The notes under the pieces are model-generated. The model ran no database searches and was not told the DNA's origin. It saw nothing but the letters and a program-made list of their open reading frames with translations. From positions 4,836,001 to 4,900,000 of the forward strand of contig NZ_CP150241.1 in assembly GCF_037975235.1 (NCBI RefSeq): a DNA stretch of 64,000 nucleotides. Direction: 5' to 3'. How positions within the stretch are numbered: position 1 is the stretch's first letter; each line of letters starts with the position of its first letter. The translations under genes and the position numbers were made by a program. This document shows, piece after piece, positions 1-64,000 of the stretch. The stretch is from Paenibacillus sp. FSL R5-0341. Lineage in GTDB: Bacteria > Bacillota > Bacilli > Paenibacillales > Paenibacillaceae.

Positions 1-17
1 TTCACCCTTCAAGGAAA

Positions 18-31
18 TGTCAACGCTTTCT
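18..31 (-). promoter_or_regulatory. Candidate cre-like site overlapping a -35 box, for a gene left of the window
   Basis: On the minus strand this reads AGAAAGCGTTGACA. It matches the Bacillota catabolite-response consensus (TGAAARCGYTWNCA) at most positions and contains a perfect TTGACA -35 hexamer. It lies just downstream of the LacI-family gene and points out of the left edge, so it would belong to the next operon. The target gene is not visible and no -10 can be placed with confidence. Confidence 0.3.
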
Positions 32-50
32 TTTCCAATTACAGGGCCCC

Positions 51-1079
51 TTATCTTGCAGCAGGTCCTGTACTTTGACGCACAATCAGCTCCGGTTGCA
101 GAATGATCTGCTTCTTCGGTTTGCCTTGGTTAATCAGCTCATGCAGCACGTCCACAGCCTGTTTGCCAAGCTGATACGTGTTCTGGGACACGGTTGTCAG
201 TTCCGGTATAACGGCACTGGCGAGCGGCGTGTCATCGAAACCCACAATGGATATATCCTTCGGAATCGAGAGCCCATGCTCAATCGTCGACTTGATGGCA
301 CCAATCGCCGTGTTGTCATTCACACAGATGACTGCGGTTGGCGGATTGTCACGATCCAGCAATTTGGACATCTCTCGTTTACCATCGTCGATGGAGAAGC
401 TGCCGAGTAATTGCCGTTCTTTTGGTATTTCCAGCCCATGCTCGCGAAGTTTCTTCTGCACAGCTCTGACCTTAACCATCGTGGTGGACAACTCTTTCAA
501 CCCGCCGACAAAGGCGATATCACGATGCCCCAGTTCAAGCAAATGCTCAGCTACAAGAGCTGCCCCTGCCCCTTCGTCCGTGTACACTCGGTGGAATCCG
601 CCTTTGGCAATATTGCCATTAACCAGCACAATTGGCATACGTTTGCCCATATCAATCAATTCCTGAGCCATATCATCTGGACAAACCTGCATGTTGATTC
701 GCCCGCCGAGAAAAATAATTCCGTCTACCCGCTTCTCTCGCAGGATGGACAAATATTCAGATTCCCTGTTGTAATCCCCTGCGGTATTGCACAGAAAAAA
801 CGTGTACCCCAATCCGCGAGCCTCATTCTCCGCGCCCCAGAAGACTTCCGGAAAGAAGGGGTTCGTGATGTCTGGCAGGATGATGGCAATGGTGCCCGTC
901 TCTTTCTTGATCAGACTGCGCGCCTGCGCGTTCGGCTGAAACTGGTGTTTTTCGATGATGGACATAATCTTCTCTCGGGTGCTTGCACGCACTGGTGCCG
1001 TGTCATTCAGCACCCGGGAGACCGTCGCGACAGATACGTTTGCTTCCTTGGCGATGTCATATATAGTGATCGGTGTCAT
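51..1079 (-). CDS. LacI/GalR-family transcriptional regulator
   Basis: A 342-residue DNA-binding repressor of normal family length. Residues 1-50 carry the LacI helix-turn-helix and hinge (TIYDIAKEANVSVATVSRVLN). Residues about 60-335 form a periplasmic-binding-protein-like effector domain, with GTIAIILPDITNPFF opening it and a late ISIVGFDDTPLA segment typical of sugar-responsive members. The ATG start is preceded by an AGGAAGG ribosome site. The gene points out of the window toward a candidate cre/-35 site, so it probably controls a neighbouring carbohydrate operon that is not shown. The effector sugar cannot be told from sequence; a CcpA-like global role is unlikely given the local setting. 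Confidence 0.9.
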   Translation of the reverse strand: MTPITIYDIAKEANVSVATVSRVLNDTAPVRASTREKIMSIIEKHQFQPNAQARSLIKKETGTIAIILPDITNPFFPEVFWGAENEARGLGYTFFLCNTAGDYNRESEYLSILREKRVDGIIFLGGRINMQVCPDDMAQELIDMGKRMPIVLVNGNIAKGGFHRVYTDEGAGAALVAEHLLELGHRDIAFVGGLKELSTTMVKVRAVQKKLREHGLEIPKERQLLGSFSIDDGKREMSKLLDRDNPPTAVICVNDNTAIGAIKSTIEHGLSIPKDISIVGFDDTPLASAVIPELTTVSQNTYQLGKQAVDVLHELINQGKPKKQIILQPELIVRQSTGPAAR

Positions 1080-1325
1080 AGCGGAACCTTCCTTTTTCTC
1101 TAATTTTCCCTATTTTCCCTGCTTATCATACCAGATAAGGAATGGTGATGAAATGGGTTTCAGTGACGGGCGAATGATTTCACACTGGACCAATAGAAGT
1201 TCCGGATATGACATTCATACGTGAATTGTTCGATGCATTACTCATTAGCGTCATTATTTTCACAGGACATGTTTGCTTTTCTTTATTTCCCCTTCTAATC
1301 TGCGTTTATGGTCCATATATTAAAT

Positions 1326-1339
1326 TGTAAGCGAATTCA
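1326..1339. promoter_or_regulatory. Candidate catabolite-response element (cre)
   Basis: TGTAAGCGAATTCA matches TGWAANCGNTNWCA at all but one position. It lies about 30 bases before the small Fe-S-biosynthesis-like gene. This is a sequence match only; the downstream gene is not an obvious carbon-catabolite target. Confidence 0.3.
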
Positions 1340-1367
1340 TTGGGATTAGAGGAGTGTGAACAACGTC

Positions 1368-1730
1368 ATGATCATTCAAGTCAGTCCGCTGGCAGAAGCA
1401 AGACTTACTGAAAAGCTGGGAGATCGACCAGGCTATTTCAAATTGTTTTATGATACCGATGGATGCGGTTGTGACGGAATTGCGGTGCTTCTGATCTTGA
1501 ACGAGCCGGATAGCGATGATGTTACCGTAGAAGCCGGTTCGCTTCCCTTTGTAATCAACAAACAGCAGCAGATTTACTTTGAACCCTGTCTGCGTCTGCA
1601 ATCCGAGCACAGTTTCCCTTCATTTCGACTGAGTAGCGATTCCATGATCTATGGCAGTAATGTCAAAGTCCATGATCTACGAGATACTGCAGACATAGCT
1701 CCTCAACCCACTGGATGGTTTGTACGATAA
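1368..1730 (+). CDS. Iron-sulfur cluster biosynthesis family protein (HesB-like, YqkB type)
   Basis: A 120-residue cytosolic protein resembling the HesB/YqkB-type Fe-S_biosyn family of Bacillota. It starts MIIQVSPLAEARL, has a central YDTDGCGCDG segment whose two cysteines flank a glycine, and ends in a beta-rich region. It lacks the C-terminal CxC of true A-type Fe-S carriers, as YqkB-like members do, so cluster binding is not assured. The ATG at 1368 is preferred because the AGAGGAG ribosome site lies about 13 bases upstream and only one base before the alternative in-frame GTG at 1356. It is a single-gene unit closed by a terminator. Confidence 0.7.
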   Translation: MIIQVSPLAEARLTEKLGDRPGYFKLFYDTDGCGCDGIAVLLILNEPDSDDVTVEAGSLPFVINKQQQIYFEPCLRLQSEHSFPSFRLSSDSMIYGSNVKVHDLRDTADIAPQPTGWFVR

Positions 1731-1753
1731 ACGTTGAATTCACACTATAATCA

Positions 1754-1796
1754 AAACCTCCCAATCCCACGTTTTCTGCGGGACGAGAGGTTTTTT
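1754..1796 (+). terminator. Rho-independent terminator after the YqkB-like gene
   Basis: The outer stem AAACCTC/GAGGTTT and inner stem TCCC/GGGA are followed by a run of six T. It begins 24 bases after the stop codon. The rest of the 326-base gap to 2057 holds the cluster terminator and nothing else recognised. Confidence 0.8.
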
Positions 1797-1980
1797 ATCA
1801 ATTTCGAACGAGTTAATTAAGCACTATTCTTGTAAACATTTCATCTTCGTGCAGGCCTCTGTACCTCTCCCGCTCTATTTCCAACAATTTTTCAGGACCA
1901 AAAGGTGACAGCTTGATTAATCTCTCTAATGAGATTGAAATTACTGAATGAAATACTAAGGTGTACTGCTATTTCAAAAA

Positions 1981-2007
1981 AATAAAAAAGTCACTAATAT
2001 AGCGACC
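1981..2007 (-). terminator. Terminator of the biosynthetic cluster operon
   Basis: On the minus strand GTCGCT, loop ATATT, AGTGAC form a six-pair stem with one G-T wobble, followed by TTTTTTATTTTTTT. It lies about 50 bases past the stop of the last cluster gene and marks the operon end. Confidence 0.7.
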
Positions 2008-2056
2008 TTTCAATGGTGACCATTTAATCCTTGCTAATTCTAATTATTATTTAGAA

Positions 2057-3058
2057 CTAGATGTTAATTGCTTGAATTAAATTACCTAATACAATATTTT
2101 CAGTTGTGTACAAAATATGAATCTCGTCAATAATGCTTTGAAGATCACGTTTATTTCGATTGTACGCATACTTCATAGCAATATTCCGTACTAGTAGGGC
2201 TTCCATCTCAATACTAGTTAATTCATTAATATATTTTTGATGACAAATCCCTTTTTTAGATAGATATATCACCAGTTCTTTAAGAACCCTTTTATGATCC
2301 AGTAATAAGCAGAATGGTAAAATAGTGAACCGAGCTGTATCTCTTTGACAAGCTTCACAAAAATCGACGATCCTTTTATAGACGCTAATTCCAAAATAAT
2401 CATTAGTATCTGTAGAGATAAATATCTTGTAGGTTTCAGACGAATTCCTTGAGAATACATAATCCATAAGGGAGCGGAGCATTAACTTCATATCAAATTT
2501 ATGAATATACTCCTCATTGTATGCTAAAACTCTTGCCCATCGTTTCGAGGCATCCGACAAGAATGATGTCTCAATCTCATCAAATGGTACTTTTATTGCT
2601 TCCAATTGTCTATTTGTTGTATACGTATAGTCATACACATCAAACTGACGCATATTCATATCATAGCCGAATATTAACATGTTGTTAGGGGCATGTTTCC
2701 TTTTGTACGCGTTAGTATGTTTAACAAAATAAGAGTCATAGTTTATATAGACATACTTTCCATTAGCAATGGACGTTTTAATAAAGTTCGGTATAGATGT
2801 AAACTTAGATATATAATCTGAGCTCAAGTGTTGAATAGTTAACCACGGAGCATATGATCTGAACAGAATTGAATCAAAAATATAAAAATCTAGCCAATGG
2901 GGATCTCCATTAAAATCTTTAGCGTAAATCTGTATATAATGATTTAATTGCCATTCAAGATTATTTTTAACGTTTGGAGAAATAGCAAGAGGCAATGCGT
3001 GATGCTTGTAAGTACAGACTAATGGTCTTTCAATCTGTAATTTTTCGATAGCGTTCAT
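2057..3058 (-). CDS. BtrH-like (papain-fold type) putative acyltransferase, copy 1
   Basis: A 333-residue protein, last gene of the minus-strand cluster, clearly homologous to the divergent protein at 19204-20190. Both share a KYVYINYDSYF / RYVYLYVDRYY strand followed by an IFGYD motif. That layout recalls the BtrH N-terminal (C39/papain-like) family, whose founder moves an acyl chain from an acyl carrier protein to an aminoglycoside. A cysteine is present early (LVCTYKHH, residue 15), and a His (KHAPNNML) precedes the IFGYD motif; these are candidate catalytic residues. A free-standing ACP and acyl ligase in the same operon fit the role. The family call rests on recalled motifs only. A GGGGG ribosome site precedes the ATG. 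Confidence 0.5.
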   Translation of the reverse strand: MNAIEKLQIERPLVCTYKHHALPLAISPNVKNNLEWQLNHYIQIYAKDFNGDPHWLDFYIFDSILFRSYAPWLTIQHLSSDYISKFTSIPNFIKTSIANGKYVYINYDSYFVKHTNAYKRKHAPNNMLIFGYDMNMRQFDVYDYTYTTNRQLEAIKVPFDEIETSFLSDASKRWARVLAYNEEYIHKFDMKLMLRSLMDYVFSRNSSETYKIFISTDTNDYFGISVYKRIVDFCEACQRDTARFTILPFCLLLDHKRVLKELVIYLSKKGICHQKYINELTSIEMEALLVRNIAMKYAYNRNKRDLQSIIDEIHILYTTENIVLGNLIQAINI

Positions 3059-3087
3059 AACATTAACCCCCTATTTATTTTTGCTGA

Positions 3088-3870
3088 CTAATTCATACCT
3101 TGGAGTTTATCCCAAACTTCCTTTACTTCCTGAGTTAGACGAGGGTGGCTCACTCTTTTACGGCGTGGAACAAGTTCCTTTAAATATGGAGCTATATCGA
3201 TTCCAATAAAATTAGAAAGCCGATCGTTTTCAATGCCTTCACAAAGACGCTGATATTCAACAACAAGATAACGTTCCTTTGATAAAGCAGTAATCTGCTC
3301 AATAGCTTCGGCATGCCATGAAACCCACTTTTTTAAATTTCCAGTGACCGAAATGGGACGCCATGGGCGATCTCCTTCCCACTCCATTACAGATGAAGCA
3401 ACATCATATGGATCTCGAAACATAAGAATATATTTGGCGTCAGGTACTACGTTGTTAAGATAAGGGAATATCTGAAGATATTCATTATATTTATCTCCCC
3501 ACCTTGTAAAACCTTTATAGCTTTCGGAAACAATTCGCCTCCCTAACTCAAGTTCATTGCCTTGATATCCCTCAGCAACATCAATCGCAACTTCTCGCAG
3601 CACTTTCTCAACCTGATATAAATATCGTTCTACTCCGATTCCACCTGGGACACGGCGTTTCAATGAAAATAATATTTCATCCACACGCAAATGACGATAA
3701 CCAATATCCTTCATAGTGAGCCATCGATGTAAATAATACATCAATTTTCCATTTACGCTAAACATCCCATTATCTACACCAAATGCTTCGCTTAACTTAT
3801 GCGCAAATACTGTCGTCCCAGATCTCTGGAAACCGAGTAAAATTATCGGAAGCGTGCTCTGGTTATTCAT
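3088..3870 (-). CDS. PAPS-dependent sulfotransferase family protein
   Basis: A 260-residue cytosolic enzyme expected to move a sulfuryl group from PAPS onto a hydroxyl or amine. The N-terminal GFQRSGTT (about residues 13-20) is the phosphosulfate-binding loop. ILMFRDPYDVASSV (about 145-160) is the 3'-phosphate-binding segment with the conserved Arg and Ser. Its ATG overlaps the upstream stop (TAATG), so it is translationally coupled to the TIM-barrel isomerase. An APS kinase further up the operon could supply PAPS. The acceptor is unknown; by context it is an intermediate of the cluster product. Confidence 0.8.
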   Translation of the reverse strand: MNNQSTLPIILLGFQRSGTTVFAHKLSEAFGVDNGMFSVNGKLMYYLHRWLTMKDIGYRHLRVDEILFSLKRRVPGGIGVERYLYQVEKVLREVAIDVAEGYQGNELELGRRIVSESYKGFTRWGDKYNEYLQIFPYLNNVVPDAKYILMFRDPYDVASSVMEWEGDRPWRPISVTGNLKKWVSWHAEAIEQITALSKERYLVVEYQRLCEGIENDRLSNFIGIDIAPYLKELVPRRKRVSHPRLTQEVKEVWDKLQGMN

Positions 3871-4718
3871 TAAGATACCTCATTGATATAAGATAACAGT
3901 CGCTGCATACATTCTACAGAAGCTTCATACCCATCCATAGAAAAAGAATCAAACCATGGATTATCCCGTTGTTTTTGGTCAAGCACCCGTCCTTTTCTCC
4001 AATGAGTTTCCAGAGAGACATAACCCTGATAATCATCGTTCTTCAATGTTTGAATGATATTTCGCCATGGAACATCACCATCACCTAGTCTGACGTATTG
4101 ACTCTGACCATCCGGATCTTTAATATGTATGTGCTTAATGAACTCTTTCCCCAAGGTATAATCTTCTGGAAACGGATTCAAGTCTTGACCGGAAAATACC
4201 GAATTACCAGGATCCCAAACAATACCTAATCGGTTATCGGCAACCTCATCTAGGAATTCAAGCATATGCTTTATTGTAGGTGTATTTGTACGCATACCAG
4301 TCTCCACATAAATTTGAATATCATCTGAAACAAGTCCATCAACAATTTGTTTTACAGCTCTTGCAGCTAGCTTAGGTTGTGCTATCCCTTCTCGATAAAA
4401 TGTAAACACCCGAACAAAACCGGAATTTAACAACCGAGCCTGGTCGATAGCTTTTGCCAAAGATTCCCGAGAACTTTCCAGCAATTCATCTGTCGACGGG
4501 AATTCTACTTTAAAACAAGGAGAATCAAAGCCAGCTATATTTAGTCCTGCAGAACGAACGGAATCACGGATCAGCTCTAATTGTTCATTATCTAATTGGT
4601 CCGGACGTGTATTCCAGACGGAACGGACTTCAATGCCATGGAATTTATTTTTCTGAACCGCGTCAATTACTCGATGCAAATCTTGATCTATTTCATCCCC
4701 AATAATAGCTAGTTTCAT
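3870..4718 (-). CDS. Sugar phosphate isomerase/epimerase family TIM barrel
   Basis: A 282-residue xylose-isomerase-like (AP_endonuc_2) TIM barrel. The visible metal-site pattern includes YVETGM (Glu near residue 139), IVWDPGNSVF, HIHIKDPDG and a late YVSLETHW. This is the usual Glu-Asp-His-Glu arrangement of IolE/IolI/hexulose-epimerase-type enzymes. It sits between a second TIM barrel and the sulfotransferase. Together with the Gfo/Idh oxidoreductase it suggests keto-sugar or inosose chemistry, but no specific substrate can be named. An AAGGGGA ribosome site precedes the ATG. Confidence 0.75.
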   Translation of the reverse strand: MKLAIIGDEIDQDLHRVIDAVQKNKFHGIEVRSVWNTRPDQLDNEQLELIRDSVRSAGLNIAGFDSPCFKVEFPSTDELLESSRESLAKAIDQARLLNSGFVRVFTFYREGIAQPKLAARAVKQIVDGLVSDDIQIYVETGMRTNTPTIKHMLEFLDEVADNRLGIVWDPGNSVFSGQDLNPFPEDYTLGKEFIKHIHIKDPDGQSQYVRLGDGDVPWRNIIQTLKNDDYQGYVSLETHWRKGRVLDQKQRDNPWFDSFSMDGYEASVECMQRLLSYINEVS

Positions 4719-4735
4719 TGTTGATTATCCCCTTA

Positions 4736-5458
4736 TTATTCAGATTCTCGTGCTAAGAGCGACTGCAAAACCTTGATATCCTCCACTGCACTTCCTGACC
4801 TAGTTTCAACTGTAACTGAACAATTCGTATCCGCCAGCTTCTGCAAAATGAGATAAGTTCTATTTATGTCAGTCTCGGAGAGTGGAACGTGTATAGTTTC
4901 ATATGGGTTATCCCAATTAAATCCTTTAGTTTGTACCCCAGAAATGAAGCGCATTAGACTCGTCGTAGCTTCGAGAGGGTCCTTAGAAATACATGCAAGT
5001 CCCAAAGTATCCAACAATACGCGGGTACCAAGCAATTCACTTATTCGAACGAGTTCCTCTACACCACAGTTTCCTTTGTGAGTCTCCACCCAGATCCTAT
5101 CCATCCCTCCTGCAATGCTTGCTAACACTTGCACTTGCTTCTGTGTTGATTCAATCTGCTGGATTGTAGTACATCCGGGTTTGGAAAAAACTTTTAAAGG
5201 AATATCAGCATAAGGAGCTATTGATTTGATGAGAGTTTCTTTATCAAATCTGTCATCGCCAAGTGTAAAACTTATACCAATAAAAGCAATGTCAATACCC
5301 GATTGCCTTAAGGGAGTAAGGCCCTCCTCTTCCCAAGAGTGCCCTTTTCCCACCCTTAGGTCGACCGTATTGCAACCAGTCTCATTTAATTTTTGAATTA
5401 ACTCGTTTGCAGTGAGATTCGGCATACTACCAGAAGATAAACCGATTCGAAATGACAT
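4736..5458 (-). CDS. Second TIM-barrel (sugar phosphate isomerase/epimerase-like) protein
   Basis: A 240-residue protein. It starts MSFRIGLSSGSMPNLTANEL and shows repeated beta-alpha units: TVDLRVGKGHSW, IAFIGISFTLGDD, RIWVETHKGN, RVLLDTLG, and a final SVTVETRSGS. ETHKGN and ETRSGS supply possible metal-binding acids, but the pattern is weaker than in its neighbour. The frame stays open upstream to 5533, but the ATG at 5458 is chosen because it overlaps the stop of the oxidoreductase gene (TAATG). A redox-linked isomerase role beside the Gfo/Idh enzyme is inference. Confidence 0.65.
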   Translation of the reverse strand: MSFRIGLSSGSMPNLTANELIQKLNETGCNTVDLRVGKGHSWEEEGLTPLRQSGIDIAFIGISFTLGDDRFDKETLIKSIAPYADIPLKVFSKPGCTTIQQIESTQKQVQVLASIAGGMDRIWVETHKGNCGVEELVRISELLGTRVLLDTLGLACISKDPLEATTSLMRFISGVQTKGFNWDNPYETIHVPLSETDINRTYLILQKLADTNCSVTVETRSGSAVEDIKVLQSLLARESE

Positions 5459-6387
5459 TAAATATGTATGCCCCCATTCATCGCGATTTGTTCTAATAAA
5501 CGTGTAACTCCACGTCCACCCTGTAAATGACAACGTTCCGGTTGTTCTTTATTTATTATAGAAGAGGCGAAATCCATATAAAGTTGTTTTCGCATCTCAT
5601 GCGTAGATTCGACAGGATACTGTCTTAGATTACCTTTGTATTCTAAGGCAGACCTTCCATCTTCGATAGTTAGACGAATATCTGGTCCATACAACGACAA
5701 GCGCTCTTTACGTGCTTCTGCTTCGCATGTAACAACAAATGACATTGCGGCTCCAGTGGAAAATTCAATTGTTCCTACCGTGCGTAAGTCAATACCAGGA
5801 GAAAACTCTCTCCTTCCTGCTTGATGAAACGAAATAGGTTCTCCAAGCATTTGGCAGGCCAAATCTAAATAATGTATTCCAAGATGAGCTGTAATCCCAC
5901 CAAAAGATAAAGCAGGATCTTGTCGCCAGTCATTGAAGTATCTGTTTATGTCACGCGGCCGCGAAACTTCCAAAATAGCTGTTGTTTGATGATCCCAGTT
6001 AACGTTAAATGCTTCCTCAGGAAGTCGATATCTATGCTGAAACATGATTCCGATGGTTTGGTTCGCATCGTTTGCAGCTTTCAATAACTGATCAAGTTCT
6101 TTTTCCGTCGTACATGGTGGTTTTTCGAGAAGGACTGACTTTCCTGCATCCAATGCTTCGAATGCCTTATTCGCTCTTCCGCCAGGTGGGAGGCACAATG
6201 CTATAGCGTTTACATCAGGATTGGATAGTAACTCCTCCCACGAGGTAAATCGATAGACACTATCTGTATCGACTATCGGATTTTTTTCGTAAATACCATA
6301 AAGTGAAGCGTGATTCATATCCAATAGAGTCTTTGCATGTTGACGTCCTGCAGAACCATAGCCAACGATAGCTATATTTACCGCCAT
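5458..6387 (-). CDS. Gfo/Idh/MocA family NAD(P)-dependent oxidoreductase
   Basis: A 309-residue dehydrogenase, slightly short for the family. The N-terminal Rossmann motif IAIVGYGSAGRQH binds NAD(P). NAIALCLPPGGRANKA and VLLEKPPCTTEKEL carry the family EKP signature with its catalytic-type Lys. FGGITAHLGIHYLDLACQML supplies the GxxxDxGxHxxD-like segment with the active-site His. Members oxidise or reduce sugar, inositol or amino-sugar hydroxyls. It is coupled to the following TIM-barrel gene by a TAATG overlap. The substrate is not predictable. Confidence 0.85.
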   Translation of the reverse strand: MAVNIAIVGYGSAGRQHAKTLLDMNHASLYGIYEKNPIVDTDSVYRFTSWEELLSNPDVNAIALCLPPGGRANKAFEALDAGKSVLLEKPPCTTEKELDQLLKAANDANQTIGIMFQHRYRLPEEAFNVNWDHQTTAILEVSRPRDINRYFNDWRQDPALSFGGITAHLGIHYLDLACQMLGEPISFHQAGRREFSPGIDLRTVGTIEFSTGAAMSFVVTCEAEARKERLSLYGPDIRLTIEDGRSALEYKGNLRQYPVESTHEMRKQLYMDFASSIINKEQPERCHLQGGRGVTRLLEQIAMNGGIHI

Positions 6388-6435
6388 ATCTTAAAGACCT
6401 CCTTTATAATTGAAACGAATTTTAATTTTCAATCT

Positions 6436-8163
6436 CTAACCAACTAAATACAACTGACGGTAGCTACCCATTTGGCTTATCAATTCCTCATGTGTACCCT
6501 CCTCCACCACTTGCCCCCGTTCCATAACAATAATTTTATCGGATTGAACAATTGTAGAAAGACGATGAGCAATAATGATTACTGTTCTACTTTGTGATAG
6601 GGTTTGAATAATATCCTGAATTTTTGATTCATTTTCTGAGTCTAAAGCTGAAGTTGCTTCGTCTAGTACAAAGATGGGAGAAGGTTTTAGTATAGCTCTT
6701 GCGATTCCGACTCTTTGACGTTGTCCACCAGAAAGTCTTATTCCCTTCTCTCCTACCTTAGTATCATATTGATCTGGCAAGGTAGTGATGTAATCATGAA
6801 TTTGGGAAAGCTTTGCAACCTCAATAATCTCTTGATCGCTAGCGTCTAGACGTCCCATTCGTATGTTCTCTCTTATGGTGGTATTAAATAGGTAAGTATC
6901 TTGAGGAACATATGCAATTAAATCTCTTAGATCTTTATGATTATATTGACTAATAGATTTTCCGAATAATAAAATATCTCCAGAATCTGTATCGTAGAAA
7001 CGCATCAACAATTTAGCTAAGGTGCTTTTTCCAGAGCCACTTGTTCCAACCAAAGCTATACTTTGATTCTTAGAGATAGATGTATTAACATTGTCTAAGA
7101 TTTTTTTATCTCCATAGCTAAAAGTTACACTAATAAAATTAATGATACATTCAGTTAGCTCTTCATATTGTCTTTCCGATCTAGATACTTGTTCTTCTCC
7201 TTCAATTTGAAGAGAAAGCATTTTTAGAACTCTTTCAGTGCCAGCTATACTATTCTGGAGTTGTACGATTAATCTGCCTAAGGTGTTAAACATCATACTC
7301 ACACCAGCATATAGTTGCATGATTGCAACTACATTACCGAGAGAAGTAAGGTTGTTCACTACCATATAAGCACTAATAAACAGTAGAGTCGTGAAATTTA
7401 ACCAATGAATGAGTGTATTAAATTGTTGTTGTTTTGCTCCTTCATGAGTTGCCTTCATGCCTAAGTTGACCAAAACACTGTTTGTCTTTTCAAATTTCGG
7501 ATAAATGAAGTTAGCATAGAATTTAAATACTGACAGACCATGGAAAACCTCTAACATCACTTTAGCAAGCACAGCATTATTTTCCGATTGTTCTTTGGCT
7601 ATCTTTTTTCCGATACGTGCAAACTTAGAGTTCACAGCTGTAGCGAGTAACGCAAAGATAATTAAGAAAACACTAATTCTCCAATCAAGAATCATCATGA
7701 AAATAGCAGAATACATACCTGTCATTACAGATGTAATTACATTACGTAAGTGCCCTCCATATACCATCTCCATTAAAAACTGATCATGATTTAGAGTAGA
7801 TAGTGCGTCCCCGCTGTGGGTCTTATCAAAATAGTCGACGGGCACCAGTTGTATTTGTCGAAATATTTTTTTCTTCACATCAGTCATAGTCCTTCTAATA
7901 CTTGTTCGAAAAGTGTAACTGAAAAATACATACATCGTTACGAGCAATATCATACCCGAACCAAGTATATACACGCTGGTACGAAGCAAATTGCTTTGGC
8001 CATTGACAGAGAAATCGATTACGAACTTCATCCCGAAAGCTAAGATAACAGGTACAATCGCGTGAGTCATACTTAGTCCAAATAAACCAATTAAATACCA
8101 GCCAATTCTAGGCCGCATAAATGCATACAACTGCGAGAATACACTTCGATTTTTTTGTTCCAT
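6436..8163 (-). CDS. ABC exporter half-transporter, permease plus ATPase (subunit 2)
   Basis: A 575-residue half-transporter with six predicted membrane helices in residues about 15-310 and a C-terminal nucleotide-binding domain. Walker A is GTSGSGKST, the signature LSGGQRQRVGIARA, Walker B IFVLDEATSALD with its catalytic Glu, and the H-loop IIAHRLSTI. All ATPase motifs are canonical. Its start overlaps the stop of the companion half-transporter (TAATG), so the two probably form a heterodimer that exports the cluster product or gives the producer self-protection. Direction is inferred from the MsbA/LmrA-type architecture. Confidence 0.9.
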   Translation of the reverse strand: MEQKNRSVFSQLYAFMRPRIGWYLIGLFGLSMTHAIVPVILAFGMKFVIDFSVNGQSNLLRTSVYILGSGMILLVTMYVFFSYTFRTSIRRTMTDVKKKIFRQIQLVPVDYFDKTHSGDALSTLNHDQFLMEMVYGGHLRNVITSVMTGMYSAIFMMILDWRISVFLIIFALLATAVNSKFARIGKKIAKEQSENNAVLAKVMLEVFHGLSVFKFYANFIYPKFEKTNSVLVNLGMKATHEGAKQQQFNTLIHWLNFTTLLFISAYMVVNNLTSLGNVVAIMQLYAGVSMMFNTLGRLIVQLQNSIAGTERVLKMLSLQIEGEEQVSRSERQYEELTECIINFISVTFSYGDKKILDNVNTSISKNQSIALVGTSGSGKSTLAKLLMRFYDTDSGDILLFGKSISQYNHKDLRDLIAYVPQDTYLFNTTIRENIRMGRLDASDQEIIEVAKLSQIHDYITTLPDQYDTKVGEKGIRLSGGQRQRVGIARAILKPSPIFVLDEATSALDSENESKIQDIIQTLSQSRTVIIIAHRLSTIVQSDKIIVMERGQVVEEGTHEELISQMGSYRQLYLVG

Positions 8164-9944
8164 TACTGTATAACCCTCTTTAACTGAGTGGATTGTTTTT
8201 CAAATAAATGATAATAAACTCCTCTTTGCAGAATGAGTTCTTCATGAGACCCTTTTTCCACCAGATGTCCGTTTTGAAGTACGAATATGGAGTTTACATA
8301 TGTAATAGATGAAAATCGATGCGAAATAATAATGACATTCTTTCCTTCAAGTTTGGTGAGAATATTATGAAAAATTTGGCTTTCATTCTCGGAGTCTAAG
8401 GCAGAGGTTGACTCATCCATAATAATGAGATCGGAATCTTTTAAGAGCGCTCTTGCAATACAAATCCTTTGTTTTTGTCCTCCCGATAGCCCGTTTCCGG
8501 ACTCAGATAAATACGTGTTGTAACCCTCTGGAAGACTCATAATAAAATCATGAGCATTGGATAATTTGCATGCTTCCATGATGTCTTTAAGTGAAGCATC
8601 AGGTTTCCCACATGCGATATTTTCCAAAATTGTGCCTGAGAACAAATAAGCGTCCTGAGAAATGTATGCAACCCGACTTCTTAATGACTCTAAATTCCAT
8701 TGCTTTAGATCGCGTCCCATTACTTTAAGAGACCCCTTGTAATCATCGTAAAATCCACAGAGTAGCTTAGCTAGTGTACTCTTACCACTCCCACTTTCGC
8801 CTACCAAAGCAATTTTCTCACCTTTTTCAATCTGTAGAGACAATTCATTTAACCTTATTTGAGCATCATATCCAAAGGTAAGCCGACTAGCAGAAATTAA
8901 ATCGTCTTCTATTTCTGTCATATCACTATCACCGGTAGTTCTCTCTTTAGTTTGATTGACCACTTCAAGTAAACGTTGACATGCGCCTTGCATACTGTAA
9001 GTATCAATTATCATCTCAGGAAGAGTACCCAAAAATCCGGTTAACCTTCTCAGTATTTGTAAAAAAGCTAACAGTTCTCCGGCACTCATAGAACCTTGTG
9101 AGGTGAGAAATCCTCCATAACTTATGCAAATTAACATAGGAATAAAATCAACGAAATAATTCATTGCTCCCATCCAAGATTTTCTTCTTTCAAATATAAT
9201 TTTCTTTTCAAGTGCTCTATCAATGTAGCTTGCATACTTCTTAAACCAATGATTTTCCAGATTATACGATTTAACAATTTCTCTGGCACGTATACTATCT
9301 AAAACGATTGTGTTTGACTTAGACACAATTTCTTGCTCTTTTTTGCTCAAAGATTGTGTAGAATTTTTAAATATTCTGGTTATTAAAAGGATAACTGGGG
9401 TAATTGAAATACTGATTAAAAAGAGCTTCCAATCAAGTACTAACAAATAAATAGCAAAGCCTATTGAAAGAATTAGAGTTCTTGATAAATTGATGAATGT
9501 AGAACTTAAATAATTACTTACAACTTGTAAGTTATTTGTAATTACTGATGAGACCTTACCTGAGTCAAATCTTTCAGCATAAGAAATGGGCATGCCGGAA
9601 ATTTGTTTAGCAATATAAATCCTTAATTTCTTCAGTGTTTGAACTGAAAATTTACCACTAAAAGTAACCTCCATGTACTCCACAAATATAGCGATTACAA
9701 TAAATAGAACTATATATATTAAAAAATCGAAAATTTCACTCATTTGCCCACCTAAGGTAAGGTCAATCATCTGCTGAATAACGTAGGCCTCTGAAATCCC
9801 CACAAAGACCTTAGCAATCATAAAAAGCATACAAATGGCTAGAGTGAACCATTCCAAAAAGCATACGGAGTAAAAATTACGAATCGGGCGTTCCTTCAAA
9901 GAATGATTCTCCCCTTCTGAAAAAGGAGACCATACAATGGTCAC
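8163..9944 (-). CDS. ABC exporter half-transporter, permease plus ATPase (subunit 1)
   Basis: A 593-residue half-transporter with about six membrane helices (residues about 25-330) and a C-terminal ATPase. Walker A is GESGSGKST, the signature LSGGQKQRICIARAL, Walker B LIIMDESTSALD, and the H-loop IISHRFSSI. The catalytic Glu and His are present, so both halves should be hydrolysis-competent, unlike many heterodimeric exporters with one dead site. The GTG start has AAGG directly before it and hence poor spacing, so the true start may lie a few codons further in. It precedes its partner by overlap. Confidence 0.88.
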   Translation of the reverse strand: MTIVWSPFSEGENHSLKERPIRNFYSVCFLEWFTLAICMLFMIAKVFVGISEAYVIQQMIDLTLGGQMSEIFDFLIYIVLFIVIAIFVEYMEVTFSGKFSVQTLKKLRIYIAKQISGMPISYAERFDSGKVSSVITNNLQVVSNYLSSTFINLSRTLILSIGFAIYLLVLDWKLFLISISITPVILLITRIFKNSTQSLSKKEQEIVSKSNTIVLDSIRAREIVKSYNLENHWFKKYASYIDRALEKKIIFERRKSWMGAMNYFVDFIPMLICISYGGFLTSQGSMSAGELLAFLQILRRLTGFLGTLPEMIIDTYSMQGACQRLLEVVNQTKERTTGDSDMTEIEDDLISASRLTFGYDAQIRLNELSLQIEKGEKIALVGESGSGKSTLAKLLCGFYDDYKGSLKVMGRDLKQWNLESLRSRVAYISQDAYLFSGTILENIACGKPDASLKDIMEACKLSNAHDFIMSLPEGYNTYLSESGNGLSGGQKQRICIARALLKDSDLIIMDESTSALDSENESQIFHNILTKLEGKNVIIISHRFSSITYVNSIFVLQNGHLVEKGSHEELILQRGVYYHLFEKQSTQLKRVIQ

Positions 9945-9956
9945 CTTAACAATAAA

Positions 9957-11186
9957 TTATACCTTATCGTATTGTAGGAAATTGTAAACTTTCAATTTAT
10001 TACTTTTCTCATCAATAGTTAGTTGTTCCTGCAGACTCACTATAATTTCAAGCTCAATCCCAAGCTTTTCTAGAAAAAATGATTTAATATGTGTACGAAG
10101 TTCTTCTTGAAAAGAGGTATAATCACTTACAATTTTAAACTCGAAATGTTGTTCTTGTAGCTGCGTAACTTGGAATTGTTTAATATATGTTTTCTGTTTC
10201 AGAACATTGAAACTTTCAATACAGTTTTTAAAAATATGCGCGTGTACTTTATTGGATCCGTACATAAAAAATTCTGATGTTCTTCCGCTTTTCAACTGAA
10301 GAACAGGTTCTTTCCTCCCACAACTGCATGGTTTCGTTTGGATTTTTCCAATATCCCCAATACGGTATCGAATAAGTGGCATAGCGTAGTTATGAAGACT
10401 TGTAATAATAATCTCTCCATATCCTTCTTCATCTTCATTGACAGTCTCAACATGTAGTTGTTCAGAAACAATATGAAGATTATGGTTTGCACAAGAGTAC
10501 GCTACACAAAAAAATTCTTGGGTACCATAATTATTAGCTACAATTGCACTAGGGAATGCTTCAATAATTTCATCTCGTATATACTCAAACAAATACTCAC
10601 TCCCTAGCTCGATGTATTGTGCTTGAATATCCCTAGTACTCTTATTATTTCTTTTACAATATGTAACCAGTTCAAATAAAATTGAAGGTTGGCAGCGGAT
10701 CATATACGGGCTGAATTCGATCAAAGCGTCATAGATTTTCTCAACGTAACTGTCTCCAACATTTAAATAGTTAATATAGAGTGTGTTACCGTCACGCGCA
10801 ATCAATCCATTACGAGTGGAATTTGCATGCCTGCGATTACCTGCATGAAAAATCGCTATTTTCTGTCCCATAATATCAGGAGAATTCTTTTTCCGTTCTC
10901 CCCACAGAGCTAACGATCTTCTGATGCGTTCATTTTTATCATACCTACAGTTTAAAGGAATTCCCGACGATCCACTCGTTCTTTCTAATAAAAGAGAATT
11001 AATATCATATTTATCTGAAATAATCTCTTTCTCATTCGCTTGGATATCAGCTTTCGACAAGAAAGGGATTTTTGCAAAGTCATTGATATCACCAGTGTTA
11101 ATTCCGTTATCTGAAAACAGTTTTGAATAGTACTCCGTATGATTCTCTGCATATTGCAACAAATTTACGATTTTTTTACCATCCAC
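9957..11186 (-). CDS. Phenylacetate-CoA-ligase-like (PaaK/CapK family) adenylate-forming enzyme
   Basis: A 409-residue member of the ANL superfamily. The ATP-binding loop is LERTSGSSGIPL (about residues 66-77). YGTQEF supplies the A5-like motif and MPLIRYRIGDIGKI the A7-like motif. A PCSCGRKEP cysteine cluster is typical of PaaK relatives. It should adenylate a carboxylic acid and pass it to a thiol, here perhaps the adjacent ACP rather than CoA. The GTG start overlaps the ACP stop (TAGTG) and has a GGAGGGG ribosome site. Two different acid-activating enzymes flanking one ACP is notable. Confidence 0.8.
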   Translation of the reverse strand: MDGKKIVNLLQYAENHTEYYSKLFSDNGINTGDINDFAKIPFLSKADIQANEKEIISDKYDINSLLLERTSGSSGIPLNCRYDKNERIRRSLALWGERKKNSPDIMGQKIAIFHAGNRRHANSTRNGLIARDGNTLYINYLNVGDSYVEKIYDALIEFSPYMIRCQPSILFELVTYCKRNNKSTRDIQAQYIELGSEYLFEYIRDEIIEAFPSAIVANNYGTQEFFCVAYSCANHNLHIVSEQLHVETVNEDEEGYGEIIITSLHNYAMPLIRYRIGDIGKIQTKPCSCGRKEPVLQLKSGRTSEFFMYGSNKVHAHIFKNCIESFNVLKQKTYIKQFQVTQLQEQHFEFKIVSDYTSFQEELRTHIKSFFLEKLGIELEIIVSLQEQLTIDEKSNKLKVYNFLQYDKV

Positions 11187-11458
11187 TATACATCCCCTCC
11201 TTTTACTTTCACCTTCTCAAGAATATATTCAATAACCTTCCCATATATTTGAAAGTTACTTATAATCATATCTTCAGCTGGAATCTCTATTTGAAACTTT
11301 TGTTCTACAATAACGATTAACTGAATCATATCAATTGAGTTTAAGCCAATATCTTGAATTAAATCGACATTGTCATTAATCTCGGACACATCTGCCGATG
11401 TAAGGCCTCCTACAATTTCTTGCAGTTTACTACGTACTTCCAGCTCAAAGTCACTCAT
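11186..11458 (-). CDS. Acyl carrier protein (stand-alone)
   Basis: A 90-residue acidic four-helix carrier. IGLNSIDMIQLI contains the 4'-phosphopantetheine attachment Ser (about residue 43) in a DSL-like context (N-S-I). The ATG at 11458 lies eight bases after a GAGGGG ribosome site and is preferred to the in-frame TTG two codons earlier. Between an acyl-AMP ligase and a PaaK-like ligase it probably holds the acyl group to be transferred by a downstream enzyme, as BtrI does in butirosin synthesis. No ketosynthase is near, so it is not a fatty-acid-synthase ACP by context. Confidence 0.88.
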   Translation of the reverse strand: MSDFELEVRSKLQEIVGGLTSADVSEINDNVDLIQDIGLNSIDMIQLIVIVEQKFQIEIPAEDMIISNFQIYGKVIEYILEKVKVKGGDV

Positions 11459-11474
11459 TTTCAATACCCCTCTT

Positions 11475-12944
11475 CTATGAATTAGAATTTACTCTTGAAC
11501 CACGTTGAACTTTTCCAGTTTCTGTTCTCTTAATCGAGTCCACTACATTAACAGACTTCGGAATCTTATATTTTGAAAGATAATCTGAACAAAATTTACG
11601 AATATCAGACAACTTAACTTCGCCTGAACGTACTACAATCTCTGCGACTACCTGTTCACCAGTCAATGAATCCTCTCTTCCATAAACATAGGCATCGGAG
11701 ATATCAGGAAAACGACAAAGTATTTCTTCCACTTCTTCAGGGTATACATTCATACCACCGACTATAATAATATTTTTGGACCTGCCTAGAATAAAGAGTT
11801 GATTCTCGGCATCAATATATCCGATGTCCCCCGTTTTCAACCACTCTTCTTTAGGTTTTTGAGCGTAGTCTTTATTTCCTTTTTCATAATATCCATTATA
11901 TAGGGATGGACTATTAACCCATATCTCTCCTGGTTCGAACAATAGACATTCTGTTCCTTCGTTTTCTTCTCCCATCACTTTAATTTGTACACCCTTAAGT
12001 GGGACCCCTGATGAATCATTAGATACAACCTTGTTTTTCAGTCCACATGAGACCCTAGGCCCTGCCTCAGTTAGTCCATATGCTCTTACAATATCCGCAT
12101 GTTTAAACATCTCTCTTGCTTGGCTGATTGTCTCTATGTCTGTAGGAGCTCCAGCACAAACCATAAGCTTAAGCGTTTTCACATCTTCAGGAGAAGGTGG
12201 ATTTAGTACAAATAACTTAAGGTGAGTAGATACGCAGCCCATACTTGTGATCTGGTAATTACGAATAGTCTGATAGATATCCCGCGGGAATAAAACACCA
12301 TTGTGTATTACACATGTTCCTCCAATTAAGAGCTGTGCTAAAAATTGTGTTGTATGTGCGAAACTTGAGGTTAGAGGTAGAATAACAAGCGCAATATCAT
12401 TACTCCTCATATCTAGGTGTTCATTGTGAGCCATTGCGTTCCAGATCAATGCTTTATGGGACAATTTTACTATTTTCGGTCTTGAGATACTTCCCGACGT
12501 TGGAACCATGACTGCTGTGTTGTCGTTTGTTGTTAATTGTTGTTCAGATTGCAGAAGATCAAAATTAGCCTGCTCAATAGAATAAACGAAGACTTTCCCA
12601 ATAAAGTTAGTAAAGTCTGTTCTGTCGGTGAATAACACATCGCAGTCTGCTTGCTCTAGCATGGTAATAACTTCAGATTGTGATGAACTTGCTGACAACA
12701 ATAAGATTTGCCCTCCGCCTATCAAAGATCCTAAATAGACTATTGCAAATTGTATTGGATCTTTGATACAAATACCAACGCGCAATGGTCTAGTGAACCG
12801 GTTGGCTAAATCACTTGCTCGGTTAACCAATTCTAGATATGTTACGGATTCATTTAAGGTAATAATAGCTTTTTTATCACGATACATCTCTGCAACAAGT
12901 AGGATGGATTCGTGAATTGTTGTTGGGACTGTACAATCTTCCAT
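11475..12944 (-). CDS. AMP-binding acyl-CoA/acyl-ACP synthetase
   Basis: A 489-residue ANL enzyme. MVPTSGSISRPKIVKLSH is the phosphate-binding loop, RAYGLTEAGP motif A5, WLKTGDIGYID motif A7, and GRSKNIIIVGGMNVYPEEVE motif A8. IKRTETGKVQRGS at the C terminus carries the catalytic Lys. It adenylates a carboxylic acid and probably loads it on the ACP encoded 16 bases downstream. The acid cannot be read from the sequence. It resembles fatty-acid or benzoate-type ligases more than NRPS adenylation domains because no condensation or thiolation domain is fused. It follows the VOC gene closely and has only a weak ribosome site. Confidence 0.85.
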   Translation of the reverse strand: MEDCTVPTTIHESILLVAEMYRDKKAIITLNESVTYLELVNRASDLANRFTRPLRVGICIKDPIQFAIVYLGSLIGGGQILLLSASSSQSEVITMLEQADCDVLFTDRTDFTNFIGKVFVYSIEQANFDLLQSEQQLTTNDNTAVMVPTSGSISRPKIVKLSHKALIWNAMAHNEHLDMRSNDIALVILPLTSSFAHTTQFLAQLLIGGTCVIHNGVLFPRDIYQTIRNYQITSMGCVSTHLKLFVLNPPSPEDVKTLKLMVCAGAPTDIETISQAREMFKHADIVRAYGLTEAGPRVSCGLKNKVVSNDSSGVPLKGVQIKVMGEENEGTECLLFEPGEIWVNSPSLYNGYYEKGNKDYAQKPKEEWLKTGDIGYIDAENQLFILGRSKNIIIVGGMNVYPEEVEEILCRFPDISDAYVYGREDSLTGEQVVAEIVVRSGEVKLSDIRKFCSDYLSKYKIPKSVNVVDSIKRTETGKVQRGSRVNSNS

Positions 12945-12947
12945 AAA

Positions 12948-13319
12948 TCAGATTAACCACTCTAAAAATTCCAACCGATTTTCAAATGGATCATTTACAT
13001 AAAATCTAATTGCTCCCTCAAGTGGCTCGTCATCTTTAGTCTTTATCCCAGAACGCTCTATATGTTCTTTTAACTCCAATACATTTTTTACGTGAAAGGC
13101 AGGATGGGCCTTTTTAGCGGATACAAAATTTTCTTGTACTCCAATATGCAATTGATGTTGACCACATTGAAACCATACCCCTCCACGCTTCTGTAAATTT
13201 ACTGGCTTTTCAATCTCCTGCATACCTAGGACTTTGCCAAAGAATTGACGAGCTTGCTCCTCACATTGTTCGGGTGCTGCGAGTTGTACATGATCAATTC
13301 CAATAAAATTATAATTCAT
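12948..13319 (-). CDS. VOC/glyoxalase superfamily protein
   Basis: A 123-residue single-domain vicinal-oxygen-chelate protein. It opens NFIGIDHVQLAAPEQCEE, has a middle QLHIGVQENF and an end NPFENRLEFLEW. His10 and Glu near 118 (RLEFLEW) are the usual metal ligands. Families include glyoxalases, epimerases, dioxygenases and drug-binding proteins, so it may catalyse a step or bind the product for immunity. A strong GAGGAGG ribosome site precedes the ATG. It sits between the Ldh2-type dehydrogenase and the acyl ligase. Confidence 0.75.
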   Translation of the reverse strand: MNYNFIGIDHVQLAAPEQCEEQARQFFGKVLGMQEIEKPVNLQKRGGVWFQCGQHQLHIGVQENFVSAKKAHPAFHVKNVLELKEHIERSGIKTKDDEPLEGAIRFYVNDPFENRLEFLEWLI

Positions 13320-13408
13320 AGTAGATCCTCCTCGTATTTGTTTAATTAATACACGCTTTAGTCTGACAGTAGCTACTCTATATGTTTATTCACAAGCCCA
13401 GTCTCAAG

Positions 13409-14458
13409 CTATATCAGGCTAAGCTGTAACTGGTCATTAATTAACTTTAATTTATTGTACGTGCCCACTGCTATCGGAATACCTTCTTTCCTATGCTCCA
13501 TTGCTCTTTTCTCTTTTTCTCCAGGTATCAGTATCTCTTCCACCCCATCAGCTTTCAAACTGTTCTTAATACTTTCTAGCCAATCTTGGACTCTTCCATT
13601 GAACTCTTCCAATGGAGCAATCTTGGAAACATCCAACGCAATAAAGGTATGACAAGATTCAGAAATCTTATCAGCATGTACTCTCTGACGCTTTACATTC
13701 ACGGAGTACGAACCACCACTTAAAACCCCTGTAAGTAAATCTACGACCATTCCAATACCAAACCCTTTATGACCACCGAAAGGAAGTACAACTCCCCCAT
13801 CGATAAACTCTTGTGGATGAGAAGCAGGCTGTCCTGCAGCATTAAGTGCCCAAGTCCTAGGCATCTCATTAATTCCTTTCTCAGCTAGATCTCTAATTTT
13901 CCCACAAGCCACCTCTCCGGTAGCCATATCCAGCACAAATGGAATACCTCCATCATTCGGTAAAGCAACGGATAGAGCATTATTCCCAAGAACAGCTTCT
14001 TTCCCTCCCCAAGCAGCCACATTAGGCCCAGAATTTGTTAGAACAATTCCTAGTTGGTTTTCACTCGCAATCATCCTAGTATAGTATCCTAACATTCCAA
14101 TATGATTGCTATTTCTAACCATAACAATCGATATACCATTCTCATTTGCTTGATTTATGGCATCTGTTGCAGCCTGACAAGCCGTGACTGGTCCTATACC
14201 ACCATCAGCATCTATAATTTTCATGAACGTTGATTCAAAGATGACCTGTTTTTTTGGATTTTTAAGAATCCCCCCTTGTTCAATTCTACGCAGGTAGGTT
14301 GGCAGTAGATCTACACCATGGGAATCCATCCCCATTAAATTTGCATTAATCAATACGTTTGCTACAATACCTGACTCATCCTTCTCAATACCTGAAGCGA
14401 TAAGTGCAGATACGACAAGCTCCGTTAATTCTTCAATGCACATGGTTTTTGTATTCAT
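13409..14458 (-). CDS. Ldh2 family malate/L-lactate/ureidoglycolate-type dehydrogenase
   Basis: A 349-residue NAD(P)-dependent 2-hydroxyacid dehydrogenase of the non-Rossmann Ldh2 (YlbC/ComC) family. MGMDSHGVDLLPTYL has the catalytic-type His. NSNHIGMLGYYTRM and PFVLDMATGEVACGKI are the conserved NAD-binding and active-site segments, and PFGGHKGFGIGMVVDLL is the C-terminal signature. ATG 14458 is preferred (GAGG eight bases upstream) over the earlier in-frame start at 14473. In the cluster it could make the 2-hydroxy or 2-keto acid that is activated onto the ACP. Sulfolactate dehydrogenase (ComC) is also in this family, which is suggestive next to sulfur genes but not proven. Confidence 0.85.
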   Translation of the reverse strand: MNTKTMCIEELTELVVSALIASGIEKDESGIVANVLINANLMGMDSHGVDLLPTYLRRIEQGGILKNPKKQVIFESTFMKIIDADGGIGPVTACQAATDAINQANENGISIVMVRNSNHIGMLGYYTRMIASENQLGIVLTNSGPNVAAWGGKEAVLGNNALSVALPNDGGIPFVLDMATGEVACGKIRDLAEKGINEMPRTWALNAAGQPASHPQEFIDGGVVLPFGGHKGFGIGMVVDLLTGVLSGGSYSVNVKRQRVHADKISESCHTFIALDVSKIAPLEEFNGRVQDWLESIKNSLKADGVEEILIPGEKEKRAMEHRKEGIPIAVGTYNKLKLINDQLQLSLI

Positions 14459-14469
14459 AAGAACGATCC

Positions 14470-15288
14470 TCATTTCATATTTTTAAGCTGTATCTCACGT
14501 TTTTGGATTCTTCCAAGAAGATGAATGGCATTTAAACTCCAGTTTAAAGATGCTATCCAAAAAGTCTTTCCAATTGCACTCTGTTTCACTGCCGCTAGAT
14601 TTCTCACTGAATCTCTAAGACTGACTTGCTTTGGGTGGAACTTCCCTGAATTGTAGGCTTCAATTACAGCCTTCATCAAACCTTTGCTATTGCGGTGTAG
14701 TATAATTAATTCTGGAATGAAATGAATTTTAAAACCCTGATTTTCGATATCTATAACAAAGTTATTATCTCCACCACTTCCCAACGAATTAAAACCATTC
14801 ACTTTTTTAAATAATGTAGTCCATACAGCAGAATTACCACCAGAGAAAAACTGGACAGGTTGCTCACGTGAAACACTCAAATATCTCATATCATACCTTG
14901 CTTGTCGTGCAGCAGATACGATACCACTATCAAAACGTAATACTCTTCCCGTAATTCCTCCTCTATTTTCGAGGAGCTCTCTTTTAATTACGGATAACCA
15001 GTCCGCTGTGGGGACAGCGTCATCATCCAAAAATGCGATTACGTTAGACTCAACTGACATTCCGGCAATGTTACGACAAATAGCAGCTCCCTTTGGTCTT
15101 TCGTTACGAATCACCCTAATCGGTAAATTAAAACTCTCCACTAATGGACTAATTGTTGTTTCAGAACCGTCATCAACCACAATAATTTCATGGAGTAACT
15201 TTAAATCATTATCTTGAATTCCTTTAATACACCGATGCAGATCTTGAAGACGATCTTGAGTCGGAATTATCACTGTAATTCGAACCAT
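14470..15288 (-). CDS. Glycosyltransferase family 2
   Basis: A 272-residue GT-A fold transferase. RITVIIPTQDRLQDL starts the nucleotide-binding domain, EIIVVDDGSE has the first acidic pair, and VIAFLDDDAVPTADWL carries the DxD-type metal/UDP site. FSGGNSAVWTTLFKKVNGF is the acceptor-side motif. It uses a nucleotide sugar, plausibly the uronic acid form made by the dehydrogenase at the operon start. It overlaps the deacetylase gene by 19 bases and has a GGAGGGA ribosome site. No membrane helix is obvious, so it is probably cytosolic. Confidence 0.85.
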   Translation of the reverse strand: MVRITVIIPTQDRLQDLHRCIKGIQDNDLKLLHEIIVVDDGSETTISPLVESFNLPIRVIRNERPKGAAICRNIAGMSVESNVIAFLDDDAVPTADWLSVIKRELLENRGGITGRVLRFDSGIVSAARQARYDMRYLSVSREQPVQFFSGGNSAVWTTLFKKVNGFNSLGSGGDNNFVIDIENQGFKIHFIPELIILHRNSKGLMKAVIEAYNSGKFHPKQVSLRDSVRNLAAVKQSAIGKTFWIASLNWSLNAIHLLGRIQKREIQLKNMK

Positions 15289-15869
15289 TGTTCCCTCCAG
15301 CTTTTAGCCATTGCTGACCAGATATTCATTTGTCCTGTTGGTACGTACGTACGACGTATATTATTTGGTACTTCATTCCAGGGATTGGGAGGTGCTTTAA
15401 CTGTCCCGTAAGCTAAACATCCTTTCGGAAAATCCAGTGCTTGTTGAGGAATGAATCCGTATGGGTATGCAAAATGTATAGGATTTTCGGGATTACTGCA
15501 GTGTTCTTTTACTTTTTTTATGGACTCTTCCATCTGCCATTGAGAAGTTTGCATTGAAATCTCATGCATTTTCGGATGGGATAAGGTGTGTGCACCAAGT
15601 ACATGTCCAGCATTTTCTATTTCAACAAGGTCTCTCCAATTCATAAAAAGATGTGAATCGTCCGAATTGTTACAATCCTCACTATGAGACTCCATATTAT
15701 TGGTAATAACAAAAAACATTGCCTTTACTCCGAATTGCTCCAATATAGGTACTGCATATTCAATATTATCCTTATATCCATCATCAAACGTTATGAGAAC
15801 AGACGGTTCTTTGGGTAACCATTTATCGCACTCATAGGATACAATCTTTGGATCCACACTTCCTCCCAC
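15270..15869 (-). CDS. Polysaccharide deacetylase (NodB-like) family protein, 5' end disturbed
   Basis: The open frame from the first canonical start (GTG at 15869) gives 199 residues holding the NodB core. VLITFDDGYKDN has the catalytic Asp pair, VLGAHTLSHPKM the H-x3-H metal site, and HFAYPYGF the motif-3 region. However, the same frame continues upstream without interruption to 16026 and encodes recognisable family sequence (LVLYYHHIHPKIDHY). That extension ends at an in-frame TAA right after ATG AGC ATT AGT. The gene is therefore either a nonsense-interrupted copy, a rare ATT-start gene, or shortened to this GTG. It would remove N- or O-acetyl groups from a sugar in the pathway. Confidence 0.7.
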   Translation of the reverse strand: MGGSVDPKIVSYECDKWLPKEPSVLITFDDGYKDNIEYAVPILEQFGVKAMFFVITNNMESHSEDCNNSDDSHLFMNWRDLVEIENAGHVLGAHTLSHPKMHEISMQTSQWQMEESIKKVKEHCSNPENPIHFAYPYGFIPQQALDFPKGCLAYGTVKAPPNPWNEVPNNIRRTYVPTGQMNIWSAMAKSWREQWFELQ

Positions 15870-16040
15870 TTCATACAGAACAAGATCAAGTGAACGAGCA
15901 AATTGGTCAGGTGTTAGTGATGTATAATGATCAATTTTCGGATGAATGTGGTGATAATATAAAACAAGTGGCCAACCAGGCGCTGAACCAATGCTTGGAT
16001 CAAAAATATGAAACCAACTCCCCCATTAACTAATGCTCAT
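15870..16040 (-). other. In-frame 5' extension of the deacetylase with a premature stop
   Basis: Reading down from the ATG at 16040, which overlaps the upstream stop as ATGA, gives Met-Ser-Ile-Ser-TAA. The frame then goes on for 52 sense codons into the deacetylase core. The segment includes VLYYHHIHPKID, the usual first strand of this family, so the frame was once coding. A GGGGGAG sequence at 16018-16024 lies ten bases before an in-frame ATT (16007). Nonsense mutation, readthrough and ATT initiation all remain possible. Confidence 0.65.
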
Positions 16041-16498
16041 TTCTTAAGAACTAACCGTCCACTCTCAAGCCGAAAAGTAGTATCAAGGCAGTCTTTATAT
16101 CCCTCCAAATTGGATGAGAGTAGAATTGTTGTTCGATTTGCAGATCGCCCTTTATTGAGAACCAATGATATATTTTCACTATTAATAGAAGTCTCTGCAT
16201 CGTCAATGATGAGCAAACCAAAATTTTTCTGCTCCAGGGCCATCAACAGTGGAGAAATATTGGAATGACGTTTAGAACCGTTTATTAATATGCTTTTAAA
16301 TTCACCTTTCTGTACCTCTCCATACTTCGGTTGTAGATCTCCTACTAATACAGACGCAAGAGTTGATTTACCGGATTTAGAATCACCTTCAATTCCTATT
16401 ACCTTGCCTGCTGAAACATTAAGGTTTAGAGCTCTCAGTACAACCACTTCTCCACCTTTCTTGCCGTATGAAACTACGATATCTCTCGCAAGCAACAC
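16037..16498 (-). CDS. Miniature ABC-type ATPase-like protein
   Basis: A 153-residue protein resembling a shortened ABC nucleotide-binding domain. It has an N-terminal antenna strand (LLARDIVVSYGKKGGE), a Walker A GDSKSGKST (about residues 38-46), a Walker B-like LLIIDDAETSI, and an H-loop-like region TTILLSSNLEG without the usual His. The helical domain and LSGGQ signature are absent, the Q-loop is not evident, and the Walker B glutamate is replaced by Asp. Full ABC ATPases run about 220-240 residues. GTG start with GGAGGGA eight bases upstream. The function is unknown; a regulatory or kinase-like role beside APS kinase is possible. Confidence 0.6.
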   Translation of the reverse strand: MLLARDIVVSYGKKGGEVVVLRALNLNVSAGKVIGIEGDSKSGKSTLASVLVGDLQPKYGEVQKGEFKSILINGSKRHSNISPLLMALEQKNFGLLIIDDAETSINSENISLVLNKGRSANRTTILLSSNLEGYKDCLDTTFRLESGRLVLKK

Positions 16499-16513
16499 TG
16501 ATATCCCTCCAAT

Positions 16514-17092
16514 TTAGGATGATAAACTGGTACTATGTTTTGCTTCTGTATGAACATCTTGAAAAGTTATATAATGACGTTGTTCCAATAATGCCACGAC
16601 TTTCATGGCACATTTCTCAACTGTTTCTAAATCTGTTCTTAGTACCAAATCAGCATTATTTGGACGCTCATAAGGATCATTAACTCCAGTAAAAGATTCA
16701 ATTTCACCTGCAATTGCCTTTTTATAAAGACCTTTAACATCCCGTTTAACTAACTCAGAGAGTGGTGCATCGACGAAAACTTCGATAAATTCCCCAATCT
16801 CTTGACGTGCCATTTCTCTCATGTTCTTATATGGAGAAATAAATAAAGCTAACGTAACAATTTGATTTTTAGTTAATAGTTTAGCGACAAATGAGATTCG
16901 CTCAATATTTTTGATTCTATCCTCTTTGGAGAACCCTAGGTCTTTGCATAACGAACTACGAACAACGTCTCCATCCAGTGTTTCAACTGCAATCCCTCGA
17001 TCTTGAAGTATCCCAGTAACATATGAAGCTATCGTAGTTTTTCCTGCACCGGAAAGACCGGTAAACCATACTGTCACCCCGCGTTGTGACAT
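16514..17092 (-). CDS. cysC: Adenylylsulfate (APS) kinase
   Basis: A 192-residue enzyme phosphorylating APS to PAPS. The P-loop is WFTGLSGAGKTT (about residues 9-20). VETLDGDVVRSSL is the APS-binding DGD loop, and LGFSKEDRIKNIERI is the family signature with FSxxDRxxNIxRI. It is of normal length. No ATP sulfurylase, PAPS reductase or sulfite reductase gene is near, so it is not in an assimilation operon. With the sulfotransferase 13 kb downstream in the same operon it more likely feeds product sulfation. APS would have to come from the host sulfurylase. Confidence 0.9.
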   Translation of the reverse strand: MSQRGVTVWFTGLSGAGKTTIASYVTGILQDRGIAVETLDGDVVRSSLCKDLGFSKEDRIKNIERISFVAKLLTKNQIVTLALFISPYKNMREMARQEIGEFIEVFVDAPLSELVKRDVKGLYKKAIAGEIESFTGVNDPYERPNNADLVLRTDLETVEKCAMKVVALLEQRHYITFQDVHTEAKHSTSLSS

Positions 17093-17110
17093 TTAATATC
17101 CCTCCAATAA

Positions 17111-18472
17111 TTAAAGAAGTATAATTTTCTCCCTATTCTCCATTACATTTTTCGTTGCATTTCGAGTATCTATGATTATCGGGGCATATTTAACAACGTT
17201 GTCATAGTCTATAAAACTATGATCTGTAACAATGACAACTGCATCTAAATTTTCCAAAACGTTTTCGTTCAATTCAACAGAATAAAGCTTGTTTAGACCA
17301 GACCTGTAATCGAATTGAACACTTGCTATGTTTGGGTCATGATATATCACTGAGGCTCCTCCACTATAGAGCAATTCTATTATTTTTAGTGAAGAAGACT
17401 CTCGGTAATCTGCAATATTTTTTTTGTACGCCACTCCAAGAACTAATACACGAGCATCACGTAACGGCTTTCCCCTATTATTTAAGGCTTTAATCGTCTT
17501 ATCGATAACGAAATAAGGCATTCTTGAATTCACATCGCTAGCTAGTTCTACAAATTTCACCGGAAAATCGTATTCCTTGGCCTTCCACGCTAAATAGTGA
17601 GGATCTATGGGAATACAGTGACCTCCTATCCCTGGACCAGGATAGAACTCTTGCAATCCATAAGGTTTAGTGAATGCAGCTTCGAGCATTTCCCAAACAT
17701 TGATACCCATTCGATCACATAGCAAAGTAATTTCATTCACCAAGCCAATGTTGACCATCCTGTAAGTGTTCTCATATACCTTTACCATTTCTGCAACAAG
17801 TGCAGATGATACTGGAACAACTATTGCCACTGATTCAAAAAATGCTTGTGCTATTTTCGTGCAAACTGATGTGCTTCCACCAACAACTTTAGGGACATTC
17901 GAACGAGTATAATTAATATTTCCAAAATCAACTCGTTCTGGCGAGTGTGCTAAGAAAAAATCAACCCCTACACGAAAGCCCGTTTTTTCCAAGCAAGGCA
18001 AAATCACCTCGTCCGTTGTCCCCGGATATGTAGTGCTTTCCAATATAATTAACTGTCCAGAATGTAGGAAACCAGCAATCTTCTCCGTTACACTTCTAAT
18101 AATTGAAATATCGGGTTCTTTATTAATTGATAATGGTGTCGGGACACAGATAATTACGATGTCCGCATCTTTTAAAACTTGAAAATCAGAAGTTCCAATG
18201 ATTCTCTTTTCTCTAACTAAACTAGAAAGTTCATCAGTGGATACGTCTTCAATATAACTAATTCCTAATTGGATCATTTCAATTCTTTTCTGGTCATCTT
18301 CTAGACCCCATACAGTGAATCCAGCCTTAGAAAGTTGCACAGCAAGTGTGAGCCCAATGTAGCCAATTCCAATTATTGCTACATTCGCGCTTTTTTTTTC
18401 GATTTTGGTGGATAGTTCATATGCAATCGAATTCATATCCTCCAATAAAGCTTGTGCTGTATAATCTCTCAA
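17111..18472 (-). CDS. Nucleotide sugar dehydrogenase (UDP-glucose/UDP-HexNAc 6-dehydrogenase family)
   Basis: A 453-residue enzyme that oxidises C6 of a nucleotide sugar to the uronate using two NAD. The Rossmann motif is IIGIGYIGLTLA (about residues 33-44). ESTTYPGTTDE lies in the first domain, KVYENTYRMVNI carries the conserved Lys and Asn, and GPGIGGHCIPIDP has the catalytic Cys286. The pattern is closer to the WecC/WbpA/TviB HexNAc group than to TuaD-type UDP-glucose dehydrogenase, but this is not decisive. The TTG start has an AGAGGGG ribosome site ten bases upstream. It is the first gene of the minus-strand operon. Confidence 0.88.
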   Translation of the reverse strand: MRDYTAQALLEDMNSIAYELSTKIEKKSANVAIIGIGYIGLTLAVQLSKAGFTVWGLEDDQKRIEMIQLGISYIEDVSTDELSSLVREKRIIGTSDFQVLKDADIVIICVPTPLSINKEPDISIIRSVTEKIAGFLHSGQLIILESTTYPGTTDEVILPCLEKTGFRVGVDFFLAHSPERVDFGNINYTRSNVPKVVGGSTSVCTKIAQAFFESVAIVVPVSSALVAEMVKVYENTYRMVNIGLVNEITLLCDRMGINVWEMLEAAFTKPYGLQEFYPGPGIGGHCIPIDPHYLAWKAKEYDFPVKFVELASDVNSRMPYFVIDKTIKALNNRGKPLRDARVLVLGVAYKKNIADYRESSSLKIIELLYSGGASVIYHDPNIASVQFDYRSGLNKLYSVELNENVLENLDAVVIVTDHSFIDYDNVVKYAPIIIDTRNATKNVMENREKIILL

Positions 18473-19203
18473 CCCCTGTGACGCCCCTCTCCGTTAATGC
18501 AGTAAAGTATCAATACAAAAAAACACATTCAAAATTAGCACGTTAAACTACATTCATACTAGATTTGTGAATTTGATAGATTAACATCTCGATACATTAA
18601 TACCAAAAAAAACGCTTACAAAATAGTGGGCTTCTTACTAAGTTAAATACATTATCATTACCACAAAAAATATCACAAATATTCTCTGTTATGTTAAGTC
18701 ATGAAGGCGATTACATGATGTAGCATATAGCATCTCTTATGTCGAAGTAAGGGGAAATTTGTAGAAAAGAAAAAAATCTTGTGATTAATTTTACTGATAC
18801 TTCACAAAAAAGCGTTTGATACGAACATGTTACAAGAAACATTTAATATATTTAATCAACAAAAAGATGATTTCTTCCAATTCACTTCAAAATATTGACT
18901 AAATTGAGAATGAGGTTATTATGTAATTTAACGTAATTTACAATGATAGCATCACCCATATTAAAACGTACTCAACCAGAATAAAGTCTAATTTTTTGAT
19001 TACGAAATGGAGCAACTACATGTTCAAAACTGTTAAATTAGTAGGTTTTAAAGCATTCTATGTTATGTAATCCCCATACTGAATTCAAAAAAGAAGAGCA
19101 GATCAGGAATGTCACTTACAGATCTATTCGCCAATTCGCAACTTTAATTTTAATTCTTTTGTCAAACAGGAATTCTTTTATTAGATACAAAGGAGCGGGT
19201 AAC
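18473..19203. promoter_or_regulatory. AT-rich divergent intergenic region of the cluster with a plus-strand promoter
   Basis: This 731-base gap separates the minus-strand operon from the divergent BtrH-like gene and must hold both promoters. A good plus-strand promoter is TTGACT (18895-18900), 16-base spacer, TATTAT (18917-18922). It would give a leader of roughly 275 bases before the ATG at 19204. The minus-strand promoter is not clear to me. No reading frame or RNA element is recognised here. Confidence 0.5.
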
Positions 19204-20190
19204 ATGTCTTCAAAAAAGTTATTCATGAATGATAATCCATTGCTAAATACTTTCAATACATATGCTAGTGTGCTATCCATTATTAGCAGAGATAATACTA
19301 ATATCTCACCTTGGTTATATAATAACTTTATCCAAATTCGTTACGTACATGATTGGAATACTTATTTTTTTGACAACCATCATCATATTTTCGATAATTG
19401 TCCATGGATCAATCATCATGTGATTCCTGGAACAATTATAAAGAATAAATGGACCTCTTTACATGAATTCATTATTGATGCAATTAACGAATCGCGTTAT
19501 GTGTATCTATATGTTGATCGCTACTATATACCGGCTTCAAAAGCCTATCAAAAAAATCACAATTGGCATGAAATATTTATTTTCGGGTATGATCTAGAGA
19601 AGAGTACCTTTCATGTAGCGGACAACATACAAGAAGGAAAATATATCCATACCGAATGCACGTTTAGCGAATTAGATGAAGGCTATAATGCTTTGAACTC
19701 GGACAACGAATTCTTTCAGAACGTCCATTTATTGAGCATAAAAGAAGAGCATGAGTACAAATTTAATTTACAGCAAATAGCCTTAACATTAGAAAATTAC
19801 GTATACTCCAAACCTACAATTGATATGTCATTTAAAGAAGAATCGACATTTGGAATAGGTGCTTTAAATCTAACTATAGAAGCTGCCGTTAACTACGATC
19901 AATGTAGTTTTCGTTTCGATAAAAGAGCATTCCATCTATTTTGGGAACACAAAAAAATGATGATCCTACGGTTAGAGTATATGTACCAATCTTCATTAAT
20001 CCCTAATGGGTTAGAGTTAATCAATAACTACAAAGAGTTAGAATCGAGCTACTTGATGTTAAGAAATTTAGTTATCAAGTACAACATAACTAACAAAAAT
20101 ACTTTACGCCAACAAATTATCGAAATCTTTAAAAGCAATATTAACAAGGAAAAAGAAGTTATATACAATATACTTTGTGAAATACAATGA
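19204..20190 (+). CDS. BtrH-like (papain-fold type) protein, copy 2
   Basis: A 328-residue paralog of the protein at 2057-3058, divergently transcribed at the other end of the cluster. Conserved blocks are RYVYLYVDRYYIP, IFIFGYDLEKSTF and a C-terminal helical region. At the position of Cys15 in copy 1 this protein has Asn (PLLNTF versus PLVCTY), and at the IFGYD strand it has WHEIFIF where copy 1 has PNNMLIF. The two may therefore differ in catalytic competence or share a split active site. ATG 19204 follows an AAAGGAG ribosome site; an in-frame ATG at 19060 has none and was not used. Role unknown; partner or acyltransferase is inference. Confidence 0.5.
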   Translation: MSSKKLFMNDNPLLNTFNTYASVLSIISRDNTNISPWLYNNFIQIRYVHDWNTYFFDNHHHIFDNCPWINHHVIPGTIIKNKWTSLHEFIIDAINESRYVYLYVDRYYIPASKAYQKNHNWHEIFIFGYDLEKSTFHVADNIQEGKYIHTECTFSELDEGYNALNSDNEFFQNVHLLSIKEEHEYKFNLQQIALTLENYVYSKPTIDMSFKEESTFGIGALNLTIEAAVNYDQCSFRFDKRAFHLFWEHKKMMILRLEYMYQSSLIPNGLELINNYKELESSYLMLRNLVIKYNITNKNTLRQQIIEIFKSNINKEKEVIYNILCEIQ

Positions 20191-20488
20191 TTTATGGATA
20201 GTAATGTATACTTTTAAATTTTTACCCACCTCTTATGAGGGGATACTTCCTTGCCATACATCGGCAGCAGTCGCTGATCACCTAAACCAGGCAGCTGTTG
20301 ATCATCCTTATCATATGTAACTTTATTTCACGCAATTTAATAGATACACATCTTCGCACCTCAGCATTTTGTACTATCTGCTTAAAAATCCGATATCTTT
20401 TAACCTCTTTATCCAAACTCTTCTTTACGCCCACCTCACTTAATGTTAGATTTTATAACATATTATTATGAAAGCGAGTGGGTTGAAG

Positions 20489-22168
20489 ATGGATCTGCAA
20501 CAGTTATTGACTATCCCCATTCTCTCCAAAGCAAAGGTTATTGCCGGACATCGCGGACTAGATCGTTTGGTACAATCGATTAACATTATGGACGCGCCAG
20601 ATATTGTACAATTCCTGAAGCCAGGGGATATGCTGCTGACGAACGGTTATATCCTGAAAGACCGCCCCGATGCTCATCTTGGATTTATTACAGACATGCA
20701 TGCAATTGGTTGTGCGGCGCTTGCTGTCAAGACACAGCGTTTCTCTCTTGAATTATCTCCGCAGCTGCTTGAGACAGCCGACAGGTTGGGCTTCCCGATC
20801 ATCGAACTGTCCGAGATAGACAATACACTCGGTGAAATATTTCAACATTCGATCAGTGCCATCCTTCAGAACAAAACCCATGAGCTTCACTACGCCCTGT
20901 CTATTCACAAGCAATTTTCCACGATGGTGATGCAGGGAAAAGGCATACCATCCATCGTAGATACGTTGTCTCAGTTGCTATCTTCACCTGTACTTCTGCT
21001 TGGCTCTAAGAAACAGATTACGGCAAGCTCCCATTATGCACAACAGATGGATGACCAGTCTCTCGCCTCGCCCTTACTGACTTTTATAGATGAGCACCCT
21101 TCCTTCCATGCCACAATCTCGATCTGTCTGCTTACTGCTGATAAATATCGACATGCCGAGCTTCATCCCATCTTCACGGATCGGCACGAGGGCTACTTGA
21201 TCGCACTATACGATAGTTCTACAACCTCTAAGCTCTCCACTCTGGCACTGGAGCAAGCGGTCAATGTGATCGGTCTGGAGTTAACCAAGAAACAAGCGGT
21301 CAAGGAGCGTTCCCGCCGTTACAAAAATGAATATTTCTCCGATCTCATTCAGGGCTTCATTCGTTCGGAACAAGAAGCGCTGCACCGCGGCAAGAAATAT
21401 GGGCTACAAGCAAAAGGGAACTCCGTTCTCATCATCGCCAAGATGGATGAATCCTTAGCGGGCATATTTAAGCAGAACTCTACTTCCTCCGGGGAAGAGC
21501 GGTTCATCTCGGAACGAGACGCTAATTACGAGCTGATTAAGCAGGAGTTCGCCAAATTGGATCTCTCCTTCGTCATGTTCACAAAGAATGACCAGTTCGG
21601 CATACTCGTCTTTTTGGCCGAATCGTCTTGGGACGAACATACCGTTGTTCAACAGCTTGAGCGGATGGCGAGCAATCTGTATTCAGAGTCGCAGCTCAGC
21701 CTATCCTTCGGCATAGGTAATTCCTACACCAATGTGTTGGATATCGGACTCTCCTATAAGGAAGCAGTCAAGGCCCTCCAATCCGGCTATCAGATGCGAA
21801 AGACCCGCTTCGCTCATTCCTATCAAACCATGGATATAAGCCGTCTGCTGCGCATGATTCCCCACGATGAGATGCTGCAATTCCATCAAGAAACCTTTAA
21901 GCCCTTCAACGACCGAGATCCAAACGAGCGCAACGAGCTTATGAAAACCTTGTCCTCTTTCTATGAGAATCATTGCCAGATCGTCGATACAGCCAAAGAG
22001 CTGTTCGTACATCGCAATACAGTGATCTATAGGCTGGAAAAATGCGAGAAACTGACCGGCAGGAACATCAAGGACCCAATGGAGAGCCTGCGCTTCCGAC
22101 TCGCCTTCGCACTTGAGTCCCTTCTGAATGTTAATCCAGCCCCTAGCGATGCTAATCATACGTCTTAA
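20489..22168 (+). CDS. PucR-family transcriptional regulator
   Basis: A regulator of about 560 residues. The N-terminal PucR domain (residues about 1-120, with MDLQQLLTIPILSKAKVI) is a ligand sensor seen in purine and amide catabolism regulators. The middle is GGDEF-like/CdaR-type (about 290-420). The C-terminal HTH_30 contains TAKELFVHRNTVIYRLEK. ATG 20489 is taken because GAGTGGG lies six bases upstream; in-frame ATG 20468 and TTG 20483 are alternatives. It sits directly before the ABC importer and amidase genes and is their likely activator, responding to an imported amide or its breakdown product. Confidence 0.85.
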   Translation: MDLQQLLTIPILSKAKVIAGHRGLDRLVQSINIMDAPDIVQFLKPGDMLLTNGYILKDRPDAHLGFITDMHAIGCAALAVKTQRFSLELSPQLLETADRLGFPIIELSEIDNTLGEIFQHSISAILQNKTHELHYALSIHKQFSTMVMQGKGIPSIVDTLSQLLSSPVLLLGSKKQITASSHYAQQMDDQSLASPLLTFIDEHPSFHATISICLLTADKYRHAELHPIFTDRHEGYLIALYDSSTTSKLSTLALEQAVNVIGLELTKKQAVKERSRRYKNEYFSDLIQGFIRSEQEALHRGKKYGLQAKGNSVLIIAKMDESLAGIFKQNSTSSGEERFISERDANYELIKQEFAKLDLSFVMFTKNDQFGILVFLAESSWDEHTVVQQLERMASNLYSESQLSLSFGIGNSYTNVLDIGLSYKEAVKALQSGYQMRKTRFAHSYQTMDISRLLRMIPHDEMLQFHQETFKPFNDRDPNERNELMKTLSSFYENHCQIVDTAKELFVHRNTVIYRLEKCEKLTGRNIKDPMESLRFRLAFALESLLNVNPAPSDANHTS

Positions 22169-22173
22169 ACCGA

Positions 22174-22212
22174 GAACGTGTCATGTATAATGACACGTTC
22201 TTTTATTTTCTT
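22174..22212 (+). terminator. Rho-independent terminator after pucR-like gene
   Basis: A perfect 11-pair stem GAACGTGTCAT / ATGACACGTTC with a five-base loop, followed by TTTTATTTTCTTTT. It begins six bases after the stop and separates the regulator from the importer operon. Confidence 0.9.
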
Positions 22213-22329
22213 TTCATATTCAATCTTCATTTGTGCATTTTAACTGATTTAATTCTATTTTTATGTTCAGAGTGACTAATGACAATTATGCAAACAGTCT
22301 ATATGATTAGAAATATATTCATTAATGTC

Positions 22330-22343
22330 ATGTTAATTAACAT
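22330..22343. promoter_or_regulatory. 14-bp perfect palindrome upstream of importer operon, candidate operator
   Basis: ATGTTAATTAACAT is a perfect dyad about 55 bases before the ATPase start, in the promoter region of the operon following the PucR gene. It is a plausible binding site for that regulator. AT-rich palindromes can also arise by chance. Confidence 0.35.
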
Positions 22344-22398
22344 CAAATCACATCAAGAAACGAAAAAACATCAGGCTGTAGGAAAGGGGCTACCTATC

Positions 22399-23175
22399 AT
22401 GGCTATACAGATACAAGGCGTATCCAAATCATTTGTCAGTGCAACCGGAGAAGATATTCAGGTACTCGCTGAGGTTTCGATGCAAATCAAGAAGCAGGAG
22501 TTCTTCAGTATCGTGGGACCGAGCGGTTGTGGCAAAAGTACGATTTTCAACATTATCGCAGGTCTGCTTAAGCCAACAAATGGCAAGGTTATCGTCTGTG
22601 GCGAAGAGATCGATCAGACTACCGGGCATGTCGGTTATATGATGCAGAAGGACCTGTTACTTCCTTGGAGAAGCATCCTGGACAATGTCACGCTAGGCTT
22701 GGAAGTGAAGGGCATGTCCAAAAAGGATCGCGGCGATATTGCCATGGATTATCTGGATCGTTATGGCCTGGCTTCATTCGCAGAAGCCTATCCCTCCACC
22801 CTATCAGGCGGTATGCGCCAACGTGTAGCCCTCATTCGTACCCTCGTTACCCAGCCCGATATTATATTACTGGACGAACCCTTCTCCGCACTTGATTATC
22901 AGACCAGACTCATTCTGGAAGATGAAATCTTGTCTATCCTAAAATCCGAGGGCAAGACAGGCGTGCTTATTACACATGACATTGAGGAAGCCATCGCCAT
23001 CTCCGACCGTATTGCCGTTATGAGCAAAAGACCAACGACCGTAAAACAGGTCTACGATATCGGTCTCGCTTCGCAGTATGGCTCAGCATTGAAAGCCCGC
23101 TCCGACCAGAAGTTCAAGCAGTATTTTGAATCAATCTGGTCAGAGCTTGATATCCAGATGGGGAGGATCAGCTAA
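22399..23175 (+). CDS. ABC importer ATP-binding protein (nitrate/sulfonate/taurine-type)
   Basis: A 258-residue importer ATPase of the SsuB/TauB/ThiZ class. Walker A is GPSGCGKSTIF, the Q-loop GYMMQKDLLLPW, the signature LSGGMRQRVALIRTL, Walker B IILLDEPFSALD, and the H-loop VLITHDIEEAI. ATG 22399 follows a GGAAAGGGG ribosome site; the frame is open further upstream to 22279 but without support. It is first in the operon and overlaps the permease gene (TAATG). Confidence 0.9.
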   Translation: MAIQIQGVSKSFVSATGEDIQVLAEVSMQIKKQEFFSIVGPSGCGKSTIFNIIAGLLKPTNGKVIVCGEEIDQTTGHVGYMMQKDLLLPWRSILDNVTLGLEVKGMSKKDRGDIAMDYLDRYGLASFAEAYPSTLSGGMRQRVALIRTLVTQPDIILLDEPFSALDYQTRLILEDEILSILKSEGKTGVLITHDIEEAIAISDRIAVMSKRPTTVKQVYDIGLASQYGSALKARSDQKFKQYFESIWSELDIQMGRIS

Positions 23176-24041
23176 TGAAGAGCACATCACCTGAAATTAC
23201 CCTTGCCGGAAAGCCTGCTGGAGTTGCGAAGAGTAAACGCAGACAATCTACCTTCTCCAAAGAATGGCTGATGACGATGCTGTGGCGGTTCATTATTGTT
23301 GCGGTCATCCTGGTGATCTGGGAATCCGCCGTTCGATTGAAGCTCGTTAATGGATTCCTCATGGGATCACCAAGCGCCATTATCGATGCCGCCATCACGA
23401 TGGCCAGCTCAGGGCAACTGCTTACAGACGCGTTTGCAACGGTGAATGCCACCGTTATCGGCTTCGTAGCCGGAAGCTTAATCGGCTCATTGGCAGGACT
23501 GCTCATGTGGTATTCCAAGTCCGTTGCCCGTGTGCTCGATCCATTCATTGTAGCCATGAACGGCATCCCGAAGATTGCCCTCGCTCCGATGATTATCATC
23601 TGGTTCGGTTCAGGCATCTTCTCCAAGATTGCTCTGGCCTCCGTAGCAACATTTATCGTAGCGCTGTTATCCGCCTACCAAGCGACGCATCAGATCGACG
23701 AATCTCAGATTAATCTGATGAAATCCTTCGGTGCGAAGAAATCACAAATTTTCCGCAAAATTATCGTTCCTTCCTCCCTGCCATGGATCATCTCGGCCTT
23801 CCGGATCAATATCGGTTTGGCATTGGTGTCTGTCGTAGGTGGAGAATTCATCTCTTCTGACAAAGGGCTCGGACACATGGTATTCGTCGAAGGTAACCTG
23901 TTCAACCTTCCGGCGGTATGGGTCGGCGTGTTCATGCTTATGCTGGTCGCCATGCTCCTCTACACCTGTGTCGGTTATATCGAATCCCGTCTCCTTCCAT
24001 GGAATGACAACAAGACCAGCAGCAAATCCACATCTGTATAG
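23175..24041 (+). CDS. ABC importer permease (SsuC/TauC-type)
   Basis: A 288-residue inner-membrane protein with about six helices. The EAA cytoplasmic loop is seen at LMKSFGAKKSQIFRKIIVPS, the contact site for the ATPase. A hydrophobic start anchor (about residues 35-55) precedes the transport domain. The gene overlaps its ATPase partner and is followed 34 bases later by the binding protein. Substrate class by homology is small organic nitrogen or sulfur compounds or thiamin precursors. Confidence 0.9.
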   Translation: MKSTSPEITLAGKPAGVAKSKRRQSTFSKEWLMTMLWRFIIVAVILVIWESAVRLKLVNGFLMGSPSAIIDAAITMASSGQLLTDAFATVNATVIGFVAGSLIGSLAGLLMWYSKSVARVLDPFIVAMNGIPKIALAPMIIIWFGSGIFSKIALASVATFIVALLSAYQATHQIDESQINLMKSFGAKKSQIFRKIIVPSSLPWIISAFRINIGLALVSVVGGEFISSDKGLGHMVFVEGNLFNLPAVWVGVFMLMLVAMLLYTCVGYIESRLLPWNDNKTSSKSTSV

Positions 24042-24075
24042 CTGACCTACAACGATTAAAGGGGACTGATGACTA

Positions 24076-25104
24076 ATGCTTACATTCAAAAAGATAGCTT
24101 TTCTAGCAACGATGACGGTTATGTTGACTACACTGCTCAGTGCATGCGGCAGCAATGCCACAACACCTGCGAGTGGTGCAGGTGCATCTAATAGCGGGGG
24201 GCAAGCAAATGCGCAGGTGGACAAAATTATGGTGTCCGAGGTGTATCACAACCTGCTCTACCTTCCGCTGTATGTAGCGAATAACCAAGGATTCCTAGAG
24301 GAGAATCGCATTGAGCTAACCTCCATTCGCGCTGCCGGAAGCGGACCAACAGCATTGTCTTCGGTGATCTCAGGCGAGTCTGCTTTCTCCTTCCACGGTC
24401 CTGAGCATGTCGCATTCGCTAATGCGAAGGGCGGAGATGCTCGCTCACTGGTCCTTTTATCGGGTAGTGCTCCAGTATGGGCGGTTGCGCGAGAAGAAGT
24501 AACCGTGAACTCAACAGCGGATTTCAAAGGCAAAACTATCGTTGTGGGCTTGGCACCTACAAGTTCGAACAGCTTACTCCGGAAGTTATTCGCAGACAAC
24601 AACATCGATTTCGACAAGGATGTGACGATCACCGAGGTTCAGAATGGCTCCGAGCTAGGTGCTGTATTAGCCGGCAAAGCCGATATTGCTATCGTTTACG
24701 AGCCGCAGCTGGATCAAGGCATTGCAGAGGGACTTCATATTGTCCATGATTTCACCAAGGATTACCCTGACTTTGCCTTTGCAACGATGAATACAACCGC
24801 AAGCTTCATTGAGAAGAATCCTGATCTCACCCAGCGCTTTGTCACCTCTATTGAGCAGGCCCTGGACTACATTCAATCAAATCCTGAAGGCGCAAAAGCA
24901 GTTGCCGTGAAGGAATTCCCGAATCTGGACAAAAACGTCGTGGAGCAAGCGGTACAACGCATGATCGACAGCAAGGTATACCCTGCTGAGGGGCTCATCA
25001 ACGAATCCGCCTTCGAGACCGCAATCGATATGCAGCGCTTCATCGGCAATTTGAAGGAGGACCTCGCTTACGAGGAGATTATCGATTCAAGCTTCACCAA
25101 ATAG
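24076..25104 (+). CDS. ABC importer substrate-binding lipoprotein (NMT1/THI5-like)
   Basis: A 342-residue secreted lipoprotein. The signal peptide ends in the lipobox LLSACG (Cys about residue 25), followed by a low-complexity Ser/Gly/Ala linker. The SsuA/NMT1-type fold starts at KIMVSEVYHNLLYLPLYVAN and includes FKGKTIVVGLAPTSSNSLLR. Such proteins bind pyrimidine precursors, alkanesulfonates or related ligands. Next to an amidase and RidA the ligand is probably an amide or ureide, but that is inference. It is the third gene of the operon. Confidence 0.88.
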   Translation: MLTFKKIAFLATMTVMLTTLLSACGSNATTPASGAGASNSGGQANAQVDKIMVSEVYHNLLYLPLYVANNQGFLEENRIELTSIRAAGSGPTALSSVISGESAFSFHGPEHVAFANAKGGDARSLVLLSGSAPVWAVAREEVTVNSTADFKGKTIVVGLAPTSSNSLLRKLFADNNIDFDKDVTITEVQNGSELGAVLAGKADIAIVYEPQLDQGIAEGLHIVHDFTKDYPDFAFATMNTTASFIEKNPDLTQRFVTSIEQALDYIQSNPEGAKAVAVKEFPNLDKNVVEQAVQRMIDSKVYPAEGLINESAFETAIDMQRFIGNLKEDLAYEEIIDSSFTK

Positions 25105-25115
25105 AGAGAGAAAGG

Positions 25116-25301
25116 GTGATTACTCTGAACCAAGACGACTATCTCACACACCGCCGTACAGAAAGCGCCAAATATGCAAACGGAGTTATTACCAGCGAGG
25201 AGCTTGCCCTATTTACAGCCGACTTGAAGCTGATTCGAGGCTTCAAATTGCCAGAAGAAGTTGGACCCAATTCACCGCATAGGAGGGAGCCTCTGCGATG
25301 A
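25116..25301 (+). CDS. Small AtzG-like putative amidase accessory protein
   Basis: A 61-residue protein that ends in an ATGA overlap with the amidase start. The C-terminal half (LALFTADLKLIRGFKLPEEV) followed by Pro/Arg-rich residues recalls AtzG-like (DUF4089) small subunits. These bind and stabilise AtzE amidases in carboxybiuret hydrolase complexes. The GTG start at 25116 has a GAGAGAAAGG-type ribosome site but spacing is not ideal. The AtzG call rests on size, position and motif shape; an alternative is an unrelated leader peptide. Confidence 0.5.
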   Translation: MITLNQDDYLTHRRTESAKYANGVITSEELALFTADLKLIRGFKLPEEVGPNSPHRREPLR

Positions 25302-26674
25302 TTACGAAACCACTGAACGAGCTAACGATTGCTGAAGCCGCAACACTGATTAAAAACAAGACCATATCTCCTGTCGAGCTTACGAAATCCTATTTGAATC
25401 GCATTGAGAAAGTAGAACCTGCTGTGCAAGCCTTCGTTACAGTCACCGCTGAGCAAGCCTTGCAGGCTGCAAAAGAGTCTGAGCGCAAGCTGATGAATGG
25501 CGAGTATCTCGGTCCTCTGCATGGCATTCCCTATGGAGCCAAAGATATTATCCATACCGCTGGCATACGCACATCGGCCGGATCAAGTACCTATCCTGAC
25601 TTCGTACCCGAAACAAATGCTACTGTAATTAATAAGTTGCAAGCTGCAGGCGCTATCCTGCTCGGCAAGACAACAACGACGGAATATGCCTTCCAAGGAG
25701 GAGAACCACCTACCCGCAACCCGTGGAATCTAGAACATACGCCGGGCGGTTCCAGTTCAGGTTCCGTCGCTGCAGTAGCGGCTGGCATGGCCTCCTTCTC
25801 ACTCGGAACACAGACTTTCGGATCTCTGCTTAGACCCGCAGCATACAACGGATTAACCTGTATGAAGCCCACTTACGGCAGGGTTAGCCGTAATGGTGTC
25901 ATCACAGCCAGCTGGAGCCTGGATCACATTGGCGCCTTCACTCGATCGGCCCAAGATAACGCGATCGTTCTGGAAGCGATGGCCGGGCAAGATGAGCTGG
26001 ACTCCTTCACGCTTCCTTATGGCAAGCCAGACTTAACAAGTGCTCTTGAGCATCCTATTTCAGGAATGGTGATCGGTCTGCCGAGCAACTTCTTCCAGAC
26101 GGATGAACCGGCAATCTTGTTAGCCGTAGAGTCGGCAATCGCTGTGCTTGAGAAGCTGGGCATACAATGGAAAAAAGTTGACCTGCCTTCTTATATGGAA
26201 GAGACCATTGCTGCTCATCGTACGGTTATGCGGGCAGAAGCTGCGGCCTTCCACCAGGAACGATTCGCTGAAGCTTCTGATCGTTACGGACATACGATGC
26301 GAGAACAGCTTGAACTCGGCTACCAGACGAGTGCTGTTGACTATTTGCAGGCACAGCGAATCCGAACGATATTCCGGAGCGAAATGATGATGCTTTTTGA
26401 TGAAGTAGATGTGTTATTAACTCCATCAACACCGTATGTGGCCCCATATGGCTACAAGACGGGGAGCCCTATTTTCAACGGACCGTTCACCAATACGGGT
26501 CTACCGTCCATCACCGTCCCCATCGGGTTCGATACGACCTCAGGGAAACAGTTACCTATCGGCATGCAGCTGGCGGGTCCACTCATGAGAGAAGACCGCC
26601 TGTTGTCCATTGCTCATCATTATCAGCAGTCTACGAACTGGCATCAGCTAACAACAATCATACACACTCATTAG
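25298..26674 (+). CDS. Amidase signature family hydrolase (AtzE/GatA-like)
   Basis: A 458-residue amidase. The Ser-cisSer-Lys triad can be seen: Lys in PYGAKDIIHTAG (about residue 79), the cis-Ser in GGSSSGSVAAVAAG, and the nucleophile Ser in GTQTFGSLLRPAAYNG. It hydrolyses a linear amide, and the small gene overlapping its start suggests an AtzG-AtzE type complex. Importer genes upstream and RidA downstream make this a catabolic unit under PucR control. It is not GatA, since no gatB or gatC adjoins it. Confidence 0.85.
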   Translation: MITKPLNELTIAEAATLIKNKTISPVELTKSYLNRIEKVEPAVQAFVTVTAEQALQAAKESERKLMNGEYLGPLHGIPYGAKDIIHTAGIRTSAGSSTYPDFVPETNATVINKLQAAGAILLGKTTTTEYAFQGGEPPTRNPWNLEHTPGGSSSGSVAAVAAGMASFSLGTQTFGSLLRPAAYNGLTCMKPTYGRVSRNGVITASWSLDHIGAFTRSAQDNAIVLEAMAGQDELDSFTLPYGKPDLTSALEHPISGMVIGLPSNFFQTDEPAILLAVESAIAVLEKLGIQWKKVDLPSYMEETIAAHRTVMRAEAAAFHQERFAEASDRYGHTMREQLELGYQTSAVDYLQAQRIRTIFRSEMMMLFDEVDVLLTPSTPYVAPYGYKTGSPIFNGPFTNTGLPSITVPIGFDTTSGKQLPIGMQLAGPLMREDRLLSIAHHYQQSTNWHQLTTIIHTH

Positions 26675-26681
26675 GAAAGGA

Positions 26682-27080
26682 ATGACAGCTACGATGTCTA
26701 CCATCATACATGCAAGTGCAGCACCCAAGTTCCCGCTTCCTTTCTCTCATGCTGTCCGCGCAGGAGATTTGGTCTACGTCGCAGGTCAAGTAGGTGTCGA
26801 TCCACAGACGCTTGAGCCCATCGGTGGCATTAAGGAGCAGACTGAGCAGTGCATTCGTAATATTGAGGTGATCCTGCAAGAAGCCGGACTTACACTCGAT
26901 CATATTGTGAAGGCAACCACTCATCTGGCCCGAGTCGAGGATCAGTCCGAATACAATGAAGTATATGCGCGAATGATTAAACAGCCATATCCTGCTCGTA
27001 TTACCGTATTCAGCGGGTTAGGCCCTTATTTAATTGAGATGGAAGTGTTGGCGTATGCACCATCCGTTCGGGGAGAGTAG
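26682..27080 (+). CDS. RidA family (YjgF/RutC-like) imine/enamine deaminase
   Basis: A 132-residue RidA-type trimeric protein. The family features are LVYVAGQVGVDPQT, TEQCIRNIEVILQEAG, VKATTHLARVEDQ and YPARITVFSGL with the substrate-contacting Arg, and an acid in the C-terminal LIEMEVLAYAP. It would hydrolyse reactive imines or aminoacrylates formed in amide or pyrimidine breakdown, as RutC does. ATG 26682 sits too close to AGGAAAGG and ATG 26694 slightly far; the start is one of these two. It is the last gene of the operon. Confidence 0.85.
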   Translation: MTATMSTIIHASAAPKFPLPFSHAVRAGDLVYVAGQVGVDPQTLEPIGGIKEQTEQCIRNIEVILQEAGLTLDHIVKATTHLARVEDQSEYNEVYARMIKQPYPARITVFSGLGPYLIEMEVLAYAPSVRGE

Positions 27081-27093
27081 CGCATCACAAATA

Positions 27094-27121
27094 CACCTGT
27101 ACCCTTAGATGGGTACAGGTG
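27094..27121 (+). terminator. Hairpin after the RidA gene
   Basis: A perfect 11-pair stem CACCTGTACCC / GGGTACAGGTG with a six-base loop, 13 bases past the stop. The tail is only weakly T-rich, so it may act with the second hairpin just downstream. Confidence 0.6.
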
Positions 27122-27134
27122 CTCACTTTGTTGA

Positions 27135-27170
27135 GAAACCCGGTTCTCTTTTGAGAGACGGGTTTCTTTC
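27135..27170. terminator. Second hairpin between converging genes
   Basis: A stem GAAACCCG / CGGGTTTC with an inner TCTC/GAGA pair, then TTTCTTTC on the plus strand. It lies between the converging RidA and chemotaxis genes and may terminate both. Confidence 0.6.
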
Positions 27171-27176
27171 GTATTC

Positions 27177-29252
27177 CTATTTTGTTTTGAAGCGGGATGA
27201 TTCTTCTGCAAGTTGTTTGGTGAGTCCATTAATGGTCTGCACCAGCTCTGCCAGATGTCCAGTCATGCCTGATTGCTCTTGCATCGTTGCCGTAACTTCC
27301 TCAATGGATGCCGAGACCTCTTCTCCTGAAGCCGACAGATTCTGTGCAGCTCCAAGCACATCATCCTTATCGCGCTCAATGGACTCGATCTCGGAAGCGA
27401 TCGCCTGTACCTGATTCATCATGTCCTGCATATTTTGGGTGACAAAATTAAAGGTTTCCTTGGTCTGGCTCACACTGCTCTTATGCTGCTCCGCAATCGC
27501 CTCAATGGCATGTACACTGCGGTTATTCTGCTCCACATGTGCTATCGTCTGCGTCACAATACGATTGATGTCCTCTGATTGCGCCGTTGTCTGCTCAGCC
27601 AGCTTGCGAATCTCGGAAGCAACGACTGCGAAGCCACGCCCCTGATCTCCAGCTCTTGCCGCCTCGATGGAAGCATTCAATGCCAGCAACTTGGTCTGAT
27701 TCGCAATCTCGGCAATCGTGCCCGTAATCTGATGAATACCGGAAGAACTCTCGGCGAGCTGAACCGTAATTTGTGAGATGTTGCTCACTTCCGCCTCATT
27801 CTGCCCGTTCACCGCAATAAGGGCATCGATGACCTCATGATTATTTTTAAATGCGTCCGTGATCTCATCCGCCTTAATCATAACGGACTGTGACATCTCA
27901 TTCACGTTCTCAATCTTGTTCCCAACATTCATGAATTTATCCACGATGGATTCCGTGTCGTTCGCCTGTGATTCCATCGCCCGTGAAATTTCAAGGGCTG
28001 TCGCTGTTGTATCGGTTATCGAAGCCGACGTCTGCTGTGCAGACTGGTCCAGCTCGGTAGTGCTTGTATTCAGGACCCCGATGGAACGGTTCATGCTGGA
28101 GATTAGTTGTTTGTTCCCCTCGGCCATCGTGTTGAAGCTGTCTGCCAGTTCTTTGAATTCACCGGTATACTTGCCTTCTGCCTGCACAGTCAGATCTCCT
28201 CCGGCCAACTGTTTGAACAACAGCGTTATTCGGCTAATCGGTCTGGTCACCAGCTGCGAGATCAGGATACCTGCGATGATAGACACAGCAATGGCACTGA
28301 ACAAAACAATGTACATTTGCTTCGCCATACCTACCAGCGGCTTCCGTACATCTGTATATGTATCCTCGACGATCACGGTCCAGTCGGAACGCGGAATCTT
28401 CGAGTAGAATACCACTTTCTCGTCCGTACTCACTTCGCCCTGTTGCAATGTATCACTTGGAGCCAGATCAATCAGAGACTGGTACTCCCCCGATTCCAGC
28501 GGTTTTCCTGCCAGACTCTCGTCTGCCGAATGATACATGACCGTTCCGATTCGGTCCAAAATAATGACTTTACCCTCTTCGTTAATCTTGACGTTCTGCA
28601 ACTGATTCACGAAGAATGATGTAGAGGCAGTAGAGACAAGTACCCCTTCTACTTGCTTGTCCTCATTGTAGATTGGGGATGCAAACACCGTACCCAATGT
28701 GCCCAACGTCTTGGAAATGATGCCTTCGCTAATGACGTTACGTCCCTTGATGGCTTCCTGGAAATAGGCACGGTCTGCCCGTTCACCTCCAAGTGACTCC
28801 GGGTCGTTCGCCGCAACTACGGTTCCATTGCGATCCACCAGAATCAGAACACTGTTGCCCTCCATGCCAGCTAAGCTATCTGCCAATATCCCATTGGCTT
28901 TATTAACAAGTTCACTGTTTTCCTCGAAAAATGCTTCGTTATCTTCGCCCTCCGCTGCATTCCGAATCTCCAGCAAATCTTGGAATGTCCGATGTGTTGT
29001 GATCAGAAACGTAGACTGCTCTTCCAGACTGAGTGAGGTAAATAGTCCTGCACCAATCCGGTCAGAGGTCGACTGGATCTCATCTCTGCTTTTGTCCAAT
29101 GTAATGTCCTCTGCCACTTTGTAGCATAGCACTGCCGTCACGGCTAGTACGACGCACACCAGTTGACCGATCATCAGTGGCAATTTGAAGCGAAAAGACA
29201 TGTTGGTCAAGCGTTGCCTCGCCTTTGTAAATAACATGAATACATTCACCAT
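27177..29252 (-). CDS. Methyl-accepting chemotaxis protein
   Basis: A 691-residue transmembrane receptor. One N-terminal helix (about residues 22-45) leads to an extracytoplasmic dCache-type sensor (about 50-310), with [21 protein letters not shown] PAS segments. A second helix (about 315-335) precedes the HAMP domain ([17 protein letters not shown]). The signalling domain has the hairpin tip [18 protein letters not shown] followed by [17 protein letters not shown]. It should couple to CheW/CheA. It is a single gene ending at the convergent hairpins. The ligand is unknown; proximity to the importer operon is suggestive only. Confidence 0.9.
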
Positions 29253-29495
29253 CCATCCTCATTCTTGTTGGGTCCATTTTTTAATATGGGTTAACTTTAT
29301 ATCGGTCGTTATCAAATAATCATCCAGCACTAAAACGCTTACAAAAATATTTTTCTTATCCTTTGGAAGTGGATGATTGTAGGTCCAAGGCCGCTGTTGA
29401 CGATTGGAAAATGTAGACTTTGGGTTAATACAAAATATGACATCAACATCGTATAATGTATGAAATACATATCGTGCAGGAAGAGGGACGACTTA

Positions 29496-29912
29496 TTGAA
29501 TACGAAAATGCCCACTTTATTAAATGTCATCCGTGCCCTGTTAGGGGTACAATCCATCTTCATTGGGATTTCCATGACATTCCTTATTGCAGATCTATTC
29601 CGTAATAGTGCGGATTACTCCGCGTTTCCGCTATCGGATCAGATCGCCTATTTTACAAGTATCGGGCTCCGAGTCCTCTTGGTTCTGGTTCCCCCGATTC
29701 TGACCATCGTATTTATCTCCAGACGAAGCTATAAGCTAACGATTACGTTTATGAGCCTGGCCTTATTTTTCGGCGTTGTGTTCTTTCAGAATTTTCTCGT
29801 CTTGCTGCACATCTTCATGTTGCTTACCCTGTTACTCCACAAGCCCAGCAAGATGTATCTAAAGCAGGAAAGCTCTCGGGAAGAATACAACCAGAAGAAT
29901 CTGCGGTTATAG
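29496..29912 (+). CDS. Small four-helix membrane protein, paralog 1
   Basis: A 138-residue integral membrane protein of unknown function with about four hydrophobic segments, ending in LLHKPSKMYLKQE. The TTG start at 29496 is chosen because it aligns with the start of the next gene (MPTLLNVIRALL versus LPTLLNVVRILL) and follows an AGGAAGAGGG ribosome site by about eight bases. An in-frame ATG at 29460 adds residues not shared with the paralog. It is the first of a tandem duplicate pair. Confidence 0.6.
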   Translation: MNTKMPTLLNVIRALLGVQSIFIGISMTFLIADLFRNSADYSAFPLSDQIAYFTSIGLRVLLVLVPPILTIVFISRRSYKLTITFMSLALFFGVVFFQNFLVLLHIFMLLTLLLHKPSKMYLKQESSREEYNQKNLRL

Positions 29913-29937
29913 GTTCGAAGAGAATAGGAGAAGTGGT

Positions 29938-30363
29938 ATGGTAAAAACAGCATTACCCACGTTACTAAATGTCGTACGCATTTTGTTGAGTGTAAAACTG
30001 ATCTACGTGATTGTGTCCTTTATCGCGTTCCTCATTGACTTCAACCAAAACATGGAGGCCTATCTCGCCTTCTCATACAAAGGAAATGATCTGGCTTACG
30101 CCTCTGGCGTAATTATAGCCAGAATGTTGTTTATCATCGGTCCCAGCCTGCTCGCCGTTATATTCATCACCAAGAGAAAGTTCAAGCTCACGGTGACGTT
30201 TCTTAGTCTGGCCCTATTCGTTGCCATTCCGAATGAGAGTAACCTGTTCACCCTGGTTCATATCTTCGCCCTGCTCATCGTGCTCTTGCACCGTCCAAGC
30301 AAGTTGTATCTGAAACGAAAGGATCCCCGTGTTAATGAGACAGTAGTTGAAGCGAAGGATTAA
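29938..30363 (+). CDS. Small four-helix membrane protein, paralog 2
   Basis: A 141-residue paralog of the preceding gene, 25 bases downstream. Shared blocks are LPTLLNVVRILLSV, KFKLTVTFLSLALF and LLHRPSKLYLKR, spread over the whole length, so the pair arose by tandem duplication. Four hydrophobic segments and a basic tail are visible. No family is recognised. The two probably form one transcript and perhaps a heteromer. Confidence 0.6.
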   Translation: MVKTALPTLLNVVRILLSVKLIYVIVSFIAFLIDFNQNMEAYLAFSYKGNDLAYASGVIIARMLFIIGPSLLAVIFITKRKFKLTVTFLSLALFVAIPNESNLFTLVHIFALLIVLLHRPSKLYLKRKDPRVNETVVEAKD

Positions 30364-30409
30364 TTCAAGAAGGAGATGTTGAGCGCACAAGATATGATGT
30401 CATAATAAA

Positions 30410-30448
30410 AACAAGGACGCTCCTCAGTATTGCAGGAAGGCCCTTGTT
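30410..30448. terminator. Hairpin between converging genes
   Basis: AACAAGG / CCTTGTT with additional inner pairing (CTCCT / AGGAA). It lies between the membrane-protein pair and the converging alcohol dehydrogenase. Confidence 0.55.
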
Positions 30449-30487
30449 TAGTGGACTCACTATACATAGTGAATGTGAAATTTACAC

Positions 30488-31651
30488 TTACAGTGCGGCT
30501 TGATAGATTTGCACTACATCTTCACGTTGCAATTTGTTGAAGAATCCGAACGGACCAAATCGCATCGCTTTATCAGCCATCACATCAATCTGGCTATCGT
30601 CAATGTCATAGTCCGCCAGACGGCTAGGGGCACCAATTGAAGTCCAGAATGTACGCAGCGCTTCAATGCCTTCTTCAGCAACTTGTTTATCCGACTTTCC
30701 AGTAGGATTAATATCAAATACATTAACAGCCATACGTTTGAATCGATCTACATCCACATCCAGATTATGCTTCATCCAGTGTGGGAAGAGGATTGCAAGA
30801 CCTCCCCCATGAGGAATGTCATACACAGCCGATACGGCATGTTCTATATTGTGAGAAGCCCAATCTCCGGCAAGACCCATATTCAGGACATCGTTAAGCG
30901 CCATTGTTCCACAGTAGAGGATGGTCTCGCGCAGTTCGTAGTTTTCCGTATCTTTGATCAGGCGAGGGGCTGTATCGATGACGGTACGAAGAATCGTCTC
31001 ACAGAATCCAAGCTGAACCGGTGTATTCGTATCCAGATGGAAATAATGTTCAAACACATGAGACATCATGTCCACCATGCCGTATACCGTCTGATCCAGA
31101 GGTACCGTGTATGTGTTCACTGGATCAAGAATGGAGAACGCTGGGAAAGAATACTCGCTGAACCATGCCCATTTCTCCTGTGTGTCCTGATTGGTAATTA
31201 CTGAACCGTTGTTCATCTCGGAACCTGTCGCTGCCATCGTCAGAATTGTACCCAGTGGAAGTCCCCCTTCTGGGGTTGCTTCGCGCACAACAACATCCCA
31301 CATGTCTCCATCGTATTTGGCTCCTACTGCGATGGCTTTAGCGCAGTCAAGTACACTGCCGCCCCCAACCGCAAGAACCAGATCAATGTTATGTGTTCTG
31401 CATAGTTCTACGCCCTTATGAACCGTAGACAGACGAGGGTTCGGTTCTACACCAGCCAGTTCCGTCACCTCTGCTCCGATTTCGTTCAGCTGGCTGATTA
31501 CCTGATCGTACAGCCCGCTACGTTTGATGCTTCCACCACCATATACAAGTAAAATACGCTTTCCGTATTTTGGAACTTCGGTTTGTAGTGCTTGAAGTTG
31601 CCCTTTGCCAAAAATCAGCCGGGTCGGATTGTAAAACTGAAAAGATCTCAT
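30488..31651 (-). CDS. Iron-containing alcohol dehydrogenase (butanol dehydrogenase, YugJ/BdhA-type)
   Basis: A 387-residue group III alcohol dehydrogenase. [13 protein letters not shown] and [17 protein letters not shown] are the NAD(P)-binding segments, and [10 protein letters not shown] is family-typical. The metal ligands lie in [37 protein letters not shown]. It reduces aldehydes (butyraldehyde, methylglyoxal or similar) with NAD(P)H. ATG 31651 follows a GGAGG ribosome site; the frame upstream to 31690 is not supported. It is a single-gene unit with the inserted hairpin/IS upstream. Confidence 0.9.
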
Positions 31652-31792
31652 AACGTATGTTCCTCCAAAGAAGTCTGAAATTTTGTGCACCCATCATTAT
31701 AGTTCTCTTTATTCGCAAAAACAAATACAGGCAAGAAGGAGATAACAGATGAGTATGGCGTCTATCATGGCTAAACAATGTTTTCCTGAACA

Positions 31793-31808
31793 AAATAAGC
31801 TCCTGCCA
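31793..31808. repeat. Left arm of a hairpin split by the IS element
   Basis: AAATAAGCTCCTGCCA pairs perfectly with the segment at 33084-33099. Removing the IS and one CAA copy restores a 16-pair stem with the six-base loop GCAAAG, the form of an intergenic terminator-like hairpin. Confidence 0.85.
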
Positions 31809-31889
31809 GCAATGGAGTGCACCCCTTAGAATAGACATTGGAAAAACCCCTGGGTTTAGCCGATGAAATTCTAGGGGGTGCATTTTTTT

Positions 31890-32216
31890 ATGGCGATTAA
31901 AGGACAAAAGTATAAAACGTATTCGGAGAAGATAAAAAAAGAGGCTATTCGTCTGCATACGGTTGAGGGCTGGACTTACCGAAAGATCAATGAACATTTG
32001 GGAATTCATGACCCGGGACGAATGAAGCGCTGGATGCGAAAACACCGGGAACAAGGCGAGTTTGGACTGATGGATCAGCGAGGTCGACGGAAAGAATACT
32101 TGGATCAAGAACGCTATGTGCAAAAACTGAAACGGGAGAATGCGTTGCTAAAAAAGTGCTTGGTAATCTGGAAGGAGGAAGCAAACAAAAGAGATTTCAG
32201 ATCATGGAAAAAGTAG
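31890..32216 (+). CDS. IS150-type OrfA (helix-turn-helix protein)
   Basis: A 108-residue DNA-binding half of the transposase. The HTH region includes KTYSEKIKKEAIRLHTVE and YRKINEHLGIHD, followed by a leucine-rich coiled region (KLKRENALLKKCL) used for multimerisation. A -1 shift at the AAAAAAG run (32150-32156) would fuse it to the integrase domain as LLKK-VLGNLEGG. On its own it is the likely repressor of transposition. Confidence 0.85.
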   Translation: MAIKGQKYKTYSEKIKKEAIRLHTVEGWTYRKINEHLGIHDPGRMKRWMRKHREQGEFGLMDQRGRRKEYLDQERYVQKLKRENALLKKCLVIWKEEANKRDFRSWKK

Positions 32217-33040
32217 CGGCATACGGTGATATCCGGAAACTCTGCGATGTGTTTGGCGTGTCCCGGAGTGGGTTTTATGCCTATGTAAAACGTAAACGAT
32301 TCAATCGCGATGCCAAGGCGAAGAAACAGGTACTTCGAACGTATCATCGCTATGAAGGCAAATATGGTTATCGGCAACTCCAGTTATTCCTTTGGCAAGA
32401 TCAAGGGATTTGGATGAATCACAAAAAGGTACTCCGCCTGATGCAAATGCTCGGTATTCAATCTCGAATCCGTCGTAAACGGCGCTCCAACAGCTCGTAT
32501 GCACCTGCGCAGCGTGTAGCAGAAAACCGCTTGAAGCGAGATTTCAGTGCAGAAAAACCCAATCAGAAATGGGTAACGGACATTACCCAGTATCGTGTGG
32601 GAGAACGCTGGATATATCTTTCAGCCATAAAGGATCTGTTTAATAACGAAATTGTGGCCTACGAAATAGGCGAACGTAACGACAATGAACTGGTGCTCCG
32701 CACATTCAGCAAGGCGTTTGCGAAGCAGAAAGACGTGACCGGACTAGTCGTTCACAGCGACCAGGGATTCCAGTACACGTCTCATGCTTACCACGACATG
32801 CTGCCAAAGGTTGGCGCCCAAATCAGCATGTCTCGCCGAGGAAATTGTTATGACAATGCCTCGATGGAGAGTTTCTTCTCGCATCTCAAAACGGAAGGTC
32901 TCTATCCTTATCATATCGGAACGCTTACCGAAGCACAAAGCAAAATCGAAAAGTATATCCGTTTTTACAACCGAAAACGACCACAACGGAAACTAAAAAA
33001 ACTGACGCCGGTAGAGTACCGACGCCAGTTTGCAGCCTAG
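32156..33040 (+). CDS. IS150-type OrfB (DDE integrase domain)
   Basis: The catalytic half of the IS3 transposase, 294 residues from its first frame start. An HTH_21 region (GVSRSGFYAYVKRKRFN) precedes the integrase core. The DDE triad is seen as KWVTDITQY (D), VVHSDQGFQYTS (D) and NCYDNASMESFFSHLKTE (E, 35 residues later). It is probably made mainly as an OrfAB fusion by frameshifting, though the GTG at 32156 could initiate. No disruption is visible. Confidence 0.88.
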   Translation: MLGNLEGGSKQKRFQIMEKVAAYGDIRKLCDVFGVSRSGFYAYVKRKRFNRDAKAKKQVLRTYHRYEGKYGYRQLQLFLWQDQGIWMNHKKVLRLMQMLGIQSRIRRKRRSNSSYAPAQRVAENRLKRDFSAEKPNQKWVTDITQYRVGERWIYLSAIKDLFNNEIVAYEIGERNDNELVLRTFSKAFAKQKDVTGLVVHSDQGFQYTSHAYHDMLPKVGAQISMSRRGNCYDNASMESFFSHLKTEGLYPYHIGTLTEAQSKIEKYIRFYNRKRPQRKLKKLTPVEYRRQFAA

Positions 33041-33083
33041 GGTCTTTTTATAATGTCTATTAAATGGGGTCTTGACCACAAAG

Positions 33084-33099
33084 TGGCAGGAGCTTATTT
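33084..33099. repeat. Right arm of the IS-split hairpin
   Basis: TGGCAGGAGCTTATTT is the exact reverse complement of the arm at 31793-31808. The IS therefore sits in the loop of a pre-existing hairpin between the alcohol dehydrogenase and amidohydrolase genes. Confidence 0.85.
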
Positions 33100-33192
33100 C
33101 ATAGGGATTCAACATGAACAACGCATGATTCATGCTTCCATAACATACATGGTCTACATCCCCTCAGATATTAAGAATTCGGTACTTAGGTT

Positions 33193-34071
33193 CTAACCCA
33201 GATCCGCAATCCGCTGTCCAATACGTGGAAAAAGCCCAAAGGCATTCTCGTAGAAGACTTTATCATGATGCTGTTCCGGTACAAGTCGGCGGACAAATTC
33301 GGCATACAGATCGATAGGAGCAAGCGGCCAGTCGGTGCCAAACAGCATTTTCTCGTAATGATCCGAATAGACCAAAGCCCGGCGGAAATGATCCATGAAC
33401 AAAGGTTCGTTCATGAACCGTTCAAAATGAGGCCGATCCCCCACCACAAGACCAGACAAATCCGCATACACGTTCGGATTCTTCGCCACTACTTCTGCTG
33501 CATCCATCACCCAGGGATCACCCAGATGACAGATCATAAAGTTCACACCGCGCTGCTGAAAGGCCAATTCATCTACCGTCAGTGGATGCGAATACTTGAG
33601 CAACCCATTCATGGAGTACGTGTCTCCTGTATGAATCACCACAGGCAAGTTGTACTTGGCTGCGAGTTCATAGACCGGAGTATAGATTTTGTCATATACA
33701 TAGTGATGATAGTATCCGGCATAAAGTTTGATTCCGGCTACTTCAGGGGATCGCAGTCTTGCTTCAATCCGGTCAAGCTCGTCCTGAGCGTGTTTACCAT
33801 CTAGCGCATTAGGATTGATTCCCACGCATTCCATGAGGAATGAGGGAACCTTCTCTTCCAGATCAAGTCCCATCGGATTAGGGGAAGTAGAATCCGGGAA
33901 TGCTCCCTTTGTCTGCTCCGTAACCCCCATTCCGATACCCAGAATGACGTCGTTCTTATCGAACTCCGCTTTCAGACCAGCGGCAGAGTAATCCACTTTG
34001 GACAGATCAATCGCTGTTTGGTGAAAGCTGTCGATGTCCGACAGATGAATGTGAATATCAATGATCGGCAT
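33193..34071 (-). CDS. Amidohydrolase family (amidohydrolase_2) protein
   Basis: A 292-residue metal-dependent TIM-barrel hydrolase or decarboxylase. MPIIDIHIHLSD has the N-terminal HxH pair, GIKLYAGYYHH the region of the bridging Lys, PVVIHTGDTYS a His ligand, NFMICHLGDPWVMDA another, and MLFGTDWPLAP the conserved Asp. ATG 34071 follows AGGAGG by six bases and overlaps the stop of the GNAT fusion gene by 14 bases, so the two are co-transcribed. Substrate unknown. Confidence 0.82.
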   Translation of the reverse strand: MPIIDIHIHLSDIDSFHQTAIDLSKVDYSAAGLKAEFDKNDVILGIGMGVTEQTKGAFPDSTSPNPMGLDLEEKVPSFLMECVGINPNALDGKHAQDELDRIEARLRSPEVAGIKLYAGYYHHYVYDKIYTPVYELAAKYNLPVVIHTGDTYSMNGLLKYSHPLTVDELAFQQRGVNFMICHLGDPWVMDAAEVVAKNPNVYADLSGLVVGDRPHFERFMNEPLFMDHFRRALVYSDHYEKMLFGTDWPLAPIDLYAEFVRRLVPEQHHDKVFYENAFGLFPRIGQRIADLG

Positions 34072-37000
34072 GTAAAGCCTCCTTTTCCTCGGTAGAAGTT
34101 GCAAAATTCAGTTTGAGAAGGTCACGTACATCCGGTGAACTCAGTGGGAGTGGCCCCAGGACAAGATATGTCGGCTCCGTCCAGACTGTTTCCCCATGCT
34201 TGATTGTCAGATGATGATTCACGTTCAGACCAGTCACCTGATTATTGGCAAAACCCCATGCACTCTGATTCGGGTAACGATGGACCGCATGCAGCATGTT
34301 ATCACGCGAAACCGATCCGACTCGCAAAAGGTCTTCAAGTGGCAGGCCCACATCTACCTTGCCTAGCGGGAATCGATCTTTACCCGGTTGCTCGATCCAA
34401 CCTTCCGCAAAGACAGATGAAGGCTGGAGGAAACGTTCCTCCGCAAGCGAGTAATTCGTCAGCGTCAGACCGCTTTCGTTTGTCACTTCAAGCAGCGTAC
34501 AGAGCACAGGAACACCGGGTAGCATTACATAATGCTGGTGGATCGTGATTCCCCGATTCGCTTCATGCTTCTCAATTCGGGTGGTCAGCTTTATGCCTTT
34601 CCAGACGTTGCCGTATTGGTCCTTGTGCTCTGTCCAGGAAGCGGCTCTTTGTTCCAACTGGCGGCTGAAACCATTCATGCCCGGAACCCCCACACCCAAC
34701 CCGCCGTACCACGGATTCCACCACGAGCGTGGAGCGGGTTCAGGGTATGAGCTGTCCAACCATTCTTCTCCTGCATATTTCAGAGAGTGTACTACACTTC
34801 CGAATTCAGGAGCAACGGCGATCGACAACACTCCATTATCTACGATGTACAAAGGTCCAGATGAACCTTCTTCAATCTTCTGCTTCACCTCTGTTCCGCT
34901 CTGCGGGAACCAAAGGGCCGTTCGCTCCTGAATCCGATCTTCGCCCCGATATAGCCCACGAACTTTCCAACCACTTACGTGCTGGTCTCGGTCCGCTTCG
35001 TCTGGTGAAAATGTCAGCTTGGCGGAGTTTAGATTCTGCTCCGAATTGAATTCCTTCGCATTTGCCATACCCTCCGGTTCGCCACCCTGCTGCGCATACA
35101 GCTCCAGCTTGCCCGCAAGCGGAACCAGTTTATGTTCATTCAACGTTGCTTGAAGCACATCCGGGGCAAATGGATTCCCCTCATTCAGTGTCAGATCCAG
35201 ATGACTGTCCAGCAACGGAATGATCGGATTACGCTGCTTCCGTGCAAACGCACGGAAATCATGCCATTTGGCAAACGTGTTCAAAGCATATACAGTTGCT
35301 TTGGTCCGCACAACGGCTCCTGCGGCAATACGGCCAAGCTCATGCTGCAACCCCAGCGTGTATTCCGGGCGAAGCAGCTTCAGAGAAGGGTCCCAATAGA
35401 TACCGCTGGCACCATACTCTTCTTTGCAGAACAGCCAGTTCTCCGTAATCTGTGAACTGTCCCAATGGTTCGGATCACCTGCATAATCATCTTCCATATC
35501 CACAAAACAGCCTTGGTAAGGTAGAATTAGCTGGTTTCCGTAGAAACCGAAGTTATTCATCAGAAATAGGTCTTCTTCCCAAGCCGTGTCTCGTGTATTT
35601 TCAACCTCGTGGTGGAATTCAGCGATTCCATTCGCAGACAGCTTGACCACGGACTTAATCTGCAAGCCTGGGAAATCCTCCGAGTCATACAGTGCTTCAA
35701 GAACCTGACGTTCCCCTTCGGCATAAATATTCACTTCTTTGGCTTGTTTCTTGGATAACTCTTCGGCAAACGGCTTACCCAGCTTCGGATAAATCCACCA
35801 GAATGAATGACGGGACCCGGGATATTCTATCCACATGTTATTATCTTGTTTGCTCATATGAAGAGAGAATGCGCCATTGACAGCCACCCATTGATCCTCA
35901 ATCTGCCCGCCATATTTCCCTTCGATTCCCTTCATCAGTACAGAAAGTTTGCTTGTGAAAGAGATCGCCGGGTTCCCCGCTGGGACTGCCGTCACTTCTA
36001 CTTCTTGGGAATAGAGACCATACGAACGCAAGGTGAAAGGTACTGGCACAGACACTTTGCCTTTGGCAGGCACCGTAAAGCGCACCGAACGCTCTGCCCA
36101 TTCAAGGAATTCATCCTCAGGCAGGTCCAAGCTGAACTCCGTTTCGGCATCCACATTATTTTCCACGTTCAGAACCAATTCCGCCAGGATGCCTGGATAG
36201 AGCTCCTTCACAGGCAAAACGGTCTTGATCTTGGCCGGGAATTTCGGAGCGATACCCAACCTGAACTCCGCTTTCTTACCGTTGATCAAACATGTGCTGG
36301 CAACAACGGGATGCGTCTTATTGTTATTCTGTTCTTCTGTAATCGGATCAAGGTGAAACTCACCTTCCACGATGATGGTTTCTCCCGGAGCCACTGCTCG
36401 TGCAGCATCCAGCGCAAATCGAATGTTTTTGTTATCCTCACCCTTGATCTCAATCGCCAGTTCGGAAGCTGAAGTGTTCTTAATGCGATAGCGAACCTTA
36501 TAACTGGAACCGAAAACCAGATCATGATCATCGACTTCTGTTGAGATTTCGTAATCCGGGGTTTCGAGGGCAGTCAGGCCTCGACCCGACTTTTCAAATT
36601 CAGCCCGCAGGGAGACATCTCCCTTTTTCCACGTGTAGTCAAAGAAATCAAAACCACGCTCCCGTCGGCCATCTGGCTCGATCACGAGTTCACGCGTGCT
36701 ATCTGCATACCAATCCAACTCCTCGAAATAAGGAGCGAGTGCTTCGGTCTGCAAGATCGTGGGGATGAAATTCATCAGATGCACATTATCATCTTTTTTC
36801 TCCCAGAAGAATCCACATTTCTTGTACATCGGTACAGCCTTCGTATTCCCTGCCCACGTGAACAGATCTAGGCGAGGCCATCCGGCCTCCACGGTCTTGC
36901 GCACAGCATTCAGAATCAGGTTGCGTCCAACCTTGTAACCGTGATAGTCGGGGCGTACGTTAAGCAACGGTACATATAGTGCTCTCTCGTCATAGCGGTA

Positions 37001-37225
37001 ATGAGCAAAACTGCAGAAGCCAACAACCTCTTTCTCATGAACAGCTAGAAACGCATAAAGATTGGACGAACTCTCCATCTCCCGGCGAACCGTTTCCTCT
37101 GTCCTAAGGTTGGTGCCACCTCCCCAGCTTTCATTACTGCGGTTCCACATATCCGCCAGTGCGGCAGCGTAAGAGGGATCGTATTCAATAATATGGATCT
37201 GGTCGATAATCGAAGTTACAGTCAT
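34058..37225 (-). CDS. GNAT acetyltransferase fused to a large beta-rich carbohydrate-type region
   Basis: An unusually long 1055-residue protein. Residues about 10-150 form a GNAT domain (VVGFCSFAHYRYDERALYV, then the acetyl-CoA loop VRPDYHGYKVGRNLI and FTWAGNTKAVPMYKKCGF). Residues about 215-460 look like Ig/CARDB-type beta modules (VNVEN-type repeats with KGKVSVPVPFTL). Residues about 460-1040 contain supersandwich-like segments such as LSIAVAPEFGSVVHSLKYAG, seen in aldose-epimerase-like sugar-binding folds. No signal peptide is present, so it is cytosolic. It overlaps the amidohydrolase gene downstream. An AGGAGA ribosome site precedes the ATG. Function unknown; acetylation of a sugar or glycan fragment is one idea. 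Confidence 0.65.
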   Translation of the reverse strand: MTVTSIIDQIHIIEYDPSYAAALADMWNRSNESWGGGTNLRTEETVRREMESSSNLYAFLAVHEKEVVGFCSFAHYRYDERALYVPLLNVRPDYHGYKVGRNLILNAVRKTVEAGWPRLDLFTWAGNTKAVPMYKKCGFFWEKKDDNVHLMNFIPTILQTEALAPYFEELDWYADSTRELVIEPDGRRERGFDFFDYTWKKGDVSLRAEFEKSGRGLTALETPDYEISTEVDDHDLVFGSSYKVRYRIKNTSASELAIEIKGEDNKNIRFALDAARAVAPGETIIVEGEFHLDPITEEQNNNKTHPVVASTCLINGKKAEFRLGIAPKFPAKIKTVLPVKELYPGILAELVLNVENNVDAETEFSLDLPEDEFLEWAERSVRFTVPAKGKVSVPVPFTLRSYGLYSQEVEVTAVPAGNPAISFTSKLSVLMKGIEGKYGGQIEDQWVAVNGAFSLHMSKQDNNMWIEYPGSRHSFWWIYPKLGKPFAEELSKKQAKEVNIYAEGERQVLEALYDSEDFPGLQIKSVVKLSANGIAEFHHEVENTRDTAWEEDLFLMNNFGFYGNQLILPYQGCFVDMEDDYAGDPNHWDSSQITENWLFCKEEYGASGIYWDPSLKLLRPEYTLGLQHELGRIAAGAVVRTKATVYALNTFAKWHDFRAFARKQRNPIIPLLDSHLDLTLNEGNPFAPDVLQATLNEHKLVPLAGKLELYAQQGGEPEGMANAKEFNSEQNLNSAKLTFSPDEADRDQHVSGWKVRGLYRGEDRIQERTALWFPQSGTEVKQKIEEGSSGPLYIVDNGVLSIAVAPEFGSVVHSLKYAGEEWLDSSYPEPAPRSWWNPWYGGLGVGVPGMNGFSRQLEQRAASWTEHKDQYGNVWKGIKLTTRIEKHEANRGITIHQHYVMLPGVPVLCTLLEVTNESGLTLTNYSLAEERFLQPSSVFAEGWIEQPGKDRFPLGKVDVGLPLEDLLRVGSVSRDNMLHAVHRYPNQSAWGFANNQVTGLNVNHHLTIKHGETVWTEPTYLVLGPLPLSSPDVRDLLKLNFATSTEEKEALHADH

Positions 37226-37311
37226 GTTCTGATCTCCTTCTCTTTATGTACAGGATGGTGAAGAAGCTAGTGATAGTCTTATCATACTATAAATGGAAGA
37301 ATTTTCAGAGA
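37181..37311. repeat. Direct repeat copy 1 (5' end and promoter of the GNAT fusion gene)
   Basis: About 131 bases covering the first 15 codons, ribosome site and leader of the GNAT gene. It is near-identical to 38164-38296. The two copies bracket the mazEF pair in direct orientation. Confidence 0.85.
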
Positions 37312-37404
37312 ATTAAAAATCATTCTTTCCAACTTATATGTGCCTTTCGGAAGCTCTTGTTAGAAGCGTCAAGGATGGACGAATCTATTTAGGCATGAAA
37401 GAAA

Positions 37405-37435
37405 AAATCCACGTCTTTTAGTTAGACGTGGATTT
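37405..37435 (-). terminator. Terminator of mazEF
   Basis: A perfect 12-pair stem AAATCCACGTCT / AGACGTGGATTT with a seven-base loop. On the minus strand it is followed by TTTTTTC, 29 bases beyond the mazF stop. Confidence 0.9.
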
Positions 37436-37463
37436 AGGAATATGATCAGCTACTAATTTTCAA

Positions 37464-37799
37464 TTATGCCAATATAGAACGGACATTGCGTAGAACTGAT
37501 TTCATAAATTCAGAGGTTGGTTCGGCATGCCCCGCAATTTGGATACGTCGTTGCCGCACATCAAGACTCTTCAACTGATCCGTCAAAACAACACCTGAAA
37601 ATGGCAGCTCTTCTGGTAGTGTAACTTCAAAAGGATAATCCTTGGCTTGGCTCGTTATGGGACATACAACGGCAAAACCCGTTATTTCATTGAATTCAAG
37701 TTCCGATAGAACAATAGCCGGTCGTCTCCCGGCTTGCTCGTGACCCGCTTGAGGATCAAAGTCAAGCCATATCAGATCGCCTCGTTTGGGAATAATCAA
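37464..37799 (-). CDS. mazF: MazF/PemK-family endoribonuclease toxin
   Basis: A 111-residue toxin of the CcdB/MazF fold. It starts MIIPKRGDLIWLDFDPQ, then GHEQAGRRPAIVLSE with the conserved Arg, AVVCPITSQAKDYPFEV and GVVLTDQLKSLDVRQR with the conserved Asp and Gln. Members cut single-stranded RNA at short motifs. Its start overlaps the end of the antitoxin gene by four bases (ATGA type), so antitoxin is made first. The sequence is nearer to the PemK/ChpA branch than to the housekeeping Bacillus NdoA. It lies in a repeat-bracketed insertion. Confidence 0.9.
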   Translation of the reverse strand: MIIPKRGDLIWLDFDPQAGHEQAGRRPAIVLSELEFNEITGFAVVCPITSQAKDYPFEVTLPEELPFSGVVLTDQLKSLDVRQRRIQIAGHAEPTSEFMKSVLRNVRSILA

Positions 37800-38062
37800 A
37801 GTAACTCTTTCCCTTCGGTACCAAAGTCTATTTCTTCATGTCTTGTATCCTGTTTCACTTTAGAGAGCAAAGTCTTTAGATGGTTACGTAGTTCCTCATT
37901 GGACTCTACAGGCTTGGTTTTTGGACGCAACAACAATTCATTATCTTCTGTCACCAAAATCTCGATTTCCGAGCCTTCTTCCAGATTAAGACGCTTAAGC
38001 AATTGGTTAGGAATGCGAATTGCACTGCTATTTCCCCATTTGCTAAGTGTGGCTGTAGTCAT
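37796..38062 (-). CDS. mazE: MazE-family AbrB-type antitoxin
   Basis: An 88-residue antitoxin. The N-terminal swapped-hairpin AbrB/SpoVT domain is clear: ATLSKWGNSSAIRIPNQLL then LNLEEGSEIEILVTEDNELLL. The acidic flexible C-terminal tail would bind the toxin. ATG 38062 is used because it aligns with family starts and follows an AAAGG site; the frame continues to 38098 without a better site. The antitoxin dimer normally represses its own promoter, which here would lie at about 38065-38160. Confidence 0.88.
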   Translation of the reverse strand: MTTATLSKWGNSSAIRIPNQLLKRLNLEEGSEIEILVTEDNELLLRPKTKPVESNEELRNHLKTLLSKVKQDTRHEEIDFGTEGKELL

Positions 38063-38163
38063 GGCAATCCCACGCCTTTCGTTTGATTGATGCTCCAATT
38101 ATACCTCACCTCCCTACAGTTGTATATCTATATGATATACATGAAACAATAAAAGGATACATT

Positions 38164-38296
38164 GTATTCAATCATAATATGGATCTGGTCGATAATCGAA
38201 GTTTCGGTCATGTCTTGATCTCCTTCTCTTTATGTACAGGATGGTGAAGAAGCTAGTGATAGTTTTATCACGCTATAATTGGAAGCATTTTCAGAG
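38164..38296. repeat. Direct repeat copy 2, truncated stub of the GNAT gene 5' end
   Basis: It matches 37181-37311 with scattered changes. On the minus strand it still carries an AGGAGA site and ATG followed by Thr-Glu-Thr-Ser-Ile-Ile-Asp-Gln-Ile-His, versus Thr-Val-Thr-Ser in the intact gene, and has a 3-base insertion. Coding similarity ends after about 16 codons at the mazE side. Confidence 0.85.
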
Positions 38297-38499
38297 GATT
38301 ATATCATTGCTTCGTTATCCAGTTCTGTATTAAGTGTCAATGAATCCATGCAACCCTTATGTACGGGTAAACATATTGCTGACGTACGTACTGAAAAGGC
38401 CTTTCATGTGAGTTTTGACAAGCTCTATTCGCTATTGTTACTCTTTGTACAGGAGTGTTTCTTTTATATATAAAAAAGATAGATTCATGGAGGGAAAGC

Positions 38500-39105
38500 A
38501 TGACAGAATGGATCACGCAATTTATACTCTTCTTTAAAGATTTGTCATACGCAGGTCTCGTCATTGCCTTGTCGTTTGAATTCGTACCCGCTGAACTTGT
38601 ACTGCCCATGGCGGGATATTGGGTGTATCTGGGGGATATGAAACTGTGGCTGGCAATTCTGGCTGGTACCGTAGGCGGAACGTTCGGACCTCTGACATTG
38701 TATGCCCTGGGACGATACGGCGGCAGACCGATGGTCGAAAAATTCGGCAAGTATTTCTTGATTCGCCCCCATCATCTGGACGCTTCCGATAAGTTCTTCG
38801 AGAAATATGGCAGCGGGGTAGCTTTCTATGGACGTTTTGTACCCGGTATTCGGACCGTGATCTCCATCCCATGTGGTATGGCGAAGATGAATGTGTTTAA
38901 ATTCAGTCTCTTTACATTCTTGGCCATGCTTCCGATCACCTCATTGTACATCTACTTAGGCTTCAAATTAGGCTCTCAATGGGAGCATGTGGATGAGATT
39001 GTTAAGCCTTATATCGTTCCGGCAGCGGTGGTTTTCTTGGGCGCATTTGGATTGTATGTGCTTCTGAAACGTTGGAAAAGAAGAACGGCTTTGAACAAGT
39101 CATAG
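38500..39105 (+). CDS. DedA/SNARE-associated (VTT domain) membrane protein
   Basis: A 201-residue polytopic membrane protein of the DedA family, now linked to flipping of lipid carriers or phospholipids. FEFVPAELVLPMAGYWV carries the conserved E/P-rich re-entrant loop, GGTFGPLTLYALGRYGG the glycine-rich motif, and FYGRFVPGIRTVISIPCGMAKM the second re-entrant FxGRxxPxxR signature. About four full membrane spans are visible. ATG 38500 follows GGAGGG. It is a single-gene unit. Confidence 0.9.
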   Translation: MTEWITQFILFFKDLSYAGLVIALSFEFVPAELVLPMAGYWVYLGDMKLWLAILAGTVGGTFGPLTLYALGRYGGRPMVEKFGKYFLIRPHHLDASDKFFEKYGSGVAFYGRFVPGIRTVISIPCGMAKMNVFKFSLFTFLAMLPITSLYIYLGFKLGSQWEHVDEIVKPYIVPAAVVFLGAFGLYVLLKRWKRRTALNKS

Positions 39106-39249
39106 GTTTTGCTAAGGAAATGCGGACTGTATAGTAGAGTAACTGGTATTTGATAAAAAAATCCTTACTCTACATGACCTGTGGTTATGATTTGTTAAGT
39201 TACTAGTGATAGATGATATACCGTACTAATCTACTCGTATATTCATATG

Positions 39250-39284
39250 CAAAGCCCCACCGATCATGGCGATCCGTGGGGCTT
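39250..39284. terminator. Bidirectional terminator
   Basis: Stem AAAGCCCCAC / GTGGGGCTTT with a 15-base loop that can pair further (CGATC/GATCG-type). It lies between the DedA gene and the converging MFS gene. Confidence 0.8.
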
Positions 39285-39302
39285 TATCATTTCAATTGAT
39301 AA

Positions 39303-40574
39303 CTATATCAGTTCCTGCCTTCGCTTCAAATACACATACAACACTACGCCAGATGCCGCACAGATCACAGCGCATAGACCGATGAATCCATATCCCGCCT
39401 GAAGTCCACGCAGCAGCCCCAACTGAGTCGTTGGACCGTACATATTCTTCACGCCTTCAATGACCCAGCCAATCACATAGTTACCGATGACACTACCGAC
39501 GCCCATGAGGGTAACCGTGAACGTAATCGCGGTGTCACTGCCGTTCGGATATCTGCGTGCGATAAACGCCATAACGGTCGGATAGATCATCGCAATACCT
39601 GCCCCCGATACAGCAAAGAAGAACGCAAGTTCCTCCCCGCCCCCAATCGCCAGGAATGTACATACCGCCGAGAAAGCAGAGAAAAGAATGAGCGATAGCA
39701 CAAATCCGATTCGGTCCGTCAGTGGACCAAGCAGCAGACGTCCCAGCGAGAAGCTGAGGAAGAACGCAGACAGGAGCCCAGATGCTTTGACCGTGTCCCA
39801 GGTGTAGGCTTTCTCCAGAAAGTTAACGAGCCAACCTCCAACCGCCAGTTCAGATACCACGCCAAAAGAAAGAATGAGCACCATCAGCCAGATGGCTGGA
39901 TCACGTGTTAACGTCTTGAGCGAAGTCCGATCTTCATGAGGAAGATCGTCACCCGGGAATTTGCTGCGCAGCGCCGCAATGATCGGCAGCAGACAGAGTG
40001 ACAACATCACGAGATACATGCCTCGCCAGTCCAGTACGTGTCCGAACACGCTCAACGACATCACCCCAGTCGCCAGCAAAGGCGCTACCGTTGAACTTAA
40101 CCCATAGAAGAAATGGGACAGGTTCATCATCGTACCTGTGTTTTTCACAAAGATCCGCGCACCCAGAATCGCCAAAGCAATCTCGAGCATGCCGTTACCG
40201 ATGTACATGAAGAAGTACGATGAAGCAAAGAGTGGATAGGTATGAGACACATAAATGAACACACCCGAGAGGATCATTGATGCAAACGATATGATGCTAA
40301 CCGCCTTGATGCCCCATTTGCGAACCAGAATAGCCGTGAAGGAGCAGGCGATCAGGTAGCCTAGTGCGTTCAGGGACAATAACGTCCCGAGCTGTTTCTC
40401 ATCCAGATTAAAGTCGAATTGAATGCGCGGAATGGCCGGGCCCTTAATATTTTCCGATATGCCAAAAACGATAAATCCAAGAAAGATCGTTGCCAGCTGC
40501 ATGGCGTACAGCTTGTTGAACTTTCGTTTGTTCCCTTGCGTACCTGCTTGCTGATTCAAAATAAGTTCCTCCAT
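39303..40574 (-). CDS. MFS transporter (FucP/sugar-type)
   Basis: A 423-residue transporter with 12 predicted membrane helices. It has the loop motif RKWGIKAVSII between helices 2 and 3, and GRLLLGPLTDRIG in the second half, the repeated MFS signature. FYGLSSTVAPLLATGVMSL resembles fucose-permease-like proteins. A ROK-family repressor gene directly upstream suggests sugar transport under local control. A long inverted repeat lies between the two genes. Substrate unknown. Confidence 0.85.
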   Translation of the reverse strand: MEELILNQQAGTQGNKRKFNKLYAMQLATIFLGFIVFGISENIKGPAIPRIQFDFNLDEKQLGTLLSLNALGYLIACSFTAILVRKWGIKAVSIISFASMILSGVFIYVSHTYPLFASSYFFMYIGNGMLEIALAILGARIFVKNTGTMMNLSHFFYGLSSTVAPLLATGVMSLSVFGHVLDWRGMYLVMLSLCLLPIIAALRSKFPGDDLPHEDRTSLKTLTRDPAIWLMVLILSFGVVSELAVGGWLVNFLEKAYTWDTVKASGLLSAFFLSFSLGRLLLGPLTDRIGFVLSLILFSAFSAVCTFLAIGGGEELAFFFAVSGAGIAMIYPTVMAFIARRYPNGSDTAITFTVTLMGVGSVIGNYVIGWVIEGVKNMYGPTTQLGLLRGLQAGYGFIGLCAVICAASGVVLYVYLKRRQELI

Positions 40575-40635
40575 TGTGTTCAGGAAAATGATTGCACGTT
40601 ATAACTACGATTACAGTACCATCTTCCGACCGCTG

Positions 40636-40686
40636 TTATCCCTGTATTTTTTTGAATCGTTCCTAAAGGTGAAAATACAGGGATAA
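40636..40686. promoter_or_regulatory. 15-bp perfect inverted repeat upstream of the MFS gene, candidate ROK operator
   Basis: TTATCCCTGTATTTT and AAAATACAGGGATAA are exact complements separated by 21 bases. They lie 62 bases before the MFS start, between it and the ROK regulator gene. No T-run follows the hairpin on the minus strand, so an operator or attenuator is more likely than a terminator. Confidence 0.5.
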
Positions 40687-40809
40687 AGGCGTTCTTCAGA
40701 TTGGTTCTGCCCTCTCCGTTATCGTGTCAATGATTTGTACATATGAAATAGGAAACATAGTTAAGCATTATTCCTAAAAATAGAATACTTGTAAAAGTTC
40801 CTTTGTCCT

Positions 40810-41847
40810 TTACCACTGCTTCTCAATCACCTGAATGCGGTAGGTCAGGCTCTCCAGCGTCACCGCGACCAACCCCGTAACATATTCGCGCCGAGTGTCT
40901 CTCTGGATGATCAACTCCGGCATATGCTCCAGTGGAATCATTCGATCCAGACAACCTTGCGTCAAGCCATCCCGCATAGCCGGGTCCATCGTATCCCCTG
41001 TAACCACAATCGTAGCCGGGTTAATAATCGCGATGATGGATACCAGCGTCTGTACGACCAGTTCCTGCAACCCTTCCACCGTTTTCAACATTCGCAACTG
41101 CTCTTCTCGTGACACGCCAAAAGGTAAGAAGGACACCTCGCCCCCAAATTGCGTATTCCCGGTCAGCGGACGACCATCAATGATAAAGCCTGCACCTGGA
41201 AAATGGTTCTCCGGAAAAGTCACCACCGCAAAGTTCTTCTCTTCCTCAAATTGCTGCTGGTTATACAGCCCGTAGACTGTCAGGTTCATGTCGTTGCCAA
41301 TGACCACTTCCACGTCTTCATATTGTTCCTTAAGCCTTGGCCCGAGTGGCTGATACATCAACTCCGGTACATCACAGATCCCAATAACGCCGTTGTGCGC
41401 CACCCCAGGTATACCAATACCAATCGCCTGCACATTGTGGTGTTGTTCGATCAGGTTTGAAATTAGATTCTCTACTACCGGGACATTAATCTCATCCAAA
41501 AAGAGTGTCTGTTCGTCCGCCATCTCTCCGTTCAGATTGGCATATGTATGTGTGATCGAGTGAATGCCGCCCTCCGTTCGAATAATCAGGCACAGTACAC
41601 TGGCGTAGTCCGCATTGAATTGATACCGACTCGCCGGTCTCCCCCCGCTCGATTCATCCGGACCCAGATCAATAATCTCACCCGTTTGGAGCAATTCGTT
41701 CAGGATCGTGCCACATGTAGCTACGCTGAGTTTGGTTAGGTTCGCAATGGAAGCCTTCGTGCCTACGCCCATGGATCTGAGAGTGTTCTTCACAAGTTCA
41801 ACGTTGATCCGCTTCACCTGTTGGGTGTTGTGTGATGTGGGTAACAT
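40810..41847 (-). CDS. ROK-family transcriptional repressor (XylR/NagC-like)
   Basis: A 345-residue regulator. The N-terminal winged helix (VKNTLRSMGVGTKASIANLT, SVATCGTILNELLQTGEI) is followed by a ROK sugar-kinase-like domain. That domain has AIGIGIPGVAHNGVIG and VVIGNDMNLTVYGLY; the acidic catalytic-type Asp is in IGNDMN. The usual CxCGxxGC zinc motif is not seen, which is also the case in some repressors. It precedes the MFS gene by 235 bases in the same direction and probably controls it in response to a sugar. A CATTCA-A-TGAATG dyad sits upstream at 41883-41895. Confidence 0.85.
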   Translation of the reverse strand: MLPTSHNTQQVKRINVELVKNTLRSMGVGTKASIANLTKLSVATCGTILNELLQTGEIIDLGPDESSGGRPASRYQFNADYASVLCLIIRTEGGIHSITHTYANLNGEMADEQTLFLDEINVPVVENLISNLIEQHHNVQAIGIGIPGVAHNGVIGICDVPELMYQPLGPRLKEQYEDVEVVIGNDMNLTVYGLYNQQQFEEEKNFAVVTFPENHFPGAGFIIDGRPLTGNTQFGGEVSFLPFGVSREEQLRMLKTVEGLQELVVQTLVSIIAIINPATIVVTGDTMDPAMRDGLTQGCLDRMIPLEHMPELIIQRDTRREYVTGLVAVTLESLTYRIQVIEKQW

Positions 41848-42046
41848 GGTTAGTTATATGCCTCCTTTCGTTCATTCCGAACCATTCAATGAATGTTTTT
41901 AAAAGTATTTTAATAATTGAAGTGTAGGGGGATTTGGGAGAAAAGTCAATGCTACATTGGGAGCGAAAAACGTTTGGATGGACAGACAAAAAGACAGTTC
42001 AAGATCATCTTGTGTGATCCTGCACTGTCCTTTAGTTGAGGTGGTT

Positions 42047-42316
42047 TTATGTAGACTGGCTAATTTGATTTGCCAAGATGCTCTTCTCCAGCCGGACTTC
42101 AAATAACTTGCGGTTTAGATCCTGTTCCATGGAATGAAGGTGAAATGCTGCTTGTTTCACCGTGTCCATGTCTAACACACCTGCCTGCTTTGCGATGATG
42201 TCCATGGCATCGAGGATGAGTTTGTTGCATGTGACCAGTTGGTTAACGTAATCGTCTTCTTGTTGAACAAGTTGTGCGTACTGCAAAGCGAGGTCTTCGC
42301 TGTTGGTACTTGTCAT
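42047..42316 (-). CDS. Small helical protein of unknown function
   Basis: An 89-residue, highly helical, soluble protein (DLALQYAQLVQQEDDYVNQL, SMEQDLNRKLFEVRLEKSIL) with no family that I recognise. ATG 42316 follows a GGGGTGGTG site; the frame upstream to 42400 runs into the divergent promoter and was not used. It is transcribed away from a small Xre-type regulator across a shared palindromic site, so it is probably controlled by that regulator. Confidence 0.6.
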   Translation of the reverse strand: MTSTNSEDLALQYAQLVQQEDDYVNQLVTCNKLILDAMDIIAKQAGVLDMDTVKQAAFHLHSMEQDLNRKLFEVRLEKSILANQISQST

Positions 42317-42335
42317 GTCACCACCCCTAAAATTG

Positions 42336-42390
42336 GTACGCATAAGAGTACCAGATATACAAAAAGTATATGGTACGCTCATGCGTAACG
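42336..42390. promoter_or_regulatory. Long palindromic operator between divergent genes
   Basis: The left arm GGTACGCATAAGAGTACC plus AGATATAC (from 42336) mirrors the right arm read from 42390 as GTTACGCATGAGCGTACCATATAC. Most positions match over about 24 bases per arm. GGTAC...GTACC sub-palindromes repeat inside each arm, as in sites bound by two repressor dimers. Confidence 0.6.
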
Positions 42391-42424
42391 TCAAGACCAT
42401 ATGGAAATTTTAGGAGTGATACTC

Positions 42425-42640
42425 ATGGCAAAGAAAGTCGTTGTCAATATTCACAAACTTACGGAAAAACACAATATCTCGTTGCGTGAACTAGCACGAT
42501 TGTCTGACATTCGCCACGCCGCTTTGAGTGAGTTGCAGTCTGGGAAGCGAGAGAATATCAACTTTGCTCATATTGAGCGGATTGCTGAGGCGTTGGGTAT
42601 TGACGACATACGGGAGATTATTGAGATTCGAAATGTATGA
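42425..42640 (+). CDS. Small Cro/C1-type (Xre family) HTH regulator
   Basis: A 71-residue protein that is little more than one helix-turn-helix domain. HNISLRELARLSDIRHAALS covers the HTH, and INFAHIERIAEALGIDD the last helices. It resembles YozG/phage-type minimal repressors. ATG 42425 follows AGGAGTGAT. A long palindrome directly upstream, shared with the divergent gene at 42316, is its likely binding site. Confidence 0.85.
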   Translation: MAKKVVVNIHKLTEKHNISLRELARLSDIRHAALSELQSGKRENINFAHIERIAEALGIDDIREIIEIRNV

Positions 42641-42666
42641 TGTAAAATTTTATAGTATTAATTCAC

Positions 42667-43290
42667 TTATGATACATTTGAATCTAACAAAACAAGTTCA
42701 TATATCGAAAATCCAATTTTTTCTATGAAATCGATAACTTCAGTTACATCCTGTTCACTTATTGGTTGCCTTTGTAACAAACTGCTCGAATAATCACCTT
42801 CATGAACGATTTGGTTACGTCTAATAGAAATATTTTTCAATTGTATCTTAGTAAAATTTTCTTCCAAATTTAATTTTTCCGATATTTTTTTCCATTTATG
42901 AGGCTCTTCCCAAATATTTGATAGTGCATCGCTAATTTTCTCAGGTTCTTGAAAGGATAAGAACCCATGTTTATGTGTAATTTGTTGTTCTAACAATATA
43001 CTAGCAGTAGTAGGATTCTGAATCATTTGAGAATGGACATCAATAGTTAATCCAAAAGAAAGGAATTTCTTTGTAGGTTTACGGCTATTAAAGAAACTCT
43101 CCTGCATCCCTACTCTTACTAAATCATGTATTAATTTGTCTAATGCTGAAACTGATTGAGCCCACTGCCATCTTAGTAAATCTGAATAATCATATGGAGG
43201 TTTAATCACATTCTCCAAATAATTATATAATGCATTAGTATTTCTAGTATCTTCTATAATTGACTGGAACAACGCTAATGATTTAATCAT
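42667..43290 (-). CDS. HEPN-domain protein (RiboL-PSP-HEPN type), putative RNase
   Basis: A 207-residue AT-rich gene. The C-terminal part has IRRNQIVHEGD, with an R-x4-H motif (Arg158, His163) that is the active-site signature of HEPN RNases. The N-terminal helix SALDKLIHDLVRVGM fits the RiboL-PSP-HEPN layout found in defence and toxin modules. The ATG overlaps the upstream ParA-like stop (ATGA). It is thus the second gene of a two-gene operon. The HEPN call rests on motif and fold pattern. Confidence 0.65.
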   Translation of the reverse strand: MIKSLALFQSIIEDTRNTNALYNYLENVIKPPYDYSDLLRWQWAQSVSALDKLIHDLVRVGMQESFFNSRKPTKKFLSFGLTIDVHSQMIQNPTTASILLEQQITHKHGFLSFQEPEKISDALSNIWEEPHKWKKISEKLNLEENFTKIQLKNISIRRNQIVHEGDYSSSLLQRQPISEQDVTEVIDFIEKIGFSIYELVLLDSNVS

Positions 43291-44318
43291 TTGACAATCT
43301 CTATTATATAATTAGCTAAATTTTTAAATATCTGATCGAATCTGTCTCTATTAATAGCCATTTGATCTAATACCTGTCCACTCTCTCCTATCTGCTCATT
43401 CGTCAGTGCAAACACAGGGACATAATGAGTATTTGCCTTCTGAATCAAAGAACCAAATTCGGATATTTCAGCTAAACAATAATCGTTTATTCTCCCTTGG
43501 CTAATAAGTTCACTGAGGTCGTATACCATTGAGTGTTTCAATAGTTCCGGTACCAAATCTTTTTCAGTATATTCTCTAATTTCATCTATTTTACCTTGGT
43601 ATGGACGGGCTGCTTTTTGTTTTCTTATATTAAATCTTTGGATTACCTCACCTATAAACTTCATTTCTGCATCAGGGAGGGGATATGAAGCTTCTTTGAA
43701 TAGTTCTCTAGATTGAACAGCCCATTTTTTCCATCTTGGTAAAATATTTTTTAAAGTTCTAAGTGCCATAATAGAAAAAGGGTCAGGGTTAGTTGGAATA
43801 ATAAAACCATCAGATGACATAAATAAAGTTTGATTTATTGCACTTAAACCAGGATTCATATCAATCAGAACATAATCAATTTCATATTTTTCTGAACATA
43901 ATCTAATAAGTTCATAAAACGATCCTGGAAGATTTTGCAAAGTCGATATTGCATTGTTACTATTCAAAGCCAAACTCAGAGATGGATCATACTCAGACAA
44001 ATCCATATGACCAGGGATAATATGTAATTTATTGTTCGTTTCTGGAATATAGCAATCAATTGCTGTTATTGGTTTCGGCTTCCCTTCAAAAGCTACTTTT
44101 ACAGAATCCTTTAAGTTTAAATTTTTAGTGGTTTCATCTGTGTAATACTGCTCAAATGATTCTCCTAAAAGCAAACTTGTAAGGTTACACTGAGGATCTG
44201 CATCCACTAATAAAACTTTTTTACCTAAGTCTGTTAATTTCCATCCTAAATTATAGGTGGTCGTTGTTTTGCTGACACCGCCCTTGTGGTTAAACATTGT
44301 AATAATCTTAGCTTCCAT
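43287..44318 (-). CDS. ParA/Soj-like (MinD/Mrp-type) ATPase
   Basis: A 343-residue deviant-Walker ATPase. TMFNHKGGVSKTTTTYNLG carries the KGGxxKT motif with the signature Lys, VLLVDADPQCNLTSLL the A' motif, and IDYVLIDMNPGLSAIN Walker B. It has an extended C-terminal half (about 150 residues past the core) with charged helices. There is no parB, no parS-like repeat and no replication gene nearby, so plasmid or chromosome partition is unlikely. It is coupled to a HEPN protein gene, which suggests a defence or conflict module. AT-rich compared with its neighbours. Confidence 0.8.
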   Translation of the reverse strand: MEAKIITMFNHKGGVSKTTTTYNLGWKLTDLGKKVLLVDADPQCNLTSLLLGESFEQYYTDETTKNLNLKDSVKVAFEGKPKPITAIDCYIPETNNKLHIIPGHMDLSEYDPSLSLALNSNNAISTLQNLPGSFYELIRLCSEKYEIDYVLIDMNPGLSAINQTLFMSSDGFIIPTNPDPFSIMALRTLKNILPRWKKWAVQSRELFKEASYPLPDAEMKFIGEVIQRFNIRKQKAARPYQGKIDEIREYTEKDLVPELLKHSMVYDLSELISQGRINDYCLAEISEFGSLIQKANTHYVPVFALTNEQIGESGQVLDQMAINRDRFDQIFKNLANYIIEIVK

Positions 44319-44695
44319 TCCTACACCTCATTTTATATATTTGTATTCATAACCATCATACTATGAATTATAAACTTTAGGGGTTCAAACTAAAAAATAA
44401 AGGTTATATTTTACAATTCGTTAAACAATGTCGACCGCATTCAACTTGTATGCCTGCTTTGTAGAACATCCGGTTACCTTTAAAGAATTGTCATCGTTAG
44501 ATACCTTTATTCGAGAATATCCCCCTTAAAAGGTTGCATTCGTAAAACGACACTGATAATATTTTATGATCTCCTTTTGAAAATATCGCATGTTTTTCAA
44601 CGAAGCAATATTCCCTCATCTCCCATTTGACAACCCCCACAAAAAATTCTATCCTAATAACGAATCACCTATTCACTATTAAGGAGTCGTTCCCG
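44319..44695. other. Intergenic region, no feature recognised
   Basis: This 377-base AT-rich gap must hold the minus-strand promoter of the ParA/HEPN pair and the plus-strand promoter of the TetR gene. I see no hairpin with a T-run, no repeat and no convincing short gene in it. Confidence 0.5.
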
Positions 44696-45307
44696 ATGGT
44701 GCAAGCCAAGAAAGACGAAGTCAGGAAAGAGATCGAATACGCGGCGCTCAAGGTCTTTTTTGAAAAGGGCTATGTGGATGCCAAGATGAGCGATATCGCG
44801 GATGAGATCAATATTTCCGTGGGCAACATCTATACTTATTTTAAGAACAAGAAAGAACTATTCTACGCCGTTGTGCCGCCGGATCTGGTGGATTATTTGA
44901 AAAATGTGCTGGTGGAGACCATTCACTTTGATAACCAGACCTTGTTCGAGGAAACGGATAGCGAGCGAAAGTCAGCACTGTTGCAGGAACAGGTGGATGT
45001 ATTACGTAAATACCGGAATCAGATTGTGATCATCTTCGAAAAGAATAAAGGCACCATCTACACCAACGCCAAGAACGAACTTGTCGAGCTGATGATCGAA
45101 ACCAAGAAGGCCTACCTCAAGAATCAATATAAACGGTATGAGATTGGCACTGAGGAGAACTTGATCTTACTGAACATCCTCGCACACAACGTCATCGACA
45201 TGAATCTGGATCTATTGAAGCGGGATATGAGTGAGGACAGCCGGAAGCAAATCTTTGAAGCGTTGTATGTATACAGACTATACGGCATGAAGAGCCTCAA
45301 CGAATAA
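44696..45307 (+). CDS. TetR/AcrR-family transcriptional regulator
   Basis: A 203-residue repressor. The N-terminal DNA-binding domain (residues about 8-55) has AALKVFFEKGYVDAKMSDIA and INISVGNIYTYFKNKKELFY, a textbook TetR HTH. The rest is the helical ligand domain. ATG 44696 follows AAGGAG by nine bases. It precedes a metal-dependent hydrolase gene in the same direction. A 25-base palindrome between the two is its likely operator, so the regulator probably controls that hydrolase. Confidence 0.88.
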   Translation: MVQAKKDEVRKEIEYAALKVFFEKGYVDAKMSDIADEINISVGNIYTYFKNKKELFYAVVPPDLVDYLKNVLVETIHFDNQTLFEETDSERKSALLQEQVDVLRKYRNQIVIIFEKNKGTIYTNAKNELVELMIETKKAYLKNQYKRYEIGTEENLILLNILAHNVIDMNLDLLKRDMSEDSRKQIFEALYVYRLYGMKSLNE

Positions 45308-45420
45308 CGCTCCACCTCATCATTTATGCCGGATAGCCAAAGCGTGCAGATCAGATCCAATTCACTTGGTTTGCACGCAAAAAAACATCTAACATTAAGT
45401 CGCTATATTTTTTTGATTTA

Positions 45421-45445
45421 AAAATGAATTAATTATTCATTTTTA
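45421..45445. promoter_or_regulatory. Perfect 25-bp palindrome, candidate TetR operator
   Basis: AAAAATGAAT-TAATT-ATTCATTTTT is an exact dyad about 250 bases before the hydrolase start and 115 bases after the TetR gene. Its centre (ATGAAT/ATTCAT) resembles TetR/FadR-type sites. It could also act as a T-tailed terminator for the tetR gene, since the right arm ends in five T. Confidence 0.5.
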
Positions 45446-45692
45446 AGTTGAATGTTACCATTTACCAAACTATTTAAGTTGAACCTACATTTACACGATA
45501 ACGGAGAGGACAGAAATAACCAGAGGAAGCGAAGCGTTCGCATTTATCACCGGATTTCCCCTAATAAGAGAGTATCAAAAAAATCTGGGGATACCAGCGA
45601 TCCGAAGGTTGTTCTGTCATCGGAGTGATAAGTGTACATACCCATCATTCAACTTATATAGTTTCACCCACCATTCTAAGGAGGAACACAAT

Positions 45693-47015
45693 ATGAACAC
45701 CGCTTACGCATTGAAAAACGTCCATCTGATCCACGGAGATCTGAACCGCAATCTGCAAAAAAACATGACCATTCTCGTCAATGAAGAAGGCCTTATTCAG
45801 GATATCGGCAAAGAAAATGAACTGCTTATCCCTAGTCACTACACAACAATCGACCTCTCAGGGAAATACGTAATGCCAGGACTAATCAACGCCCACGTAC
45901 ACCTCTTTGCAGATGGTAAACCATTCAGACTGTCTGCCAGCGAAGGTATGTTGAAGTTCGCATATGATCGGATATTGAACACGAAGTTCGGCAGAAACGT
46001 ATTGAAAAAACGCATGAAACGCAATGCGCTAACTGCACTCCATGCGGGTGTGACAACGATGCGCAGCGTGGGAGAATTCTTTTACACGGACGTCCAGCTG
46101 CGGGATGAGATTAACAACGGTGACTTTGTCGGCCCTAATCTGCTTGTCTCCGGATTTTTCCTAAGTGTCACTGGCGGACATGGTGCTCCATTTCTGGCTC
46201 TGGTGGGCGACTCTCCGTGGGAAGCACGAAGAAATGTACGGATCAATGTGAAACACGGCGTGGATCTGATCAAAATCTGTGTTACGGGTGGCGTGACGGA
46301 TGCGAAGATGGTCGGCGAAGCTGGACGTTTACAGATGACGGTGGACGAAGTTGCGGCGATCTGCGATGAAGCGCATAAGATTGGTTTGCGGGTGGCAGCT
46401 CATGTGGAAAGCACGGAAGGCGTAAGAGTTGCTTTAAAAGGTGGCGTCGATACCATCGAGCACGGTTCGGAGATGGACGACGAAATCATTCGTTTGTACA
46501 AAAATAATCCCAATGCCCTGAATGGCTACACCGCACTCATCCCCACACTGCAAGCCGCTTATCCCTCCGCTTCACTGGATACCAGCGTAACGAAGGTAAG
46601 TGCAACGGTAAAAGAGAATTCCAAACTCGTCTACGGTTCCATGCTTAAGGGCGTCAAGCAGGCGATCGAAAACGACATCACCATAGGAATAGGCACTGAT
46701 GCCGCTATGCCTTATGTGACTCACTATGATATGTGGAGAGAGATGGACCATTACATGAGACAGGCCAACCTGAACAACAAACAGGTCATCGACATGGTGA
46801 CTCGAACCAATGCGAAGATTCTCGGTGTTGACGATGTTACAGGGACGGTCGATATCGGGAAACATGCCGATCTGATTATCATGGAGCAAAATCCGCTTGA
46901 ACATATCGAAACCTTGTCAGACATCTCTATGGTCATGGTCAAAGGAAATCTAATTCAAACACCATCTGTCACAAGAATCAAAGAGGTGGATGAAGTGCTT
47001 GATTCTGTGTGGTGA
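45693..47015 (+). CDS. Metal-dependent hydrolase (imidazolonepropionase/prolidase-like amidohydrolase)
   Basis: A 440-residue amidohydrolase-superfamily enzyme. GLINAHVHLFAD has the HxH motif, DLIKICVTGGVTD the metal-bridging Lys, LRVAAHVESTEG and TIEHGSEMDD two His ligands, and IGIGTDAAMPY the catalytic Asp. VDIGKHADLIIMEQNPLE closes the composite beta domain. Similar enzymes hydrolyse cyclic amides, Xaa-Pro dipeptides or related compounds. ATG 45693 follows AAGGAGG by eight bases. A decayed copy of its 3' end lies at 53911-54035, beyond the Wadjet operon. Confidence 0.85.
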   Translation: MNTAYALKNVHLIHGDLNRNLQKNMTILVNEEGLIQDIGKENELLIPSHYTTIDLSGKYVMPGLINAHVHLFADGKPFRLSASEGMLKFAYDRILNTKFGRNVLKKRMKRNALTALHAGVTTMRSVGEFFYTDVQLRDEINNGDFVGPNLLVSGFFLSVTGGHGAPFLALVGDSPWEARRNVRINVKHGVDLIKICVTGGVTDAKMVGEAGRLQMTVDEVAAICDEAHKIGLRVAAHVESTEGVRVALKGGVDTIEHGSEMDDEIIRLYKNNPNALNGYTALIPTLQAAYPSASLDTSVTKVSATVKENSKLVYGSMLKGVKQAIENDITIGIGTDAAMPYVTHYDMWREMDHYMRQANLNNKQVIDMVTRTNAKILGVDDVTGTVDIGKHADLIIMEQNPLEHIETLSDISMVMVKGNLIQTPSVTRIKEVDEVLDSVW

Positions 47016-47068
47016 GAGCGATTGGGGCCAACAAGCTCATCATTGCCTTTACGCCCTCATTCAACAAA

Positions 47069-47101
47069 AACATGACCACCCGTTAGATGAGTGGTCATGT
47101 T
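47069..47101. terminator. Bidirectional terminator between the hydrolase and jetC
   Basis: An 11-pair stem AACATGACCAC / GTGGTCATGTT with an 11-base loop. It lies between the converging hydrolase and jetC genes; on the minus strand the left arm is followed by TTTTGTTG. Confidence 0.75.
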
Positions 47102-47105
47102 CCTC

Positions 47106-50100
47106 TTACAATGTTCCAGCTTTTTTCTTGATTCGTATCAATGCACTGCGTGTTATTCTAGCATCGTGGTACACAGCGAAGGCTTCGCTGAAATAGTTCA
47201 AGTAATCGGACTCGTGGGATTTGGGGGATAGAATAATCATTTTGCGTGCCAATTCGTCACGGTATAGTTCAAATACTTTGGCTTTCCTGCTCTCGTCCAA
47301 GGCACTGTCGAATTCATCCAGCATAATGTAGCCCGGATTCGCGTCAATGGTTTTCATGAGTGCCAGCGCAAACAGCAACGAACCTAGCGATTCCTCGCCG
47401 CCGGATACACCCTTCCCAACCTTGCCGCTTCGGCCCTTCATGCTGATCTCTTCCAGTGTGCCCCGATGCCCTTGCTTGCGTGCTTTAATATGCAGGAAAT
47501 ACTTGACGTTCCCCTGCTTCTGCTCCTGCATATCCCAGCTGACTTCACCATCGAAGGAGAACTTGTCCATATACTGAACAAAGCGCAGATGAATTCGTCT
47601 TACTTCATAATGAATGGTATTCATCAGCTTTTCCTCCAAGTCCTCCAGACTCTCTTCGAGCTGCTGCAAAAGCGAACGCGCCTCCAGCACCTCCTGTGCT
47701 CCACGGTCATATTCCTGCTTCACTTTCTCATAATTTTCAAGTGCATTCTCATCTACCGTTTCTCTGCAAGCAAGCTGCAATTGCGTTAAAGCCATTTCCT
47801 TCTCATGTCGAGCTTCTGCTTCATTCCAATGCATCTTGACCGGAAAGTCCGGTTGCTCTTCTGTAATAGCTACCAATACAGAGGGAAGCTGATCTGCCCA
47901 ATTCAGATAAAATTGTTGTTCAGCCACATAAGCTTGCTCCGCCACACCACAACGCTCGCTAACCTGCTGCTTTTCCAGCTTCAGATCATCCAGAACCCGA
48001 TTGGTTGCTGTGATAAATTGCGCTTTTTCCCGAAGTCTTCGGGCCGTAGATTCCAGCGTACGCTCCAACTGATCGCTCTCCGCCAGTTTGTCCTCCAACT
48101 CGCGCTCTAGCAGTTTAAGGTGTGACTTGCCACTTTCCAGTTCATGCCCCAATTGCCGGAGACGTTCCAGTTCCACATTCTGATCACGGGCTTCGTGATA
48201 AATGGTCATGTATTCTTGCAATGTCTGAATCTTTAACCGCAGCATCACAATAGGCTGACTTAATGCCTCTTGCTCCAGTTGGAGCTGATCACGCTTCTCT
48301 TTCCATCGTTGGAGTTCATGAATTGTACGTTCCCACTCCTGCTTGGCCCAATCTCTTCGAGCCACATCCGCGATCACACCCTCGGCCGTACGAATCTGTT
48401 GATGTATGGATCGAATCGACGTCAAACGTTCTTCGCATGTATCATACTGCTGATGGATATCCTCCAGACGCTGTTCCAGCTTGAGCACTTCTTCATCCGT
48501 TTGTCTGATTCGTAGAGCAACGCCCCGCGGATTAAGCAGCCACTGCTCTTTTTCCTGCGCTCCCCGGCGGCCCCATGAATCCAGAAGCTGTCCGTCCTGT
48601 AAACCTGGTTTATGTTCTGTCACTTGCGAATGCAGCGTATGAATCCACCACAGGGCTTTCTGCGCAGCCGCATATCGTATATCATCCAGTCCCTGCTTGA
48701 CCCTCAAACCCTGCTCCTCCAACACATCGAGCGCTTTTTCGGGTACAACACTTGGCAATTCGACGTGATACAGATCAGTTGGCGCTCGGAATCCTCTACC
48801 ATTCACAAACAACGTATATTTGATCGGCTCCAGCCTTTTTTCCAGTTCCAGTGGCGAATGTTCATCCATCTCAAGCAGATCCCTTAACGTATACACCGTG
48901 AGTCCCCGCTCTTCCAATCTGCGAATCGATGTATCTTGTCTAATGCTTCTGACTTCATCCCGAGTTAATGCTTGTCTCTCCTTACGGAGTAATTGCAGCG
49001 TATCTTCAAGCTTGCGCCGTTGATCCTGTAATTCAATTCGTTTCTTCTCTAACTGCTGCGCTTCCAGCTCCAGACTGCTGCTTGCGCCATACTGCGCAAC
49101 CATCGCTTCTGCTTCTGTTAAATTGATCTCATGTTGCCTGAGTTCATAATCAAGCTTGGCCGAAACCTTCGTTAGCGCATCCCACTTTTCATCCGCATGA
49201 ATATGCGCCTGTTTCTTTTCTATAAGTTCTTGCTCCAGCCGATTCAGTTCAGCTTGATGGGTTCGCAGTCGTTCTCTTACCTCTGCTTCTGCATAGGGTA
49301 CATTCTGAATGCGCTCTTGCAGTTCCTGTAACTGATCCGCTAACTTTCGGTGCTCCAGCACCCGTGCATCATGTTCTTCGTTAAGGTGATTCATCTGGCT
49401 CTCCAACTCATCCAGTACACAATCCATGGCTTCTTTTTCCTGAGTGCGTTGCTTCATTTCCTCGTCATAACGTTTATGGTCGCTCTCCAGCTTCATCCAT
49501 TTATCTATTTCCTCACCGTGACGATCCTCGATCTCTTCCAGCTTGTCCTTCAGCCTGAGATATTCCTGTTCATATTTCTCACGGAGTGTGGCAGAAGCCG
49601 TTAACGTAAGCCGCAGACCAAGTAAGCGCCGTTCATTACGGCTGAGTAAACGCTCCTTCTCCTGCTGCCAATTGCCCAAATTCAGCTTGTGTTGATGCTG
49701 GTTGCTTTCCGCGGTCTGTAACGCTTGCTGCGCCTCTTTTTGTTCTTCTTTTACACTCTCCCAATGCTTCTGCATCCGGTCAATACCTGTCATTTCGCTG
49801 AAGATACGGAATCGTTCCTCCGGACGCATCACCGCGAACTGATTCACGTCCTGCTGATACCAGATGAGATAAAACGTATCCGGGTCAACTTTGTACTTAT
49901 GTTGCAATTGATGTCGATATTCATGTAAATGGTTGGTGCTATCACCTGCGACATAGCGAGTTTCCTTATGCCAGTTCCACGCTTCTTCACCTTCGTATAT
50001 CCAAAACTCTTTCTTAACGGGATCTCCAGGTTTTTGCTCCATATTAAGCCGAAAGCCAACATAATCGGCAGCTTCCACTTGATGATTGCCCACATTCTCA

Positions 50101-50333
50101 AACACCAGTTCAATCGTTGCTCTCCATACCTGATCAGGCGGCAAGTTACGGGAACGTAAACCATCTGGCAGTACCTTTTGAGAGGCCAGCACAGCCCCCA
50201 TGCAAAAGCTGATTGTCGATTTACCCGATCCATTCGGTCCACCAATTAGAACATGATCTTGCCTGTCACCCAGTTCAAGCTGTATGTCCACAAAATCCCG
50301 AATGCCGCTAAAACGAATGGCCCAAGGATTCAT
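47106..50333 (-). CDS. jetC: Wadjet SMC ATPase JetC
   Basis: A 1075-residue SMC/MukB-like ATPase. It has an N-terminal Walker A GGPNGSGKST (residues 31-40), two long coiled coils (about 190-440 and 610-920) around a central hinge-like globular part, and a C-terminal ATPase half. That half holds GVSGGEESLGSLLFALAL (signature) and GYIMLDEFDSALDESRK (Walker B). In Wadjet systems JetABC is a loop-extruding condensin that senses small circular DNA. It overlaps jetB by four bases (ATGA). It is the last gene of a four-gene operon. Confidence 0.9.
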   Translation of the reverse strand: MNPWAIRFSGIRDFVDIQLELGDRQDHVLIGGPNGSGKSTISFCMGAVLASQKVLPDGLRSRNLPPDQVWRATIELVFENVGNHQVEAADYVGFRLNMEQKPGDPVKKEFWIYEGEEAWNWHKETRYVAGDSTNHLHEYRHQLQHKYKVDPDTFYLIWYQQDVNQFAVMRPEERFRIFSEMTGIDRMQKHWESVKEEQKEAQQALQTAESNQHQHKLNLGNWQQEKERLLSRNERRLLGLRLTLTASATLREKYEQEYLRLKDKLEEIEDRHGEEIDKWMKLESDHKRYDEEMKQRTQEKEAMDCVLDELESQMNHLNEEHDARVLEHRKLADQLQELQERIQNVPYAEAEVRERLRTHQAELNRLEQELIEKKQAHIHADEKWDALTKVSAKLDYELRQHEINLTEAEAMVAQYGASSSLELEAQQLEKKRIELQDQRRKLEDTLQLLRKERQALTRDEVRSIRQDTSIRRLEERGLTVYTLRDLLEMDEHSPLELEKRLEPIKYTLFVNGRGFRAPTDLYHVELPSVVPEKALDVLEEQGLRVKQGLDDIRYAAAQKALWWIHTLHSQVTEHKPGLQDGQLLDSWGRRGAQEKEQWLLNPRGVALRIRQTDEEVLKLEQRLEDIHQQYDTCEERLTSIRSIHQQIRTAEGVIADVARRDWAKQEWERTIHELQRWKEKRDQLQLEQEALSQPIVMLRLKIQTLQEYMTIYHEARDQNVELERLRQLGHELESGKSHLKLLERELEDKLAESDQLERTLESTARRLREKAQFITATNRVLDDLKLEKQQVSERCGVAEQAYVAEQQFYLNWADQLPSVLVAITEEQPDFPVKMHWNEAEARHEKEMALTQLQLACRETVDENALENYEKVKQEYDRGAQEVLEARSLLQQLEESLEDLEEKLMNTIHYEVRRIHLRFVQYMDKFSFDGEVSWDMQEQKQGNVKYFLHIKARKQGHRGTLEEISMKGRSGKVGKGVSGGEESLGSLLFALALMKTIDANPGYIMLDEFDSALDESRKAKVFELYRDELARKMIILSPKSHESDYLNYFSEAFAVYHDARITRSALIRIKKKAGTL

Positions 50334-51010
50334 GAGTCTGCACCTGCCGTCAAGTTGTAACGTTTGAAAAACTTCAGCACATCATCCATATGAAGCTGCT
50401 GGGAATGGCTGAATTCGGCAAACCGTTTCAAATACGAATCCGAGAACAAACGACTTCCGATCGTCGTCAGCGCATACGCTTCCTCGTTAGAGGGATTCTC
50501 GTATTTCACAACTGCTCCCAGTTTCATCAGCGTATCCAGGTTCATCAGAATTTTACGCCGCACATCCAACGATTCATGCCCAAAAGCTTCGAGCAACTGA
50601 GCAAATAACGTATATTCATTCTGTAAAACCTCCTGATGATAAAAAATGAACATCAACAGCGCAAGGCTTTCAGATGAAAGCAAATCTCTGGCCTGTCTGG
50701 CAGGAACATGAATCAGGGCCACGATCCGGTCTCTGCGCTCATCATAGACGACCTGAAAGTAACGACTGATGGCTTGGTTTACCCTTTTCAAAAAGGAAAT
50801 GAGTCCTTGCTCATCCTCTTGCTTTAACTTCAATATCTTCATCAACTCACGCTTGGACAATCCAAAACTGTCACTTCGCACGGATGCTGAAGAAGAAAAC
50901 ATAATCTGCACAAACGCATATTCCTCATCCGGGCTCAGTACCGCGGTCAGTCGTTCCATCGCCCCCAGTGGAAGCTGACTGTGTGTCTCCTCCAGTTCGT
51001 CGAACGGCAT
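50330..51010 (-). CDS. jetB: Wadjet JetB (MukE-like subunit)
   Basis: A 226-residue protein with winged-helix character. Examples are GLSKRELMKILKLKQEDEQG, a YFQVVYDERRDRIVALIHV strand pair, and KILMNLDTLMKLGAVVKYEN. It matches the size and position of JetB/MukE-type KITE subunits next to JetC. The ATG at 51010 follows a very good GGAAGGGG site and lies 86 bases inside the jetA 3' end, an unusually long overlap. Identification depends on operon context as much as on its own sequence. Confidence 0.8.
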   Translation of the reverse strand: MPFDELEETHSQLPLGAMERLTAVLSPDEEYAFVQIMFSSSASVRSDSFGLSKRELMKILKLKQEDEQGLISFLKRVNQAISRYFQVVYDERRDRIVALIHVPARQARDLLSSESLALLMFIFYHQEVLQNEYTLFAQLLEAFGHESLDVRRKILMNLDTLMKLGAVVKYENPSNEEAYALTTIGSRLFSDSYLKRFAEFSHSQQLHMDDVLKFFKRYNLTAGADS

Positions 51011-52391
51011 ATTTACCCCTTCCTTTCTCTACAATTTCCCAGTCTATGTCCTGTTTTGTTACTTCAGTTATAATATTTGAATTTACATCCGTATCCTCAT
51101 CAATTGCCGCCTTTTGAGCACCGGTTAGTGCCGCGACAGCCAACAACGCATTGACTGCATCTGACCAATGCTGCGATCCCGCCTCGAATATCAGCTCCTG
51201 TAATCCCAAACGCTCTTTCTCCTCCAATACACGCTCCACTTCATCCGTTCGAATGTTCGTCTTGGTCATATGCCACTCCACTTCCTGCAACCTGGCTTGC
51301 AATTCCTCTTCGGTCCACTCCTCTGCTTGTATATACTGCGGCTCTGCATATTCATTAACAGGTTCCGTTGAAGGAACATAATTCTCCAGATAGTTCACGG
51401 TATCGGCCAGTTGACGGTTGGAGATGTGAGAAGCAAATTGAACCGGAACCCACATGCCGTCCAGTCTCTCGCCAGGAATACGGTCCTGCTCCAGAAAGCT
51501 CAAAATCTCATGACCACTTGGTAATTCGGAATCCGAACGCTTGAGAAACGATTGAATAATAAATTGACGAATCGCTTGTGGAGATATCTCTTGTCCAACT
51601 TCCGTTTGTTGTAGATGCGAAAATTTCAGAAACTTGTTCAACGTACCCATTGATACTTGAGTCCCCTCGAACATTACTTCCGTCCCCCGCTTCAAAATCG
51701 GCGCAAAGCTAAAACCTTCTTCAAATGTAGAAAACCGTTCCAGACGTTCATCCATCCGGGCATTTAATTCCTGCATAAGCTCTACAATAATCTGAATCTG
51801 CGGCAGCGCATGTCGATCAGCGAGAAATTCCAGTTGGCGTTCTTTCAATTTGTCTACAGCATCTTCAACATTACGAATCATGCTTGCAAGCCGATTACCT
51901 CCCGAAATGCCTTTGTCGTCATAAGCCTCACTCAGGTCCGCATCTCGCTTGGCCTGAAACAAGGAACGGGCAATTTCATCCTGCATGTAATACGCGAGTG
52001 AATCATTGGCAAGCCGGATGAGCATGTCCATCATGCGTTTTCCCGCATCCATCATCGTCAAGCGTTTCTTGCCGCGAATGATCCAGTTATATTTTTGCAA
52101 CACATGCAACAGACGCTCCATCGGAATATTCGGCTCAGTTCCATAACGATTCCGAAAGCGATAAAACAAAGCCTCCTGATCCTCCAATGGCTCGTCCAGT
52201 CCAAGGGCTTCACGCTGAATCAGATTCAACATTTTCAGAACCTCCAACACTTTCAGCGGCTCCTCGAAATATTCACGGAGTTCGGTTAACACACCCGCCA
52301 GCTTGACGATATCCCTTAATGCTTCCTTTTGCAGATGGTCAGGGGTATCTGCGCCCAGAATCGAGATCATACTGCCAACCAACTCATCCAA
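50925..52391 (-). CDS. jetA: Wadjet JetA (MukF/kleisin-like subunit)
   Basis: A 488-residue mainly helical kleisin-like protein, with an N-terminal winged-helix region (LEVLKMLNLIQREALG, VLQKYNWIIRGKKRLTMMD), middle helical bundle and acidic, charged C terminus. TTG start with GGGAGG nine bases upstream, overlapping the end of jetD by 25 bases. Its place between JetD and JetB and its length fit JetA. It bridges the JetC heads. The last about 30 residues are Gly/Thr/Ser-rich, low complexity. Confidence 0.8.
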   Translation of the reverse strand: MDELVGSMISILGADTPDHLQKEALRDIVKLAGVLTELREYFEEPLKVLEVLKMLNLIQREALGLDEPLEDQEALFYRFRNRYGTEPNIPMERLLHVLQKYNWIIRGKKRLTMMDAGKRMMDMLIRLANDSLAYYMQDEIARSLFQAKRDADLSEAYDDKGISGGNRLASMIRNVEDAVDKLKERQLEFLADRHALPQIQIIVELMQELNARMDERLERFSTFEEGFSFAPILKRGTEVMFEGTQVSMGTLNKFLKFSHLQQTEVGQEISPQAIRQFIIQSFLKRSDSELPSGHEILSFLEQDRIPGERLDGMWVPVQFASHISNRQLADTVNYLENYVPSTEPVNEYAEPQYIQAEEWTEEELQARLQEVEWHMTKTNIRTDEVERVLEEKERLGLQELIFEAGSQHWSDAVNALLAVAALTGAQKAAIDEDTDVNSNIITEVTKQDIDWEIVEKGRGKYAVRRTGGDTQSASTGGDGTTDRGTEPG

Positions 52392-53797
52392 CGCTCCATA
52401 CCTCCCATCTCGGCTTCCTGTTCTCCAGCGTGCCCGAGAGCAAGCCTTTTCTCCATTTCGATCTCAAAAGACGTCCAACTGTGGACTTCACCTTGAAATT
52501 TCTCCCATTGATTGGCAGACGGGATCGGAAGAATCCATTTTGCACTTAAAGCTGTGTGAGACTTCAACAGGGATTGCACATTTTTGGAGATAACGAACCC
52601 CGCATCATCGACGTCACACCAGACCACCACTTGCTCCAAGTGATTGGAATGTGTCAGCACATCAGCAATAAACTTGCGGTGTCCGCTTCGTAGTTGACCA
52701 TCTATGCCCAGCACCAAACTGTCTGAACGCGTCAAAAAATCAGGCTCTGCTACCATTCGTGTAACAACCGCACGATTCTCCACGATCCAGAGAACACGAC
52801 ATGTCGTATAGAAATGAGTGCTAAATACCGTCAGATCCGTCGTAGCATGCAGGAAACCCTGTGGATACTGAAATCCACCCGTTCCGCTTAATTGACCTGC
52901 AAAATAGACAGGTGTGATCACACCTTGACTGGACAATCCGATGACATGCAACGGAAATCCGAGATTTTGCTCGAATTGCTCCAGGAAAGAGAGCTTGTGT
53001 ATATCAAAACGTTTGGAACCACCGATAGTACGATAATGTCGTGCCCCAATCTCTTTCCAGTCAAAAGAGGTCTTGACGGATACAATCTCCGCAACAGCTA
53101 TAACGAACTCGACATACAGTATAAGTTTCTTATGCGTCCAGGCTGAACGATCCATCTCTAAAGAGTCAGCTATTTCGTTCATGCCAGATGTTTGCTTCAA
53201 TTCTGCAACGAACCTCTCCACAAAGCGCCAGAAGGCTTGGTGGTACTCATATATTTCACTTACTTTCGCTGAAACTTCTGAGGAAATGGGGGGGTCCTCT
53301 TTTACAGAATCCAGCACAGTCATTAAAGCACTGCGCCAATCCTCAACTAACACCTGGCTTTTTTCTTCTTCTTGCACCTTTTTCAGCTCCAGCAGCTGGT
53401 ATAACTTGTAGCCCATCCTGTATTCACTTCGTTTTTCCGTCTTTCCATCGGATTCATACTGTACCATACGTATAATAAAACCTTGATGCAACAACGCTTG
53501 TATATCTGATTCCAGTAATCCACTTCGCTTCAAATCCGTGTCTGTTTTTCGAACACCCGTGCTGTAAAATAAATGGATTGCCCTCTCGTCTATGTCGCTA
53601 AAAGCATTTAAGCTCCGATCTTCCTCGTCCTCCATCATCATAGCCGTAATTCTAGCAACTCTTTTCCTGATTCTAGCTGATACCTGATAGACATCCAATG
53701 CATATATTATGCCAGCGTCTGTGACTGGATTCTCTTCAAGTTCCAAACCCTTTTTCAAGTAATGTTTATATATAAACTCTTTCATCTCGGGATTCAT
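52367..53797 (-). CDS. jetD: Wadjet nuclease JetD (TOPRIM domain)
   Basis: A 476-residue protein, first gene of the operon. The N-terminal arm and winged-helix regions are followed by a TOPRIM nuclease domain. In that domain VLWIVENRAVV holds the catalytic Glu340, and VVWCDVDDAG the DxD pair Asp395/Asp397. EIGARHYRTIGGSKRFD at about 250-265 matches the conserved GxxxYxxIGGSK-type segment of JetD. It cleaves plasmid DNA once JetABC has extruded it. Being first rather than last in the operon differs from the jetABCD order of the type I system. Confidence 0.88.
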   Translation of the reverse strand: MNPEMKEFIYKHYLKKGLELEENPVTDAGIIYALDVYQVSARIRKRVARITAMMMEDEEDRSLNAFSDIDERAIHLFYSTGVRKTDTDLKRSGLLESDIQALLHQGFIIRMVQYESDGKTEKRSEYRMGYKLYQLLELKKVQEEEKSQVLVEDWRSALMTVLDSVKEDPPISSEVSAKVSEIYEYHQAFWRFVERFVAELKQTSGMNEIADSLEMDRSAWTHKKLILYVEFVIAVAEIVSVKTSFDWKEIGARHYRTIGGSKRFDIHKLSFLEQFEQNLGFPLHVIGLSSQGVITPVYFAGQLSGTGGFQYPQGFLHATTDLTVFSTHFYTTCRVLWIVENRAVVTRMVAEPDFLTRSDSLVLGIDGQLRSGHRKFIADVLTHSNHLEQVVVWCDVDDAGFVISKNVQSLLKSHTALSAKWILPIPSANQWEKFQGEVHSWTSFEIEMEKRLALGHAGEQEAEMGGMERWMSWLAV

Positions 53798-53910
53798 GAT
53801 CCATGCTCATCCTTCATCATTAATATCTTGTATTGTTAATATAACACTGGTATAACTACATGCAAATAAAGTACGCTAAACACGAAAGCTCGAACGCTTC
53901 TTTACGAATT

Positions 53911-54035
53911 TGACCAACAAACACGTAAACGACATGGTGATCCGTACAAATGCGAAGATTCTAGGGACGGTATCGTTACAGGCCCCGTGATATTAGCAAA
54001 CAGGCTCATGCATGTAATAACCGAGCAAATAGAGG
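53911..54035 (+). pseudogene. Decayed fragment of the metal-dependent hydrolase 3' end
   Basis: About 125 bases align to 46775-46900 of the intact hydrolase, for example ACATGGTGA and AATGCGAAGATTCT, then TACAGG and ATAACCGAGCAAAAT-like matches. The copy still reads Asn-Lys-His-Val-Asn-Asp-Met-Val-Ile-Arg-Thr-Asn-Ala-Lys-Ile-Leu-Gly but then has a 6-base-scale deletion, frameshifts and stops. The remaining part of the 53798-54157 gap contains only the jetD upstream region and a terminator. Confidence 0.75.
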
Positions 54036-54064
54036 CAAGATCCCTTCATTTTCAGTTGGATATA

Positions 54065-54108
54065 AAAAAGGCTATTCCCAGACGTCATACGGATGACAGG
54101 GAGAAGCC
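54065..54108 (-). terminator. Terminator of the YdeI-like gene
   Basis: On the minus strand GAGGCTTCTCCC...GGGAATAGCC with inner GTCAT/ATGAC pairing, followed by TTTTTTATAT. It is about 50 bases beyond the stop at 54158. Confidence 0.7.
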
Positions 54109-54157
54109 TCTTGGAACTTGTATTATTCTAACGAATTTAGGAGTGTATAATTACTTA

Positions 54158-54751
54158 TCAATCATTCAATCCTTTGCCCTCCAGGATCGGCTGCATGTAC
54201 TTCTCTATTCGTGACACTTTTGTTTTGGATTGCTTCGGTTGTGAGAAATAATAAAGATATGCCCGCTGCCGTCCGGGTGTCAGTGCTTCAAATGCATCCC
54301 GGAAAGCAGGATTCTCATCAAACTGCTGTTGAAGTTCCTCAGGAACGCTATATTCGGCAGTTTTTTTCATTTCCACTTGCAGTCCAGCCTGTTCCACTTC
54401 AATTGCTTGCTGGATATAGGCTTTGATCATAGCCTCCTGCTCCACAATCTGCTCCAGACTGGTGAAGCGAAGCTGGCGTTCTGCCTGTACATTCTCCGTT
54501 TGCTGGACCAAAATGCCGTGCGAGTCCTTCAGCAGAGCACCTTTGAAGAACAAAATAGCCACGTATTCTTTGAATCCATGGATTAAAACGATGTTTTTCC
54601 CATCCAGCATGTAACAAGGGTGCATCCATTTCATATCCTCTGTCAGTTCAAAATCCCGAATAATCTCTCTCAGCTTTGTGGACTCTTCCTTCAACGTTTT
54701 GAGTTTCTTTAGATAGCCGTCAACTTTGCGATTCCCACTTGTATCGGTCAT
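54158..54751 (-). CDS. YdeI/OmdA family protein (DUF1801-like)
   Basis: A 197-residue cytosolic protein. The N-terminal DUF1801-type domain (ELTEDMKWMHPCYMLDGKNI, YVAILFFKGALLKD) is followed by an OmdA-type C-terminal half with PEELQQQFDENPAFRDAFEA and TPGRQRAYLYYFSQPKQSKT. The YdeI family is linked to cationic peptide resistance in some bacteria, but the biochemical role is not known. It is a single-gene unit with its own terminator. Confidence 0.85.
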   Translation of the reverse strand: MTDTSGNRKVDGYLKKLKTLKEESTKLREIIRDFELTEDMKWMHPCYMLDGKNIVLIHGFKEYVAILFFKGALLKDSHGILVQQTENVQAERQLRFTSLEQIVEQEAMIKAYIQQAIEVEQAGLQVEMKKTAEYSVPEELQQQFDENPAFRDAFEALTPGRQRAYLYYFSQPKQSKTKVSRIEKYMQPILEGKGLND

Positions 54752-55012
54752 GGAGAAATTCCTCTCTTTATCTCATGTTCTTATAGGTTCAATTGTACTG
54801 GTTTTCAGTGGATTGTACAGCGTTGCTTACAGAGCTTTTATTGACTTTTCCACTTGAATTTAAACCTTCATCGCAACAAAGACCATCCTGTTAGATGGCC
54901 TATCATTTAATCCAATCTCATCTAATAAGTTTCAATCGACAGTTCACCATACCCATAGTAAAATAATGGAATGTCTATTGCCATAATTCCAACATACGAA
55001 AGGATGATTTAA

Positions 55013-55234
55013 ATGAGAGAGTATACAGTTGTTCCAGGTCCGAAAAATGTTCAAGTAAACCGAGGTGATACTCAGGCTGCTGTTAATTTATTTGCGGATA
55101 TCATTAATCACAAAGCACAATCTGGATGGACCTATCAATCGATGGAGTCGCTATCCGTCACTGAGAAGCCCGGTTGTCTCCAGCAACCTGTTACAACGCA
55201 TCATTATATGCTTATTTTCTACAGAGAGATTTAA
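55013..55234 (+). CDS. Small DUF4177-like protein
   Basis: A 73-residue protein with the DUF4177-type pattern: N-terminal strand YTVVPGPKNVQV, a helix LFADIINHKAQSGW, and a last strand HHYMLIFYREI. Function unknown. An AAAGGATGA site precedes the ATG. It is followed 16 bases later by a YidD-domain gene and probably shares its transcript. Confidence 0.7.
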   Translation: MREYTVVPGPKNVQVNRGDTQAAVNLFADIINHKAQSGWTYQSMESLSVTEKPGCLQQPVTTHHYMLIFYREI

Positions 55235-55250
55235 TAATAGTACAACAATC

Positions 55251-55757
55251 ATGAGAAACTCAGAATCTGAGGAACTGATATATAATAACATGCCATCCGA
55301 AGAAGAACTTATTAGACTCTTACATACACATCATGAAGAAAACGATCCTCGAAGCAGTTTCTATATAAGAACTCATGTTATTCCAGAAATTGATTGGTTG
55401 AAGTCTTTGCTTAACGTTACACTTGCATTATTCACAGGGCTAATCATCTCTATGATCTGTTTTTATCTCTTGAATCCATTCATTCCAGTATATGCTTTGC
55501 TAAGTGCCCAGATTGTTTTCATAACAAGTATGTTTTTCATAGTTCTACGACATGTTAGAGCAATCCTGATATGGAGTATTAGAATTTATCAACGTTTTGC
55601 CCCCATTGAAGTGAGGAACAAATGTCGTTTTGAACCAAGCTGTTCTGTGTATATGATTCAAGCTATTGAGAAATACGGGGCGATTAAAGGTCTTTCCTTG
55701 GGCATCCATCGTCTTCGCAAATGTAATATCAACGGTGGAGGATATGATTATCCATAA
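55251..55757 (+). CDS. YidD-domain membrane protein with an N-terminal two-helix extension
   Basis: A 168-residue protein. The C-terminal 70 residues are a clear YidD (membrane insertion efficiency factor) domain: IRIYQRFAPIEVRNKCRFEP, SCSVYMIQAIEKYGAIKG, LGIHRLRKC and GGYDYP. The N-terminal 90 residues add two strong membrane helices (LLNVTLALFTGLIISMICFY and ALLSAQIVFITSMFFIVL) absent from ordinary YidD, which is about 70-85 residues. The start has no good ribosome site, so translation may be coupled to the DUF4177-like gene. The role of the extension is unknown. Confidence 0.8.
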   Translation: MRNSESEELIYNNMPSEEELIRLLHTHHEENDPRSSFYIRTHVIPEIDWLKSLLNVTLALFTGLIISMICFYLLNPFIPVYALLSAQIVFITSMFFIVLRHVRAILIWSIRIYQRFAPIEVRNKCRFEPSCSVYMIQAIEKYGAIKGLSLGIHRLRKCNINGGGYDYP

Positions 55758-55761
55758 AGCA

Positions 55762-55797
55762 AAAAGGTCCATGGACAATCTATGGGCCTTTTGGTTT
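55762..55797 (+). terminator. Terminator after the YidD-domain gene
   Basis: Stem AAAAGGTCCAT / ATGGGCCTTTT with one wobble and a short loop, then GGTTTGGTT. It also lies just before the stop of the converging EVE gene. Confidence 0.6.
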
Positions 55798-55799
55798 GG

Positions 55800-56276
55800 T
55801 TAACATCTCTGGCTTAAGCTAATATCCAGTAGTGACAATGTCTCATTTTCCAACATGGAGGAAGCTATCATCATGAAGTCTTCAGCCCCAATTTCAAAGT
55901 GACCTTTACGAAATGGAAACCCCCAATTGCGATTCCTGCGTGTAAAACCGAGTTGGTCTAACAACGTTGCGATCTTTACTTCACGACACGGAAAATAACG
56001 GAGATCTCGGCGAAAGGGTATAAAGAATTCCGACATCTGATATTGGTATATCCTGTCGTCGATAATTTGACCAATAGCGGTAAACGCCTGAAGTGGCTGC
56101 CCCGTTGATATGTCTGTGCGTGGAGAATAGTATATCAGCCAATCACCCGCGGACATCTGTCGCAACATTGCTGACTTGCCATGGCATAGCTGCGCAAACC
56201 CTCCCTCTACGGCTACATTCACATGAGAACCAGATACAACGCCAATCCAATATCTAGTGTCCTGATTTGGTTTCAT
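55800..56276 (-). CDS. EVE domain-containing protein
   Basis: A 158-residue PUA-like EVE domain protein. RYWIGVVSGSHVNVAVEGGF is the start strand, MSAGDWLIYYSPRTDIS the conserved GD-x-x-x-Y segment, and FTAIGQIIDDRIYQ the third strand. GFPFRKGHFEIGAEDFMMIA ends the fold. EVE domains bind modified bases and are often fused or linked to restriction genes, but free-standing copies are common. ATG 56276 follows AAAGGGGGG. Wadjet is 2 kb away; a functional link is not shown. Confidence 0.85.
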   Translation of the reverse strand: MKPNQDTRYWIGVVSGSHVNVAVEGGFAQLCHGKSAMLRQMSAGDWLIYYSPRTDISTGQPLQAFTAIGQIIDDRIYQYQMSEFFIPFRRDLRYFPCREVKIATLLDQLGFTRRNRNWGFPFRKGHFEIGAEDFMMIASSMLENETLSLLDISLSQRC

Positions 56277-56302
56277 TGATACCCCCCTTTCCCTTCTCTC
56301 GT

Positions 56303-56839
56303 TTATATTTCCAGATTTGATATCAATCGATCCAATTGTAAAAAATGATGTCTGTAGTGCATCTCTATTAACAAAAACCACTCCTGAGCGTTTAGAGCGC
56401 CAAGCCTTGGATGATATATTTTGTTGTTTACCGATGCTTGGTATACAAGAGGTTCTGTACTTCTCATCCGTTCCACGACCATGTGAAGACCATCGATTAA
56501 CGAATCCTTGCTCTCGGGTGGTTGCGGGGTGTACTGAGGGGAAGCAGGAACCTTTACGGGAATAGGAGGGAATTGTCCTAATTTAAACACTTGCCTACCC
56601 AGTTCTGTTTTTTCCTCATCCGAGTTTAATGTTGAATCCCCGCTGCTCAAACACTTCTCAACATTATGCAGATGCAAGAAAAGCGCTGATTGAATCAAAT
56701 GTACATACATCTGTCCAATGGACCATTCCTCTTCACTTTGTTTTTCAAGTAAGCTATCCATATCCAATTTGTTCAGTTCTGCCAAATAGCGTTCTACTGT
56801 CGTTTCCAATGATTTCAATACTTCAGTTGTACTTCTCAT
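56303..56839 (-). CDS. DinB-family protein
   Basis: A 178-residue four-helix-bundle protein of the DinB/YfiT class. The His ligands expected for a metal site are seen in GQMYVHLIQSALFLHLHNVE and EMHYRHHFLQLDRL. Members include bacillithiol S-transferases and other thiol-linked detoxification enzymes. ATG 56839 is chosen as the start of similarity; the frame upstream to 56890 runs into the next terminator. It is 26 bases before the EVE gene in the same direction. Confidence 0.8.
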   Translation of the reverse strand: MRSTTEVLKSLETTVERYLAELNKLDMDSLLEKQSEEEWSIGQMYVHLIQSALFLHLHNVEKCLSSGDSTLNSDEEKTELGRQVFKLGQFPPIPVKVPASPQYTPQPPESKDSLIDGLHMVVERMRSTEPLVYQASVNNKIYHPRLGALNAQEWFLLIEMHYRHHFLQLDRLISNLEI

Positions 56840-56882
56840 CCTGCAACCCACTCCTCTTAATCTGTGATATATCAAAATATAA

Positions 56883-56918
56883 AAAAACACTACTGACAGG
56901 TGTATGTCAGTAGTGTTT
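56883..56918 (-). terminator. Terminator overlapping the 3' end of the WYL regulator gene
   Basis: A perfect 15-pair stem AAAACACTACTGACA / TGTCAGTAGTGTTTT with a six-base loop. On the minus strand it ends in TTTTTTTATA. The stem begins inside the last codons of the WYL gene. Confidence 0.9.
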
Positions 56919-57854
56919 TAAGATGTTTTTGGCTACTTCCTGCATTCGAAAGCGTAAAGACTCCGGCTCCAAGACCTCGATATCTCCACCCCAACCAAGT
57001 AAATAATGCAAGATTTCCTCCGGGTAGCGGACACGAAAATGAAAAATCACACCTTCCTCTTGATCCTCAAATGCATCCATATAAAAATGAAGGGCCTCCA
57101 TAATTTTGTCAGCAATTTCAGGTTTAGCCCTGATTAATATATGTTCGTTACGGTCGTCAGGAGGTCGATAACTGTTTAGATCAAAATCCGGCGGCAAAAG
57201 GAATTGATCCTCCAGCATAGAAAGTTCAGTCATGCGTGACAAACGAAAATGACGGATGTCTTGTCGCATATCACAACGTGCAATTAACATCCAATTCTCC
57301 TGAACCAGTGAGAGGCCATAGGGTGAAACCTCACGCATGTTATACCGATTCCCATCCGTTCCTGGCATTTTTTTCAGATACATAAAGCTGATTTTACGTT
57401 GATCCAGAATGGCATTACGTATCTGGTTAAGGTATGTTTTCACCCGTGCTCGGGTTAAAGGTTCAACCGTATGAAGCAGTCGCATCGTTTCCCGAACACG
57501 AGTTGATTCATTACGAACGGATTCTGGTAAGATCGCTTCAATTTTTCGTTGAGCCGACTTAGCCTCCATCGCGTATTCTGTATCCATTCTCTGTTCGATA
57601 AAATCAGCTCCCATGAGCAGGGATACGGCTTCTTCTGCGGTGAAGCTTACCGGGGGCAGAAAATATCCTTCCATGAGGGAATACCCCTGACCCGGAGCTC
57701 CCATGATCGGAACACCAGCCTCACTTAATGCCTGAATATCTCGATATATCGTACGTACACTTGTCTCAAATTGAGCTGCCAAATCTTCTGCTCGTAGCAT
57801 CTTTCTTCGCTGCAATTCAAGCGTAATCGCAAGCTGTCGCTCCGTTTTGTTCAT
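56907..57854 (-). CDS. YafY/DeoR-type HTH plus WYL-domain transcriptional regulator
   Basis: A 315-residue regulator. The N-terminal winged helix (QLAITLELQRRKMLRAEDLA, QFETSVRTIYRDIQALSEAG) is followed by a linker and a WYL domain. The WYL domain includes ISFMYLKKMPGTDGNRYNMREV, SPYGLSLVQENWMLIARCDM with the usual ligand-binding positions, and a C-terminal WCX part (LLGWGGDIEVLEPESLRF). WYL proteins sense nucleic acid ligands or other small molecules. Its target is not evident; the DinB and EVE genes lie downstream but behind its terminator. Confidence 0.88.
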   Translation of the reverse strand: MNKTERQLAITLELQRRKMLRAEDLAAQFETSVRTIYRDIQALSEAGVPIMGAPGQGYSLMEGYFLPPVSFTAEEAVSLLMGADFIEQRMDTEYAMEAKSAQRKIEAILPESVRNESTRVRETMRLLHTVEPLTRARVKTYLNQIRNAILDQRKISFMYLKKMPGTDGNRYNMREVSPYGLSLVQENWMLIARCDMRQDIRHFRLSRMTELSMLEDQFLLPPDFDLNSYRPPDDRNEHILIRAKPEIADKIMEALHFYMDAFEDQEEGVIFHFRVRYPEEILHYLLGWGGDIEVLEPESLRFRMQEVAKNILKHY

Positions 57855-58116
57855 TTTCTAAGCCCCCACCGTTTCATCATCCGAACCTAAATCATTCTAT
57901 CACAGTAACGTGTCTTTTCGTTTCGTGAATTAAAGCTATGGAACGTCTTACATGCCACCCGAAGAAAATCTTTTGTGGACTGGGTAGTGTGTTGTTTGTA
58001 AGATCCGACCTATCTCCACTTTATATTTAAACTGGAAAAATACGATACATAAACCGATAATGTTGAAGATGGCTAACAACGCAAAGATCCATATACATTG
58101 AAGGAGTTGCACACTT

Positions 58117-59076
58117 TTGAAAAGATTCTATCTAGGTTTTGGATTAACGATCACCATTATCATTGGACTATTATCAAGCGCTACTCCAACAGAAGCAGCA
58201 TCGAAGAAAGTAAACTTAAAATTGTCAGATGGAGCGACGTACTATGGTGAAGTTTTAAACGGGAAACCTCATGGTAAAGGAACCGCAAGATGGGGAGAAA
58301 CCGAAGTTTACTCTGGAGATTGGGTGAGTGGTAAGCGGCAAGGAAAAGGCAAATATACATATACATTAGTTGAAGGTGGAGGTGTCCCCTTTGAGGATTA
58401 CAATGAATCTAATATGGGCCATGGAACAGGTGAATTCACTACAAAAACCTACACCGGATCATGGATTAATGATACATATCATGGTAAAGGAAAAGAAATT
58501 ACGCAATGGTTAGAAGTACAGTATCTTACTTCTGATGGTAAGGTTTACCCTATACTTGACAGATACATCAACACCATTAACAATGGAACATTCAATCAGG
58601 GCAAGATGACTCAAGGATATTACGCAATTCACTCTTCAGATACTGTCTCACTAGGATATACTGATCACACAACTACGATTGCTCTCAAAAATGATTATTT
58701 CAACGAAAAGTTAACCGGGGACAAGGACTTTTTTGACACGATTATCGATTATAAAAAGAAACACGGTTCTTCTGAAAAATATATTGGGATTAAACCATCC
58801 GAATTCTCCAAAGGTACATTAACTAATGGCAAATTCACGGGGGTTACGCATCTAATCGATTATAGTAATTCAGTTAGTTATTCTAAACAAGTCATAATGA
58901 ACGATAACGTATTAAAGGAGAATCACATAACATCTGGCGTATTTCATAAAGATCGTAAGAAGAACATTAATGAATTCCTGCAAGCTATTAAGCCCTACTC
59001 AGTCAAAATCAATACCATCTCTGACGAGATTATGTCATTAAAAGACATTAACTATGAGGGAATGATCCCTAGGTAG
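58117..59076 (+). CDS. Secreted MORN-repeat protein
   Basis: A 319-residue protein with a signal peptide (YLGFGLTITIIIGLLSSA, cleavage near PTEA-AS). MORN repeats follow: YYGEVLNGKPHGKGTARWG, YSGDWVSGKRQGKGKYTYT and YTGSWINDTYHGKGKEITQ at about residues 40-130. The remainder is charged and of unknown fold. TTG start with AAGGAG about 11 bases upstream. MORN repeats serve as extended beta-hairpin scaffolds; the target outside the cell is unknown. It is followed 13 bases later by a small membrane protein, probably in one operon. Confidence 0.8.
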   Translation: MKRFYLGFGLTITIIIGLLSSATPTEAASKKVNLKLSDGATYYGEVLNGKPHGKGTARWGETEVYSGDWVSGKRQGKGKYTYTLVEGGGVPFEDYNESNMGHGTGEFTTKTYTGSWINDTYHGKGKEITQWLEVQYLTSDGKVYPILDRYINTINNGTFNQGKMTQGYYAIHSSDTVSLGYTDHTTTIALKNDYFNEKLTGDKDFFDTIIDYKKKHGSSEKYIGIKPSEFSKGTLTNGKFTGVTHLIDYSNSVSYSKQVIMNDNVLKENHITSGVFHKDRKKNINEFLQAIKPYSVKINTISDEIMSLKDINYEGMIPR

Positions 59077-59089
59077 TGGAGGTCACAAA

Positions 59090-59434
59090 ATGAGCAAAAA
59101 GCGATGGATTGTGAGCATAGTCATTTTGATTATCATACTTTTCATGAGCGAATTGATGATGTTGTCCTCAGGAAAGGTTGGAGTTCTCAACATAACGCAG
59201 AGAATCATTTCAGGTGCACCTCATGTTATCGTTCAAGGGCAGACACTGTCTTACCAAGGTAAGGTTCATTGGGAGGATATCCAAAGTAGTATCGAAGAAT
59301 ATTCCGCAAGCGATGAAGGAACGGTCTTGTATAAAGCACTAGGCACCCCTGTCCCACCACCTTGGATATATGTGAGAAAAGGAAACCATCAGGGTTTCCG
59401 ATATAAATTCCCCCAGCTTCCCTGGAAACTATAA
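59090..59434 (+). CDS. Small single-span membrane protein of unknown function
   Basis: A 114-residue protein with one N-terminal helix (WIVSIVILIIILFMSELMML) and an extracytoplasmic beta-rich tail ending FRYKFPQLPWKL. No family is recognised. It is coupled to the MORN protein gene by close spacing and a GGAGGTC-type ribosome site, so both may work at the cell surface. Confidence 0.6.
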   Translation: MSKKRWIVSIVILIIILFMSELMMLSSGKVGVLNITQRIISGAPHVIVQGQTLSYQGKVHWEDIQSSIEEYSASDEGTVLYKALGTPVPPPWIYVRKGNHQGFRYKFPQLPWKL

Positions 59435-59453
59435 ATGATCTGGGAACTTCACG

Positions 59454-59481
59454 AGCGGACATCACCAGATGTCCGCTTTTG
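59454..59481 (+). terminator. Terminator of the MORN operon
   Basis: A perfect 10-pair stem AGCGGACATC / GATGTCCGCT, four-base loop, then TTTTGCT. It begins 20 bases past the stop. Confidence 0.85.
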
Positions 59482-59563
59482 CTATGAATTTGTAGTCTAC
59501 CTCGCTCAATGGTGACATGTCCTATGGTTCAGGTATCAAATACAATCCACACTATTGTTCCTC

Positions 59564-60025
59564 TCACTTTTCTTCCAATCCGTTAAACTGCCTGAGCATG
59601 GCGGTGAAATGCTCCAGTTCCTTATCATCCCATCTGGATATACGGTCATAAAAAGCTGACTCCTTCTCCTTGAGCGCACCAACCGTCGATTGTTGACCAA
59701 GTTCCGTAAGAGACAGTAACACCCCGCGCCGATCCTTGGGGTCTTGCTCTTTGCTAACATATCCCGACTTTTCGAGTTGTTTGATTAATCGGCTGACCGA
59801 GCTGCGGTCCATTGCATTCGCTTCTGCCAAAGCCGCGGCGCTTGTTGGGCCATAGGAGTAGAGCCACCGTACCAGTTGAAAAGCGGCAGGTTGCAGATTC
59901 GCATCAAAACGCTCGGCAGATCGAACGTTAAGCGCATGCGAAGCACTGATCAGTGCATGAATCTGCTCACCCAGCGCTAGCTCCAGGGTTGCTCTATCTT
60001 TGGTTTTGACTGGATTTTCACTCAT
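59564..60025 (-). CDS. MarR-family transcriptional regulator
   Basis: A 153-residue winged-helix repressor. FQLVRWLYSYGPTSAAALAE and MDRSSVSRLIKQLEKSGYVS are the DNA-binding helices; DPKDRRGVLLSLTELG is the wing with the conserved Asp-Arg-Arg. ATG 60025 is preferred over the frame upstream to 60091 because family similarity starts there. It is divergent from an SDR gene across 136 bases and probably represses it. Confidence 0.88.
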   Translation of the reverse strand: MSENPVKTKDRATLELALGEQIHALISASHALNVRSAERFDANLQPAAFQLVRWLYSYGPTSAAALAEANAMDRSSVSRLIKQLEKSGYVSKEQDPKDRRGVLLSLTELGQQSTVGALKEKESAFYDRISRWDDKELEHFTAMLRQFNGLEEK

Positions 60026-60077
60026 TATTGTTAACTCCCTCTCCCAGATACATGAAAGTAGACTTCTCGAAATATAG

Positions 60078-60110
60078 TTGACAAATATCAATTAATATTT
60101 ATAGTTGATT
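60078..60110 (+). promoter_or_regulatory. Promoter with an overlapping dyad, candidate MarR operator
   Basis: TTGACA (60078-60083), 17-base spacer, ATAGTT (60101-60106) form a plus-strand promoter. ATCAA / TTGAT half-sites separated by about 13 bases (60087-60109) overlap it, as expected for a MarR-type dimer site. A TATAAT at 60122-60127 is an alternative -10 without a good -35. Confidence 0.45.
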
Positions 60111-60161
60111 TATGTCCATTATATAATTCCGAATCTATTCGTGTCAAAAGGAGATCTTCTC

Positions 60162-61046
60162 ATGAAAACTAAACATCCCATTATTGTAATTACCGGAGCA
60201 ACAAGCGGTTTAGGGCAGCTTGCAGCCATGGAACTCGCCAAACGCGGGGCACATCTTATACTCACAGCCCGAAGCAAGGAACGTGCCGAGGCTACCAGGT
60301 ACAAAATCAAGGAAATCATGCCTTCTGCCAAAATTGAATTTTTCTATGGAGACTTGTCCTTACTGAGTGATGTAAAACGCGTTGGGCTTGAGATTGCAGC
60401 CGCTTATCCACGTATAGACGTACTTCTGAACAATGCCGGACTTCATGCTTTTGAACAGAGAGTCACGTCCGAAGGATTTGCCGAGATGATTGCCGTGAAT
60501 TATTTGGCACCTTGGCTGTTAACGCACACATTGCAATCTTCCCTGTTTCAGGCGGGCCATGCCCGAGTCGTCAATGTTGCATCTGAAGCTTCGCGGAATC
60601 ATGGCACACTGGTATTGCCAGATGACTTAACGGATATCACTCCTTTTACTGCACGCGGTTCCTCTCCAATCTATGGCAAAACTAAAACCAAACTGCTCAA
60701 TATTATGTTTACTGGTGAACTAGCCAGACAATGGCGTGGAACCGGAATTCGCGTAAATGCCTTGAATCCTGGCTTTAATGTTACGGGTCTTGGACGAGAG
60801 CTATGGTTTGCAAGTGTGCTTGAACGCATTTTAACCTTTTTGCACATTGGCGACCTGCGCCGGGGTGCGGATATCATAACTCGGTTGGCTGTGGATTCGA
60901 AGTATGGCGAGGTATCAGGAGGATATTTCAATGTGGGAACTGGAGCATCTATTGTTCCTATACATCCTGGCGGAGATGAGGCCATGCAAAACAGACTGTG
61001 GGTGGTTACGACACAATTACTGAAAGAACGTGGTTTGTTGGATTAA
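60162..61046 (+). CDS. Short-chain dehydrogenase/reductase family oxidoreductase
   Basis: A 294-residue SDR. IIVITGATSGLGQLAAMELA is the TGxxxGxG cofactor motif, and VLLNNAGLH the NNAG motif. The active site is ARVVNVASEAS (Ser), SPIYGKTKTKL (Tyr-x3-Lys), and NALNPGFNVTGLGRE the PG motif. It resembles retinol-dehydrogenase-like SDRs. ATG 60162 follows AAAAGGAG. The adjacent divergent MarR gene suggests induction by its substrate or a stress compound. Confidence 0.88.
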   Translation: MKTKHPIIVITGATSGLGQLAAMELAKRGAHLILTARSKERAEATRYKIKEIMPSAKIEFFYGDLSLLSDVKRVGLEIAAAYPRIDVLLNNAGLHAFEQRVTSEGFAEMIAVNYLAPWLLTHTLQSSLFQAGHARVVNVASEASRNHGTLVLPDDLTDITPFTARGSSPIYGKTKTKLLNIMFTGELARQWRGTGIRVNALNPGFNVTGLGRELWFASVLERILTFLHIGDLRRGADIITRLAVDSKYGEVSGGYFNVGTGASIVPIHPGGDEAMQNRLWVVTTQLLKERGLLD

Positions 61047-61066
61047 TAGAAAGCAGAAAAGGGCTG

Positions 61067-61112
61067 TTCCATAGCCCTTAACATGGCTGGAACAGTCCTC
61101 CTTTTTTCAGTA
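61067..61112. terminator. Bidirectional terminator
   Basis: Stem AGGGCTGTTCCA / TGGAACAGTCCT with one wobble and an inner loop, then CCTTTTTT on the plus strand. It lies between the SDR gene and the converging TIM-barrel gene. Confidence 0.8.
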
Positions 61113-61114
61113 GC

Positions 61115-61942
61115 TTATATTGTCGCAAACACCTTATCGAATCCAGCTTTTGACTTGGCGAACAACTCACTTGAACCAAGATTCGATGCCGGGGCCAGTA
61201 CTTCCTGAGCCACCACACCATTGTAGCCAATCGCCTGCAGATTTCTCAGAAATCCACCCAGATCAATGACCCCTTCGCCGGGATACAAACGCTCATAATC
61301 CAATAATTCTTCCACAGGCAAGTCATAGGCATCATTGATATGAACATGAACAATCTGCTCTTTCTTCAGCTTCAACAGATCCTCCATCGGTAGACCATTC
61401 GTATGCCAGTGATAGGAATCTACGAGCAGGCCAACATTTGGCGCATGGATCGTTTCGATCCAGTCCAGGGTATCCTCCACACGCCAGATAAACGGATTCT
61501 TCCATTGCGTCCGCAAGTGATGGCAGCCAACAAACTCCAGCCCTAGCTTAATCCCGTAAGCGTCCAAGATATCTGCGCAGAGTCTCAAGCGTTTCGTAGC
61601 CGCTGCCATAAATTGCGCTGCCGGTTGATCCGTTGAGGGTAAAATATACGTGCAACAGCTGTGACAGTCCAGCAAAGCAGAAGCTTCTGCCATAGCGACC
61701 AAAGATTGCAACCCCTCACGAAATTGCTCATCTGTCGTCCGCCACTCTACCGTCAGACCCGATGAACCGATGATCACCTGATTGCTTTCCAGCAGGTGTT
61801 GCGCCCGTTCTTTGCCATACGTTTCAATCAATGAGAGCGGATTCAAATCTACAGATCCGAATCCGTGCTTGGCCGCATCTATAATATATTGTTCATCAGA
61901 CTCGATGTTGCCCAGTCCCGCATTCGTTAACCCTCTAATCAT
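61115..61942 (-). CDS. Sugar phosphate isomerase/epimerase family TIM barrel
   Basis: A 275-residue AP_endonuc_2-type TIM barrel. The metal-site residues are seen in LGLEFVGCHHLRTQ (Glu), NVGLLVDSYHWHTNG (Asp, His), IVHVHINDAYD (His) and VAQEVLAPASN (Glu). Such enzymes isomerise or epimerise keto-sugars or inosose derivatives. AGGAGG precedes the ATG. It is unrelated in context to the two similar genes in the biosynthetic cluster and is a single-gene unit. Confidence 0.85.
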   Translation of the reverse strand: MIRGLTNAGLGNIESDEQYIIDAAKHGFGSVDLNPLSLIETYGKERAQHLLESNQVIIGSSGLTVEWRTTDEQFREGLQSLVAMAEASALLDCHSCCTYILPSTDQPAAQFMAAATKRLRLCADILDAYGIKLGLEFVGCHHLRTQWKNPFIWRVEDTLDWIETIHAPNVGLLVDSYHWHTNGLPMEDLLKLKKEQIVHVHINDAYDLPVEELLDYERLYPGEGVIDLGGFLRNLQAIGYNGVVAQEVLAPASNLGSSELFAKSKAGFDKVFATI

Positions 61943-62174
61943 CCCAATCTCCTCCTGTGACTCGTCTGGAATTGCAGATTGTCCAACACTTTCTCGTCCC
62001 CTTAACCAACACTCTGGCTTGAACAGAGCATAATTTTATAATAACAGGACTCTCTCAAAAAGAAACCATAATGTCCCATTCTTGAGAACACTAGAGCACA
62101 CCTCTGCAACTTTTGTCCAACTTTCACGTATTAAAATCAACATCTAATTAAGGAAGGGATTGGTAATCTTAAAA

Positions 62175-62876
62175 ATGAACTCCATACCCAAAAAACATGT
62201 CCCTACCCTAATTTTTCTGGTATGCGTTGTCGTCGTGTCCTTACTTGTCGGGATATTATCCAGACCCTATTTTACGGAGTCCATATTCTATGTAGATCAG
62301 CATAAATACACTTACGATCACGAGCAAGATAATCAAATTACGTATGAGAGTAGTACAGCAGACCCAATTCAGGTCACCGTCAATCAGCAGAAGCGTACGG
62401 TCAGCATCGATCAGCAGAACTATGTCATTACCCAAATCGCCTCAACACCTATTGCAACATATAACGTGTCTTATGCTGACGGTCGCAAATATACCGTTGA
62501 ACAACAATCCGAGCAATTATTAAGCTACGATGAACAAGGAAATATGCTCTCTCCGGTCAACATGTACATCGATGGTCAAAGAGTCATTGAAGATCACGAA
62601 GAGTACTATAATCCAGCTACGCTCGTAACTGTTGCATATCCAGAATATCATCACACGCCAGGTACACCTGTTCTCCTATTCATCGCGCTTGCCGGACTCA
62701 TCTATGGATGGTGCAGCTTCTATTATCCAAGGTTTCAGAAGTTTCAATTCCTGCTCTCCCTCCGCTGGATATGGTTAAAAGATCCCGAACCTAGCGAATT
62801 TTATTACGCAATGAGCAAAATTGGCGGTATAGCCTGCATGATCGTAGCGATCTGGGGCGCGTTTCAGGCATTTTAA
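62175..62876 (+). CDS. Membrane protein of unknown function
   Basis: A 233-residue protein. An N-terminal helix (TLIFLVCVVVVSLLVGIL) leads to an extracytoplasmic Gln/Tyr/Thr-rich beta domain (about residues 45-160). Two more helices (LLFIALAGLIYGWCSFYY and IACMIVAIWGAFQAF) close it. No family is recognised with confidence. The ATG at 62175 is used; an in-frame TTG at 62160 sits directly on the AAGGAAGGG ribosome site and is less likely. It is a single-gene unit. Confidence 0.6.
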   Translation: MNSIPKKHVPTLIFLVCVVVVSLLVGILSRPYFTESIFYVDQHKYTYDHEQDNQITYESSTADPIQVTVNQQKRTVSIDQQNYVITQIASTPIATYNVSYADGRKYTVEQQSEQLLSYDEQGNMLSPVNMYIDGQRVIEDHEEYYNPATLVTVAYPEYHHTPGTPVLLFIALAGLIYGWCSFYYPRFQKFQFLLSLRWIWLKDPEPSEFYYAMSKIGGIACMIVAIWGAFQAF

Positions 62877-62921
62877 GATGTTTTGAGTCTGAATTGGCTC
62901 AGTGTTAGCACACATCACAAA

Positions 62922-62968
62922 AACGGTAATCACGTCCAATTCGTGGATGTGACTACCGTTCTTTTTTT
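62922..62968 (+). terminator. Terminator after the membrane protein gene
   Basis: Stem AACGGTA-TCAC-TCCA / TGGA-GTGA-TACCGTT with two mismatches, five-base loop, then CTTTTTTTG. Lies before the stop of the converging monooxygenase gene. Confidence 0.85.
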
Positions 62969-63027
62969 GAAGTTGCTCGAACGAATGGTACCAGCATCTA
63001 TCTCAAGATCATTTTCTAAAAATGTTT

Positions 63028-64000
63028 TTATCTCACACGCTCTAACGTATATCGATTACGCGGAATCTCAAGACCCAGATTCTCCCTTAGCGTCTCATGC
63101 TCATACTCCGTGCGGAACAGCCCTCGTTCTTGCAGAACCGGAACAACCAGCTCCACGAAATCTTCCAAGCCATTGGGCACCACGGTACGAACATTGAATC
63201 CGTCTGCCGCTTCGCCTTCAAACCATTCCTGAATCTGATCTGCGATCTGATCCGGTGTACCAATGAACGATGTACGCGGGGTAGACACCAGCAAAGCCAC
63301 TTGGCGCAGGGTCAGCCCCTGTTCCCGTGCCTGCTGCTTGATCTTGTCTGTTGTACTGCGGAAGCTGTTGCTGCCGATCTCCCCAATCTCGGGGAAAGGT
63401 TCATCCAGCGGAAACTGGGAGAAGTCGTAATGATCGAAGTAACGTCCCAGATAATTTAGCGCCTGATCAATACTCACCAGTTCGGCAATTTCCTGATATT
63501 TCTGCTCCGCCTCTTCCGCTGTTCTACCCACAATGGGACCGATGCCCGGGAAGATCAGGATATCCGATGCCTGACGTCCATACGCCACCGCTCTTGTCTT
63601 CACATCCCGGTAGAACTCCCTTGCTTCCTCCAGCGTCTCATGTCCTGTGTATACGGCATCCGCCGATCGGGCAGCTAGATCTTTACCAGATTCGGATGAG
63701 CCCGCCTGGAAAATCACCGGATGACCCTGCTTCGAACGCCCTACATTAAGCGGACCCTGTACCGAGAAGTGCGCTCCTTTGTGATTCAGCGTATGTAACT
63801 TGGCAGGATCGAAGAATACGCCCTGTTCCTTGTTTCCGACAAAGGCATCGTCCTCCCAGGAGTCCCATAGACCTTTGACCACATTCAGATGTTCTTCCGC
63901 AATTTCGTAGCGCAGCGCATGGTTGGGATGTTCTCCTTTACCAAAGTTCAGTGCCGAGCCTTCCAGAGGTGAAGTGACCACATTCCATCCGGCTCTCCCA
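63028..64000 (-). CDS. NtaA/SnaA/DszA-type FMN-dependent monooxygenase, partial
   Basis: The C-terminal part of a bacterial-luciferase-like flavin monooxygenase. The frame is open to the right window edge, where it reads [14 protein letters not shown], a signature found about 130 residues into this family. The start is therefore outside the window. Also visible are [38 protein letters not shown] and [18 protein letters not shown] near the C terminus. Family members (about 430-460 residues) oxidise aminopolycarboxylates, sulfur heterocycles or alkanesulfonates with reduced FMN. Substrate unknown. Confidence 0.88.

Follow-up and report, generated by a model that had tools for sequence, protein, structure and literature searches.

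What could be produced by a block of genes that combines a free-standing ACP, two acid ligases, sulfation enzymes, and two BtrH-like proteins, and does such a block constitute a single biosynthetic unit? The question is raised by an island in Paenibacillus sp. FSL R5-0341, located in a stretch of 64,000 nucleotides (contig NZ_CP150241.1, positions 4,836,001 to 4,900,000), the whole of which is hereafter referred to as the window.

The island occupies positions 1848–20393 of the window (~18.5 kb, 18 genes), its limits being the ends of homology to relatives. Three relatives of the genus have both flanks in the fetched stretch (G001, G032, and G070), and homology to them ends at 1844–1847 and restarts at 20379–20394 (blastn, window positions 1–24000); the stretch of a fourth relative, G011, contains the right flank only. 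In all three genomes, of which one belongs to the same species and two come from elsewhere in the genus, this slot is filled with other DNA. The GC content is 0.367 within the island and 0.457 outside it in the window. The island was gained recently, in line with the preliminary description of this DNA, which had taken the AT-richness of the block relative to its flanks as a sign of transfer. No repeats were detected at the borders when each border stretch was searched by itself. A plasmid origin was rejected, with no plasmid record matching the PaaK-like ligase at 1e-20. On two Paenibacillus plasmids (>500 kb each), BtrH-like genes are present whose identity is 22 and 29%; one lies next to genes for a decarboxylase, ABC proteins, and two each of carrier proteins and adenylating enzymes, and the other next to NRPS genes.

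Seventeen ORFs are located on the minus strand at 2057–18472, and one divergent ORF, listed at 19060–20190, on the plus strand. The intergenic gaps among the 17, counted from listed starts, vary between -76 and +167 bases, and 10 of the 16 gaps do not exceed 15 bases, so that the co-directional, tightly overlapping arrangement described earlier is reproduced. The genes are as follows.

2057..3058, minus strand: BtrH1, BtrH-like protein, 333 aa; the catalytic His is replaced by Asn, and the nucleophile site has no Cys
3088..3870, minus strand: sulfotransferase (PF13469, 54.3 bits, cut-off 27), 260 aa; GFQRSGTT and RDP motifs read directly
3870..4718, minus strand: TIM barrel b (AP_endonuc_2, PF01261, 113 bits), 282 aa
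4736..5458, minus strand: TIM-barrel-like protein a, ~240 aa; no Pfam match, a weak assignment read from the sequence
5458..6387, minus strand: Gfo/Idh/MocA oxidoreductase (62.3 bits), 309 aa
6436..8163, minus strand: ABC half-transporter 2 (MsbA-like, profile matches), 575 aa
8163..9944, minus strand: ABC half-transporter 1 (MsbA-like, profile matches), 593 aa
9957..11186, minus strand: PaaK-like, adenylate-forming ligase (without a Pfam match at E<=0.01), 409 aa
11186..11464, minus strand: free-standing ACP (PF00550, 41.9 bits, cut-off 20.8), 92 aa, with a GLNSID attachment motif
11475..12944, minus strand: ANL acyl ligase (PF00501, 174.6 bits), 489 aa
12948..13319, minus strand: VOC/glyoxalase-fold protein (PF00903, 29.9 bits, cut-off 20.6), 123 aa
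13409..14473, minus strand: Ldh2-family 2-hydroxyacid dehydrogenase (PF02615, Ldh_2, 352.6 bits), 354 aa
14470..15288, minus strand: GT2 glycosyltransferase (PF00535, 73.8 bits; best NCBIfam model MftF), 272 aa
15270..16022, minus strand: CE4 (NodB-type) deacetylase (PF01522, 91.8 bits); the listed ORF begins at 15869
16037..16498, minus strand: ABC-ATPase-like fragment, one of the 17 (PF00005, 32.9 bits, profile positions 1–49 of 137), 153 aa
16514..17092, minus strand: APS kinase (PF01583, 202.6 bits, cut-off 21.1), 192 aa
17111..18472, minus strand: UDP-HexNAc-type 6-dehydrogenase (GGHCIPID motif; 4r16, 223 bits), 453 aa
19204..20190, plus strand: BtrH2, BtrH-like protein with the predicted fold of CcbD, CtaG, and AziU3, 328 aa; retains His122 and Asp140 but has no catalytic Cys

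For BtrH2, the ATG at 19204, preceded by AAAGGAG, is a likelier start than the listed 19060, and for TIM barrel a the ATG at 5458, which overlaps the stop of the Gfo/Idh gene, is likewise preferred. Beyond its listed GTG, the deacetylase frame stays open for another ~50 codons in the upstream direction, to about 16022, with no ATG, GTG, or TTG. The ATPase fragment has a Walker A motif, and no signature motif was seen. Promoter and terminator scans gave no excess (57 vs. 69.0 on average after shuffling, and 12 vs. 9.5, sd 3.1, respectively). Profile matches supported the enzyme families named earlier, e.g., sulfotransferase, APS kinase, Ldh2, ANL, ACP, CE4, and GT2. As had also been claimed, the cluster has no NRPS or PKS core: Pfam scans of the 18 proteins, the largest of 593 aa, found no condensation or ketosynthase domain.

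The nucleotide-sugar dehydrogenase scores 120 bits with the best chain named UDP-glucose dehydrogenase vs. 223 with 4r16, and CalS8 lies between (146 bits). Plain glucuronate formation was rejected, as UDP-HexNAc dehydrogenases score higher; the uronate formation proposed earlier is thus retained in a modified form, and the sequence points to N-acetylhexosaminuronate as the probable product. The CE4 deacetylase, a clear member of its family, reaches only 33.7 with the NodB equivalog model (cut-off 240). No structural relative was found by sequence for TIM barrel a and no solved relative at 1e-6 for TIM barrel b. None of the 74 other genomes searched within the genus contains the sulfotransferase. 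APS kinase has two full-length matches in the genome, the other copy being at G000:C1:1975635; CysN is complete, and Sat-type ATP sulfurylase is represented only by a short fragment interrupted by a stop.

This inventory partly parallels two known pathways. Nod factors are assembled with a GT2 enzyme, a NodB-type deacetylase, an ACP, a sulfotransferase, an APS kinase, and ABC export, all of which have counterparts in the island, the deacetylase at the level of the CE4 family. The island differs in its extra ligases, in a 272-aa GT2 enzyme closest to MftF, and in lacking NodA, a family absent from the matches listed for the 18 proteins (Pfam-A E<=0.01, NCBIfam E<=0.001, with the best 25 NCBIfam matches each for the transporters, the ATPase fragment, and the ANL ligase). 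The petrobactin (asb) pathway shares with the island an ANL ligase, a free ACP, and TIM-barrel enzymes. A petrobactin-type reading of the TIM barrels is nevertheless unsupported: the ACP scores 39.5 vs. the AsbD cut-off of 100, and no solved structure is related to TIM barrel b at 1e-6. Pfam scans gave no IucA/IucC match.

The two BtrH-like proteins are both below the cut-off of the Pfam BtrH model (PF14399; 28.0 and 17.9 vs. 29.7 bits), the matches being confined to its second half (profile positions 77–134 and 80–133 of 134, respectively). Compared by sequence with solved structures, the family gave no persuasive match (best E 0.031, in helical parts), and relatives emerged only from comparing folds; a match of BtrH1 to the unrelated coiled-coil model TBK1_CCD1 (26.2 vs. 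cut-off 25.9) was taken as spurious. The structure predicted for BtrH2 (pLDDT 91.5) comprises, over the whole chain, a papain-like domain and a C-terminal helical part, and matches CcbD, CtaG, and AziU3 at 8–10% identity and rmsd 3.9–5.5 Å; Foldseek matches, with AziU2–U3 at the top, have TM of 0.46–0.59 and rmsd of 6.1–8.7 Å. The nucleophile site was taken as CtaG C11 / CcbD C19, the residues mutated in structure entry titles. Asn18 of BtrH2 aligns to this site, and BtrH2 has no Cys in residues 1–65. Among 71 family members sampled and aligned, the nucleophile Cys is present in 5 and missing in 66, whereas the His is kept in 67 and the Asp in 55 (H122 and D140 in BtrH2). BtrH1, which shares 27% identity with BtrH2 over 319 columns, has lost both the Cys and the His, the latter replaced by Asn; its Cys15 is Val in the only relative found. 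The earlier assignment therefore holds insofar as BtrH2 is structural kin of enzymes acting on carrier-bound substrates, but proteins lacking the catalytic Cys cannot simply be called BtrH-type acyltransferases. Butirosin BtrH is evoked by the partial BtrH_N match and the ACP and ligase in the cluster, and differs by the sub-threshold scores and the unmatched first half of the domain. AziU2–U3, which have a sulfate-elimination role in azinomycin biosynthesis, resemble the island system in the BtrH2 fold, in being two related proteins, and in the sulfotransferase and APS kinase in the cluster, yet sequence identity to BtrH2 is only 9–10%, and the function here is putative.

In the center of the run, the free-standing ACP adjoins the ANL ligase gene on one side and the PaaK-like ligase gene on the other. 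The ANL-ACP-PaaK core is also found, with other sets of tailoring genes, in 13 further Paenibacillaceae genomes, often together with ABC half-transporters and BtrH-like genes. The preliminary description had recognized the gene combination from no named pathway, and had proposed a search for the neighborhood in genome databases; protein, genome, and paper searches gave no close match for the whole, nor any report of this cluster class in open-licence papers, but the ligase-ACP core is not unique to this strain. Full-length half-transporters (540–680 aa) are present in 12 of the 15 listed PaaK loci (including L130, with no ACP near, and L029, which stands for G052), in 0 of the other 10 PaaK loci, and in 1 of 20 controls. 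Counts of any ABC ATPase are no marker (10 and 26 of 55 regions vs. 3 and 9 of 20 controls). PaaK genes were found in 4 of 55 BtrH regions vs. 0 of 20 controls (P=0.57), i.e., with no general enrichment. APS kinase occurs in 1 and a relative of the window sulfotransferase in 0 of these 55 regions. This island alone has sugar genes linked to the core; sulfation genes accompany it here, in G032, and perhaps in G136. In the G032 cluster, a BtrH-PaaK-ANL-ACP core is flanked by genes for APS kinase and for a sulfotransferase that belongs to a different family, and the BtrH-like protein (L134) keeps the Cys. The G136 loci (L033/L049) contain BtrH-like genes, half-transporters, and APS kinase; ectoine genes and CysQ were read there by eye, and no sulfotransferase was recognized in the same way.

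Two further systems offer analogies of assembly. Lincosamide synthetase uses a stand-alone adenylating enzyme and a carrier protein, the latter fused to LmbN or CcbZ (PMC4351081), and a cysteine-protease-like enzyme with a Cys-His-Glu triad in CcbD joins the acyl group to an amino sugar (PMC12945683). The island likewise has a stand-alone adenylating enzyme, a carrier protein, and the CcbD fold in BtrH2, but its carrier protein is a separate gene, BtrH2 has no Cys, and a PaaK ligase and sulfation are added. The closthioamide (cta) system combines carrier protein, acyl-adenylating ligase, and the CtaG transferase with no NRPS (PMC6772006). The same elements, including a CtaG-fold protein, occur in the island, with one carrier protein instead of two, with the Cys missing, and, by Pfam scans of the 18 proteins, with no recognized ATP-grasp, CtaC-type thioamide synthetase, or decarboxylase.

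With little more than even confidence, we favor reading the island as a biosynthetic cluster of the non-canonical thiotemplated kind, in which an ACP-bound acid is joined to an amino-sugar scaffold and the compound is sulfated and exported. Under the mechanism that we infer, the UDP-HexNAc dehydrogenase would form UDP-N-acetylhexosaminuronate, GT2 would transfer the sugar, Gfo/Idh and the TIM barrels would remodel the sugar part, and the CE4 deacetylase would free an amine. Ldh2, perhaps with the VOC protein, may supply a 2-hydroxy or 2-oxo acid for loading on the ACP by the ANL ligase. BtrH2, perhaps with BtrH1, would then unite the ACP-bound acyl group with the amine by His-assisted direct attack, with no cysteine acyl-enzyme, and the PaaK-like ligase may activate a second acid or make an ester. 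Finally, APS kinase would supply PAPS for the sulfotransferase to sulfate the compound, and the two half-transporters would export it. The assembly logic would thus be like that of lincosamides or closthioamide, with a decoration (deacetylation, acylation, sulfation, export) reminiscent of Nod factors. We count against this reading the loss of the Cys in both BtrH-like proteins and of the His in BtrH1, the low identity and high rmsd of the BtrH2 fold matches, the absence of PaaK enrichment near BtrH genes, the equal frequency of ABC ATPases in controls, and the rarity of APS kinase and window-type sulfotransferase in BtrH regions. In addition, no PaaK relative above 33% identity is among the best 120 of 861 matches, while BtrH2 has relatives at 84–87%; BtrH2 can therefore occur without this PaaK.

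The key ester or amide might instead be made from an acyl-adenylate by the PaaK-like ligase, with the BtrH-like proteins only binding or orienting a carrier-bound substrate. The Cys-free state of both proteins fits this rather unlikely alternative, as do five regions with ANL-ACP-PaaK and no detected BtrH-like gene (L127, L129, L131, L133, and L138). PaaK-family enzymes can also act without CoA, e.g., XsbC, to which a cyclisation is assigned and which is compared with the ester-forming NatL2 and BomJ (PMC10098953). However, BtrH-like genes are also found near ACP genes in clusters with no PaaK, and the retention of the His across the family is not expected of a plain scaffold. A different role for sulfate was considered because AziU2–U3, the top Foldseek match of BtrH2, is not known as a condensing enzyme; that AziU3, one of three fold relatives, is not known to form amides also weighs against the favored reading. 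The sulfotransferase might activate a hydroxyl of a carrier-bound intermediate, and BtrH1/BtrH2, like AziU2/AziU3, might displace the sulfate in closing an aziridine-type ring, which would explain both the needlessness of a Cys nucleophile and the presence of two BtrH-like proteins. This is improbable, given that the G032 protein keeps its Cys next to sulfation genes and that most Cys-free members have no sulfation gene nearby.

We also assign a low probability to a chance union, in a hot slot, of a sugar-sulfation operon and a separate small BtrH/ligase system. The variability of the slot and the close relatives of BtrH2, set beside the lack of close PaaK relatives among the matches listed, agree with it, but the 17 genes follow one another almost without interruption in the same direction, with the core at their center, which argues against such a union, and G032 repeats the association of core and sulfation genes. 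Even less do we expect a cell-surface polysaccharide or glycolipid locus, despite the GT2, UDP-HexNAc dehydrogenase, deacetylase, sulfotransferase, and MsbA-like half-transporters, and despite some PaaK relatives among L135–L146 lying in loci judged by eye to be exopolysaccharide-like. Pfam scans of the 18 proteins matched neither Wzx nor Wzy, nor any priming transferase or capsule family, a free ACP with two ligases would be unusual in such a locus, and the window PaaK groups with ACP/ANL-linked rather than long forms, a grouping whose split support (81/90) is not strong.

Returning to the thiotemplated cluster, a wider generalization is possible, if doubtful. The Cys-free BtrH-like proteins may represent a large unrecognized family that handles carrier-bound substrates by His-assisted direct attack, as NRPS condensation domains do, although with a fold of the papain type. 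In combination with paired half-transporters and ANL-ACP-PaaK, these proteins might define an NRPS-free cluster class of Paenibacillaceae varying mainly in the scaffold, the island being its sulfated or sulfate-activated amino-uronate member. Judged by its encoded proteins, the island is a compact system from a Gram-positive bacterium that apparently unites PAPS-dependent sulfation with carrier-bound acylation. If this holds true, the association of ANL-ACP-PaaK, half-transporters, and BtrH-like genes would provide a search handle for clusters that NRPS/PKS-keyed finders may miss, and would raise the enzymological question of whether a papain-fold enzyme acting on carrier-bound substrates can be active without its cysteine.

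The block was described at the outset as seventeen co-directional genes plus one divergent gene, and it indeed comprises 17 minus-strand open reading frames running from 18472 to 2057 and a divergent frame ending at 20190. The spacing is tight (intergenic distances of -76 to +167 bases among the 17 genes, with 10 of 16 being 15 bases or less), and the enzyme families listed in the preliminary description were supported by family scans. The block is also AT-richer than its flanks, as had been noted: the GC content is 0.367 in 1848-20393, compared with 0.457 elsewhere in the window. The features used below are as follows:

1848-20393, the island
2057-3058, minus strand, BtrH1, a BtrH-like protein
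16037-16498, within the operon, a 153-aa ABC-ATPase-like protein
19204-20190, plus strand, BtrH2, a BtrH-like protein with a predicted fold similar to CcbD, CtaG, and AziU3

From named protein hits, the host is taken to belong to Paenibacillaceae, most probably to Paenibacillus. The island is a recent gain. Homology to the left flank ends at 1844-1847 and homology to the right flank resumes at 20379-20394 in three genomes (G001, from the same species, G032, and G070), all of which carry other DNA, 2.6 to 8.6 kb long, between both flanks; in a fourth genome (G011), the right flank alone is visible in the stretch compared. A search of 74 other genomes of the genus did not find the window sulfotransferase in any of them, and searches of G001 returned neither a BtrH-like match nor, at 1e-18, a match to the PaaK-like ligase of G052. 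Among the 120 best of 861 PaaK matches (5.8 billion proteins searched), no relative exceeded 33% identity, and the single BtrH1 relative found was P0122 of Paenibacillus phyllosphaerae (29%). BtrH2 departs from this pattern, having relatives at 84 and 87% identity, and thus can occur without the window PaaK.

The nucleotide-sugar dehydrogenase scored best against the UDP-ManNAcA dehydrogenase 4r16 (223 bits), followed by Cap5O (205 bits), CalS8 (146 bits), and the best chain named UDP-glucose dehydrogenase (120 bits), and UDP-HexNAc models top its NCBIfam scan. The APS kinase scores above the cut-off of its models; the genome contains one further full match and one partial match to this enzyme, as well as three ACPS-family matches. 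Sat-type ATP sulfurylase is represented only by a short stretch with an internal stop (G000:C1:5681119-5681322), and CysN is complete in the same genome. The motifs of the CE4 deacetylase, GT2, ANL ligase, ACP, PaaK-like ligase, and sulfotransferase, read by eye, appear complete. The 153-aa protein matches PF00005 over its first third only; Walker A is present, and the signature motif was not seen in it. Starts were corrected to 19204 for BtrH2 and to 5458 for TIM barrel a. The deacetylase frame is open upstream of 15869 to about 16022 and holds no ATG, GTG, or TTG there; an ATT following GGGGGAG is a possible start. Elsewhere in the window, in an AT-rich stretch at 42-45 kb, a ParA-like ATPase gene and a gene for a RiboL-PSP-HEPN protein (PF18735, 43 bits) overlap (42667-44318, minus strand), possibly forming a two-gene defence or mobile pair.

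The neighbourhoods of 55 BtrH-like genes (from 14 + 40 regions and L056, hand-picked from the hit list, with some genomes repeated) were compared with 20 control regions located at a single fixed coordinate, seven flank loci being left out. A free ACP lies within the 20-kb region of 32 of these genes vs. none of the controls (P=1.7e-6), or of 14/33 groups when the genes are grouped at 60% identity (P=3.7e-4), and an ANL ligase accompanies 25/55 (P=6.8e-5). Neither PaaK (4/55) nor ABC ATPases of any kind were enriched relative to the 20 controls. A conserved cluster type was observed repeatedly across Paenibacillaceae (L077, L081, L083, L086-L089, L091, L094, and L095), in which ACP-ANL-BtrH (the ACP of L094 being located elsewhere) precedes ABC-2 genes, two radical SAM-like genes, and genes resembling sugar epimerases and ATP-grasp enzymes, with functions assigned by eye in L086; the P. 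phyllosphaerae locus L056 resembles it. On a 509-kb plasmid of Paenibacillus cellulosilyticus (L160, NZ_CP054609.1), a BtrH-like gene has as neighbours a P450, a decarboxylase, ABC genes, and two each of carrier proteins and adenylating enzymes. G136 (L033/L049) combines BtrH-like genes, half-transporters, a free ACP, an adenylating enzyme, and APS kinase with, by eye, apparent ectoine genes and CysQ.

When PaaK served as the anchor, the 28 listed places yielded 20 regions, of which 10 contained ANL, 9 ACP, and 4 BtrH-like genes. In a PaaK tree of 27 rows, the 15 rows for which both ANL and ACP lie no more than 10 kb away (that of the window and 14 from 13 other genomes) share one part, apart from the long forms, and are joined by L130, which has ANL and no ACP nearby. 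This grouping requires 2 changes vs. a shuffled mean of 9.1, with 0/500 shuffles as low; the split from the long forms has support of 81/90, some rows being long, and the window and G052 form a pair supported at 91/90. A BtrH-like gene lies within 10 kb in 9 of the 15 rows. Full-length half-transporters were found at 12/15 listed PaaK loci (including L130, with L029 standing for G052) vs. 0/10 other PaaK loci and 1/20 controls.

The tailoring genes vary from one core locus to another. They include a LysA-type decarboxylase homologue, an AsnRS-like protein, PhyH, an aldo-keto reductase, and a kinase in G052; an amino acid-[carrier protein] ligase homologue (below the model cut-off) and a TIM barrel in G315; Ldh2, radical SAM, and a Gfo/Idh match below cut-off in G108; a carbamoyltransferase in G237; and thymidylate-synthase homologues in G286 and G294. 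By eye, radical SAM-like and other genes adjoin BtrH and ACP in P. phyllosphaerae. In G032, of the same genus, BtrH-PaaK-ANL-ACP is accompanied by an aminotransferase, an ABC-2 exporter, a PF19798 sulfotransferase, and an APS kinase identified with phmmer; thus, two clusters have sulfation genes next to the core, and their sulfotransferases belong to different families. Of eight loci with a flank for comparison, six show a lower GC within the cluster, as delimited by eye, than in the remainder of the 20 kb.

Carrier-protein-based, NRPS-free assembly is already known for closthioamide, lincosamides, and butirosin. In one open-licence literature collection, we found no earlier description of the ANL-ACP-PaaK core with half-transporters, nor of a Cys-free BtrH-like family or its association with sugar and sulfate genes.

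The only cysteines of BtrH2 are at 66, 152, 234, and 325, and its first helix starts at Asn 18. In BtrH1, residue 15 is a Cys (Val in P0122), and the catalytic His position is occupied by Asn. Among 71 family members (the two window proteins and the 280-460 aa frames of the fetched loci), Cys occurs at the site ([FL][SND]C) in five (L081, L087, L095, L132, and L134); in BtrH1 and four others, a Cys lies within 8 residues of it, in another form. The His is conserved in 67/71 and the Asp in 55/71.

The analysis shows the enzyme families, their linkage, the recent gain, and a single fold (that of BtrH2); the substrates, order of steps, product, and role of each ligase are what we infer for the pathway. 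The PaaK-like ligase, rather than the BtrH-like proteins, may form the key bond, because PaaK-family enzymes can act without CoA, as reported for XsbC (PMC10098953). Sulfate could also be a leaving group rather than a final decoration, given the match to AziU2-U3, although the BtrH-like protein of G032 retains its Cys. As for the BtrH-like proteins themselves, their residues place BtrH1 and BtrH2 in a mostly Cys-free family, so that any acyl transfer by them would need another mechanism.
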